From: Bolinopsis microptera
Lineage: Eukaryota; Ctenophora; Tentaculata; Lobata; Bolinopsidae
DNA length: 64,000 nucleotides
Direction: 5' to 3'
Assembly (NCBI RefSeq): GCF_026151205.1
Contig: NC_087075.1
Location: forward strand, 3,322,359 to 3,386,358
Positions within the stretch are counted from its first letter, which is position 1. The number at the start of each line of letters is the position of its first letter. The notes beneath the pieces are model-generated. The model was not told where the DNA came from, ran no database searches, and saw only the letters and a list, made by a program, of their open reading frames with translations. Both the position numbers and the translations under genes were made by a program. Shown here one piece after another: positions 1 through 64,000 of the stretch.

Positions 1-1797
1 TAAAAGGTATTTCGAATCTTAACTGCTTCCCCAGGGGCGAAACTTGCAACTATAAATATTTACTAAATCGACTAAACTTGCAAAAGTTTGGGTTGCGGGC
101 CCATTTCGGATCAGTCAATGGCTGTAAACCCCCCGGAAAGGAAAATGGAGTTTAGCACAAACGCACTTCTCCCTGCAGGGAAATTTCCAGCTGCAAAGGG
201 AGCCCTGGATCAGGAACACAAAAAAGTGCCAATGCCCCAATGAGAAATTTTGGTTTTTTCCCCAAAAAAATTGGGGGGCCCCGGGGGGGGTTTCATCCTG
301 AAATTTATGTTAATTTTAAAAAAAACCCAAAATGGTGCGAATAAACAAAAAGACAAAATTTACGGACGCAACAAGCAAATTTTTGTATTTGTACAAAAAT
401 TTGGAAATTACTATCCCTTTTTATAGGTCCCTCACAAGCCGAAAAGGGAATTCCGTGAAGGGAAATGCAACAAAGGAAATGTGAACCCCAAACCCCCACA
501 CATTTTGACACTTTTTCCAATATTCAAAAAAAAAAGCAAACCCAAATCCCAAAAAGGGGACTTCGAATCAAAACGGCTTGCCAGGGGCTAAAACCCCTTG
601 AAAACTATAAATCTTGACTAAACTCGACTAACTTGCAGAAATTTTTTTGCCCCCCATTTCCTGGACCCGTCAAGGGGCGCCCAACCCTGCCCCGGCCCAA
701 TAATGGAGTTTAGAAAGAAAACGCAGCTTCTACCTGAAACGGCATGTCCGGGCGGGAAAAAGGGTAGCCCGGTTTCAGGAACCCCAAAGTGCCTCAAAAA
801 TGGAGAAAAGTTGTTTTTTCCCAAAAAATTTTGGAGGGACCGAAGGGGTTCATCCTGAATTTATTTTAATCTAAAAAAATAAAATAATTGTGTGCGAATA
901 AACAAAGACTGAAAACGACTTTCAACAAGCAAAGTTTAGTATTTGAAACAAAAATTTTGGTATTACTATACTTTTTTGGGTCCCTCACAGATGCTCAAAA
1001 GGGAATTCCTGGGGAATAAAATTGCAACATTTGATGTAACACCACCCCCACCCCTTTTTGACACTTAACCAATTTTCAAAAAAAAAAAGCGAACCATCCC
1101 TAAAAGGGTATTTCGAATTTTAAAACCTGCTTGCCACGCTGAAATTTTCCAACTAAAAATACTTGACAAACCACAAATACTTGCAAAAATTTTGGGTGTT
1201 TGGGGGCCGTTCGGGATCAGTAAACCCCCCTTTTCAACCCGGGTTCCGGCAGATAAAGGAGTTTAGCAGCAAACCGCTTCTATTTTGCACGGAAATGTCC
1301 AGCGGAAAAAGGGGGGTACCCGGATCAGGAAACCAAAAATTTGCCTGCACATGGAGAAAAGGGGTTTTTTCCCCAAAAAATTTGGAGGGACCAAAGGGGG
1401 TTCACCCCAAAAATTTTTAAGTTAATTTTAGAAATGAAAATAATTGTGCGAAAAAAAACAATAGACTAAAATACGACTCAACAACAAAGTTTAGTATTTT
1501 TTACAAAAATTTGGTTTTACTTAGGGTTTATAGGCCCCACCCAACAGATCTCAAAAGGGAAATTTTCCTGTGAATGAAATGCAACATTGTATTTTGAACC
1601 CCCCCCACCCCACACATTTGACACTTTCCAATATCAAATAAAAAACAAACCCAAATCCCTAAAAGGGAAAAATTTCGAACCCCTTAACTGTTTGCCACCC
1701 CTGAAACTTGAAACTAAAAATCCCTTGCCTAAACTCGCCCAAACTTCAGAAGATTGTTTTTGGGGGGGCCATTCGGGATCAGCCCAAGGGCGTCAAC
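1..1797 (+). repeat. Corrupted tandem array, left block (about 3.3 units)
   Basis: About three and a third units of the same ~540 bp repeat that fills 37458-64000, in the same orientation. Remnants of the cysteine-rich exon are seen near 90-240, 640-790, 1190-1350 and 1750-1797. The conserved intron phrases (AAGCAAAGTTTAGTATTTG, AGCGAACCATCCCTAAAAGG) are still readable. Unlike the right-hand block, this block is full of inflated G, C and A homopolymers, such as the G and C runs near 270-292. No copy keeps an open exon. The block stops abruptly inside the fourth exon at about 1797 and runs into unrelated DNA. The homopolymer pattern suggests base-calling or gap-fill error rather than biological decay. 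Confidence 0.85.
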
Positions 1798-3868
1798 CCG
1801 ACTAATTCAATACTGTTGATACATCGGTCAGCTAAAAAAGCAACGAAAAATAAGTACCCCTGGTACCCTCAGATTAACAAACTAAACTCACCCTCCCCCC
1901 CCCCCCCCCCCCCCCCCTGCATCTGGTCGTACAATCTTCTTATTTCGTATTTGATTTCTTAACATTGTCTTCGTAAGCCGTCCTATTTTCCCCTCTGATT
2001 ATCTCTGAACTCAGTTAAAGCTTTTGTAATGCTCAGTTAACAAGCTTGCTGCCTTTTAATGCTAGTTTCCCTATCTTCGTCCGTTTCTGATTGTTTTTGA
2101 TTGTTAAAGTTTACACAATTTACTCATCACAGCAATTTTCTTCGAAGGCATACCAAAACAATTGATAAGGGAAATCATGTTTTAAGTTTTTTACAACTGA
2201 CAACTGAACCCGGAAAATTCTGATAATATTCAAGTCAGTTGAAATATTTTTTTCTCATGGTGAATTTTTCCGTTCAGAAAAAAAGTAGTATTTTTGGATA
2301 ATACTCCCATGCCGATCCATCAGCTGTTTTTAATTAAATGTTTTGAATTGAAGATCTTCCATGACTAACAAGTGGGTAAACAAAAATTAGAAAATACCTT
2401 TAGAAAAACTCTAGGCTGATGTGCAATGTCTGAAAATTAAAATTTTAAAAACTCGATAATGTAAGACTCTTAATGATCAGTTAGAAAGTTTAAATTTGAT
2501 GTAAGACCATATTTTTATTTCATTTACAATTGTTATCCTTGATATGTGAAATTATTGAACACAGGAAGCAAAAATGCCCTGTTTTGGACCCGGCGAAAAC
2601 ATACCTACTTCACCCTTTCCCAGAATACACTATTTGCAAGCTGCACATTCTTGTCCATATCGCAACTCATTTGAGACCTGAAAGTTTTCATGATCACAGA
2701 CAGTATACAACAAAACTTTAGACGCTATAATCATACACATTACAAATTTGATATACGTTAGTATCCTGTTTCATCCTAGTCAAATAGTGAATTCTGAATG
2801 AACAGTGATACAAAAAATGACTGATTTTGATAGGACCACTTCGTCGATCATAATGAGATTGAAAACTAAACTTTTTACAGTACCGACCCTTTACTTGACA
2901 AAATCTATAAATAATCAGTGACTGACAGTTTACTCTGCTTCATTCTGTGTTAGTCTGTCAAAACCAGTTGGCTGTTTAAAATTCCGACCCCTGAAAAAAA
3001 CGTGTCTAATATAATGTAATATGGATACAATATACGATATATAAGTCAAAAAGTATCTAAAATAATTTTCTGCAGTATGGATCATCCACATAAAGACCAT
3101 ACCAAGAATTAGAAGCTTCTAAAACTCTAAAATTCTAAAAAGACAACCCCAAAAATTGTCAATGAATTTTCTCGTTTGCATCGTCAATTTGTTGTAGCTA
3201 AAGTAATAAGGAAAATCATACTCGTATTTGTTCTTGTTGATCAATATTAATATATTATGACAGTAAAACTATGATAACCACAACAGTGCCACACAAAAAT
3301 GAAGCAGGCATTATCAGTTATTAATTTATCTCAAATCTAAATCTGTATACGCTCTTGCACACATAAATCTCTCTCTGCCATGAACATGGCCTAACCTTTC
3401 AAACTTATGATTTAAAACATAAACCTAAACTAAAACTCGAACTGGCTCGCCTATTCACCAAACCAAGACAATAACAATTTAGCTTAGATAATTATATTTT
3501 TCTATATTTGTATAATAAGTATTATATTGACTAGTGGATTGTTTGAGGGGTCAGCACCAGGACCTCTCAAATCTAATATAACATGGCCTCGGCACTTGAA
3601 ACCTCTTCAACCTCCCCTGAATTTATTTTTAAATATTGATAATTGTTTGATTGTGCCGTAAAAATAAATATTTGTTTTATTAAATATTTGTTTTATTAAA
3701 CAAGTTATTAGTTAACAAAGTTTATCAATTCATTGCATATGTTTTACAATAAATTAACATCTTTGCAAATAAAAGCAATTTAGGATTTGTTTTTTGCCTA
3801 GGATCATACTGTACACAGATCATACCGATTAATCATCAATCAATAGATTGGATTTTCGTGGGGCGTAG
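1798..3868. other. AT-rich DNA without a recognised gene
   Basis: No coding region with family resemblance was seen on either strand. A run of about 23 C lies at 1895-1917, just inside the edge of the left array. A short direct duplication (AAATATTTGTTTTATTAAA) lies near 3665-3705. The open frame at 2530-2721 has no recognisable motif and I treat it as chance. Confidence 0.55.
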
Positions 3869-4497
3869 GTACATTTTTTACTACTTTAATAGGTGGTTCT
3901 GTCAGCAGAAGAAAGAGGTGATGCACATTTTGTATTATGGAACGCTTGAAACGCTTGACTCCTTCTTCTTACCCACGAAAGAAGGACATCAGACCTAGGA
4001 GGTCACTATGAGTTTCTAGAGAAAGTAACAGTTTTTCCTCCTGCGTGAACCTAGCATGGCCGTTGCACTAATCAGTAGAACTTTTCATCCCACTTTTCCG
4101 CGGAAGGAACTATGAGTTTTAAGGCCATGAGTGTTTCCGCAGAAAGCAGTACTAAGAGGCCACGGGATATTCATAGGAACTTTTAAATTGAATTTCACAT
4201 CAACATGTCGTATGTGATTTGCTTGCAAATCACAGCAAAGTATGTGTTTATACTGTACAATAAAGTGATGCGCGTGAGATCAAACCTATTGAAGGATTGA
4301 GACGAAAATTCACGTATTACAACTATTTGTTACTCAATAAGTAATTATCACTTTAGTATCCTTTTATCCTTTGTATCCTGGGGAAGAGATACTTTGTTAC
4401 TTTAATAGTGAAGTTCTGTTCAGCTGAAAGAAAGAGTGATCACATTTTGTATTATGAACGCTTGTAACGCTGTAACTCCTTCCTTGTTACCCCCTTG
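3869..4497. repeat. Diverged ~110 bp direct duplication
   Basis: The segment 3869-3980 recurs in the same orientation at about 4387-4497. Both copies contain TACTTTAATAG, then a CAGCWGAAAGAAAGAG-like phrase, then CACATTTTGTATTATG and ACTCCTTC. The copies start about 520 bp apart and differ by scattered substitutions and indels. This could be a local tandem duplication or two ends of an old element. Nothing coding lies between them. Confidence 0.6.
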
Positions 4498-4679
4498 AAG
4501 TCCCAAATTATTTTTCCTGATGAAAGCTTCAAAATAACCGAGAAATCGACCCTTGTTATAACTCATTTTGATGACTGTTCCTGACCTAAAATTTGCACGA
4601 GAAATCGATTTAACAGGTTTTCAGAACCTTAAACACTTAATTGACATTATCCCTCAAATTGACGTTTTATAGTTGATCA

Positions 4680-4733
4680 AAAAAAAAAAAAAAAAAAAAA
4701 AATGGGGGGGGGGGGGGGGGGGGGGGGGGGGGG
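4680..4733. repeat. Poly-A then poly-G homopolymer block
   Basis: A run of about 23 A is followed by one T and a run of 30 G (4704-4733). Long G runs elsewhere in this window mark the ends of mobile elements (8839, 28044), so this may be another element terminus. I found no matching C run at a sensible distance. Confidence 0.7.
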
Positions 4734-7700
4734 CGAAGCATCAACATCATATATTTTGATCCTTAGGTTTTCTACTCATAACCTAGGGCTAGGGGTTAAG
4801 CTGAAACCGAAAGATCGAGGCAATCGTAAAACCACAACATTTTCTCCTACAACACAAATCAAATCCATCAAAGGAATTTAAGAAAATCTGCGTCTTTCCC
4901 CTGCTTCGCTGCAGTATTTCCAACTTGATCACTAAAGACCTGTTTTTCCTTCATTATCGCATCAATTGTTGAACAATTACACTAAGTTCTTTTGTTTCTC
5001 TCCCCGGCAACTAATCAAATATCAATGTTAATTTTAAGTTTTACCCCTAAAACTGCTCATAGATATTGAGCCGAGTCCATTTCTTTTACTTGAGTCCATT
5101 CTCAATCTTTACTTGATCCGATTCTTTATGAGTCCCAATCTTTACTTGAGCAATTTCTCTTTTGAGCTGATTACATGGTTTTTGTGCTTGAAGACAATAT
5201 ATTGGTAAGTAAGTAATAAGTAAAAAGTATGACATATCATCATAACACATTCTGTACAAAGTAAACAAATCATATATGGAAAAATATAAAGATCTTTACC
5301 GCCAAAATTAATAGATTATTAACTACATGTTTTAGAAGTTTTCAGGTCAAGACAAACTCTGATCCTTAGCCTTAAACTGGTTTGTCTTGACAGAAATAAC
5401 GATTGGTAACACGAGAGTTCCACTAAGCCTGATATAGTGCCATGTCCAGCAACATGTTTGTTTCTGCAAGACCAATAAACAAAAACTTTGGTTTATACTT
5501 GACTGCTCAACGCAAAGTGTCAAAGTCCTGATGCATTCCCAGCAATGTACGGAATAAATGGACATATATTCGACTGAATTCCAGGCAAGATGGTGGCATT
5601 CAACCTGTTATGGAGATGTTTTTGTAGTTTTTCAAGAATTTTTGAGCTGTTTTGTAGAATAGATCAATATAATTTAATTAACTGGCTCATCAATCAATAA
5701 GGCCGTAGTTAGCAAAGTGGGGAAGCTTGTGTAGAAAGGGGTTGTATCGAAAATAACGTGGCTTCAATGCAGACTTTGCAGTTAATCATCTCGAAATTTA
5801 ACTATTGTCAATAGTTGCATTTATTGTGCATATTTTGTCCCACACATCTGACAAATATGAATGGAGTCCCACTTCGGTACAGTTTAATGCACAGCGAGCA
5901 AATTTCACAATCTACTAATATAAAATGCGAACATATAATATAGTAATATATGAACAACATGAGACACTAAACTTCTTGAGCAGAGAAGGTCCTATACACG
6001 TTTACCTTCTAGCCAGGTTATCATTCCAGTATTATAAAGATGCCTTTAACAAATTTATTGAATATAGCTAATATAAAAACTGTATACCCTTAAAGACAAG
6101 GAATGAGTCGACTGCCCCTGTTTAATACCCATGGTGATGGATCAAAATCCAGCACTTCTTCCTCCAACAAGGTGGGCATTATCCTTAAGTTATAAGCACA
6201 TCTCAACCTTGAACCGGCCCCTGAAGAAGCTGGTACGTGCGGACAGTGTTTTCAGATCATCGAAAGATCAAACTATCGGTGGCATGCTTGTACACATAAG
6301 TAACCGTGCCATGGAACTTTAAACGTTGATAATTGGAGGAAGAAACAACTGCAAGCCAGATCAGAACCAGACTCCGAAAGTCTAAGGGCGGTTTTCCCGG
6401 GGGCCCTGTCGACCCAGGTGCCTTGCTTGTGGAAAATGTTATTTTACAAAATTTCCTGTCCCCCTGTTGCCAATTTTTTAGTGTCACCAATCTAACCAAG
6501 TTTTTTCCCTATAACTAGTATATATCTTGTCAGAGTTTATAAACCTCATTTCTTTAATGGATGTAAACTTGGAAACAGCGTATTCGGTTAACTTCCTCAA
6601 TCACCCTAAAATTCTCTAACCATCGAGTCAACATAAAGAAAAGGTATAAGAAGTGTAAATTAGTTAACCATTTTTAGATATTGATCATGATTTAGATTTA
6701 GTACCATAGCCTGCTATAATTCCTCACTTATCACACCTTTTCTGTCATTATAGTAGACGCTTTAGTTTTGACCTAAATATTAGTAAAGCAGACAAAGAAA
6801 AGGCTATGGGAAGCTAGAGAGGGGTTCTACCAACACCCAATTGAAGAAACCTTGAACGTTTTGGTATGAACACCCCTTGATAGTAACCATCTACTTTTTA
6901 AATCAGCCAGATCTTAGTTTTAGTTTTAGTATATTTGTAGATTTTACATTAGTTAAACCATTATTCAGAACGTGCATTAAATTTTTTTTACTTAAGTATA
7001 AATTTTACAGTTTTGTTGTGATTTTAAGGTGATTTTTCCGAGAATCAGTTATCAGTAGTTAGATAAGAGATAAATAAGAGTACATTTTTAACGGCTTACA
7101 GTTCTTTTTTTAAATTTCAGTTCATCAATTTTTCCCACTGCTTTTAGTTTGTAAATTTATTCTCAAATGTATATGAATCGTATTTGTTGTAGTTACTTTA
7201 ATGATATAATTCTCAGAATTGATGTAAATAAACGATGCAAAGACTTTCGAAGATCGAATACAAACCGCTTTCTTTATTGTAGAATCCAGCCCAATAAATA
7301 ATATATTATTTATCTGTGCCCATTTTTACGACACACGGCATCACTTAAAACGCGAATTCTGCAAAAGCCGTAAAAGTATACAACTGAAACGTTATTTGAG
7401 ACTGGTCAAATGACTTAAATGACGCCTAAATCACATGAAAAATAAAAATAGGTCAAAAAATAAAGTTTTAGAGCCCCCAAAATTTGGTACCCCAAGTGGT
7501 GTCCCAAAAACGCGAATAAATAGTAATAATTGTTTTAGTCTCTTTGAGTCCTTGAACACCATTTTAGGTTAGACGGGTTCCTGCTCTCAATCTAACTATC
7601 ATGACTGAAATATAGATCTACGTGGGGTCGTGGGAAAATCCTGTCCTTAGGCTTTGGCATTAACAACATCACTGAATGATTTCCCACAACAGCTACCAAA

Positions 7701-8827
7701 TATCTTGTGAGCAATAGCCCAGGAGAGTTTAAAATACCGTTTGATCCAAGTGAATTGGTCATCCCTCTATATCTACAACATTGCTGATTCAGCAGACACC
7801 TTCGTCAACAAAGCTATTAAAATCTTAATGTTCCTATCTAGAATTGGTTCACAGTAATCCCAAATAAAATCCTGTTATACCTCCATTAGCCCTTTCGTTT
7901 AGCAAAGGAGACCTAGTTGGCATATAGGTTAAACAATTATTTAGCGTAAGGGCAACAATTCACTAGCGTCCTTGAGCTTTTTGTTAAGCTCAATTACCCA
8001 ATATTTAAGATTTCCCCCCATCTTTCTTGATGTTTTTACTCCACAATGAACTATATTGTTTTTAATCACCTACACAAGTAGGATCCTTAGCTTATTTATG
8101 GTGAAGCATTCTATTCTTCTTCAGGCAAAGCGGGTGTCCAAAATACATTCCTTTTCCAAGACCCAAATTCTGAGTACGGTATTGATCACAATTATCAGTG
8201 TCGTAGAGGTATGAAACTTTTCTCAACTTTTTCTGAACAATCTGCATGAATATAGCAAGAACAGTGTTGTGAGTGCACTGAAAAACTGTTGATGCTTCAC
8301 TGATGCAGGATGCTGCATCTTGATCTGATGACTCAACAAATTTAGCAATTTTCAGATATGTTTCCATCAACATTTTTCTCTATTTTCTGATAACCTTTAA
8401 AACATTCCTGCTAACCGAAATTTTAACACATTTTTATTATTTAAAACATAAAGAATTTAATATTACCATTTTGCCCTAGTACAAGATGGGTTAAAAAGAA
8501 CCAGTGTAAATCAATCTGCGATTGCACATGGCTTGTTATATTTGTTTTAAGCATGATTTAGCCAGTGCGCTCATAATGTTTTACTTCAACACCCAACTTT
8601 TAAGATGTTTATCCAACGTTGCTAATATTAAGTCGATGTATCATGATAGTGGCTGAATAAAATGAGGCAGGGTCAGTTTGTTTATTTATACAGCAAAGAG
8701 GTGTGGTATGAGTTAAAGACCGAGAGGCTAGGAGATAGTGATGACTCAAAACATATCTAACTACTGCAATAAATCCAAACTCTCAAAGCTATAAGGCTGA
8801 CGATCGGTAAAGTAACCTGACCTGAGT
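4734..8827. other. AT-rich DNA without a recognised gene
   Basis: No supported gene was found. Around 5071-5155 an imperfect ~33 bp phrase (GAGTCCATT, then CAATCTTTACTTGA) recurs about three times. Open frames at 5347-5565 (minus), 6131-6322 (plus) and 8092-8373 (minus) show no domain, splice signal or composition that separates them from chance. The 93-codon minus-strand frame at 8092-8373 is the least unlikely of these. Confidence 0.5.
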
Positions 8828-9014
8828 TTAAGGCCAGAGGGGGGGGTAAATGGCACTTTTCTAGTTTTCACATATTTGATAATAGCTGCTGGAGACAAAC
8901 AAGAAGAAAAAAACCAGATCAAAATCTGACCTTGCGTTCCTGAGATATCGCGCGCTAAATTTTGAGGTTTACCTGTAATTACATGTTGAACTGGATCTTT
9001 AAACGGCTGTAACT

Positions 9015-9332
9015 TTTTTGACCTTTCGATTCCTTAGTTGAGAAAACCGGCCACTCCCTGATCTTGAGGTTTGGTACAGTGGTTCCTTAGACAATTATCC
9101 TCATTTATTATGTGAGCGATTTTTGTTATTTGACTCGGTTCTTGAATTATGAGGTTAACTATGTCAAAAATTCGGAAAATTTAGCTGGTTAACCTCATAA
9201 TTCGAGAACCGAGTCAAATAAAAAAAATCGGTCACATAATAAATGAGGATAATTGTCCAAGGAACCACTGTACCAAATCTCAATATCAGGGGGTGGCTGG
9301 TTTTCTCAACTAAGGAATCGAAAGGTCAAAAA
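9015..9332. repeat. Long hairpin, ~145 bp arms with 27 bp loop
   Basis: Arm one (9015-9159) starts TTTTTGACCTTTCGATTCC and ends GAGGTTAAC. Arm two (9187-9332) starts GGTTAACCTC and ends GGAATCGAAAGGTCAAAAA. The arms are near-perfect inverse copies with only a few mismatches. The structure lies inside the TTAA-flanked element and could fold as single-stranded DNA or RNA. Confidence 0.9.
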
Positions 9333-10210
9333 ATGTGTTTTGAGATAGATGCAATTTAGTGTTTTCAAAATTTTGAATATTCACTGGAATGTATCACAGT
9401 TCGTTAGTTAGGACTTTTTATAAACTTAATAACGTTTGCTTGATCAGACCTGGCCGTCCCCTAAATGATTTTAGCTACTTTCAGTAGTTAATTTCCTTGT
9501 ATTGTAAAAAATGAGGTTAACCAAGACTTCCTGTAAACACTAACTACTTAAAATTTGGTTGTTAACCTCGCTTTAGACCATATAACACTGGGATTGGTTT
9601 ATCAATATGTTATTATATATGTAGTAAAACATTTGCACAGTATAACGATTAAGTTTTTGAGGTTAAAATATAATTGATTAGTCAGGTATTCAAAAAATGA
9701 GAGGTTAACCTCATTTTTTAGCCATTTACGGGTAAAATCTTCTACTAAAATATGGTCAGTTCGAATCACCTTTGTCACGTGATTATAGTTGTAGGCATTG
9801 TGATACCAATAGATACCTCACTTCGATATTGTGGTACATTACATAAATAAGAATCGTATGTATATTCCCTACGGTACCAAAATGTGTTGGTTAACCTCAT
9901 TTTTTTCATTTTCCCAAGATAAAAGAAAGTCAATCAACACGTCATCTATTTAGAAATGTGTATACCGTAAACTTACGATGAAAATAATAACTCTATCATT
10001 TGATCTATTCTCGCTATATCTAAAAGACGAGGTTAACCTCATTTAATCACGTTTGGATATTACTTTTTCTGACAATTATGAACCTAAAATTTAGAGTTTA
10101 CATTTGCTGACCGAAATAACAAAAAATTATGGCGTGTAATAAAATATTAACCTCAATTTTATTAACCTCAATGTTGTATAGTCAATTTTGTGAAAATCGG
10201 TTAACCTCAA
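9151..10210. repeat. Cluster of GAGGTTAACCTC palindromes
   Basis: The perfect 12-bp palindrome GAGGTTAACCTC occurs at 9701-9712 and 10029-10040. Shorter versions (GGTTAACCTCA, GTTAACCTC, ATTAACCTCA or the reverse) occur near 9151, 9187, 9512, 9561, 9889, 10146, 10161 and 10199. All lie inside the TTAA-flanked element. Repeated short palindromes of this kind can be protein-binding sites near transposon ends. That role is inference. Confidence 0.75.
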
Positions 10211-10350
10211 TTATAAAATAAAGTTAATCAGCTACAAATATGTGAATAGCGGCAATGTTTTTGTCATTAAAAATTAAATCGATTTAGAAAATAATATTTT
10301 GGTAGAATTTTTTGACCCCTTACCCCCCCCCCCCCCCCCTCTGGCCTTAA

Positions 10351-12708
10351 ACTTGAAATTGTATGACAGTTTTTTCAAGCTTGAAGCTTCATACCATTTA
10401 AGCCATATCATGTGAATCATATTCAAGGAACTTTGGGAAAAATACCATTCTCACTGTAATCTACTCATCCAAATTTCCGATAAACTTAGCTACAACAGTA
10501 GTCAGTGAGCACGAATCTTTGGGTAATTGCTAGTAGGGGGTCTTGTTAAAAGATCATAGATCTTGTAGGGGCATCATTAAATAAAAATTTAAAGGGAATA
10601 AAAGGTACCCCTTCAGCACTTGTGCTACAAATATACTAACACTAGCTATACTATACTCCACTAGAAACGTTAAGCAAGACATAAAGTGTATTGTTTCATT
10701 TTCGAAATGACATGATTAAGAGTTGAGAGTAGCGCTCGATTTTGTACAATACTCCAAATTTTAAACACAGACCAGTGAATGTGCGCGGCGCGCACCTACA
10801 TCCATTTGCTGTGTACTATATAAATTACTATACTATGTGTATATAGTGATGAGACATTATTACTTGATTGATGATGTCAACCCTTCCAGATCGTTGCTTA
10901 CCTAATTAACAGAGCAACGATCTATTTAAAAAACCTAATCAAATTTCTCAATAGAATGAACATTTATAAAATACTTTTATGCCACACAATTGACAATATA
11001 AAATTGGATAAAATCAAAAATAATCGTTCTGTCATAAAATGGGATATTATATATATAGTAATAATAAGCTATAGTAATAGTAATAATAAGCTATAGTAAA
11101 TTCGACTTTTTGCTCAAAACTTGATACATGTTTCGTATCCAAATATCAGAGATATTATGGATACACCATGAAGGAACATCTCTGCGCGGCGTAAGTAAAT
11201 TTACAAGTTCGCGCGAAAAATTGTCTTATTTTCCTGGCGCTTTGTTCTCGCGCCGGGAGTGAATCACTAATTAGCTAACTACTTCACTAGTATAATCTAC
11301 AATCTAGATCTACAATACGAAGTAAGAGTTACCACGTTTCTCTTTTATTTCTCCGTTAAGCCTACAATTCTAATAACTAACAATGGAGTATGAGGTCAAT
11401 TAAATGTCCATAGATATGGATTATAGAAATTATATAAACACATAATTGAACAGCATGAGACAAGTGGAAAACTAACAAACGAATAGATTTCAAGCTCGTA
11501 AAGGATCGTTGCTGGATATTGGAGATTTCAAAACTGTAGTCCGACAGTCAAAGTTCTCTTGTCTAACTTTAGTGCGTATCGAACTTGACTCCAGATAGAG
11601 CACTTTAGTTCGACAGAGTCGAACCTCAGGGTTTGTCGAACTACATGGTAAGTGACGAACTAGAGTGCGTGTCGAACTTGGGTACGTGTACCGAATTTAC
11701 CATGGTAAAAACATCTTCACACCGTAAAATGGGCAAAAGCTACAATAACGGTTCCTCCGACATTGTTTACAGCGGGCAATATCCTTTATTTCATTCAATT
11801 CTTCTGAAGTGTTCATGACCAAATTACGGTCTTTAGGATCGTCCATTAATAATTTAAGGAGGCTTTTGCCGGGACAACCTATACACCCTTTTAATTTTGA
11901 CAGGGCACCTCAGAAGTAGATGGTTCTAAAACAAAACATAAATAAATCTAATCCCTTTAAAATAAATATGCTACCTTCTAGCTTACTCATAGAACACAAC
12001 TCGGAATGAGCTTTTATACTTCATATTCAAATCAAGCGGTAAGTAAATATTGATAATATAACTAACTCTACTGCATTATAATCCACCTTGCGTGGCTGAG
12101 AGGACCAATTCGTTCTCTCGACAGTTCAGGACTCAGAACCCCTTAAATTTTTTAATGGCAGGTCTATCCTGTGAAGGCACCAAATAAATCTTTGCAATTC
12201 CCATCCAAAATTCTTCTCTAAGAGGGCTATAATCCCATTGTGACGTCCGGTGTTGACGTTAGTGGCGTAACAGCCACAAGATCTTAGTGGCGAGTTGTCT
12301 AATGTCTATCCTAAGCTCATCACAATGCTGCATCTTTTCTCCCGTCAATTAGGTAGAGCGACTCCACTTTCAGATTCCGAAGGTCTTCTAACTCATTCTC
12401 TTTAGATCGCTGCACTATCTTTGGATTTCTTCAGTCTCCTGAAATATATTATGTCACAATAGATCATTAGATGATACGTAAAGATACTGTACAGGCAATC
12501 CATGATTGTTGATTTGTTTGCATACCCAAATATTTCTTTTATATTAGGATGTATTTGAAAAGTAACTTAAAACGACATGCAGAGCGACCAATAACGCCTG
12601 AATCAATGCTTGGTAGCACAAACCGGAGGTTAAAAATGAATATTTGACCACATGGTGACATGGTTGTTGCATGGGTCACTTGCAAGTTCATATATCACAT
12701 ACTTGGTT
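10351..12708. other. AT-rich DNA without a recognised gene
   Basis: No gene was recognised on either strand. A short stretch at about 11575-11680 repeats the phrase GTCGAAC four or five times in both orientations. GC-rich patches (GCGCGGCGCGC near 10785 and GCGCGGCG near 11185) stand out from the AT-rich background. The open frame at 11633-11818 overlaps the GTCGAAC phrases and shows no domain. Confidence 0.5.
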
Positions 12709-14712
12709 TTACATTTCGGAAAGCAGCGTGGGTTTCAGAGTTCCGACTCCACTTGAGGATATGCTCCTGATAGCGTAATCCAGTTTCTTTATATTTGGGA
12801 TAACCTCCGAAACAGAAACCATGTCCCCCTCCGCCGCTTTTGTGGTGATGTAGAATGGCTTCAGTACCGCAATAGCTTTGGGCAGAAGATCCCAATCGTG
12901 AGGAGTCATCTGCAAAATTCTGTTGATCAATACTTAGCCTGTACATTGAGAAGTAAGCTAGGAATTAGGAGGTCCAGCGGACAAGAATTTGTTCCAGTTA
13001 CATTCCAGGGACATTGATTCTCTAAACTTGATGTTAACTAGTGCTACTCAGAAAATGAGAGATGAGTCAAAAGAGCTGCATGTAAACTGACCTGTTGAGA
13101 TGCAGACAACGATAACTCTGCATTTTGAGCGGTGATTGTTATTGCATATTTTTTATTCTGAAAGGCCTGGAACATCATGTAATAACTGTTCCATCTCGTG
13201 TCCACTGCAACTGGTCTGATGAGAGTTGCCTCTACTGCTTGATTTTCATTCAGTAGACGTTTACCTGCATGTGCGGGATAGTTTAACATATGATAGTTAA
13301 GAAATGATAAACGCAAGTCGTAACAACTTAACAATGATAGTTTTGCCAAGATTATGTCACTCAACGAACATGTACCTACGGCAACATTTTAATCAAACGT
13401 TATTAATGTGTACATTTCAGTAAGAAAATATTTTGAATCAGCCGTTATTATCAGATTAAGTATGTGACAATGAAATCATCAAACAGAAAACCTAAGGTAA
13501 ATGTAGTGATTCTCACCTGCAGGGGTTCTAAACTCCTTGATAAGACTCTTGATCTTTTTGATAAGCCGGTTAACTCCACTTTGAGAAAAACAGAATTCTT
13601 TACGATGAGATTCAGTAGATGGAGAAAACAGGATCCAGGCGGACAAAGCCTTTTTCATGTTCGAAGCAGTGTCGCTGATAACGCAGTGAAGTTTCTCTTC
13701 GGACAGACCCCATGCCTGCAGTACAAATGACACATTGTTCTTTAACGAGTCACGTAATAATTTGTAATTAGAAACTATGTGGGCAGCTAACGGTTAATAT
13801 TTTCTACTATCAAAAAGCTAAGCGCACTCTGATGAACTCGAAATGAGCATGTATTTCGAATTTTACAATCTATATAGCATTGGCAGTCCTGAGTTCTGAG
13901 TTTGAACTTTGATCATGGGGTTAGAAATGACACAAATTAGATATATATATGAGCTAAATTATTCAGATTTAACGATAGAACTTACCGGTATGTGCTCGGT
14001 TATAGGGAAGGCATCTCAGTACAATAACTTTTCTTTCGAAGTTTGTAGTTACGAAGTGTATTATGACCCCCAAATAGGAATCCAGCGCTTTTGACAACCA
14101 AACATCACAGCTCAGACTGTAATCAGCTCCTTTCAGTCAATAAATTTCTTCAGTTTAAACTGTACTCTATCATATAATTCAGGAAACAGTTTTGTGCGCA
14201 CCACCTTCTCTGAGGGTATGTCAAACTTCTTGTTCAAACCTGAATGAGCCGGAAGTCAGATGATCTTAATTTATCTGTAAATAATTATCCAACAAATGAT
14301 TGTCAATCTGCTGCTAATTTACTTAATAGCAATCAATTTTATCATCACAAAGAACTCAATTGGAATTGTAATCTGGAGTCATCACAGCTCGAGCCTAGAA
14401 AAGTTGTTTTTTTATTGAGCTAAGTTATTAAAAACGTCCCAAATCAATCTTACCGTCAACAAACTGTTGAAATTGTTCATTCTCAACAGTCGTGTATGGG
14501 AGCATCTGATCAATAATTCATTTCAGGAGCAACTTTTTAGATCTTTTTGACGTTCATCAGTCTAGTAACAGTGGCGCCGCTCCAGACTGCCCCCAGTGTG
14601 GGCTGATTAGAAGTCTGATAGAAGCCAAGGACTCCAAATATGGACTTCCTCCAGGATCTGGCACAGTAAAGAATGTCCACACACCGGAAACATTCCTTTT
14701 GGATTGAGACAT
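12709..14712 (-). pseudogene. BED-finger hAT transposase, five exons, decayed
   Basis: This is a remnant of a ZBED-like hAT transposase read from 14712 down to 12709. By eye I place five exons: 14712-14454, 14239-13986, 13786-13517, 13265-13092 and 12909-12709. Each join has a GT donor and AG acceptor, and the family pattern continues across each. Exon 1 begins MSQSKRNVSGVW and carries a BED-finger end (GATVTRLMNVKKI, in a shifted frame) plus MLPYTTVENEQFQQFV. Exon 2 has FDIPSEKV, LFPELYDRV and DVWLSKALDSYLGV. Exon 3 has AWGLSEEKLHCVISDTASNM. Exon 4 has VDTRWNSYYMMF. Exon 5 has HDWDLLPKAIAVLKPF. A frame change and stop break exon 1, and a TGA and frame change break exon 2. The C-terminal hAT dimerisation region is not visible. 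No terminal inverted repeats or target duplications were found. Confidence 0.82.
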
Positions 14713-14752
14713 CCTAGCCTAAGGCATGTGACAAGCACCTGCAGCAAAGCAC

Positions 14753-14775
14753 AGATTAGATTAGATTAGATTAGG
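14753..14775. repeat. Short (ATTAG)n run
   Basis: About four copies of ATTAG in tandem lie just upstream of the minus-strand hAT start. This is a simple sequence repeat and nothing else is seen in it. Confidence 0.8.
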
Positions 14776-14845
14776 AATAATGACATAAACATCATCACTA
14801 GTTTTAAACAATCTTTCTGATTTCCTCATTATCAGAACTGTGAAC

Positions 14846-17800
14846 ATTTAATATTAGCCTGTACTGGCTCAATAAAATGTGACCTCCAGATCAGTAAATT
14901 TAGGGGTGCTGGAAGAGCTGCATAGAGTCCACTAGTATTTAATATTAGCCTGTACTGGCTCAATAAAATGTGACCTCCAGATCAGTAAAATTAAGGGTGC
15001 TGGAAGAGCTGCATAGAGTCCACTAGTATTTAATTATCCTGTACTGGCTCAATAAAATGTGACCTCCAGATCAGTTAAATTAGGGGTGCTGGAAGAGCTG
15101 CATAGAGTCCACTAGTATTTAATATTAGCCTGTACTGGCTCAATAAAATGTGACCTCCAGATCAGTAAAATTAGGGGTGCTGGAAGAGCTGCATAGAGTC
15201 CACTAGTATTTAATATTAGCCTGTACTGGCTCAATAAAATGTGACCTCCAGATCAGTAAAATTAAGGGTGCTGGAAGAGCTGCATAGAGTCCACTAGTAT
15301 TTAATATTAGCCTGTACTGGCTCAATAAAATGTGACCTCCAGATCAGTAAAATTAGGGGTGCTGGAAGAGCTGCATAGAGTCCACTAGTATTTAATATTA
15401 GCCTGTACTGGCTCAATAAAATGTGACCTCCAGATCAGTAAAATTAAGGGTGCTGGAAGAGCTGCATAGAGTCCACTAGTATTTAATATTAGCCTGTACT
15501 GGCTCAATAAAATGTGACCTCCAGATCAGTAAAATTAGGGGTGCTGGGAGAGCTGCATAGAGTCCACTAGTATTTAATATTAGCCTGTACTGGCTCAATA
15601 AAATGTGACCTCCAGATCAGTAAATTTAGGGGTGCTGGAAGAGCTGCATAGAGTCCACTAGTATTTAATATTAGCATGTACTGGCTCAAAAAAATGTGAC
15701 CTCCAGATCAGTAAAATTAGGGGTGCTGGAAGAGCTGCATAGAGTCCACTAGTATTTAATATTAGCCTGTACTGGCTCAATAAAATGTGACCTCCAGATC
15801 AGTAAAATTAGGGGTGCTGGAAGAGCTGCATAGAGTCCACTAGTATTTAATATTAGCCTGTACTGGCTCAATAAAATGTGACCTCCAGATCAGTAAATTT
15901 AGGGGTGCTGGAAGAGCTGCATAGAGTCCACTAGTATTTAATATTAGCCTGTACTGGCTCAATAAAATATGACCTCCAGATCAGTAAAATTAGGGGTGCT
16001 GGAAGAGCTGCATAGAGTCCACTAGTATTTGATATTAGCCTGTACTGGCTCAATAAAATGTGACCTCCAGATCAGTAAATTTAGGGGTGCTGGAAGAGCT
16101 GCATAGAGTCCACTAGTATTTAATATTAGCCTGTACTGGCTCAATAAAATGTGACCTCCAGATCAGTAAATTTAGGGGTGCTGGAAGAGCTGCATAGAGT
16201 CCACTAGTATTTAATATTAGCCTGTACTGGCTCAATAAAATGTGACCTCCAGATCAGTTAAATTAAGGGTGCTGGAAGAATTTGCATAGAGTCCACTAGT
16301 ATTTAATATTAGCATGTACTGGCTCAAAAAAATGTGACCTCCAGATCAGTAAAATTAGGGGTGCTGGAAGAGCTGCATAGAGTCCACTAGTATTTAATAT
16401 TAGCCTGTACTGGCTCAATAAAATGTGACCTCCAGATCAGTAAAATTAGGGGTGCTGGAAGAGCTGCATAGAGTCCACTAGTATTTAATATTAGCCTGTA
16501 CTGGCTCAATAAAATGTGACCTCCAGATCAGTAAATTTAGGGGTGCTGAAAGAGCTGCATAGAGTCCACTAGTATTTAATATTAGCCTGTACTGGCTCAA
16601 TAAAATGTGACCTCCAGATCAGTAAATTTAGGGGTGCTGGAAGAGCTGCATAGAGTCCACTAGTATTTAATATTAGCCTGTACTGGCTCAATAAAATGTG
16701 ACCTCCAGATCAGTAAAATTAGGGGTGCTGGAAGAGCTGCATAGAGTCCACTAGTATTTAATATTAGCCTGTACTGGCTCAATAAAATGTGACCTCCAGA
16801 TCAGTTAAATTAAGGGTGCTGGAAGAATTTGCATAGAGTCCACTAGTATTTAATATTAGCCTGTACTGGCTCAATAAAATATGACCTCCAGATCAGTAAA
16901 ATTAGGGGTGCTGAAAGAGCTGCATAGAGTCCACTAGTATTTAATATTAGCCTGTACTGGCTCAATAAAATGTGACCTCCAGATCAGTAAAATTAAGGGT
17001 GCTGGAAGAGCTGCATAGAGTCCACTAGTATTTAATATTAGTCTGTACTGGCTCAATAAAATATGACCTCCAGATCAGTAAAATTAGGGGTGCTGGAAGA
17101 GCTGCATAGAGTCCACTAGTATTTAATATTAGCCTGTACTGGCTCAATAAAATGTGACCTCCAGATCAGTAAATTTAGGGGTGCTGGAAGAGCTGCATAG
17201 AGTCCACTAGTATTTAATATTAGCCTGTACTGGCTCAATAAAATGTGACCTCCAGATCAGTAAAATTAGGGGTGCTGGAAGAGCTGCATAGAGTCCACTA
17301 GTATTTAATATTAGCCTGTACTGGCTCAATAAAAGGTGACCTCCAGATCAGTAAATTTAGGGGTGCTGGAAGAGCTGCATAGAGTCCACTAGTATTTAAT
17401 ATTAGCCTGTACTGGCTCAATAAAATGTGACCTCCAGATCAGTAAATTTAGGGGTGCTGGAAGAGCTGCATAGAGTCCACTAGTATTTAATATTAGCCTG
17501 TACTGGCTCAATAAAATATGACCTCCAGATCAGTAAAATTAGGGGTGCTGGAAGAGCTGCATAGAGTCCACTAGTATTTAATATTAGCCTGTACTGGCTC
17601 AATAAAATGTGACCTCCAGATCAGTAAATTTAGGGGTGCTGGAAGAGCTGCATAGAGTCCACTAGTATTTAATATTAGCCTGTACTGGCTCAATAAAATA
17701 TGACCTCCAGATCAGTAAAATTAGGGGTGCTGGAAGAGCTGCATAGAGTCCACTAGTATTTAATATTAGCCTGTACTGGCTCAATAAAATGTGACCTCCA

Positions 17801-18041
17801 GATCAGTTAAATTAGGGGTGCTGGAAGAGCTGCATAGAGTCCACTAGTATTTAATATTAGCCTGTACTGGCTCAATAAAATATGACCTCCAGATCAGTAA
17901 AATTAGGGGTGCTGGAAGAGCTGCATAGAGTCCACTAGTATTTAATATTAGCCTGTACTGGCTCAATAAAATGTGACCTCCAGATCAGTAAATTTAGGGG
18001 TGCTGGAAGAGCTGCATAGAGTCCACTAGTATTTAATATTG
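14846..18041. repeat. 91 bp satellite, 35 tandem copies
   Basis: The landmark GTACTGGCTC recurs every 91 bp from 14861 to 17955, giving 35 copies. Each unit continues through GACCTCCAGATCAGT, GGTGCTGGAAGAGCTGCATA and GAGTCCACTAGTATTTAATA. Copies are nearly identical. Shared variants (AAATTTAGG or AAATTAAGG, AATATGACC, GCATGTACTGG, GAATTTGCATAG) recur at multiples of the unit. For example, the GCATGTACTGG copy at about 15674 recurs at 16313, and the GAATTTGCATAG variant recurs about 546 bp apart. This points to block duplication of six or seven units. There is no coding potential, and no hammerhead core was found. Confidence 0.95.
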
Positions 18042-18701
18042 GCCCCAAAAAAGCGGTCCTGGTCCATGGTCGAGCCTTGGCTTTAACGAGTTGGAAGCAA
18101 CCAGAGAGATGGTTAGATGTATAAATTTGGGGATTGAAGTGGTTTGCAATAACCAGAGAGATGTTAAACAAATTGAACAACAGGTTGAACAAAAAAGCAT
18201 GTGTAAAAAGTTATCGAGTGATAAAATAGGACAAAGGAGAAAGCATAGATATGATCTTAGGCAGCTAGACGCCAGCTAGCTCATCGCGGTGTCACATGAC
18301 TTTAATACCACGATATCATTGGTCATCTATATATCCAATGCGAAATATAAATATAGCGCGTTTTTCATGAATTAGTAGCGCCGTACAAAAATTAAGCAGT
18401 TTGGAACAAAATTACAAGTTTTCAGTTTACAGAAATATTGAAACATTTCAATTTTGTTTGCATGGAGGTTCTAATGACTTAATAAAGTCGTTTAGATAAT
18501 AAAAATACTACAAAGATACCAAGTAAACTCACAAATATTGCAACTTGGTTAAAAACAATGCATTTAACTGTTTTGGTGGCGCGCGCGCGCCATCTCAGTC
18601 AATTACTCCCATATTTGGTCAAATAGGATAATAGGGACGCAGAATATGCGTCCCTCTAAAAAGTCCGATTCCCTTCATGGTATGCCCCTTTTTCCGCCTT
18701 C
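18042..18701. other. AT-rich spacer without a recognised gene
   Basis: The spacer between the 91 bp satellite and the GC-rich inverted repeats has no supported gene. A pure (GC)n patch lies near 18579-18591. The 62-codon plus frame and 85-codon minus frame at the left edge overlap satellite sequence and are rejected as genes. Confidence 0.5.
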
Positions 18702-19204
18702 GGCGGCGCGCGCTTCGCGCGCGAAAAGTGGCATGCAACGTATGTCAACTCAAAACGGCAGCTTTTACTGATTTGCTCGCCCAAAAATTATTACGTGTTT
18801 TGGGTTTTTACGGTTTTGCAGCGGAATAAAACGGTTTGGTTTTTTATAGAAAACATAAATCCCAACTTTAATCATAACACTGAAGCTATTTAAAAATCTA
18901 ACCACAACCTTGACGGATGTAACTCGTCTAAATTTCTTCGAAGTAGCGCGCGCCGTTTTCTTCTCGATGGCAAGTGCTACGATGGCAAGTGCTACAAAGT
19001 AGCGCGCGCCGGTCCAGATCATTAACAATGGTCCCGGTCAAAATAATTGGTAGCCCATAACTCTCCAGGGAACCATTTTGTCCTACGTTATGTGAGATGA
19101 TTCGGAATTAGCGTCCAACAATACACTAATCTTCATTATTCTTTTACAGGAATTTTCTTGACATACGTTGCATGCCACTTTTCGCGCGCGAAGCGCGCGC
19201 CGCC
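18702..19204. mobile_element. Fold-back element A, perfect 47 bp inverted ends
   Basis: The left arm 18702-18748 begins GGCGGCGCGCGCTTCGCGCG and ends GCAACGTATGTCAA. The right arm 19158-19204 is its exact inverse complement. The pair encloses about 410 bp of DNA, giving a ~500 bp fold-back or MITE-like unit. The arms themselves contain the self-complementary TTCGCGCGCGAA. No clear target duplication was seen. Element B's left arm lies inside it, so the two structures interleave. Confidence 0.8.
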
Positions 19205-19970
19205 GTAACATGTATCAAGAATTTTCCAAAATTTGGGCCAGCGATTTAGTGGGAGCGCAAAACGACAAAAGAAGTAAAAGAAATTCGGTATTATATAAAG
19301 ATTCACCGGCCTTACATAAAGGTTTCACATAGCCATGTGCCTACGCGTACTGCGTGACGCGCTTGTTTCACAAGTAGGATAGCCGCCTACGGCGGTCGCG
19401 CGCTACTGCAAGCGAGAGGGCTCTGGTTAGAGCAACATAAAGGTGTAACTGCTTTACCATCGTAAATCGAGAGAAGTAGAGGAAGAGGTTAGGAAGTTTA
19501 AAGGCTATGAGTAGTGGCGTAACGTTACTTTTAGACTCCCCCGCTCCTTTCAAAAAGTGCTCCCCTTTCTGGAGCGCGCTCTCTTTGATCGCAAGATTTG
19601 TCTGTGGTCTGAGGGCCATCGAACTCGATGATCGACGCCACAGTTTGTAAATTTTAAATTATTATATGTAGTCAAGGGATGCTCGATGAATACAATAAAA
19701 TTTTTTAATAAGTTAGCCAGCTACATTTTTGTTTTAATTATGTCAAAGAATAAAAATTGTATTCTATGATGAATTTTGTTAAAATTTGAAATTAAAACGC
19801 GCGTTAGTTTGTTATCGCTACGCCGCGCATTTCATCTAAACTGGTTTTAAATTATGTTGTTTACAAGAATCGATCGCTTGTCAGAACATCCCGATTTGTA
19901 TTTTGTTTGACCATTGTTAATGATCTGGCCCGGCGCGCGCTACTTCGAAGAAATTTAGACGAGTAACATC
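18916..19970. mobile_element. Fold-back element B, ~60 bp inverted ends
   Basis: The left arm starts at 18916 with GATGTAACTCGTCTAAATTT and resumes at 19016-19033 with CCAGATCATTAACAATGGTC. The right arm 19909-19970 is the inverse, ending GACGAGTAACATC. The left arm carries an insertion of about 60 bp. That insertion contains two tandem copies of GATGGCAAGTGCTAC and a second AGTAGCGCGCGCCG, as if the end was partly duplicated. The right arm of element A and about 880 bp of non-coding sequence lie between the arms. Confidence 0.75.
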
Positions 19971-20955
19971 TGTCAATATTTGGTCAATCATTATATCAGA
20001 ATCCAAAATCCATATGTTGGTTCGGTCGCAAAGTGTAAACTTTCAGTTATTAGTACCAATCATAAATTGATTCTAATTAATTATTAATTCAAACACTTCC
20101 TTTTGTTTGTGACTTGTCAAATACCAATTGGCAGTGCAAATTAAATAATACTAAAATTCAAAGCTTTGTGGCTTGTGCAGACAGTAAAAGCCAGAAATCA
20201 AAATGGTGTGCTCTGTGTGCTCTTCCGAAATGTGATTTTTGTGAATCGCGTACTGGCTACTGCATACTGTACAATTTATTTAAAATCTTTGAAGTTTAAA
20301 ACTGGTTACTGGAGAATGCAGTTGGCCAGCTACTAGAGATGTATTTTGGGGGGGGGGGGGGGGGGGGGGAAGATATGGAGATATAAAATGGACAATTATA
20401 GCCAATAGAGTGGATATTATGTCATATGATGAGGGCTGATTACCGATTTAGATCTTGAATAGTTCAAGTTTAAAGGGAAATAGACAAATACCCGAGTGAT
20501 GAAGTATAATTGTAAAGTGGTGCAGAGGAAACGTACCCTTGCTAATAGATTTGACTGCCACCAACACCATTATCAAACTCGAAAGAAAGGCTACTACTTA
20601 GTAGCGTGTTACCGATTTGTTGTAAATTGTAAGATTGGAAATTGTTTTTGTAGTACTAGTCTGTGTGCCTTGTGCGTCGTGCATTTTTGAAGTATCTTAG
20701 CTCAATAGGCAATATAATGATCATCACTATTCACTCTACGACCTTTTGGCTAGATTATTAATTAATTAAAATTGAAATTTAAAAACACCACTATTAAGCG
20801 TACACTTTTACTCAGCAGTGTCACTACAACTAGTTTACAAAAATACTTTTAAAACTATATATCAAAAGCAAAATAAAGTTCTATGTATAAATTCGTTCAT
20901 AAAACTTCCAAAAAGCTAATATAATTTAGATAAGTCAAAGAGAGGGTTAAAATTA
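19971..20955. other. AT-rich DNA, G run, and probable retrotransposon 3' UTR
   Basis: A G run of about 22 lies at 20348-20369. The segment just left of 20956 (about 20700-20955) is probably the 3' untranslated tail of the minus-strand non-LTR element that follows. I could not place its end or a target duplication. Short open frames here (20114-20299, 20496-20690) show no recognisable domain. Confidence 0.45.
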
Positions 20956-23769
20956 TTAATAAAACATTTTTGCTACCTCAGTGTCAGATAAAGTAAACAA
21001 ATAAGTCTTCAGTGCGGACTTAAACGCCTCAACAGAATAACATTGTTTAACTGAGTCTGGTAGTGCATTAAAAACTCGTGGACCAACCACACTAAAACTA
21101 CGATCACCAAAACCCTTGGTTGAACGATAAGGGACTATGAGCCTAACAGTGTGTCCATGGTGAGCATACTTAAACATATCTTGAAGGTACAGTGGCGCTA
21201 TTCCATTAATAGCCTTAAAAGATAGGAGACATATTTTAAAAATCACTCTTTTAGGTATATTAAGCCAGTGCAATTTATCAAGATCGTCGCCTAGGTGATC
21301 AAATTTATATTTTCCAGTTACTGCTTTTGCACAGGCATTTTGAATAAGCTGTAGTTGATGTATGAGGTACTTGGAGATGCCGTAAAACATGGCGTTACAG
21401 TAGTCCAAACAAGAAACAACGAGGCTATTAACAATTGTCTTAAGCTGTTTTGTAGTCAGCAGAAACCTTATCTTAGTGAGGTTGCGTAGTGTTAGGAAAC
21501 ATTTCTTCTTCAACTCAACAACATGGTTGCTCATAGTAAGCCCAGAGTCCATATGTATCCCAAGATTCTTAACTGTGCTCACAAATCGAATAGTTGTGTC
21601 ACTCCCAAAATTCACTCCCTTTATATTGATCTCTCGTAGGACGGACATAGGACCAAAAACGATTATCTGTGTTTTACTGTCATTCATTGCTAGAAAGTAT
21701 TTTTTCATCCAAGCTCTAATAGATGCAAAGCATCCCCTGAGCTTAGAGAGTAACGTTTCGCACTGGTTGATGGGTTTAAATCTCTTTAAGATCTGGTGGT
21801 CATCTGCATACCCATAAATTGTGAAGTCCATTCCTTGTACAAATCTATAGATGGATCTGATATAAAGGTTAAACAGAACAGGTCCCAGAACTGAGCCCTG
21901 AGGAACACCAAACTTAATAACTATTTCTTCAGAGAGAGTAGAACCAAGTCGAATTCTCTGAGCACGACCTTTTAGAAAGCTAGTAAACCATTTTAACACA
22001 GTGCCCCTTAGTCCTATCTCCTTCATGAGAATGTTCAGTAAGACATCATGGTCTACAGTATCAAACGCCGCCGATAGGTCAAGCATCATGACAACTGTAG
22101 CACTCTTTTCATCTGATGCAACTAGAAGATCATTCCATATTCTGATCAATAATGTTTCTGTGCTGAAGGTCTTCTTGTATGCAGACTGTTCTGGGCAGTG
22201 GAGATTATGCTTATCTAAGTGATCGTTTAGGCGCTTTAACACCACTCTCTCGATTAGCTTCCCAAGGAAAGTGAGGTTTGAGACAGGGCGAAAGTTTTTC
22301 AAGACATTAGGATCAAGAGAGTTACTTTTCAGGAGGGGAACAATATCAGCAAGTTTGACTCCGTCCATTGAACCTTGAGATAAGGATGCATTAACAATCT
22401 GTAGAAGTAATGGTAGCAGAATGCTGATGTTCTCTTTAAGCAGTGTAGTAGGTAAGATGTCAGAAGGTGAACATTTGATACCAAACTCGTCAATGATTTC
22501 CTTTAGCTCATCTAATGTGACAGGTTCAAAGGTAGACCAGTGGTAGGATTCGGGAGCTTCAGCAGAAGAGTCTGATGGAAGAGTAAACCGATCATGATCC
22601 ATATCTTTCCTAATGTTATCAATCTTAGATGTAAAGTAGGCGTTAAAGTCTGCTGCTAGCTTTGGAAGATCATCTGTGTAATCTGGCAGAGGATTAGATT
22701 GTTTACGGTCTAAATTTCTATTGACCAGCTGCCACAAAGTTCTTGGGTTGCCTTTAGAGTTTTCTACCATATTCTTAAAGTACTCCTTCTTCTTCAGATC
22801 AGCCATTTTAGAACATTCTGAGCTGATGTCTCTAAACATGATTTTATCTTCAAGCGTTGCTGTTGGTTTACGAGTTTTTGCCTCGGCTTTTCTTCTCAGC
22901 TTTCTGTAGTCCCTGTATTCATTATCAAACCAAGGTGCAGAATCAATAACAGATACCTTCTTGGAGACTATTGGAGCATGCTCATCTAGGAGTTCAGCAC
23001 ACAAGTCGTTCAAGTTGGCAACAGATGCACTCATATCAGTAGTTCCAATTTTCCCAAGATCAATCAAGTTTACTATATCGAAGAGATCACTGGTAAATTG
23101 GTCATCATCCACAGTCTTCAAATTTCTGTAAGTGATATCTTTAAAATATTTCTTTTCGAATTCCAAAGAGAAGTCACAATAGACTGGAAAATGATCTGAT
23201 CCATGCCTATTCACACTATCAACCAAAACCTTGCATTGAAGCTGATTCTTGATAGAGAAGCAGAAGATTTGGTCTAGTGATCCACCAGCAACATGGGTTG
23301 GTTCATTAACATGATGATTAAATCCGTAAGACAGAAATAAGTCAAGCGTCTTCCTAACAAGCTTGTCATTCTTATTCTCAAAATGAATGTTCAAGTCCCC
23401 AGCAATGACGAGACAATCACACTTCATGGTGATGGCTGACAGAAGTAAATCAAGTTCCTGATGAAAGATAGAGGAGAGATAACCAGGTCGATACAAAGAG
23501 ACAAACATGACCTTAGTGCCTGTTGCTGTTTTGATTGATGCAGCTGTGTACTCAAATGTAGAGAAAGTAGCAGAGCATTGGAACTGAGACATTGAGTATT
23601 CTCCCCTAAACAACAAAGCAGTTCCACCACCTTTTTTGTCTTTCCTGAAATTATGTATGATTCTGTAACCGTAAGACTTAATAATTGCAGTGGTGGGGCA
23701 GTTAACATCTGTTAGCCAAGTTTCACAGAATGCAGCAATATCAATGCTTTTGTCTGATAAGTTGCACAT
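20956..23769 (-). CDS. Non-LTR retrotransposon ORF2: endonuclease and reverse transcriptase
   Basis: Encodes a 937-residue protein that nicks target DNA and copies element RNA into it by target-primed reverse transcription. The N-terminal third is an apurinic-type endonuclease: ETWL near residue 16, GDLNIHFE near 123 and GSDHFPV near 190. The reverse transcriptase follows with FRPVSNLTFLGKLIERV near 493, LDLSAAFDTVDH near 563, GVPQGSVLGPVLF near 621 and the catalytic YADD near 653. The C-terminal part matches the CR1/L2/Jockey-like class (RSFSVVGPRVFNALP). No stop or frameshift interrupts it, so this copy may be recent. The first ATG (23769) lies inside the endonuclease. The frame is open upstream to about 23877 and encodes FNPWSLVNKVNDI, so true translation starts earlier and overlaps ORF1, probably by reinitiation or frameshift. 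The exact clade is not determined. Confidence 0.95.
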   Translation of the reverse strand: MCNLSDKSIDIAAFCETWLTDVNCPTTAIIKSYGYRIIHNFRKDKKGGGTALLFRGEYSMSQFQCSATFSTFEYTAASIKTATGTKVMFVSLYRPGYLSSIFHQELDLLLSAITMKCDCLVIAGDLNIHFENKNDKLVRKTLDLFLSYGFNHHVNEPTHVAGGSLDQIFCFSIKNQLQCKVLVDSVNRHGSDHFPVYCDFSLEFEKKYFKDITYRNLKTVDDDQFTSDLFDIVNLIDLGKIGTTDMSASVANLNDLCAELLDEHAPIVSKKVSVIDSAPWFDNEYRDYRKLRRKAEAKTRKPTATLEDKIMFRDISSECSKMADLKKKEYFKNMVENSKGNPRTLWQLVNRNLDRKQSNPLPDYTDDLPKLAADFNAYFTSKIDNIRKDMDHDRFTLPSDSSAEAPESYHWSTFEPVTLDELKEIIDEFGIKCSPSDILPTTLLKENISILLPLLLQIVNASLSQGSMDGVKLADIVPLLKSNSLDPNVLKNFRPVSNLTFLGKLIERVVLKRLNDHLDKHNLHCPEQSAYKKTFSTETLLIRIWNDLLVASDEKSATVVMMLDLSAAFDTVDHDVLLNILMKEIGLRGTVLKWFTSFLKGRAQRIRLGSTLSEEIVIKFGVPQGSVLGPVLFNLYIRSIYRFVQGMDFTIYGYADDHQILKRFKPINQCETLLSKLRGCFASIRAWMKKYFLAMNDSKTQIIVFGPMSVLREINIKGVNFGSDTTIRFVSTVKNLGIHMDSGLTMSNHVVELKKKCFLTLRNLTKIRFLLTTKQLKTIVNSLVVSCLDYCNAMFYGISKYLIHQLQLIQNACAKAVTGKYKFDHLGDDLDKLHWLNIPKRVIFKICLLSFKAINGIAPLYLQDMFKYAHHGHTVRLIVPYRSTKGFGDRSFSVVGPRVFNALPDSVKQCYSVEAFKSALKTYLFTLSDTEVAKMFY

Positions 23770-23828
23770 AATATCGTTTACTTTGTTAACAAGTGACCAT
23801 GGATTGAAAAGGAAGAATTTCAGACAGC

Positions 23829-25247
23829 TCAGTGATTTCTGTCCGTGTTGTGGCTTTGGTAAAAAGGGGTGGTCTTTTTAACTTTCTCCTGCAAATCTTT
23901 GAATATGGGGCACAAAACAGGATCATAGGCTGCATGTAGAAGCTCATTGCCATGCTTACCAGCTTTCTTGCAGTTTGAACAACACAATGGAGCGGAGCGA
24001 TCACATGTCCGTGTTTCATGTGCTCCTGCACAAAAGCCACAGACATGTTCACTTTTGCAATGACCTTGGTGACTTTTGCTATGGTGACCAAATGATTGAC
24101 AGTTAAAACATCTGAGGACAAAGAAGCTATCATAGACTTTGCAAACTCTCTGAGTTCCAATAAAGAGCTTATCACCTTGTTTAGCAATTGCAGATCGTAC
24201 AAGATTACTGACACGAACAATGGCTTTGAAGGAGTTCTGGTCATTCTTTAGGGGTACTATAGCTACTACATCAATTTTCTTGTCTTCTATACTGGTACCT
24301 GGATCATTGATGAGCAGATCTATTCCATGGTTTTGACTAACTATCATTTCCTTTATTTCCTCCTTCAAGTAATCACGCTCAAGACCAACAACTGTTATTC
24401 TTGGTAACTTTGTGGCTACGGTTGATGTACTATGTTGGGGGGAAGCTTTGCTAAGCTTCTCACGCAATGTTTCTGCCTCAGACCTAGAGTTAAGAATAAC
24501 GGCAGTATCATTAGATTTGAGCTTCATTGTGTTAACAATACTAATCTTATTCTTGATGCAGCTTTCTTCCAACATACTTTTATCAATTGGTTTGCCACTC
24601 TGATCATTCTTAATTACAATCATGCTGCGAAGTTTCTCAGTCCTCTGAGAATCATCCCATGGGTTGCAGGGAGTCATTGGAGGTTTTGCTAGAGCATTGT
24701 TTTGCTTACTTGGCAAGATTTCCTTAAGCATCTCTTTTACACCGGACAGTTCTTCAGCAAAATTCTGCTTTAACTCCTCAATCTTTCTGTCAACGTAAAC
24801 ATTAGCAGCTCCCCCTGTGCTTTGCTCTGTCATCTCCTCTTTAACTGTAATACAATGGTTACAAAAGAACAAGAATCTGCCAAATCTTTTCTCATAGGAC
24901 TTGGTGTTAGAAACAGCTGGTCCCAAATGGGAAGTGAAGCTAGATGGGGCACTAACACAATAGGAATCATCTGTGCAGCCTACCGCATGGAAATAGTTTT
25001 TACAGTCATAACACTGAACTCTGTAGTCAGGATTAACTCCCTCCTGACAGTGGTTACAACAATCATTTTGTATGATGTTGGGAGCAGCTATGTAGGTCCT
25101 TGTACCCTCTGTGTTCTGGGGAGAGAAATCAGTTATAGATGATTTAGGAGAATCAGGCATAGCTAAGTTTAGTAGGTCAGGGGTTGCTGTGTAAGGATTG
25201 TAAACTTGTAAGACAGTCGAGACTCCAACAGAAAACAATAAAGACAA
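23829..25247 (-). CDS. Non-LTR retrotransposon ORF1: PHD-like finger and zinc knuckles
   Basis: A 472-residue ORF1 protein, expected to bind element RNA and form the ribonucleoprotein with ORF2. Near residues 63-97 a Cys/His cluster (CNHCQEG, then CYDCKNYFHAVGC) looks like a PHD-type finger. The middle has a charged, probably coiled region (KIEELKQNFAEELSGVKEML). Near residues 378-450 there are CCHC-type knuckles (CFNCQSFGHHSKSH, CGFCAGAHETRTC, CCSNCKKAGKHG). It lies directly upstream of ORF2 on the same strand. Its stop at 23829 falls inside the upstream extension of the ORF2 frame, an overlap of about 50 nt. The ORF is uninterrupted. PHD-bearing ORF1 proteins are known in CR1-like elements of invertebrates, which fits. 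Confidence 0.9.
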   Translation of the reverse strand: MSLLFSVGVSTVLQVYNPYTATPDLLNLAMPDSPKSSITDFSPQNTEGTRTYIAAPNIIQNDCCNHCQEGVNPDYRVQCYDCKNYFHAVGCTDDSYCVSAPSSFTSHLGPAVSNTKSYEKRFGRFLFFCNHCITVKEEMTEQSTGGAANVYVDRKIEELKQNFAEELSGVKEMLKEILPSKQNNALAKPPMTPCNPWDDSQRTEKLRSMIVIKNDQSGKPIDKSMLEESCIKNKISIVNTMKLKSNDTAVILNSRSEAETLREKLSKASPQHSTSTVATKLPRITVVGLERDYLKEEIKEMIVSQNHGIDLLINDPGTSIEDKKIDVVAIVPLKNDQNSFKAIVRVSNLVRSAIAKQGDKLFIGTQRVCKVYDSFFVLRCFNCQSFGHHSKSHQGHCKSEHVCGFCAGAHETRTCDRSAPLCCSNCKKAGKHGNELLHAAYDPVLCPIFKDLQEKVKKTTPFYQSHNTDRNH

Positions 25248-25464
25248 CCCACCGGAAGAGTTCTGACTTATGGGTCAGATACCCTTTGATAGTTTTGGTT
25301 TGAAGGGGAAGAGGGCTATCAAGGATAGAACACTCCTCTAGTAACTGTGTTAGATTATAGATAGATCATAATTCTTAGTTGTCACTCACCATAAATCACT
25401 CACAGTACACACATCACATAGCACATACACATTCGTTGAGTTAATGCTTGATGAATTTCAGAAG
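25248..25464 (-). other. Probable 5' UTR of the non-LTR element
   Basis: Non-coding sequence upstream of ORF1 on the minus strand. It separates the retrotransposon from the plus-strand hAT fragment that follows. The 5' boundary of the element is not marked by any repeat I can see, and about 25440 is a guess based on where the other element begins. Confidence 0.4.
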
Positions 25465-26565
25465 CTGCCATGGAGACCCTGCAGCTGTTATCGATACAGG
25501 AATACCCAACAGACAAAGAACTCTTAAGGGACGTAATGCTTACTGCCGATCTGAAGAGGAACATTATAGACCAGGGTCCATGCCAGCCTCCTATCCTGCA
25601 GAATTATTACACTTGTCAGCACAGAAAATCAAAATTCTGAGAAAATGGCTATGATTTTCGCCGACATCAAAAAAGCATACTGCAACATCTGCTGGATGTT
25701 TAGAGGAAAGACTGAGTGGGCTGATGGCGTGACCCTGAGCAAGAAGGGCGGGCTTGTGAAGAGAATTGACCTACACGAGAAGTCAATTGGACACAGAGAG
25801 TGCCATAAGAACTTTGCTTTGTGCAGTTCAAAGATAGTCCCATCAACCATGCGATGTTGAAACAGCAAGGAGAGGAGGAGAACAAATGGTCAAAAGTGAT
25901 AGAGCGGGTCATTGCTGTAATCACAAGTGCTGCAAGCATGAACCTGCCTCTAAGGGGACACAGAGAAACAGTGGGGGATGGAGCGTGTAGTGGAGGCAAT
26001 TTCTTGGAGTTAATTCAATTGCTGGCACAATATGATGACTTGCTGAGCCAAAAAATTGGAACAGAAAAGGGTCGCCACAAATACTTGAGTCCTACCGTAC
26101 AAAACGAGATTATTTGCCTTATAGCTAAGAAAACGACCGACAAGATCGTTGAAGAAGTTATCAATGCTCCTTTCTTCACATTACTGCTTGACTCCACGAC
26201 CAACATCAGCAAGGTTTGTTTGCCCTTGAATTTTGAAACTATGTCATGAGAACTGAATAAGTAAAATAACTTAAGTTTTATTTCTGTCGTCAACGTGCAT
26301 TACAATTTACTTGAAATTACATACAGAATATTAAAGTATGCTTATAACTATATATAATGCTTTTTAATTTCAGATCGATCAACTAAGCATAGTTGTACGG
26401 TATGTTGTCATGGAGGACGAGAAGTTCACAATAAAAGAGAGTTTTCTCGGATTTGTTGCGATGAGTTCCTCAACTGCGGAGAACGTAGCGGAAACTGTAG
26501 TCGAGAAATTACGGGACTTGGGTATAACAATTGAACGTCTGTTGTGTCTCCGTGCTATATACTAG
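25465..26565 (+). pseudogene. ZMYM/DUF4371-like hAT transposase fragment
   Basis: The N-terminal part of a hAT-superfamily transposase of the ZMYM1/DUF4371 type. A TTF-like zinc finger is read at 25645-25820 (AYCNICWMFRG, then RIDLHEKSIGHREC). The reading then shifts frame near 25821 and continues (W.KVIERVIAVITSAAS, LPLRGHRE, LSPTVQNEIICLIAKKTTDK, FTLLLDSTTNISK). A GT-AG intron at 26214-26373 joins exactly to IDQLSIVVRYVVMEDEKF in exon 2, which ends at a stop about 26565. The family normally runs several hundred residues further, so the C-terminal catalytic region is lost. Upstream (25465-25640), traces of the preceding segment (KELLRDVMLTADLK, DQGPCQPP) are in yet another frame. No terminal repeats were found. 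Confidence 0.8.
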
Positions 26566-28037
26566 TGTATTGTGCTCTGCCAATTGCATCATATGGTTAA
26601 ATTGGATGTATTATCTATTATCTGATTGAATGATTTTCAAGAGTGAGAGGCTGGAAAGGTACATTCTGTATATAGGGAGGCATAAATCAATCGGCCATAT
26701 TATGAACACATAGTTCTTTTCTTCCGGAGAGACTTTGTCAGAACAAACTCCCTCTGGACGTCAAGAACTCCGAGAAGAGAGCAGAGAGAAAGCTCTAAGT
26801 TTTAAAGTTAAATTGGAATGATTTAAAAATGGGAAAAATGTGACTTATGAAAGTTTTGTCAATGATTGTTATGTTAGGAATGTTTCGAAAGAAGTGTTAG
26901 GAAGAATCGAGGAAACCAATAATGTTAATAACAAAGAGAAACATAATGAATATCTTGCGTTAAAAAAAGGTTTTATTTATTTTTTACTGGGTATTTGTTT
27001 TGTTTTTTTAACAGTAAAAAGTGTGTCAAACAGTATATATTATATAATACATTCAATTAAATCAAGTGATGCAATAGGCAGAGCACAATCAAATTTTAAG
27101 TGTTGCAATTGGCAGAGCACAATTCATTGCTACCAATAATTTTTTGAAAAAACATTTTAACAAAACACATGATCTACTCCATTATAGGGGCAGGGATGAG
27201 GTTGTTTTTGATTGAAATAAATTTTCGTGCACATACAGAATGAATGGTTAATAATTTAATATATATGTAGACCAAGGTCTGTGCACGGGATGCTTCCTGG
27301 AAGAATCCAGTTCTTTTAGCGGGGCACCCTACCTAAAGCCAAATTGAGATATAATAATCATATTCCTAAGAAATAATCAGAAATCGAATACCAATCAAAT
27401 AATATGATATACGTATAGGAGTAGTAACCATATTTACTATGCAAAATGCCCCAACCACATAGTGTAAATTTATATAGAATTCAAATTCCATATCATCATT
27501 AAACCTCAATAGTCAATATAATAGCCCAAGCAAAATTAAATAACTTCTTATATACCTTACTGTCATACTACAAATTGATTAAACATTTGAAATCTGTTAA
27601 CCAGAGAATAAATTTCTAAACCTAATGCAAGTGAAATAATTTAGATGCAATAATGAATGCCTAATGTGAGTATCATCTGTCAATGTCCTTGTAAAACAGT
27701 CTGTACAAGAGATATGAGTAACTAAAATAGAAGAAAAAACAGGAAGTTGTCGTCTGTTGAAAAATAAATAAAATATCTAGAATATAAATTAGAATATAAA
27801 ATAACATTCAGTCAATGTGTCGTCAATAAACTGTACAATTATCAAATGTTAAAACTGGGTGATACAGTCACCAAAAATAAATACTAAGTATGATAAGTTA
27901 ATAAATTAAATGTGGTCTATAAAACTACCACTAAGTATAATAGGTCAATAAATTAAAAGTGGTTTATAAAACTACCACTGTGCGAATCCCTTCTCCAGTT
28001 AAAACATGTCAGTCATGTGCAAAATCAATCAGAATGG
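26566..28037. other. AT-rich DNA without a recognised gene
   Basis: No gene was recognised. Two small direct duplications occur: ATAGGCAGAGCACAAT at about 27076 and a near copy at 27108, and a ~52 bp phrase around 27893-27975 (TAATAAATTAAATGTGGTCT). The 99-codon plus frame at 26840-27139 has no domain. The last part may be the severed 3' tail of the second non-LTR element, because the proposed element at 28038-32875 appears to be inserted there. Confidence 0.45.
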
Positions 28038-28043
28038 TAAGGT

Positions 28044-28140
28044 GGGGGGGGGGGGGGGGGGGGGGGTCCAACTACAAAAAATACGAACGCACCCCTAAAA
28101 TTTCAAATTCGTATTCGTATTTTTTCGTATTTTTTACAAA
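28044..28140 (+). repeat. Left terminal module: G run plus palindrome
   Basis: A G run (28044-28066) is followed by TCCAACTACAAAAAATACGA, CGCACCCCTAAAATTTC, and TTCGTATTCGTATTTTTTCG. The AAAAAATACGAA and TTCGTATTTTTT halves can pair as a hairpin. It matches the right end (32783-32867) in inverse, except that the ~26 bp centre lies the same way round on the plus strand in both. Confidence 0.8.
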
Positions 28141-28257
28141 TCATCATTTTGATAAATAGAAGATCACACATCTTCGTAATTAATCAGATCTAAGCTCAAC
28201 TTAGCAGTGAAGAAACATTAAAATAATATGTAAACCATCATGTATCATACATAAAAC

Positions 28258-28883
28258 CTGGGGGTGCAACAACAAAAACGATGAACCCACACAAAATTTT
28301 GAAATTCGCTCCCTTTTTATCGTTTTTTATTAAAATTTGGGATATATTGTGATCCATTTTATGTTTTATTGGAAATCGGTCCATTTAACTGGGGGGGGGG
28401 GGGGGGGGGGGGAGCGGGGTCCAACCCGATTTCCGATATGAGGGTTGATGAGGCCAAAATCGGAATCGGAAAAATGAGAAATTTACAGAATCGATCTCTA
28501 AAACCTCTCAGAAGTGATATAATTCAACCAGAACCCCTACATAATACGTATGCTAATATATATTGTGATGAGAAAACGAACCAATTGGACATTCCATTAG
28601 TATGTTTTATGTGTTTTTCCACTGCAGGGGCTAGTATGCTCACTACTAGTTGGAGTTATCATGTACTCCCAGACCCGAGTGCTTTCGCCTCTTGTGAAAT
28701 CGATTGTTTCTGCTCATTGATTTTATCCCTGTAACTTGTTATTATGTATTAGTACAACACTAGGTACCGGGTTATATTTTGTGGTCCGGTCTTTAAACAT
28801 ACCATAATATCACTATAGTACACTGCACCTTAAATGTATAGTCAAGTACATTTGTATCGTGACACATGCTTATTATTGGCTTG
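28258..28883 (+). repeat. Two diverged copies of the terminal module
   Basis: At 28258-28340 GGGGGTGCAACAACAAAAACG, then ACAAAATTTTGAAATTCG and TTTTTATCGTTTTTTAT, follows the same plan as the left end module. At 28391 a G run (28391-28412) then GCGGGGTCCAACCCGATTTC, followed by AAAATCGGAATCGGAAAAAT, is a third, more distant version. The rest of the stretch to 28883 has no recognised gene. The open frame at 28369-28734 runs through the G run and is probably fortuitous. Confidence 0.55.
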
Positions 28884-31205
28884 AGTCCTCCTCCTCAGTC
28901 CTCCTCCTCATCCTAAGTCTTCTTCCTCCTCAGTCTTCCTCCTCCTCCTTCTTCTCCTCCTAAGTCTTCTTCCTACTGAGTCCTCCTCCTCCTCCTCCTC
29001 CTCAGTCCTCCTCCTCCTTCTCATCAGTCCTCCTTCTCCTCTTAAGTATTCCTCCTCCTCCTCCTGAGTCCTCCTCCCCAGTCCTCATCCTCATCCTTCT
29101 TCTCCTCTTCCTTCTCCTCCTCATCAGTCCTCCTCCTCAGTCCTCTTCATAGTCGTTCTCGTCCTAAGTCCTCCTCCTCCTCCTCCTCCTCAGTCCTCGT
29201 CCTGAGTCCTCCTCCTCATCCTCCTCCACAGTCCTCTTCCTCCTCCTGAGTCCTCCCCCAGTCCTCCTCCTCATCAGTCCTCCCCCAGTCCTCCTCCTCA
29301 GTTCTCCTTCTCCTCCTCAGTCCTTCTCCTTCTTCCTCAGTCCTCCTCCTCCTTCCTCAGTCCTCCCCAGTCCTCCTCCTTCTCCTCCTCCTCCTCAGTC
29401 CTCCCCCCTTCTTATCAGTCGGCCTCCTCCTCGTCCTCGCTCTCGTCCTCAGTCCTCCTTGTCCTTAGTCCTCATCCTTTTACTCCTCCTCTTCCTCAGT
29501 CCTCCTCAGTCCTTCTCCTCCTCAGTCATCCCCCCAGTTCTCCTCCCCCTCCTCAGTCCTCATCCTCAGTCCTCCTTATAGTCGTCCTCCTCGTCCTCGT
29601 CTTCCTTCTCAGTCCTCCTCGTCCTCAGTCCTCCTCGTCTTGAGACCTCCTTCTCATCAGTCCTTCCCAAGTCTTCCTCCTCCTCCTCCTCCTTCTCCTC
29701 CTCCTAAGTCTTCTTCCTCCTGAGTCATCCTCCTGAGTCCTCCTCCTCCTCCTGAGTCCTCCTCCTTCTCATCAGTCCTCCTTCTCCTCCTCTTAAGTAT
29801 TCCTCCTCCTCCTCCTGATTCCTCCTCCTCATCCTCCTCCTCCCCATTCCTCATCCTCCTCCTCCTCTTCCTTCTCCTCCTCATCAGTCCTCCTCCTCAG
29901 TCCTCTTCATATTCGTCCTCGTTCTCGTCCTTAGTCCTTCTCCTCAATCCTCCTCATGAGTCCTCCTCCTCAGTCCTCCTCCACAGTCCTCATCCTCCTC
30001 CTCCTCCATCTCCTCTACATTCTCCTCCTCATCTCGTCCTTAGTCCTCCTCCTCCTGAGTCCTCCTCCTGAGTCCTCCTCCTGAGTCCTCCTGAGTCCTC
30101 CTCATCAGTCTCCTTCCCCTCCAGCCTCCTCCTTCTCCTCCTCAGTCCTCCTCCTACTCCTCAGTCATCCTCCTCCTCCTCCTCCTCCTCCTCAGTCCTC
30201 CTCCAGACCTCCTCCTCATCAGTCCTTCCCCAGTCCTCATCCTCCTCCTTCTCCGTCTTATCAGTCGGCCTCCTCCTCGTCCTCGCTCTCGTTCTCAGTC
30301 CTCAGTCCTCCTCGTGCTTAGTCCTCATCCTTTTACTACTCCTCCTGACTCCTCCTCCTCAGTCCTCCTCAGTCCTTCTCCTCCTCAGTCATCCCCCCAG
30401 TTCTCCCACCACTCCTCAGTCCTCGTCCTCAGTCCTCCTCATAGTCGTCCTCCTCGTCCTCGTCTTCCTTCTCAGTCCTCCTCGTCCTCAGTCCTCCTCG
30501 TCTTTAGACCTCCTCCTCATCAGTCCTTCCCCAGTCCTCCTCCTCCTCCTCCTTCTCCTTTTTATCAGTCGTCCTCCTCCTCGTCCTCGCTCTCGTTCTC
30601 AGTCCTCAGTCCTCCTCGTCCTTAGTCCTCATCCTTTTACTACTCCTCCTGACTCCTCCTCCTCAGTCCTCCTCAGTCCTTCTCCTCCTCAGTCATCCCC
30701 CCAGTTCTCCCACCACTCCTCAGTCCTCGTCCTCAGTCCTCCTCATAGTCGTCCTCCTCGTCCTCGTCTTCCTTCTCAGTCCTCCTCGTCCTCAGTCCTC
30801 CTCGTCTTTAGACCTCCTCCTCATCAGTCCTTCCCCAGTCCTCCTCCTCCTCCTCCTTCTCCTTTTTATCAGTCGTCCTCCTCCTCGTCCTCGCTCTCGT
30901 CCTCAGTCCTCATTCCTCCTCCTTCTTAGTCATCATCCTTTTACTCCTCCTCCTCCTCCTCAGTCCTCTTCAGTCCTTCTCCTCCTCAGTCATCCCCCAG
31001 TTCTCCTCCCCTCCTCAGTCCTCGTCCTCAGTCCTCCTCATGGTCGTCCTCCTCGTCCTCGTCTTCCTTCTCAGTCCTCTTCCTCCTCCTCCTTCTCCTC
31101 CTCCTCCTCCTCCTCCCCTTGGCCTTCCTCCTCAGTCTTCCTCAGTCCTCCTCCTCTTCCTTTTCCTCCTCCTCCTCAGTCCTCCTGGCTCCTCCTCCTC
31201 TTCAG
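28884..31205 (+). repeat. 2.3 kb polypyrimidine (TCC/TCAG) array
   Basis: An almost purely pyrimidine plus strand made of CCTCCTCCT tracts punctuated by CAGTCCTCC, CTGAGTCC and CATCAGTCC. A higher-order unit of 304 bp is clear: TCAGTCG at 30261, 30565 and 30869 starts near-identical blocks, and an older version starts at 29415. The array ends in CTCCTCTTCAG, a good splice acceptor, directly before the exon at 31206. Long runs like this can adopt triplex or, on the G-rich strand, quadruplex forms. Open frames inside it are low-complexity artefacts. Confidence 0.9.
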
Positions 31206-32237
31206 GGGATCATGTTTGCGAAAAGTGGAAGGCTAAAGGTAAACACTTTATCACGGCTCTAACGACTAACGTTCCAGGACCTTATAACTGGCCTTGAAGG
31301 GATGGTTCATTATCTAGTCCAATGTGCAACTAAGTACAAGGACTGTGATATTGCTCCCTGGCATTTTGTTTCCGACTCTTGCGAACAATTGCAATTGTTT
31401 GCTCTCCTTCGCACTGGCTTCCACAAAGATCGCCAGACGAACCTATCGAGTGCTTCGTTTGTGCACGGGGCAGCAAGGAAAAATCGGTGCCTTGAGCTTG
31501 ATGCGAAGGGCAGCCATCTTGTTGCGAATGACGTTGCACACACTCGGGGGAAGAGACTGATTCCCAATCCCAACCAAACACGGGTGTACAAGGGCAGAGA
31601 CACCAGCCTCGAGAAACTTAGGAAAGCACTCAGGGAAGGCATCGACATGGGGAAGGATATGATTCGTGCTCACACAAAGCTGTCCGGGTGCGAACTCGAT
31701 ATACCTACTGAACCCGACTGTTACACTCTAGTTGATGATGATGACAGGGAAGAGGCTGAGCTTGAGGCTCCCAATGATGATGATGATGAAATGGAGATTT
31801 ATAACCAGTCAACTGGAGTTCTCACAACCGACGGCCGTTGGTACCATGTTGATACTGCTGCTGAGAAGTTCATGAACGACGGTCGGTCATCAATGGCAGG
31901 TCATACACGCCAAAGGAGAATCAAAGGCTACAGTATCGCCAGGGTGTCACTTTCTCGGCCATGTGAATCGCTTGGAAAAGACTGTAAACGTGTATCTGTT
32001 GGTGACAATGGCTGGTTCGACAAGAAAAAATTCAAGCAACAGGTCAAGTTCCGCGGGCAGGCTCTGTTCATGTCAACATCGCATATATTCAGCAAGGCTG
32101 ACAGGTCGTCTGTCTGCCGTGTACCCACTAACTCCTTTTGTTCTACCCATCAGAACTATTATGTTTGGGTGAAGTCTGATGTAGATGGTAAGATTTACCT
32201 ATCAAAAGAAGTTTTGAAGATCACTAAGAGAATTTGA
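31206..32237 (+). CDS. 311-codon ORF of unknown family inside the proposed transposon
   Basis: The family is not recognised. The main open frame starts at ATG 31302 and runs to a stop at 32237. It appears to extend upstream: a 33-nt exon at 31206-31238 (after TTCAG, before GTAAAC) joins in phase, over a 39-nt GT-AG intron, to GAC at 31278. This adds an in-frame Met (MFAKSGRLK, then DLITGLEG). Visible features are SDSCEQLQLFALLRTGFHKDRQTNL near residues 25-50, a basic middle (YKGRDTSLEKLRKAL), an acidic run (DDDDREEAELEAPNDDDDEME) near 150, and a basic C-terminus (KEVLKITKRI). There is no signal peptide or membrane segment. The only ORF of size between the inverted ends, it may be a transposase or accessory piece. 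The S-D-S-C-E-Q-L segment loosely recalls the C-terminal part of some transposases, which is a weak inference. Confidence 0.6.
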
Positions 32238-32782
32238 AGTTTTTCTCTATTTTTAATCCTAAGGAATTTAAGCTGTTACTATAACCATGACTACTTTGTG
32301 TAATAAGTTTATCTAAAGAAAGATCTGATAGAATATTAATATGAATGTGCCATATATAGTCTATATATTATAATATATAATGGGTTCAGCCGAAGCTGAT
32401 TAAATTTCGTTTTAGGGACCCAACTTACCAGATTTTAAAAGTATGCGTATTTGGCAAAAATATTCTGTGATGTAGCAATCAAAGACCTTTATAAATCACA
32501 ATTAATACATCATAATATCTGAATTGTGATAATATCCCAGTGATTTTGACATTTACGCTTACGTGAGATTGACAAGCAGCTAAACTCCAATTATTAATTA
32601 GTAGGTAATCGTAGTATTGTATTTTCATTTGTTCACCAGTTTTGCTGCGTCTTATTTATCTTCTCTGATGTCATACAGTGTATACTGTATATATACAAAG
32701 ATACAAAGGAGAATACCAATGGATTTATAGATCCATTTCTCTGGGATATTTCGTTATTTCTAGAGTAAAAAATGTTGGTAAA
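32238..32782. other. Non-coding 3' part of the proposed transposon
   Basis: AT-rich sequence between the 311-codon ORF and the right terminal module. It includes a palindromic TA-rich stretch near 32355-32380 (TATAGTCTATATATTATAAT). No gene was seen. Confidence 0.5.
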
Positions 32783-32867
32783 AAATACGAAAAAATACGA
32801 AAAAATACGAACGCACCCCTAAAATTTGAAATTCGTATTCGTATTTTTTGTAGTTGGACCCCCCCCC
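32783..32867 (-). repeat. Right terminal module of the proposed transposon
   Basis: Three repeats of AAAAAATACG are followed by AACGCACCCCTAAAATTTG, TTCGTATTCGTATTTTTTG, TAGTTGGA and nine C. It is the inverse of the left end at 28044-28140 in its outer ~27 bases, and is followed directly by TAAGGTGG. Confidence 0.8.
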
Positions 32868-32941
32868 TAAGGTGGTCAAAAAGGGAATATCCTTTCGACA
32901 TAAATTATATATGCCTCAGATTTAAAAGAATAAGAAGATAC

Positions 32942-33989
32942 TTAGTTATCGTCGACTATGATTGCAGTGTAAAATTTGTCATATGAATTGTCGACGGTGT
33001 AATTAGGGTCTGTTGTTATAGATGAGAGTAGCTGTTTCTTATACGAATCACTTAAGCTTTTAACATCGGGCAGATTTCGTAGATCTGTTGGAACATTATT
33101 CCAACATTTTGCCCCCAAGTATTGAAAGTTTTTATGTGATGTTGATCTATTAACATATAGGTTGCAGCTTTCGCCGCTCCTACTACCTCCTGATATGTAA
33201 CTAAATTTGTTCATAAAGTTTGTAGGACAATTGTCATGGATGATTCTAAACATATAATTAGACAGATGGAGTTGTCGTCTAAGATGGAGTGGTAACCATT
33301 TCATGTCTCTATAAACATTAAGGCTGCTCTCTGTTTGTGGAACGTTGAGAGCTATTTTGGCTACCTTTTTGTACAGAGTGTCAAGTTCAGCAAGTTTTGT
33401 CTTGCCAGTTCTACAATAGATCGTGTCTAAATAATCGAATTGTGGCAACATGAGTGCATTGGCAAACATTTTCCTATATTTAATGGGTAGCAGTGCTTTG
33501 CTTCTATACATGGCACCAATTCTCTTCATGACCTTCCTAATAATATAATCTACATGGCTTTTGAAGTTTAATTTACTATCTAGAATGAGGCCAAGATATT
33601 TTGTCTCTTTGCACTCCTTGATTGTGAAAGTTACCTCATTACATTCAATGGTTAATTCATCATGTTGATCAACAGAATCAAACAATAGGAATTCAGTCTT
33701 CTTTTCATTGAGTGATAATTTATTTACACTGAGCCATTTAAAGATTGTCATAAGTTCTATTTTCATGTTTATAAATGTGCTTCTGCAGGTTTGATCAAAG
33801 AATAGTGCACCATCATCTGCAAATAGAAAGGGCTTAGATAGGTTACAGGCATAAATGATGTCATTTATGAAGATACTAAATAATATAGGCCCAATGATGC
33901 TTCCTTGTGGTACACCACTCAGAACTTCTAAAAATGAGCTTATTTTGCCATTGATCCTTGTGCATTGATATCTACAAGATAAGAAGTTC
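32942..33989 (-). pseudogene. Second non-LTR element, reverse transcriptase C-terminal half
   Basis: The 3' half of a reverse-transcriptase ORF. Order: FKNFLSCRYQCTRING, SGVPQGSIIGPILFSIFINDI, the catalytic FADDGALFF box, WLSVNKLSLNEKKTEFL, YLGLILDSKLNF, and a C-terminal region with WLPLHLRRQLHLSNYMFRI and YLGAKCWNNVPTDLRNLP. It ends at a stop at 32942. The finger and palm motifs that normally precede (FRP, and the DxxxAFD box) are absent. Upstream the frame is cut by the transposon at 33990-35308. Sequence differs clearly from the intact element at 20956-25247, so this is a different family in the same broad class. The copy is dead. Confidence 0.88.
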
Positions 33990-35308
33990 TTAAAGGATGA
34001 GGGGACCTTAGAAAAAGTTTTTTTCTCGTTCAAATCCTTTTATTACATTAATCGTATAAACCACTTTAGTGAAATCCGCAAAGTTGTATTTCATTTGCGC
34101 GCCGAGATATCCCGCCAAAACAATTTGAACCTGTGACGTCAATTATGTGAGTTGCTCTGATCCGCGCATATAGAAATACAGGTAAAATGAGCGTACGGGC
34201 CGACTAAATTACTAATTAAGAATACATTAACAATTTACGATACTAACGAGCCTATAACCAATGGAGAGGAGACTTTTTATGACCGGTTGAAAAAAGAATT
34301 ATCACCCTACGATAACCATGAGCCGAGATACACCTGAAATAAGATTGAAGTCACACAGAAAGGCATGTAAATAATGTATATTTATAGCTCCCAACGTAAC
34401 ACCTAGCAACTCCCTGTATCGTACCACAGTTGATATATCAACATGTCATATCAACACAACACGGTCCTAATAAAAATGGATCGGGTAGGTATGAAATGCA
34501 TGTCTTCATTCCAGTTGGACACCAAGCAGCAAGCTTTTAAGTTCTAACTCACTATGTGACACTACTTATAAGGTAAGCAAGATTTGCAACTATTACACCA
34601 AGCAATATAATATTATACCAAGCATAGCAGACGAACACATCCACATTCGTTACGCTTTACACTCAAGTCACAGCAAACTAAAACGGTAAATTATAAATGA
34701 GTGTACAACTAAAGGCCGGTACACGCTCAGTGTCAAACCGCACGTGCGCACTCAGATAGGACTAGAGGCGCCAAGGGCCAGCTAGTTAAATGTATTCTAC
34801 TACATCATACATTCAATCGTTTTTTAGATCTTCTGTGGCAGCGCTTTTTAATTGTGTCCATATCGGGTTTCAAACAAGTCAAAACAAAATAGCAGTTTGT
34901 GGTTTAGTTAGCGGATGCTACTTATCTTAGCTATTTATAAATAGAAATACCTACTACAACTACAAGAAAGCCTTTCTGAGTTACATTTAACTATTAAAGA
35001 GAATTATTCGTAACTTAGACTAATTCAGTGCAACCAAAGATACCGCTCTCGCAAACGCCAAAGGTAACACGACGTAATTAAATCAGAACAGAACAAAATG
35101 TTGACACGAGCAAAGGGTGCGCGCGCACGTTGGTCTTAACACATAAGTGACGTCACAGCCCAAAATTGCTATCAGCCAATAGGAGCGCGGCGTGATATTG
35201 CACGAATTATCGATTTCACAGTCCGGCGTATTTTTTGATTCTACACACTTTCACAGGACTTAAACGCGAATATTTGGAAGTAAATTCTAAGGTCCCCTCA
35301 TCCTTTAA
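33990..35308. mobile_element. 1.3 kb terminal-inverted-repeat transposon inside the retroelement
   Basis: The left end TTAAAGGATGAGGGGACCTT (plus AGAA) at 33990-34013 is an exact inverse of 35285-35308. It is flanked on both sides by the same hexamer AAGTTC (33984-33989 and 35309-35314), as expected of a target duplication. Deeper in, both ends share diverged inverted sequence around CTGTGACGTCA and TTATGTG (near 34131 and 35152). The 1,319 bp interior has no transposase ORF, so it is non-autonomous. The superfamily is not assigned. One caveat is that the same hexamer could be microhomology at the retroelement's deletion point. Confidence 0.75.
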
Positions 35309-36165
35309 AAGTTCAGTAGAAGGTTTATGTATGAACTTTTCATGCCTTTCTATGGTCTTGCAAGGGAAGAAGGTTGCATATGCCTGTTCAATATGATGAC
35401 AAAGGCCAGCAGTGATAGCTTCAACATCTGTACTTTCCAATAGTGGACTGTAATCAGAACAGGTATCTAGATAGTCTAAGAATTGTTTAACATTACGTTT
35501 ACAATGATTTCTAATTTCAACCTTTTCAAATTTAGGAGCTATAGGTACTTTACAATCTATCTCACACATAATAGCTTGATGATCCCCAATACGTTCATCA
35601 AGAACAGAAGATTGAACAAAATCTGCATAACAGTTAGTGAATATTACATCAATAGTAGTCTGGGTAAAATTGTCTCCACGTTTAGCAACTCTAGTTATCC
35701 CTTGAATGGTTTGAACTAGATTGTAACATCTCAAGGTCATATCTAATTTTTTGTACTGGGTGGATGAGATATTATTCTGGTCAATGTTTATATCCCCAAT
35801 CCAGATAACCTTTTTCCCATTCAATTTTTTCATGCAAAAATGAATGTACTCAATAAAGTTATCAACACTGCAATAATTTCCAGAGCGATAGAAGCAGCAA
35901 ACATTGATCTTGCTATTCTTAAGCTTCACCCATAATGTTTCAATGTTATCAAGCTTACTATCCATAACTAATTCTGTGTAAGCTAGTTTTTTGTTTATCA
36001 TTAAGCCACAACCACCCCTAGAACTGTTTGGCCTGTCGCATCGCATAAGGTTGAAGGAGGAAGGAATATTTATGGTGTCTGTGTCAATAGTATCATTAAG
36101 ATTCATCTCATTTAGGGAAAGTATGTCTAATTTATGATCTCTAATAGATAGAGATAGAATAAATA
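35309..36165 (-). pseudogene. Second non-LTR element, endonuclease portion
   Basis: An apurinic-type endonuclease fragment. The readable frame starts near 36165 (SIRDHKLDILSLNE, before the first ATG at 36106). It continues with RCDRPNSSRGGCGLMI, the WIGDINID catalytic segment, TTIDVIFTN and the RIGDHQAIMCEI catalytic histidine segment. It then enters the linker (HEKFIHKPSTEL) and is cut at 35309. The extreme N-terminus (the NARSL-type start) is missing and replaced by another retroelement fragment. Together with 32942-33989 it forms one broken element lacking the first half of the reverse transcriptase. Confidence 0.88.
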
Positions 36166-36194
36166 TGATAGCTGAATCTCACGTTTGGTGTCCA

Positions 36195-37045
36195 CCTTCT
36201 TTCCTCGGTACCCTCGTTGAGCAATCAGAGTTGTTCTCAACATTGCAAATCTTATCCTTGTTCTTACATGTCTTACTACATCACAGTACCTCTCCTTCCT
36301 TTTTCTTGCAATGAGGTCTGCTACTCTGTTGACAAACTGCTTACACTCTTTAGACATTCCTCCAGATTTGAGGAATACAGCCGGGGTGAAAGTAGCCTTC
36401 TCTACATTCAACACTCTCTCCAAGTACTCGTCCTTCTTCTCCTTCTCGTTCTTTTCGTATACTTCTTGAAGAGTTTTTGTCCTGTTTGATAATCAATTGG
36501 GGTGTGAAACCCTTATGTCAAGAAAGGTCTTATCAAATGGAGTCCAAACTCCTCTAGCAGATACATCAAGCCGAGCTTGGTCACCTGTTATAGTCTTGGG
36601 GTTGAGGCAGTCACCCTCATTTACCTTCTAGTTCTGTAGCTGGGGTTCAACTTTTACATCATGACATACCTCACGAAGGAGATTTGCCATTGTGTCTCTG
36701 TTGTTGTGGGTCATTATCACGAAGCCCCCTAGCTTACGGGTGAGAAGGTGGTCAAGATCACTTGTTTTCCCACATCGACAGGTGATGGGAGTGTTTGGTA
36801 TCCACCAGCTGTAGCGTAAGCAGACACTGTCACGAAACTCCTCTTTGTTCAGAGTGTAGCCATACTGCTGAAGTGGCAATGTGTTAAGCCAACTGGACGC
36901 TCCCTTTTCTCTTGCTGCTAGTAATGCTCTCTTTAGAGGAGGTGCCACATCTTTCAGCTATAGCATTAAACTTGGCTCGGAATTCTTCAATGTTTTGATC
37001 ATTTCTTTCCCCGATTTGGTGAGGTTACTGGATGCAGTGTACCTA
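36195..37045 (-). pseudogene. Decayed C-terminal domain of an invertebrate RT-type element
   Basis: One reading frame from about 37045 to 36195 is interrupted by three stops, at 36958-36960 (TAG), 36628-36630 (TAG) and 36493-36495 (TGA). In order it shows YTASSNLTKSGKE, APPLKRALLAAREKGASSWL, LRYSWW, a zinc-like cluster CRCGKTSDLDHLL, THNNRDTMANLLREVCHDV, then DQARLDVSARGVW with FDKTFLDIRV, and FTPAVFLKSGGMSKECKQF, RTRIRFAMLRTTLIAQRG. From memory, this arrangement recurs in uncharacterised sponge and cnidarian retroelement-like proteins. The RLDV...FLDIRV pair could be a PD-(D/E)XK nuclease core, which is inference. It abuts the endonuclease fragment of the second non-LTR element. Confidence 0.7.
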
Positions 37046-37290
37046 ACATTTCAGTTTAATTATTAATTTTTAGAAATATCCTTGATAATGTGTGATGATT
37101 TGATTGGAAACTTTCATCAAACGAAAGTTGTGTCATTATTATTCGACTCGATTTGATTTTTAAATATTTCCCCTTAAAATGTGTATGGAAAATGTCCCTA
37201 CAATCTTCAATATCCTTTGAAAAAACAAGTAATTGTTGTCAAAAATTGAAATTTATTTGATTTATTGTGACCATCAAATATTTAGGTAGG

Positions 37291-37457
37291 ATGGGTGCCG
37301 ACAAGGTAGACAAGGTAGACAGAGAACACAGGGGCATCCCTCAGGCAGTCTTTCTTGAAGATGTGGACAGTTACATGTCATCCACTACCCCTGAAAAGAA
37401 TGCAGCTGCAGTACTCAAAGATTTTGATGAACAACTCCAAAAGTACAAATACATGGA
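37291..37457 (+). CDS. VBP1: Prefoldin subunit 3 (VBP1), first exon, truncated
   Basis: Encodes the N-terminus of prefoldin subunit 3 (VHL-binding protein 1), part of the six-subunit cytosolic chaperone that hands unfolded actin and tubulin to the CCT chaperonin. The peptide from ATG 37291 contains HRGIPQAVFLEDVDSYM and VLKDFDEQLQKYKYME, which match the conserved start of the family. The first coiled-coil helix begins there. The family usually runs about 190 residues, but only about 56 are present. At 37457 the sequence changes without a splice donor into the middle of the tandem-repeat intron, so the gene is cut by a misassembly or insertion. A TTTAG acceptor-like site precedes the ATG. An upstream in-frame non-ATG extension is not needed. 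No other VBP1 exon was seen in the window. Confidence 0.85.
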
Positions 37458-40400
37458 ATCCCATCACAGATGTTCGAAAGGAATTCCTGTGAATGAAATG
37501 CAACTATTGTTATGAACTACACCCGCACACACTTTGACACTTATCCCAATATTCAAATAAAGCGAACCATCCTAAAAGGGGTACTTCGAAATCATTAAAA
37601 CTGATTGCCAGACGGCTGAAACTTGCAGTCTATAAAATACTTGACTAAACTCGACTATTACTTGATGATGATTGTGTTGGTGGCCAGTATCTGGAATCAA
37701 GTTCAAGTGGCTGTCAAGCCTGTCCGGCAGATCAATGAGAGTTTAGCAGCAAAACCGCTGACTTCTTCTGCACAGCATGTCCAGCTGACATAGAGGTAGC
37801 TCTGGTATCAGGAACACAAGAAAGTGACTGCACTGGAGTAGTTGTTTGTTTCCTAAAAATTGGGGGGAACGAAGGGTTTCATCGATCAATTTATTTTAAT
37901 CTTGATTGACAATAATGGTGCGAATAAACATAGAATGAAAATACTGAGCAACAAGCAAGTTTAGTTAATTTGTAAAATAATTGGTATTACTATACGTTTA
38001 GGAGGTCCCATCACAAGATGCTCGAAGAATTCCTGTATGAATGAATGACAACTATTGTAATCATGAACACCACCCGCACACACTTTGTCACTTATCCATA
38101 ATATTCAAATAAAAGCGAACCATCCTAAAAGGGTACTTCGAATCTTAAACTGCTTGGCCCAGCGGCCTGTAACTTGCAGTTCTATAAATTACTTGACTAA
38201 ACTCGACCTTATACTTGCAGAAGATTGTGTTGCGGGCAGTTATCTGGATCAGTCAAGTGGCTGTCAAGCCTGTCCGGCGATTCAATGGAGTTTGCAGCAA
38301 ACGCAGCTTCTACTGCACGGCATTGTTCCAGCGACAAAGAGGTAGACCTCTGGATCTGGAACACAAGAAAGTGCTGCTCTTTGTGTAAGTTGTGTTTTCT
38401 TAAAAATTGGAGGGACGAGGGGGTATCTGATAATTTATGTTAATCTTAGAATATGCAATAATGTGTGCGATTAAACATAGACTGATATTTCTGTACGTCA
38501 ACAAGCAAAGTTTAGTATTTGTACAATATATTGGTATTACTATACGTTTATGAGGTCCCATTCACAGATGCTCGAAAAGGAGTTCCTGTGATTGATGCAA
38601 ACTATTGTGTTGACCACACCGCACACACTTTGCCACTTATCCAATATTCAATTAAAAGCGAAATCCCTAAAAGGGTACTTCGAATCAAACTGCTTGCCAG
38701 CGCTGAACTTGCAGTTCTATTAAATACTTGATAATCTCGTCTATACTTGCAGAAGATTGGTTGCGGGCCAGTATCTGGATCAGTTCAAGTGGCTGTCAAG
38801 CCTGTACGGCGATCAATGTGAGTTTAGCAGAAACGCAGCTTCTACCTTGCACGGCATGTCCAGCTGATCAAGAGGTAGCCTCTGGATAGGAACACAAGAA
38901 AGTGACTTGCACATGGAGTAAGGTTGTTGTTTTTTTTCTTTAAAATTGGAGGACCGAAGGGGTTTCATCCTGAAATTTATTGTTAAATTCTAGAATGAAT
39001 AATGTGTGCGAATAAATCATAGACTCTGAAATACTGACGTCAACAGCAAAGTTTAGTATTTGTACATTAATTGGGTATTACTATTCGTTTATGAGGTCCA
39101 TCCAGGGCTCGAAAGGAATTGCTGTGATCTGAAATGCAAACTATTGTTTATGAACACCACCCGCCACAATTTGACACTTATACAATATCAAATAAAAGCG
39201 AACCATCCCTAAAAGGGTACTTCGAATCTTAGACTGCTTGCCTGCGGCTGAAACTTGCAGTTCTTTAAATACTTGGACTAACTCGACTATACTTGAGATG
39301 ATTGTGTTGCGGGCCAGTATCTGACAGTCAAGTGGCTGTTCAAGCCTGTCCGGCCAGATCAATGGGAGTTTAGACAGCATAACGAGCTTCTACCTGCACG
39401 CATGTCCAGCTGACAAGAGGGAGCCTCTGGATCAGAACACAAGAAAGTGACTGCACATGGAGTAAGTTGTTGTTTTCTAAAATTTGGGAGGGACCGAAGG
39501 GGTTCATCATGAAATTTATGTTATTTCTTAGAAAATGCAATAATGTGTGCGAATAAAAGTAGACTGAAATTACTGACGGCAACAAGCAAAGTTTTAGTAT
39601 TTGTACAAATAATGGTATTACTATACGTTTATGAGGTCCCATCAAGATTGCTCGAATGGAATTCCTGTGAATGAAAATGCAAACTATTGTATATGAACAC
39701 CCACCCGCACACACTTTGACACTTATCCAATATTAAATAAAAAGCGAAACCATCCTAAAAGGGTTACTTCGAATCTTAAACTGCTTGCCAGCGGCCGATA
39801 CTAGCAGTTCTATAAATACTTGACTAAACTCGACTATACTTGCAGAAAGATTGTGTTGCGGGCCCAGTTCTGGATCTGGGGGGGTCCCCAAAAGTGGTGT
39901 CAAGCCTGTCCGCAGATCAATGGAGTTTAGCAGCAAAAAAACCGCCAGCTTCTACCTTCACGGCATGTCCAGTGACAAAGCGGGTAGACTCTGGATCAGG
40001 AACACAAGAAAGTTGACTGCACATGGAGTAATTGTTGTTTCTAAAAATTGGAGGGACCGAAGGGTTCTTCCTGAAATTTATGTTAATCTTAGAAATGCAA
40101 TATGTGTGCGAATAAAATAGACTGAAAATACTGACGTCAACAAGCAAAGTTTAGTATTTGTTACAATAATTGTATTACTATACGTTTATGAGGGGTCCCA
40201 TCACAGATGCTCGAAAGGAAATCCTGTGAATGAAATGCAACTTTGTATATGAACACCACCGCTACACCACTTTTGACCACTTATCTTATTCAAATAAAAG
40301 GAACCATCCTAAAAGGGTACTTCGAAGCTTAAAACTGCTTGCCAGCGGCTGAAACTTGCACGTTCTATAAATACTTGGACCTACACTCGGACTATACTTG

Positions 40401-43400
40401 CAGAAGATTGTGTTGCGGGCCAGTATCTGGATCGGTCAAGTGGCTGTCAAGCCTGTCGGCAGATCAATGGAGTTTAGCAGCAAACGCAGTTCTACCTGCA
40501 CGGCATGTCCAGCTGAAAAGAGGTAGCCTCTGGATCAGGAACACATGTAAGTGACTGCACATGGTGTAAAGTTGTTGGTTTCCTAAAATATTGGAGGGAC
40601 CGAAGGGGTTCATCCTGGAATATTTATGTTTATCTTAGAAATGCTATAAATTGTGCGATTAACATAGACTGAAATACTGACGTCAACAAGCAATGTTTAG
40701 TATTTGGACAATAATTGGTATTACTATACGGTTATGATGTCCCATCACAGATGCTCGAAGGAATTCCTGTGATTTGAATGCAACTATTGTATATGAACAC
40801 CACGCACTCACTTTGACACTATCCAACTATTCCAAATAAAAGCGAACCCACCCTAAATGGGTTACTTTCGAAAAAATCTTAAACTGCTTGCCAGGCGGCT
40901 GAACTTGCAGTTCTTTAATTAACCTTGACTTAAACTCGACTATTACTTGCAGGTGATTGTGTGGGGACAGTATCTGGATCAGTCTGAGGTGGCTGTCAAG
41001 CTGTTCCCGCAGATCAATGGAGTTTAGCAGCAACGCAGCTTTACCTGCACGGCATGTCCAGCTGACAAAGTGGTAGCCTCTGGATCAGGAACACAAGGAA
41101 AGTGATGCACATGGAGTAAGTTGTTGTTCCTAAAAATTGGAGGGACGAAGGGGTTCATCTGAAAATTTATGGTAATCTTAGAAAGGCTAATATGTGTGCG
41201 ATAAACATAGACTGATTACTGGGACGTCAACAAGCAAAGTTTAGTTTTGTACATAATTGTATTACTATACGTTATGAGGTCCCATCACAGATGATCGAAA
41301 GGAATTCATCGTGGAATGAAATGCATCTATTGTATATATGAAACACCACCGCACACACTTGAACACTTATCCAATATTCAAATAAAAAGCGAACCACCTA
41401 AAAGGTACTTCGAATTCCTTAAAACTGCTCTTGCCAGCGGCTGAAACTTGCAGTTCTATAAATACTTGACTAAACTCGACTATACTGCAGTAGATTGTGT
41501 TGCGGGCCAGTATCTGGATCAGTCAAGTGGCTGTCAAGCCTGTCCGGCCAGATCAATGGGAGTTTAGCAATGCAAAACGCAGCTTCTTACTGCACGGCAT
41601 GTCAGCTGGACAAAGAGGTAGCCTCTGGATCAGATCACAAAGAAGTGATGCACTTGGAGTAAGTTGTTGTTTCTTAAAAATTGGAGGGACCGAAGGGGTT
41701 CATCTGATATTTATGTTAATCTTAGACATGCAATATGTGTGCGAATAAAATAGGACTGAAATATGACGTCAACAAGCAAAGTTTAGTATTTGTACAATAA
41801 TGGTATATTACTTATACGTTTATGAAGTACCATCAACAGATGATCGAAGGAATTCCTGTGAATGAAATGCAACTATTGTATATGAACCCACCCGCACACC
41901 ACTTTGACACTTATCCTATATTACATATAAAAGCGAACCATCCTAAAAGGGTACTTCGAATCTTAAACTGCTTGCCAGCGGCTGAAACTTGCGAGTTCTA
42001 TAATTTCTGCTAAACTGACTATTACTTGCAGAATTTGTTTGTTGCGGGCCAGTATCTGGATCAGTCAAGTGGCTGTAGAAAGCCTGTCGGCAGATCATGG
42101 AGTTTAGCAGCAAACGCCGCTTTCTCCTGCACTGCATGTCCTAAAGCTGTACAAGAGGTTAGCCTTGGATCAGGAACACTAGAAAGTGGATGCACATGGA
42201 GTTTGTTGTTGTTTCCAAAAAAATTGGAGGGGGAACGAAGGGGTTCATCCTTGAAATTTATGTTTAATCTTAGAAATGCAATAATGTGTGCGAATTAACA
42301 TTAGACTGAAATACTGAACGTCAACAAGCAAAGTTTAGTATTTTGTACAATAATTGGTATTTACTTTACGTTTATGAGGTCCATCTCAGATGCTCGAAAG
42401 AATTCCTGTGAATGAATGCAACTATTGTTTATGAACACCACCGCACACAATTTGGACACTTATCCAATATTCAAAATAAGCGATACCATCCCTAAAAGGG
42501 TACTTCGAATCTTAAACTGCATGCCAGCGGCTTGAAACTTGCCTGTTCTATAAATACTTGACTAAACTGAATATTACTTGCAGAAGATTGTGTTGCGGGC
42601 AGTATCTGGATCAGTCAAGTGGCTGTCAAGCCTGTCGGCAGATAATTGGAAGTTTGCAGCAAAACGCGCTTCTACCTGCACGGCTGGTCCAGACTGACAA
42701 AGAGGTAGCCCTCTGGAATCAGGAAAACACAAGAAAGTGACTGCACTTGGAGGTAGTGTTGTTTCCTAAAAAATTGGAGGGACCGAAGGGGTTCATCTGA
42801 AATTTTATGTTAATCTTAGAAATGCAATAATGTGTGCGATAAAACATAGACCTGAAAATACTGACGTAAACAGCAAAGTTTAGTATTTGTACATAATTAG
42901 GTATTACTATACGTTTATGAGGTCCCATCACAGATGCTCGAAAGGATTCCTGTGAATGAAAATGCAACTTATTGTATATGAACACACCGCACACCCCACC
43001 TTTGACACTTATCCAAAATTCAAATAAAAGCGACAACCATCCCTTAAAGGGTACTTCGAATCTCTTAAACTGCTTGCCAGCGGCTGAAACTTGCTGTTCT
43101 ATAAATACTTGACTAACTCGGGAATATAATTGCCAGAAGATTGTGTTGGGGCCAGTATCTGGATCAGTCAACATGGCTGGTCAAGACTGTCCGGGCAGAT
43201 CAATGGAGTTTAAGCAGCAAAAGCCAGCTTCTACCTGCACGGCATGTCCAGCTGATCAAAGAGTAGACCTCTGGATCTGGAACACAAGAAAGTGACGCAC
43301 ATGGGTAAGTTGTTGTTTCCTAAAAAATTCGGAGGGACCGAAGGGGTTCCTCCTGAAAAATTTTTTGTTATTCTTAGATATGCAATAATTGTGTGCGAAT

Positions 43401-46400
43401 AAAAATAGGACTGAAATATGACTCAAACAAGCAATGTTTAGTTTTTGTACAATAATTGGTATTAATATACGTTTATGATGGTCCCTTCACAGATGCTCGA
43501 AGGAATTCCTGTGAATGTAATGCAACTATTGTATTTGAACACCACCCGCACATACTTTGACACTTATCTAATATTCAAATAAAAGCGAACCATTCCCTAA
43601 AAGGGTATAATTCGAATCTTAAAACTGCTTGCCAGCGGCTGACTTGCAGTTCAATATAATACTGGACTAAACTCGACTAGACTTGCAGAAGATTGTGTTG
43701 CGGGCCAGTATCTGGATCGTTCAATGGCATGTCAAGCCTGTCCGGGGCAGATCAATGGAGTTTGCAGCTACGCAGCTTATACCTGCACGGCAATGTCAGC
43801 TGACAAAGAGGTATGCTCTGGATCAGGACACAAGAAAGTGTACTGCACATGAGGTAAGTTGTTTGTTTCTAAAAATTGGGAGGGACGAAGGGGTTTTCAT
43901 CCTGAAATTTAGTTAATCTTAGAAATTGCATTTAATGTGTTGCGATAACTAGACTGAAATACTGACGTCAACAAGCAAGTTTAGTATTTGTACTATAATT
44001 GGTATTACTATACGTTATGAGGTCCCTTCAACAGATGCTCGAAAAGGAGTCCTGTGAATGAATCAACTAATGTATATGAAACCCCACCCGCACACTCTTT
44101 GGGACACTTATCCAATATTCAAATAAATGCCGAACCATCCCTAAAAGGGTTCTTCGAATCTTAAACTGTTGCCAGCGGCTGATACTTGCAGTTCTATAAA
44201 TACGTGACTAACTCGACTATACTGCAGAAGATTGTTGTTGGAGGGCCTGTATCTGGATTCAGGTCAAGTGGCGGTCAAGCCTGTCCGGCTAGATCAATGG
44301 AGTTTAGCAGCAAACGCTGCTTTACCGCACGGAATGTCCAGCTGACAAAGAGGTAGCCTCTGGATCAGGAACACTAGAAAGTGACTGCACATCGGTAAGT
44401 TGTTAGTTTCTAAAAATTGGAGGGACCGAAGGGGTTCATCCTGAAATTTATGTTAATCTTAGAAATGCAATAATGTGTGCGAATATACATAGACTGAAAT
44501 ACTGACGTCAACAAGCAAAGTTTAGTATTTGTACAATAATTGGTATTACTATACGTTTATTGAGGTCCCATCACAGATTCTCGAAAGAAATTCTTGTGAA
44601 TGAAATGCAACTTGGTATATGAACACCACCGCTACACACTTTGACACTTATCAATATTCAAATAAAAGCGAACCATACTCTAAAAGGGTACTTCGAATCT
44701 AAACTGCTCTGCAGCGCTGAAAACTTGCAGTTCTATAATACTTGACTAAACTCGACTATACTTGCAAGAAGATCAGTGTTAGCGGGCCAGTTTCTGGATC
44801 AGTCAAGTGGCTGTTCAAGGCCTGTTCCGGCAGATCAATGGTGTTTAGCAGCAAAACGACAGCTTCTACCTTTGCCGGCATGTCCAGCTGACAAAAGAGT
44901 TTTGCCTCTGGATCAGGAACACCACTAGAAAGTGACTGCACATGGGTATGGTTGTTTTTCCTAAAAATTGGAGAGGGACCGGAAAGGGGTTCATCCTGAA
45001 ATTTATGTTAATCTTAGAAATTGCAATAAGGTGTGCGAATAAACATAGACTGAAATTCTGACGTCAAACAAGCAAAGTTTAGTATTTGTACAATATTTGG
45101 TATCTACTATAAGTTTATGAGGTCCCATCACTGATGCTCGAAAGGAATTCCTGGAATGAAATGCAACTATTGTATATGAACACCACCCGCACACACTTTG
45201 GTCACTTATCAATATTCAAATAATAGCGAAACCATCCCTAAAAGGGTACTTCGAATCTTTAAACTGCTTGCCAGCGGCTGAAACTTGCAGTTTCTATATA
45301 TACTTGAACTTAACTCGACTATATTGGCAGAAGATTTGTGTTGCGGGCCTGCCAGTATCTGGATCAGTCAGTGCTGTCAAGCCCTGTCCGGCATGATCAT
45401 GGAGTTTAGCAGCAAACGCGCTTCTACCTGCCACCGGCATTCAGCTGACCAAAAAGAGGTAGCCTCTGAGATCGGAACACAAGAAAGTACTGCACATGGA
45501 GTAAGTTGTTGTTTCCTAAAAATTGGTGGGACCGAAGGGGTTCATCCTGAAATTTATGTTAATCTTAGAAAGCATTTAATGTGTGGGAATAAAACTTAGA
45601 CTGTAATACTGACGTCAACAAGCAAAAGTTTTGTATTTGTACAATTAATTGGTATTCTAACGTATATGAGGTCCCTTCACATGTGCTCGAAAGGAATTCC
45701 TGTGATTGAAATGCAAACTATTGTTTATGAACACCACCCGCACACACCGTTGGACACTTATCAATATTCAAATAAAAGCGAACACATCCCTAAAAGGTAC
45801 TTCGAATCTTAAACTGCTTGCAGCGGCTGAAACTTGCAGGTTCTCATAAATTCTTGCGATAACTGACTATACTTGCAGAAGAATTGATGTTGCGGGCCAG
45901 TATATGGTTCAGTCAAGTGGCTGTCAAGCCTGTCGGCAGATCTAATGGCGTTTAGCAGCAAACGTGTTCTACCTGCACGGCATGTCCAGCGACAAAGAGT
46001 AGCCTTCTGGATCAGGAAACAAGAAAGTGACTGCACATGGAGTAAGTTGTTGTTTCCTAAAAATTGGAGGACCGAGGGGTTCATCCGGAAATTTAATGTT
46101 ATCTTTGATATGCAAATAATGTGTCGTAATAAAACATAGATGATAAATATGACGTCAACAAGCAAAGTTTAGTATTTGTATCATAATGGTATTACTATAC
46201 GTTTATGAGGGTCCATCACAGGTTGCTCGAAAGGATTCCTGTGAATGAAATGCAAACTATTGTATAATGAACACATCCCGCACACACTTTATGCACTTAT
46301 CCAATATTCAAATAAAGCGAACCATCCCTAAAAGGTTACTTCGATCTTAAACTGCTGCCTGCGGCTGATAACCTTGCAGTTCTATAAATACTTGACTAAA

Positions 46401-49400
46401 CCTCGATATACATTGCAGAAGATTGTGTTGGAGGGGCCAGTTCTGGATCAGTCAAGTGGCTGTCAGACCTGTCCGGCAGATCAATGGTAGTTTAGCAGCA
46501 AACGCAGCTTCTACCTGCACGGCATGTCCAGCTGACAAAGCAGTAGCCTCTGGATCAGGAACACAATGAAAGTGACTGCCACAGAGTAAGTTGTTGTTTC
46601 CTAAAAATTGGTAGGGACCGAAGGGTTCATCTGAAATTTATGATTAATCTTAGAATGCAATAATGTGTGTGCGAATAAACTTAGACTGATATACTGACGT
46701 CAACAAGCAAAACGTTTAGTATTTGTACAATATTGGTATTACTATACGTTTATGAGGTCCCATCACAGATGCTCGAAAGGAAGTCCTGTGAAATGAAATG
46801 CAATATTGTATATGAACAACACCCGCACACACTTTTGACACTTATCCAATATTCAAATATAAGCGAACCATCCCTAAAAGGGGACTTCGATTCTTAAATG
46901 CTTGCCAGCGCTGATAAAACTTGCAGTTTATAAATTATTGACTAACTCGACTATACTTGCAGAGATTTGTGTTGCGGGGCCTGTATCTGGATTCAGTCAT
47001 GTGGCTGCAGCCTGTCCGGCAGATCAATGGAGTTTAGCAGCAAACGCAGCTTCTTCCTGCACGGCATGGTCCAGTGGACAAAGAGGTAGCCTCTGGATCA
47101 GGAACACAAGAAAGTGACTGCACATGGAGTAAGTTGTTGTTTCCTAAAATTGGAGGGACCGAAGGGGTTCATCCTGAAATTTTGTTAATCTTAGAAATGC
47201 ATTATGGTGTGCGAAATTGACATAGAGAATTAACGACGTCAACAAGCAAAGTTTTGTATGTGTACATATAATGGTATTACTATACGTTTATAGGTCCCAT
47301 CACAGATGCTCGAAAGGATTTCCTGTGAATGAAATTGCAACTATTGTATTTGAAACACACCCGCCCACACACTTTACCCTTATCCATATTCAAATAAAAG
47401 CGAAAACCATCCCTAAAAGGGTATTCGAATTCTTAAACTGCTTGCACAGCGGGCTGAAACTTGCAGTTCTATAAATACTTGATTAAACTCGCTATACTTG
47501 AGAGATTGTGTTGCGGGCCTGTATCTGGATCAGTCACGTGGCTGTCAAGCTGTCGGCAGATCAATGGAGGATTTAGCAGCAAACGCAGCATTCTACCTTG
47601 CACGGCATGTCCAGCTGACAAAGAGGTAGCCTCCTGGATCAGGAACACAAGAAAGTGACTGCACTGGAGTAAGTTCGTTGGTTCCTAAATTGGAGGGACG
47701 GAAGGGTTCATCCCTGAAATTTATGTTTAATCTTAGAAATGCAATAATGTGTGGCGAATAAACATAGACTGAAAATACTGACGTCAACAAGCAAAGTTTA
47801 GTATTTGTACAATAATTGGTATTACTATACGTTTATGAGGTCCATCAAGAATGCTCGAAGGAATTCCTGTGAATGAAAATCAAACTATTGTAATGATACC
47901 ACCCGAACACACTTAGACACTTATCCAATATTCAAATAAAAGCGAACCATCCCTAAGGGTAACTTCGAATCTTAAACTGCTTGCCAGCGGCTGAAACTTG
48001 CATTTCTATAAATACTGTTGACTAACTCGACTATACTTGCAGAAGATTGTGTGTGCGGGCCAGTATCTGGCTCAGTAAGTGGCTGTTCAAGCCTGTCCGG
48101 AAGATCAATGGAGTTAGCAGCAAAAACGCAGCTTCTACCTGCACGGCTTGTCAGCTGACAAAAGTGTTGCATCTGGTTCAGGAACACAAGAAAGTGTCTG
48201 CACATGGAGTAGTTGTTGTTTCCTAAAAATTGGAGGGACCGAAGGGGTTCATCCTGAAATTATGTTAAAATTAGAAATGCAATAATGTGTGCGAATAAAA
48301 CATTAGACTGAAATACTGACACGTCAAACAAGCAAAGTTTAGTATTTGTACAATTATTGGTATTACTATTCGTGTATGAGGTCCCATCACAGATGTCGAA
48401 AGGAAATTCCTGTGAATGAAATGCAACTATTGTATATGAACAACACCCGCACCCACTTTGACACTTATCCAAGCATTCAATAAATAAAAAGCGAACCATC
48501 CCTAAAGGGTACTTCGAATCCTTAAACTGCTTGCAGCGGGCCTGAAACTTGCAGAGTTCTATAAATATTGACTAAAACTCGACTATACTTGCAGAAGATT
48601 GTGTTGCGGGCCAGTATCTGGTTCAGTCAAGTGGCTGTCAAGCTGGTCCGGCAGATCAATGGAGGTCGTAGCAGCTAACGCAGCTTCTACCTGCACGGCA
48701 GTCCAGCTGACAAAGAGGTAGCCTTGGATCAGGAACAAAGGAAAGTGACTGCCGCCCTCAACCCATTTTTTTTGGGGGGGGGTGTAAGTTGTTTGTTTCC
48801 TAACAATTGGAGGGACCGAAGGGGAAAAGGGGTTCATCATGAAATTTATGTTAATCTTAGAATTGCAATTGATGTGCGAATAAATAGACGCTTGAATAAC
48901 TGACGTCAACAAGCAAAGTTTAGTATTTGTACAATAATTGGTATTAATATACGTTTATGAGGGGCCCTTCAAAGGATGCTAGAATGGAATTCTGTAATGA
49001 AATGCAAAATATTGAATATGAACAACCACCCGCACACACTTTGACTCTTATCCATTATTCATAATAATGCGAACCATCCCTAAAAAGGGTACTTCGAATC
49101 TTAACTGCTTGCCAGCGCTGAACTTGCAGTTCTATTAATACTTGACTAAAACTCGATATACTTGCAGAGATTGTGTTGCGGGGCCAGTATCGGATCAGTA
49201 CAAGTGGCTGTCTAGCCTGTCCGGCAGATCAATGAGGAGTTAGCAGCAAACGCAGCTTCTACGCACGGCATGTCCAGCTGCAAAGAGGAGGCCTCTGGAG
49301 CAGGAACACAAGAAGTGACTGCACTTTGAGAGTAAAGTTGTTGTTCCTAAAAATTGGAGGGCCGAAGGGGTTCATCTGAAATTTATGTTAATCTTAGAAA

Positions 49401-52400
49401 TGCAATAATTGTGCGAATAAACATAGACTGAAATACTGGAGACGTCAACAAGCAAAGTTTAGTATTTGTACAATAATTGGTATTACTATACGTTTATGAG
49501 GTCCATTCACAGATGCTCGAAAAGGATTTCCTGTGAATGAAAATGCAACTATTGTATATGAACACCAACCGCTACACACTTTGACACTTATCCATATTCA
49601 AATAAAAGCGAAACCATCCCCTAAAGGTTAATTCGATTCTTAATATGCGTCCAAGCGCGGAAATAAAAACCCCTGCAGTTTATAAATTACTTGATAAAAT
49701 CGACTATACTTGCAGAAGATTGTGTTGCGGGCCTGTTTCTGTTCAGTCAGTGGCTGTCAGCCTGTCGGCAGATCAAATGGGTTTAGCAGCAAACGCAGCT
49801 TCTCCCTGCAGGCATGTCCAGCTGACAAAGAGGTAGCCTCTGGTATCAGGAACACAGAAAGTGACTGCTTGGAGTAAGTTGTTTTGTTTTCCTAAAATTT
49901 GGAGGGACCGAAGGGGTTCATCACCTGAAATTTTTGTTAATCTTGAAATGCAATAATGTGTGGAATAACATAGACTGAAATCTGACGTCCCACAAGCAAA
50001 GTTTAGTATTTGTACAATAATTTGGTATTACTATACGTTATGAGGTCCCATCACAGATGCTCGAAAAGGAATTCTGTGAATGAAATGCAACTATTGTATA
50101 TGAACCACCACCCGCACACACTTTGACATTTATCCAATAGTGCAAATAAAAGCGAAACCTTCCTAAAAAGGGTATTCGAATCTTTATAACTGCTTGCCTG
50201 CGGCTGCAACTTGCATTTCTATAAATATGACTAAACTCGATATGCTTGCAGAAGACTTGGTGTTGCGGGCCAGTATCTGATTCAGTCAAGGGGATGTTCA
50301 TAGCCTTGTCCGGCAGATCAATGGTGTTTGCAGGCAAACGCGCTTCCTACCTGCACGGCATGTCCAGCTGACAATAGAGGTAGCCTCTGGATCAGGAAAA
50401 CAAGAAAAGTGGACTGCACATGGAGTAAGTTGTTGTTTCCTAAAAATTGGAGGGACCGAAGGGGTTCATCCTGAAATTTTATGTTAATCTTAGAAATGCA
50501 ATAATGGTGCGTATAACATAGGACCTGAAATATGACGGTCAACAAGCAAAGTTTAGTATTTGTACTATAATTGGTTTATTACTCTACGTTTATGAGGTCC
50601 CATCACAGATGCTCGAAGTAATTCCTGTGAATGTAATGCAACTATTAGTATATGAACCACCACCCGCACATCTTTGACACTTTCAATATTCAAATAAAGC
50701 GAACCATTCCTAAAAGGGGGTACTTCGATCTTAAACTGCTTGCCAGGGCTGAAACTTGCAGTCTATAAATATTGACTAAACTCGTCTATACTTGCAGAAG
50801 ATTGTGTTGCGGCCTACCATGTATCGGATCAGTTCAATGTGGCTGGTCAAGGCTGTCGGCAGATCATGGCGTTTAGCAGCAAACGCAGCTTTTACCTGCA
50901 CGGCATGTCAGCTGACAAAGAGGTTAGCCTCTGATCAGGAAACACAAGGGAAGGTGACTGCCACATGGTGTAAGTTGTTGTTTCCTAAAATTTGGAGTAC
51001 CGAAGGGGTTCATCCTGAAATTTATGTTATCTTAGAAATGCCAATAATAGTGGGCGAATAATCATTGACTGAATACTGACGATCAACAAGCAAAGATTTG
51101 TACTTTGTACAATAATTGGTATTACTATACGTTTATGAGGTCCCATCACAGATGCTCGAATGGATTCCTGGTGAATGAAATGCAACTTATTGTATTTTGA
51201 ACACCACCGCACACCACTTGGACAACTTATTCCAAATTCAAATTAAAAGCGAATCCATCCCTAAAAGGGTACTTCGAATCTATAACTGCTTGCCAGCGGC
51301 TGAAATTGCGTTCTATATATACTTGACTAATAACTCGACTTTACTTTGCTAGAAGATTGTGTTGCGGGCCAGTTTCTGGATCAGTAAAGTGGCTGTCAAG
51401 CCTGTCAGGTGATCAATGGGTGTAGCAGCAAACGCAGCTTCTACCTGCACGGCATGTCCTGCTGACAAAGAGGTGCCTCTGGATTCAGGAACACAGAAGT
51501 GACTTGCACACTGGTGTAAGTTGTTGTTTCCTCAAAATTGGTGGATACGAGGGGGTCTATCTGAAATGTATGTTAATCTTAGAAATGCAATAATGTGGTG
51601 AGGAATAAACATAGACTGAATATACTGACGTCAACAAGCAAAGTTTAGTATTTGTTACAATAATTGGTATTACTAAACGTTAATGAGGTCCCATCACAGT
51701 GTCTCGAAAGGATTTCCTGTGTATGAAAGCAACTATTGTATATGAACACCACCCGGCACACACTTTGACACTTATCAATATTCAAATAAAAGCGAACCTC
51801 CTAAAGGGTACTTCGAATCTTAACTGATTGCCAGCGGCTGAAACTTGCAGTTCTATAAATTACTTGACTAAACTCGACTATACTTGCAGAAGATTGTGTT
51901 GCGGCGCCAGTATCGGGATCAGTCAAGTGGCGGTCAAGCTGTCCGGCAGATCAATGGAGTTTAGCAGCAAACGCAGCTTCTACCTGCACGGTTGTCAGCT
52001 GACAAAGAGGTTGCCTCTGGACAGGAACAAAGAAAGTGACCTGCCCACTGGAGTAAGTTGTTGTTTCCTAAAAATTGGAGGGACGAAGGGGTTTTCATCT
52101 GAAATTTATGGTTTAATCTTAGGAATGCAATATGTGTGCGAATAAACATAGACTGAAATACTGACGTCAACAAGCAAGTTTAGTATTTGTAAAATAATTG
52201 TATTACTATACGGTTTATGAGGTCCCCATCCCATCAAGATGCTCGGAAAGGAATTCCTGTGAATGAAAATTGCACTATTGTATATGAACAACACACGACA
52301 CTACACTTTGACACTTATCCCATATTCAAATAAAAGCGAACCATCCCTAAAAAGGGTACTCTTCGAATCTTAAACTGCTTGCCAGCGGCTGAAACTTGCT

Positions 52401-55400
52401 GTTCTATAAATACTTGATAAACTCGACTATACTTGCAGAAGATTGTGTTGGGGCCAGTATCTGGATCAGTCAAGTGGGCTGTCAGCCTGTCCGGCAGATC
52501 AATGGACGTTTAGCAGCAAACGCTGCTTTCTACCTGCACGGCTTGTCCAGCTGGACAAAGAGGTAGCTCTGGATCTGGAAACACAAGAACGTGATGCACA
52601 GTGGTGTAAGTTGTTGTTTCTAAAATATAGGAGGACCGAAGGGGGTTCATCCTGAATTTATGTTAATCTTAGAAAATGCAAGAAATGTGTGGGGAAATAA
52701 AACATAGACGGTATACTGACGGTCAACAAGCAAAGTTTTAGTATTTGTACAATAATTGGTATTACTATACGTTTATGAGGTCCATCACTGATGCTCGAAA
52801 GGAATTCCTGTGAATGAAATGAACTATTGTTTTGAACACCACCCGCACACACTTTGACACTGTATTCCATTATTCAAATAAAAGCAGGAAACCATCCTCT
52901 TAAAGGGTTCTTCGAATCTTAATCTGCTTGACCAGCGGCCTCGATAACTGCAGTTCTATAAATACTTGGACTATCTCGACTATACTTGCAGAAGATTGTG
53001 TGCGGGGCCAGTATCTGGAATCAGTCAAGATGGCTTCAGCCTGTCCGGCAGATCGATTGGAGTTTAGCAGCAAACGCAGCTTACTCACCGGCACGGCATG
53101 TCCAGCTGACAAAGAGGGTAGCCTCTGGATCAGGAACACAAGGAAAGTGATGCACTGGAGTAGTTGTTGTTCTAAAAATTGGGGACCGAAGGGGTTCCAT
53201 CCTGAATTTATGTTAATCTTAGAAATGCAATTGTGTGCGAATAAACATAGACTGTAAAATACTGACGTCAACAAAGCAAAGTTTAGTATTTGTACAATAA
53301 TTGGTATTACTATCACGTTTATGAGGTCCCATCACAGATGCTCGAAGGATTTCCTGTGTATGAAATGCCTATTGTTATGTAACTCCACCGCACACACTTG
53401 ACACTTATCCAATATTCACATAAAAGCGAACCTCCCTAAAAGGGGTACTTCGAATCTTAAACTGCTTGCAAGCGGCTGAAACTTGCTGTTCTATAATACT
53501 TTGACTAAAACTCGTCTATTCTTGCAGAAGTTTGTGTTGCGGGTCAGTATCTGGATCAGTCATGTGGCTGTCAAGCCTGGCCGGCGATCAATGAGTTTTG
53601 CAGCAAACGCAGCTTCTACCTGCACGGCATGTCCAGCTGACAAAGAGGTAGCCTTGGATCAGGAAATCACATGAAAGTGACAGCTCATGGAGGTTAGTGG
53701 TTGTTTCCTAAAAATTGGAGGGACCGTAAGGGGTTCATCTGAAATTTATGTTAATCTTAGATATGCAATAATTGTGTGCGAATAAACATAGGAGAAATTA
53801 CTGACGTCAACAAGCAAAAGTTTAGTATTTGTCAATATTTGGTATTACTATACCGTTTATGAGGTCCACATCTCAGTTGCTGAAGGTTTCATGTGAATGA
53901 AATGCAACTATTTTTATGAACACCACCCGCACACTACTTTGAACACTTTATCCAATATTCAAATAATAGAGAAACCATCCCTATTAAGGGTACTTCGAAT
54001 CTTAAACTGCTTGCCAGCGCGCTGAAACTGCAGTTCTATAAATACTTGACAACTCGACTATACTTGTGAAGATTGTGTTGCGGGCCGTATCTGGGATCAG
54101 TCACGTGGCCTGTCAAGACTTGTCCGGCAGATCAATGGAGTTTAGAAGCAAACGCAGCTTCTACTGCACGGCAAGTCCAGTGACAAAGGAGGTTGCCTCT
54201 GGATCAGGATACCACAAGAAAGTGAATGCACATGGAGTAAGTTGTTGTTTCCTAAAATTTGAGGGCAGGGACGAAGGGGTTCTCTGAAAATTTATTTTAA
54301 TCTTTGAAGGCAATAGGTGTGCGATAAACATAGACCTGAATACTGAACGTCAAACAAGCAAAGTTTTTAGTTTTGGTACAATATTGGTATTACTATACGT
54401 TTATGAGGTCCCATCACAGAGCTCGAAAGGAATTCCTGTGAATGAAATGCAACTATGTAATTTGACAACCACCCGCACACACTTTGACATGATCAATATT
54501 CAATAAAAGCGGATACCATTCCCTAAAAGGGTTATTCGATTCTTAAACTGCTTGCCATGCGGCTGAAACTTGCAGTTCTCTATAAATTTTACTTGACTAA
54601 ACTCGACTATACTTGCAGATGATTTGTGTTGCGGGCCAGTATCTGGAACAGTCAATGGTGTCAAGCCTGTCCGGCAGATCAATGGAGTTTAGCAGCAAAC
54701 GAGCTTCTACCTGCACGGCATGGGGGGGGGTCCAGAGGACTAAGAGGTAGCCTCTGGATCCATGGGAAACAGATAAGTGACTGCACATGGAGTAAGTGTT
54801 GTTTCCTAAAAATTGGAGGACGAAGGGGTTCATCTGAAATTTATGTTAATCTTAGAATGCATTAATGTGTGCGAATAAACATAGACTGAAATACTGACGT
54901 AACAAGCAATAGTTTAGTATTGTACAATAATTGGTATTCTATACGGTTTTTGGGTCCCATCACTGATGCTCGAAAGAATTCCTCGTGAATGAATAAGCAA
55001 CTATTGTATTTGAAACACCCGAACACACTTTGACCACTTATCAATATTCAAATAAAAAAGGCGAACCATCCTAAACAAGGGTACTTCGAATCTTAAACTT
55101 GCTTGCAGCGAGCTGTAAACTTGCGTTTCTATAAATTTCTTGACTAAATCTAGGGACTATACTTGCAGAAGGATTGTGTGCGGGCCTGTATCTGGAATCA
55201 GTCATGGTGGCTGTCAAGCCTGTCCGCATATCAATGGAGTTTAGCAGCAAAACGCAGCCTTTACCTGCACGGAATGTCCAGCTGACAAAGAGGTAGCCTT
55301 ATGGATCAGGAACACAAGAAGTGACTGCACATGGTAGTTAGTTGTTGTTTCCTTAAAAAATTGGTGGGACCGAAGGGTTCATTCATGAAAATTGATGTTA

Positions 55401-58400
55401 ATCTTAGAAATGCAATTGATATTGTGGTGCGGATAAACATAGACTGAAATATGAACGTAAACAAGCAAAGTTAAGTATTGTACAATAATTGGTATTACTA
55501 TACGTTTATGAGGTCCCTTCCCAGATGCTCGAAGGAATTCCTGTGAATGTTAATGCAACTATTGTATATGACACCCCCGTCACAACTTTGACACTTATCC
55601 AATATTCAAATATAAAGAGATCCATCCTAAAAGGGTACTTCGAATCTTAACTGCTTGCCGCGGTCTGAGACTTGCAGTTCTATATAAATACTTGACTAAA
55701 CTCGACTATACTTGCAGAAGTTTGGTTGCGGGCCAAGTATCTGGATCAGTCAAAGTGGCTGTCAAGCCTGTCCGGCAGATCAATGGAGTTGAGTTTAGCA
55801 GCACCGCATGCTTCTACTGCACGGCTAGTCCAGCTGACAAAGAGGTAGCATCTGGATCAGGATCACAAGATAGTGACTGACATGGAGTAAGTTGTTGTTT
55901 CCTAAAAAATTGGGAGGACCGATGGGTTCATCTGATAATTTATGTTATTTAGAAATTTGCATAATGTGTGCGAATAAACATAGACTGAAATACTGACGTT
56001 CAACAAGCAAAGTTTAGTATTTGTACATAATTGGTATTACTATACGTTATATGAAGTCCCCATCACAGATGCTCGATAAGGAATCCTCAGTGAATGAAAT
56101 GCACTTCTTGTATAATGAACACCACCCGCACCACTTTGACATTATTCCAATATTCAAATCAAAGCGAACATCCCTAAAAGGGTACTTCGACTTAAACTGC
56201 TTGCCAGCGGCTGATACTTGCAGTTCTATAAATACTGGACCTAAACTGAATATACTTGCAGAAGATTGTGTGGCGGGCAGTATCTGGATAGTCAAGGGCT
56301 GTAAGCCTGTCGGAGATTCAATGGAGTTTAGCAGCAAACGCTGCTTCTGCCTGCACGGCATGTCTAGATGACAAAGAGGTAGCTCTGGATCAGGACACAA
56401 GAAAGTGACTGCACATGGAGTAAGTTGTTGTTTCTAAAAATTGGAGGGACCGAAGGGGTTCTTCCATGGAAATTTATGTTATATCTTAGAAATGCCAATA
56501 TAATGTGTGAGCGAATTAACATAGATGGAACTACTGACCGTCACAAGCAAAGTTTAGTATTTGTACAATAATTGGTTTACTATTCGTTTATGGGGAAGGT
56601 ACCCATCACAGATGCTCGAATGGAATTCCAGTGAATGAATGCAAACTATTGTATATGAACACCACCGCACACACTATGACACTTATCCAATATTCATATA
56701 AAAGCGAACCATCCCTAAAAGGAGTTATTCGAATTACTTAAAACTGCTTTGCCAGCGGTGAAACCTTGCAGTGCTTAAATACTTTGATAACTCGACTATA
56801 CATTGCAGAGATTGTGTTGCGAGGCAGTATCTGGATCAGTCAAGTGGCTGTCAAGCCTGTCCGGAGAATAATGGAGTTTGCCAGCAAACGCAGCTTCTAC
56901 CTTGCAAGGCCATGTCCAGTCTGGACCAAAGAGGTAGCCTCTGATTCAGGAACACCAAGAAAGTGATGCACATGGAGTAAGTTGTTGTTTCCAAAAATTG
57001 GAGGGACCGAAGGGGGGTTTCTTCCTGAAATTTATGATTAATCTTAGAATGCAATAATGTGTGCGAATAAACATAGACTGAATACTGACGTCAACAAGGC
57101 AACGTTTAGTATTTGTACAATATTGGTATTACTATACGTTTTTGAGGTCCCATCACCGATGCTCGAAAGGAATTCTGTGAATGAAATGCAACTATTGTAT
57201 TATGAACTCCACACGCACACACTTGACATTATCCAATATTCTAAATAAATGCGAACCTCCCTAAAAGGGTACTTCGAATCTTAATGCTTGCCAGCGGTGA
57301 AACTTGCAGAGTTCTATAAATACTTGACTAAAACTCGGACTTACTTTGGCAGGAGATTGTGTTGCGGGCCAGTGCCAGTATCTGGATCAGTCAAGTGGCT
57401 GTCAAGCCTGTCCGGACAGATCACTGAGTTTAGCAAGCAAAGCAGCTTCTCCTACCACGGTTGTCAGATGACAAGAGGTAGCCTCTGGATCATGGAACAC
57501 AAGAAAGGGACTGCACATGGAAGTAAGTTGTTGTTTCCTAAAATGGAGGGACGACGGGGTTCATCCTGAATTTATGTTACATCTTATGTAATGCAATATG
57601 TGTGAGAATTAATCATAGATGAAATTACTGACGTCAACATAAGCATAAGTTTAGTATTTGTACAATAATTGGTATTACTATACGTTATGAGGTTCCCATC
57701 ACAGATGCTCGAAAGGAATTCTGTGATTGAAATGCAACTATTGTATATGAACACCACCAGCACACACTTTGACACTTATCCAATATGCTCAAATAAAAAG
57801 CTGAACCATCCCTAAAAGGGGTACTTCGAATCTTAAATGCTTTGCCAGCGGCTGAAACTTGCTGTTCGTAAATTTTTTTTTCTTGACTAAACCTCGTCTA
57901 TACTTGCAGAAGATTGTGTGCGGGCAGTATCTGGATCAGTCAAGTGGCTGTTCAAGCCTGTCCGCAGATCAAGGTGTTTAGCAGCAAAACGCAGCTTCTA
58001 CTTCACGGCCATGTCCAGCTGGGACAAAGAGGTAGCCTCTGGATCATGGAACACAAGAAGTGACTGCACATGGTAAGTAAGTTGTTGTTTCCTAAAATTG
58101 GAGGGACCGAAGGGGTTCATCTGAAAGTTTGTTAATCTTAGAAATGCAATAATGTGTGCGAATAAACAAGACTGAATACTGACTCAACAAGCAAAGTTTT
58201 AGTATTTGTACAATAATTGGTATTTACTATACGTTTATGACGGTCCCATCACAGATGCTCGAAAGGAATTCCTGTGAATGAAATGCAAATATTGTATATG
58301 AACAACACCGCACACACTTTGGACACTTATCCAATATTCAAATAAAAGCGAACCATCCCTAAAAGGGGGATACTTCGAATCTTAATCTGCTTGCCAGCGG

Positions 58401-61400
58401 CTGAAACTTGCGTTCTATAAAATACATTGAATAAAAATCGACTATACTTGCAGAAAGATTGTGTTGCGGGCCCAGTAGTATCTGGACAGTAAGGTGGCTG
58501 TCAAGCCTTGTCCGGCAGATCAATGGAGTGTGCAGCAAAGCAGCTTATTCCTGCACGGCATGGTCCAGCTGACAAAAGACAGGTAAGCCTCTGGATCAGG
58601 AACACAAGGATAAAGTGACTGCACTTGGAGTAAGTTGTTTGTTTCTTAAAATTGGAGGGACCGAAGGGGTTCATCTGAAATTTATGTTAATATTAGAAAT
58701 GCAATAATGTGTGCGAATTAACATAGACTGAAATACTGGACGTCAACATCGCTAAGTTTCGTATTTGTACAATATTTGGTATTACTATACGTTTATGAGG
58801 GTCCCATCACAGATGCTCGAATGGAAATCTGTGAATGAAATCGCAACTATTGTATATGAACACCACCGCACACACTTTGTTTTATCCAATATTCAAATAT
58901 AAAGCGAACCTTCCCTAAAAGGGTACTTCGAATCTTAAAATGCTTTTGCCCGCGGCTGTAACTTGCCAGTCTATAAATACTTGACTAAACTCGACTTACT
59001 TGCAGAAGTTTGTGTTTGCGGGCCAGTATCTGGATCAGTCAAGTGGCGTCAAGCCTGTCCGGCAGATCAATGGAGTTTAGCAGCAAAACGCAGCTTCTAC
59101 CTGCCGGCATGTCAGCTGACAAAGAGGTATGCCTCTGGTATCAGGAACAGAATGAAGTGATGACAATGGAGTAAGTTGTGTTTCCCTAAAAATTGGAGTG
59201 GACCGAAGGGGTTCATCTGGTGGAAAATTTATGTTAATCTTAGAAATGCAATAAGTGTGAAATAACATAGACTGATACTTGACGTCAACAAGCAAAGTTA
59301 GTATTTGTACAATAATTGGTATTACTATACGGTTTTTTATTAATGAGAGGTCCCATACAGATGCTCGAAAGGAATTCCTGTGAATGATAATGCAAAATAT
59401 TGTATATGAACACACCCGCGCCAACACTTTGAATGACATTATCAATATTCAAATAAAGCGTAACCATCCCTAATAGGGTACTTCGAATCTTAAACTGCTT
59501 GCCAGCGGCTGAAAACTTGCTAGTTATATTAAATATCTTGACTAAACTCGGACTATACTTGCAGAAGATTGTGTTGCGGGCCAGTATCTGGATCAGTCAA
59601 GTGGCTGTCAAGCCTCGTCCGGCAGATCAATTGAGTTTAGAGCAACGCAGCTTTACCTGCACGGACATGTCCAGCTGACAAAGAGGTAGCTCTGGTTCAG
59701 GAACAAGAATAGTGACTGCACAACTGGAGTAAAAGTTGTTGTTTCCTAAAAATTTGGAGGGACGAAGGGAGGTTCATCCTGAAATTTATGTTAATCTTAG
59801 AAATGAAATAATGTGTGGAATATAATACATAGACTGATATACTGGACGTCAATAAGCAAAGTTTAGTTATTTGTACAATAATTGGTATTACTTTACGTTT
59901 ATGATGTCCCATCCAGGAGTGCTCGAAAGGAATTCCTGTGAATGAAATGCAAAACTATTGTATATGAACACCACCCGCACACACTTAGACAGCTATCCAA
60001 TATTCAAATAAAAGCGAAAACCATCCCTAAAAGGTACTTCGGATCTTAAATGCTTGCAGCGGCTGAAACTTGCAGTTCTATAAATACTGATAAACTCGAC
60101 TATACTTGCAGATGATTGTGTTGGTTTGCGGGCCAGTATTACTGATCAGTAAAGGTGCTGTCACAGCCTGTCGGCAGATCAATGGAGTTTAGCAGCAAAC
60201 GCGCTTATACCTGCACGGCATGTCCAGCGACAAAGAGGTTTTTTAGCCTCTGGCTTAGGAACAAGAAAAGTGACTGCACATGGTAGTAAGTTGTTGTTTC
60301 CTAAAAATTGGAGGGACGAAGGGGTTCATCCTGAAATTATGTTAATCTTAAAATGAATAATGTTGTAGACGATTAAACATATGGACTGAAATACTGACGT
60401 CAACAAGCAAAGTTTTGTATTTGTACAATAATTGGTTTTCTATACGTTTATGGAGGTCCATCCAGTGCTCGAAAAGGAATTACTGTTGAATGAAATGCAA
60501 CTATTGTATATGAACACCACCCGCACACACTTTGACCTATCCCAATATTCAAATTAAATGCGAACCATCCCCTAAAAGGTACTTCGAATTCTTAAACTGC
60601 TTGCCTGCGGCTGAAACTTGCAGTTCTATAATTACTTGACTATACTCGACTATACTTGCAGATGTTGTGTGAGGGCCAGTATCTGGATCAGTCAAGTGGC
60701 TGTCAAGACTGGCCGGCAGATAATTGTGTTTAGCAGCAAACGCAGCTCTACCTTGCACGGCATGTCCAGCTGACAAAGAGGTTAGCTCTGGATCTGGAAC
60801 ACAAGAAAGTGATGCACATGGAGTAAGTTGTTGTTTCCTAAAAAAAATGGATGTGGACCGAAGGGGTTTTCATCCTGATTATGATAATCTTAGAAATGCC
60901 AAAAATGTTTATTTTTTGTGCGAATTAATTAGCTGAAATACTGACGTCAACATGCACAAGTTTAGTATTGTACAATTAATTGGTATATTACTATACGTTT
61001 ATGAAGGTCCCATCACAGATGCTCGAAGGAATTCCTGGTGAATGGAATGCAAAAATATGGGATATGAACAACCACCCGCTCACACTTTGACACTTATCCA
61101 ATATTTCAAATACAAAGCGAACCATCCTAAAAGGGTACTTCGAATCTTAACTGCTTTGCCGCGGGCTGAAAACTTGAAGTTCTATAATACATTGACAAAA
61201 CTCGACTTACTTGCAGAAGATTGTGTTGGGGCAGTTATCTGGAATCAGCAAGTGGGCTGTCAAGCCTGTCCGGCAGTTCCAATGGAGTAGAGTGTAGCAG
61301 CAAACGGCAGCTTCTACCTGCACGGCATGTACAGCCGACAAAGAGGTAAGCCTCTTGGATCAGGAAACACAAGAAAGTGGACTGCAAATGGAGTAAGTTG

Positions 61401-64000
61401 TTGTTTCCCTAAAAAAAATTGGAGGGCCGAAGGGGTTCATCTGAAATTTATGTATCTTAAGATAATGCAAATAATGCGTGCGAATAAACATAGACTGAAA
61501 TACTACGTCCACAAGCAAAGTTAGTTTTGTTCAATAATTGGTATTATATACGTTTTTGAGGTCCCCTATCAACAGATGCTTCGAAAGGAATTCCTCTGTG
61601 AATGGAAATGCAATATTGTATATGAACACCACCCGCACACACTGTGACATTATCACATTCAAAATAAAGCGAACCATCCCTAAAAGGGTACTTCGAATCT
61701 TAAACTGCTTGCCAGGCGGTCTGAAACTTGCAGTTCTATACATCTTGACCTAAACTCGATATATTGCAGATGATTGTGTTGCGGGCCAGTATCGGTTCAG
61801 TCAAGTGGCTGTCAAGCCTGTCCGGCAGATCAATGGAGTTTTGCAGCAACGCAAGATTCTAACCTGCACGGCATGTCCGCTGACAAAGAGGGTAGGCCTC
61901 TGGATCAGGAAACACAAGAAAGTGACTGCAACATGGAGTAAGTTGTTGTTTCCTAAAAATTGGAGGGACGGAAGGGGGTTCATCCTGGAAATTTCATGGT
62001 AATCTTAGAAAATTTTTTCAATAATGTGCTGCGAATAACATAGACTGATATCTGACGTCAACAAGCAAAGGTTTTAGTATTTGTAACAATAATTGGTATT
62101 ACTATACGTTTATGAGTCCATCACAGATGCTCGAAAGGAATTCCTGTGGTATGAAATGCAAAACTATTGTTATGAACACCACGCACACACTTTGACATTA
62201 TCCAATATTCAAAAAGCGACCATCCCTAATATAGGGTACTTCGAATCTTAAAACTGGCTTGACAGCGGGCCTGAAACTGCAGTTCTATAAATACTTGAAT
62301 AACTCGACTATACCGTGAGGAAGATTGTGTTGCGGGGCCAGTATCTGGATCAGTCAAGTGGCTGTCAAGCCTGTCGGCAGAATCAATGGTGTTTAGACAG
62401 CAAACGCAGCTTCTTCCTGCAACGGCATGTTCCAGTGACAAGAGGTAGCTTGGTCAGGAACACAAGAAAGTGACTGCACATGGAGTAGTTGTTGTTTCCT
62501 AAAAATGGAGGGACGAAGGGGTTCATCCTGAATTTATGTTAATTTAGAAATGATATAATGTGTGCGAAATAAATCATGACTGAAAATACTGACGTCAACA
62601 CGCAAAGTTTAGTATTTGTACAATAATTGGTATTACTATATCGTTTATGAGGTCCCATCACAGATGCTTCGAAAGGTATTCCTGTGAATGAAATGCAACT
62701 ATTGTAGAGAAACACACCCGCACACCTTGACACTTATCCAATATTCAAATAAAGCGAACATCTAAAAGAGGTACTTCGAATCTTAAACTGCTTTGCCAGC
62801 GGCTGAAACTTGCAGTTCTATAAATACTTGGACTAAACTCGACTATACTTGCTGAAAGATTGTGTTGGAGGGCCAGTATCTGGATCAGTCAGTGGCTGTC
62901 AAGCCTGTCGGCAGATCAATGGTGTTTAGAGCAAACGCAGCTTTAACCTGCACGGCATGTCCAGCTGACAAAGAGGTAGCCTCTGGATCGGAACACAAGA
63001 AAGTGACTGTACATGGAGTAAGTTGGTTGTTTCCTAAAAATTGGATGGACCGATGGGGTTCATACTGAAAATTTATGTTAATCTTTTAGAAATGCAATAA
63101 TGTGTGCGAATAAACATAGACTGAAATACTGACGTTCATCAAGCAAAGTTTGTATTTGCAATAAATGGTTTTACTATAGTTTATGAGGTCCCATCACAGA
63201 TGCTCGAAGGAATTCCTGTGAATGGTAATGAACTTTTGATATGAACACCACCGCACACCGTTGACACTTATCCAATATTCAAATAAAGCGAACCATCCCT
63301 AAAAGGGGTACTTCGAATCTTAAACTGCTTGCCAGCGGCTGAAACTTGCAGTTCTATAAATACTTGATAAACTAGACTAATACTTGCAGAAGATTGTGTT
63401 GGGGCCAGTATCTGGATCTGTCAAGTGGCTGTCAAGGCCTGTCCGGAGAATCAATGGAGTTTAGCAGCAAACGCAGCTTCTACCTTGCACGCATGTCCAG
63501 TGACAACAGAGGTAGCCTCTGGATCAGGACACAAGAAAGTGATGCACATGGAGTTATGTTGTTGTTTCCTAAAAATTTGGAGGGACGAAGGGTTCATCCT
63601 TGAAATTTATGTTAATCTTAGAATGCAATATGTGTGCGAATAAACATAGCTGAAATACTGACGTCAACAAGCAAAAGTTTAGTATTTGTACATTAATTGT
63701 ATTACTATCGTTTTGTGGGTTTTTTCCCATTCACACGTTGCTCGAAAGGAATTCTCGTGAATGAAATGCAAACTATTTTATATGAACACCACCCGCACAC
63801 ACTTTGACACTTATCCAATATTCAAATAAAAGCGAACCATCCCTAAAAGGGTACTTCGAATCCTTAAACTGCTTGCCAGCGGCTGAAACGTGCAGTTCTA
63901 TAAATCTTGACTAAACTCGACTATACTGCAGAAGATTGTGTTGCGGGCAGTATCTGGACTCAGTCACGTGGCTGTCAAGGCCTGTCCGCAGATCAATGGA
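37458..64000 (+). repeat. ~540 bp tandem array, 49 units, each with one exon
   Basis: Head-to-tail units fill the rest of the window and run off its end. The phrase GGGCCAGTATCTGGATCAGT recurs about every 547 bp, from about 37690 through 38240, 38770, 39317 and so on to 63408 and 63952, giving 49 occurrences. A consensus built by eye is about 540 bp: 165 bp exon plus 375 bp intron. Copies agree in consensus but each carries many private single-base deletions, insertions and A-to-T changes. I saw no variants shared between neighbours, as a true diverged array would have. This looks like unpolished long-read sequence of a very homogeneous array. The array starts mid-intron, fused to the VBP1 exon. 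Confidence 0.9.
37667..64000 (+). CDS. Repeated symmetric exon for a 55-residue six-cysteine module
   Basis: In each unit, TATACTTGCAG is followed by an exon of about 165 nt ending TGCACATGGA before GTAAGTTG. Two bases finish a codon at the start and one is left at the end, so the exon is symmetric, phase 1-1, and can repeat without shifting frame. The correct frame reads DCVAGQYLDQSSGCQACPAD, then QWSLAANAASTCTACPADKE, then VASGSGTQESDCTW and a split Lys. Cysteine spacing is C-x11-C-x2-C-x14-C-x2-C-x16-C, like the ephrin-receptor-like/GCC2_GCC3 cysteine-rich domain of extracellular proteins. The other two frames carry a stop in the consensus. Parts are read open in individual copies, for example 38085-38290 and 60724-60880. 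If transcribed through, this array would give a secreted or surface protein of at least 49 modules. Ends of the gene, signal peptide and membrane anchor are not in the window. Confidence 0.7.

Follow-up and report, generated by a model that had tools for sequence, protein, structure and literature searches.

The window, the whole stretch of 64,000 nucleotides analysed here, is filled from 37458 to 64000 on the forward strand by 49 tandem units of about 540 bp (unit-length matches starting at or beyond 37459), each made of a 165-nt exon and an intron of about 375 nt. TRF finds a single array of 48.5 copies, with a consensus of 540 bp and a period of 546, from 37459 to the window end. A further 69 kb of array follows past that end, and the full array spans C4:3311782-3455161 with 194 unit-length hits. 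A second and noisier stretch at 1..1799 (+; end approximate) is the right end of the stretch that begins at the polished left edge of the array, C4:3311782. The unit consists of the acceptor TATACTTGCAG, the phase 1-1 exon and the donor GTAAGT; in one example the acceptor lies at 40393..40403 (+) with the exon start AAGATTGTGTTGCGGG directly after it at 40404, and the predicted exon-exon junction joins TGGA to AAGATTGT. Splice sites are intact and the frame is open in the great majority of the tabulated polished exons. Stops were found in 2 of the 60 tabulated exons from the fetched loci, one where the noisy C4 stretch begins and the other in L019, a copy at the 87% level on C8 that has also lost its splice donor. 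The first-pass annotation had proposed this unit, 49 times repeated and with these splice signals, and had taken its exons as symmetric phase-1 coding exons; TRF, the unit matches and the polished copies confirm the first claim, and the open frame and common splice sites of the polished copies agree with the second. Stops in a polished consensus had been named beforehand as evidence against coding, and the frame is open both in the window consensus and in the polished copies. The array is real.

Its apparent beginning at 37458, as first annotated, is an artificial chimera. There, an exon at 37294..37456 (+), which we take to be prefoldin-subunit-3-like and which has no Pfam hit, is broken off mid-exon at ...TACATGGAAT, with the array joined on directly; in a second copy, at C4:3215317-3215579 and 98% identical, the reading frame runs on past this point. 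We therefore rejected 37458 as a start of the array. The interrupting block (1800..37457, no strand assigned) lies outside the gene, and we infer that it is a misplaced second haplotype of C4:~3213-3215.6 kb, into which repeats have inserted. Window positions 26100-27100 match C4:3213174-3214170 (97%) and positions 37200-37457 match C4:3215317-3215579 (98%), in conserved order; positions 1800-2400 and 6000-7000 have no match in the C4:~3213-3215.6 kb region, so that direct support for a displaced haplotype applies to the right part of the block.

The copies in the window appear about 90% alike because this stretch is unpolished, and the difference of about 10% among them is raw long-read error. 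In the interior units (n = 171), substitutions amount to 2.7%, insertions to 4.1% and deletions to 3.0%. Biological divergence of this size was rejected, since the errors are equally frequent in exon and intron, private to single copies and strand-biased (A>T 3.6% vs T>A 0.5%). At the left edge, five polished copies are identical throughout (100%), and a majority consensus built from the 49 copies in the window matches the polished unit everywhere except for one intronic position (1 of 540). Nearly all interior C4 exons (168 of 171) score best, or tie for best, as one exon type.

The exon encodes a module of 55 residues with six cysteines, all of them invariant in the nine aligned modules. Against Ephrin_rec_like (PF07699, gathering cut-off 23.1 bits) one module scored 20.8 bits and three joined modules 36.7 bits; against the ELAPOR1-like TNFR family (PF23091, cut-off 33.2 bits) the values were 27.4 and 63.4 bits, and against TNFR_c6 (PF00020) both values, 18.9 and 28.8 bits, stayed below the cut-off of 29.4 bits. 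The single module is thus under every one of these Pfam cut-offs. Foldseek matched TNFR, EphB2 (TMq 0.70), CaSR and thyroglobulin (0.77), with E values of 0.05 or worse (none at E <= 0.001) and only one of five models confident. The array module shares its six cysteines and these fold matches with Ephrin_rec_like, TNFR-like and ELAPOR modules, and differs from them in its sub-threshold single-module scores and in Foldseek E values of at least 0.05. The earlier suggestion of an ephrin-receptor-like module is supported in the form of a six-cysteine Ephrin-receptor-like/TNFR-like module. Three units searched against Rfam gave no match up to E 0.1, and an RNA element in the unit was rejected.

Downstream of the array, on the same strand, lie further domain exons. 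A TSP1 exon follows at C4:3455287-3455538 (TSP_1, E 1.4e-8), and there are an Ephrin_rec_like exon (E 2e-10), one exon above the Ig_2 and I-set cut-offs with weaker Ig-like exons, CCP-like exons that have no Pfam hit, and, at C4:3471046-3471354, an exon with a hydrophobic segment followed by YKK. The splice sites of the TSP1, Ephrin_rec_like, last CCP-like and transmembrane exons are, by eye, compatible with phase 1. The Ig domain and transmembrane segment that characterize a type I Ig-superfamily receptor are found in phase-compatible downstream exons, with joint splicing predicted. In the 16 kb upstream of the C4 array, no N-terminal exon or signal peptide was recognised among the listed Cys-rich ORFs, only LINE-type ones. 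These exons suggest a giant type I membrane protein as the product of the locus, and the source is probably a Bolinopsis-like ctenophore. If array and downstream exons are transcribed and spliced as one gene with every array exon included, the modules, each encoded by a symmetric exon with its own intron, would be joined in frame into a rod some 170-200 modules long. After it would come TSP1, Ig-like, Ephrin_rec_like and CCP-like domains, a transmembrane helix and a cytoplasmic segment, and the product may act as a receptor. If expressed, such a protein would repeat the one module over as many as some ten thousand residues (55 for each of the 194 unit-length hits). The first-pass idea of one long repetitive extracellular region is supported in this respect, as is that of recent amplification or homogenisation. 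Since the introns are identical, unequal recombination could shift the copy number without breaking the frame and at the same time hold the units uniform.

The same exon-plus-intron unit is also present on other chromosomes, near different extracellular-domain exons; on C3 and C10 it forms arrays of some two dozen units whose sequence is polished. Among the 40 best-scored intron copies (from C3, C4, C8, C12 and C13), identity is 96-100%, and the distinct exons across arrays differ by up to 12%, mainly at amino-acid-changing sites. It had been claimed that introns are as homogenised as exons; across arrays, the introns are the more homogenised of the two. Exon diversity is absent from the C4 array, C2 is uniform, C10 and C12b are nearly so, and C3 carries many distinct exon types between near-identical introns. 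The copies on C1 and C8 have about 9 kb in common. Outside the array, one ORF that they share was compared with Pfam and scored only below threshold; a mobile element around them was rejected, and we read them as probable duplicated genes. None of the literature matches listed reports these arrays or this pattern, in a search that did not reach most subscription journals.

Summed over 300 pairs of 25 exons, pairwise divergence was 0.106 at changing sites, 0.054 at silent sites and 0.031 in introns. Codon models gave omega values of 2.19-2.79 and rejected omega 1 (2 delta lnL 7.8-15.2), on a tree that can be disturbed by recombination between units. The excess of changing over silent differences passed the 0.05 level in just 3 of the 9 named pairs, and reached p = 0.055 with all arrays pooled. 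In our reading, a coding repeat has recently spread and been homogenised, and the sister arrays have been under diversifying selection: the unit would have been copied recently among loci on several chromosomes, and the sister-array exons would then have diversified under positive selection while their introns stayed almost unchanged. The same contrast could come from gene conversion of the introns, or from a constraint on them such as splicing control, and older exon variants could persist between homogenised introns. Silent and intron divergence do not differ significantly in most groupings, although the summed silent value is the higher, and with C3 taken by itself, silent sites tend to have changed more than introns (p = 0.066). 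However, old exons should also vary at silent sites, whereas the main C4 exon type and the C13 type are separated by 11 changing and 0 silent differences; the omega values above 1 speak against this origin as well, and a constraint on the intron finds no counterpart in an Rfam family. We regard it as possible but unlikely.

A large receptor-like transmembrane gene, whose repeat region is this array, whose module was copied between loci and whose sister exons were under positive selection, is probably the right account of the locus. More speculatively, and with considerable doubt on our part, the near-identical introns may serve as recombination handles by which the module is copied, amplified and passed between receptor-like genes on different chromosomes while selection rewrites only the amino acids, a germline diversification of cell-surface recognition. 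Such a dispersed exon system in an early-branching animal would be comparable in effect to the cassette-built receptors found elsewhere.

The length of the array might be a product of assembly, if gap filling created the stretch of about 170 units and the real array is much shorter. Its interior is unpolished and adjoins the displaced block, and the published report on the likely species, which names Iso-Seq among its library types, describes gap closing by TGS-GapCloser and polishing by pilon (PMC10232365). Against this, the error level stays constant along 95 kb and has the strand asymmetry of a single molecule, and none of the six pairs that share the most errors lies within the main stretch, which shows that the stretch is no repeated pasting of one piece; C3 and C10 also have polished arrays with some two dozen units. 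We hold a gap-filling origin to be quite improbable. If the array were a non-coding satellite of exonic origin, a selfish tandem sequence in or near a gene that is skipped or never transcribed, copies so numerous and so nearly uniform would be typical, and L019 is a broken copy. Yet stops are confined to 2 of 60 exons, cysteines and splice sites are conserved while other residues vary, and phase-matching domain exons lie downstream on the same strand, which makes a satellite very unlikely.

Genes with Dscam-type clusters have Ig domains, a transmembrane segment and rows of related exons that share one phase, and the array resembles such clusters in its tandem, homologous, equal-phase exons near Ig and transmembrane exons. 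A cluster that puts one array exon into each transcript would fit the phase and splice sites common to all units and the varied exon types of C3, but is highly improbable, since the C4 exons are nearly all of one type, so that choosing one yields no diversity there, and since these symmetric, identical exons retain the frame on joining and suit inclusion of all.

Toxin gene families have fast exons and slow introns, and an intron study in Conus reportedly provides an example. The arrays share with them an amino-acid-changing divergence above that of introns, and differ in having tandem repeated exons beside membrane-receptor-like domains, with nothing indicating a toxin. An excess of amino-acid over intron change points to strong recognition or conflict pressure on comb-jelly-like surface proteins. 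Evidence for the shuffling of phase-1 module exons mostly comes from ancient genes; in these arrays the copies are young enough, with introns matching almost base for base across chromosomes, for the process to be followed directly.

In one genome, the array has the tandem in-frame coding units with introns inside that are one mark of an LPA-type coding VNTR. Very similar copies and an extracellular cysteine-rich domain are further likenesses to LPA (PMC11462820); the array stands apart in its far larger number of units (194 unit-length hits), in a 540-bp unit with one exon each, in a TNFR/Eph-type module instead of the LPA kringle, and in the unit copies on several other chromosomes.

Within the window, TRF reported a single array from 37459 to the end (period 546, 48.5 copies), and 49 unit-length alignments start from 37459, bearing out the 49 repeats of a ~540-bp unit described in the first-pass annotation. 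In the genome searched (264.65 Mb, 232 contigs), the window corresponds to C4:3322359-3386358, and the array continues beyond it to its right end at C4:3455161. From its polished left edge at C4:3311782 we counted 194 unit-length matches, comprising seven polished units at the left, 15 very noisy units of a first stretch that reaches into the opening 1.8 kb of the window, 171 noisy units of the main stretch, and one polished unit at the right.

Spliced in phase 1-1, the C4 module reads KDCVAGQYLDQSSGCQACPADQWSLAANAASTCTACPADKEVASGSGTQESDCTW. Three joined modules exceeded the Pfam cut-offs for PF23091 and PF07699 (Ephrin_rec_like), and a single module fell under both. The best of five structure models reached pLDDT 83 (the other four 48-55), and the model resembles TNFR, EphB2, CaSR and thyroglobulin modules, all at E 0.05 or worse. 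Downstream of the array, on the same strand, lie a TSP_1 exon (E 1.4e-8), an Ephrin_rec_like exon (E 2e-10), Ig-like exons (one over the cut-off), CCP-like exons (by our reading, the Pfam search giving no match) and a transmembrane segment within C4:3471046-3471354. On visual inspection, the TSP1, Ephrin_rec_like, last CCP-like and transmembrane exons have splice sites that fit phase 1. Upstream of the array, the ORFs we could identify were of LINE type, and none was recognisable as a first exon. Judged from sequence, the C4 array is a real and very recent array of predicted coding exons, leading into exons of a predicted membrane protein.

The noise among the window and C4 copies is sequencing error and not real divergence. 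Across the 171 main-stretch units, substitutions (2.7%), insertions (4.1%) and deletions (3.0%) occur at almost equal rates in exon and intron, and the error level is uniform over 95 kb; in the 15 first-stretch units the error totals ~23%. Substitutions are strand-asymmetric (A>T 3.6% versus T>A 0.5%), the alternative base stays at or below 11.5% at every unit position except position 55, and none of the six top error-sharing unit pairs has both members in the main stretch. Identity is 100% among five consecutive polished units at C4:3312841-3315540, and the complete unit at the right edge aligns ungapped at ~99%. The 49-copy window consensus differs from the polished unit solely at position 55, where the left polished units have G and 136 of 163 main-stretch calls are A. 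The main exon type is best-scoring or tied for 168 of 171 main-stretch exons and for just 4 of 15 first-stretch exons, where the noise is too high for judgement. The Bolinopsis microptera genome paper includes PacBio CLR among the libraries and reports the use of TGS-GapCloser and pilon, which suits raw-read fill; it gives 13 chromosome-scale scaffolds as 97.23% of the assembly. Eight glutamate-receptor pieces were taken from the genome and six of them compared with the PDB: five had ML032222a, a Mnemiopsis protein, as their top match (in one case at 184.6 bits, though not identical), and the remaining one matched vertebrate delta receptors first. A ctenophore source is thus well supported, with Bolinopsis microptera as the probable species. 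At C12:10646437-10652999, further units of 71-87% identity with many gaps adjoin cleaner copies, and this stretch is probably also unpolished fill.

The array start at window 37458 is a misassembly in which a cut exon, which we take to be prefoldin, is fused to the array. Window 37200-37457 matches C4:3215317-3215579 at 98%, where the prefoldin-like frame runs on, whereas in the window it is truncated and joined to the array; Pfam gave no match for either copy. Window 26100-27100 matches C4:3213174-3214170 at 97%. Window positions 1800-2400 and 6000-7000 had no match in the C4 region of ~3213-3215.6 kb; their best matches elsewhere reached 86% (C2) and 88% (numerous scattered sites, as is usual for repeats). 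The interrupting block is probably a second haplotype that has been displaced and carries repeat insertions, the direct support coming from its right part only. Inside the block, 14846-18044 is occupied by a clean tandem repeat with a 91-bp unit, present in 35.2 copies at 97% matches. The window also carries minus-strand LINE-type ORFs at 20959-25274 and 32945-36178, one of 973 aa, which we read as PHD-like, endonuclease-like and reverse-transcriptase-like, and a 2.3 kb C/T-rich (TCC)n-type repeat at 28884-31203 with strong strand skew (GC skew ~-0.4).

The module matched at all 150 scored places (150 of 624 candidates were scored). Units averaging at least 94% identity to the C4 unit occur on C1, C3, C8 (locus L020), C11, C12 (L017) and C13; C2 and C12 (L036) carry arrays of a related unit (~88-92%), and a further such array on C10 has introns ~6-14% different. 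A further C8 copy (L019) is disrupted. Of 357 candidate intron places, 40 were scored, on C3, C4, C8, C12 and C13, and these showed 96-100% identity to the C4 intron. The adjoining exons vary between sister arrays: LDLa near C11 (over the cut-off) and C13 (slightly under), the latter also having a DSL exon upstream, a CCP-like exon on C3 (our reading, the Pfam search giving no match), and an ORF without family assignment on C1/C8. These domain exons may belong to the same genes as the arrays. We also observed that the C1 locus (L018) and the two C8 loci have ~9 kb in common around two exon units (97%, ~88%), that stretches of L018 match the sequence flanking the C13 array (L015) at 99.7%, and that, past the LDLa exons at the C13 locus, L014:1453-2883 holds a long minus-strand open frame of (DPEPVVPV)n-type repeats. 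Related module arrays with open frames and a much shorter period of ~279 bp stand at C6:2044256-2046256 and C7:3879437-3882088 (54-57% identity to the query module).

For divergence, we took the 60 full-length module matches in fetched loci only; after removal of four irregular exons, 56 were aligned, 51 of them with introns at most 12% from C4, giving 25 distinct exons. Summed pairwise divergence was 0.106 for amino-acid-changing sites, 0.054 for silent sites and 0.031 for introns. Changing exceeded silent divergence in 272 of 300 pairs and intron divergence in 289 of 300, which does not support the earlier view of introns as homogenised as exons; across arrays the introns are the more homogenised. 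In nine named pairs, changing exceeded silent-plus-intron divergence every time (p <=0.037) and silent alone at p <0.05 in three. Among 28 interior units without C10, codon positions 1, 2 and 3 diverged by 0.077, 0.066 and 0.021 and introns by 0.016 and 0.008, with the strongest intron signal coming from unit positions 166-180, a single spot rich in indels. Minimal-mutation counts in 45 units without C10 were 49/122 changing, 9/40 silent and 70/378 intron (changing versus intron p=2e-6, changing versus silent p=0.03, silent versus intron p=0.33); with all arrays together, changing versus silent gave p=0.055, and in C3 alone silent versus intron gave p=0.066. The iqtree GY models, which treat units as non-recombining, returned omega 2.19-2.79 (2 delta lnL 7.8-15.2 versus omega fixed at 1). 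The 42 of 49 units with introns at most 2.5% from C4 held 20 exon types, with diversity of 0.078 in exons and 0.012 in introns, a selection that favours this contrast by design. Cysteine codons had zero amino-acid change. On these alignments, the C4 array belongs to a dispersed family with homogenised introns and exons that change amino acids. Exon proteins are identical in the five C2 units, nearly identical within the C10 and C12b arrays and uniform in C4; the diversity is therefore found from one array to another and inside the arrays of C3, C13, C11 and C12.
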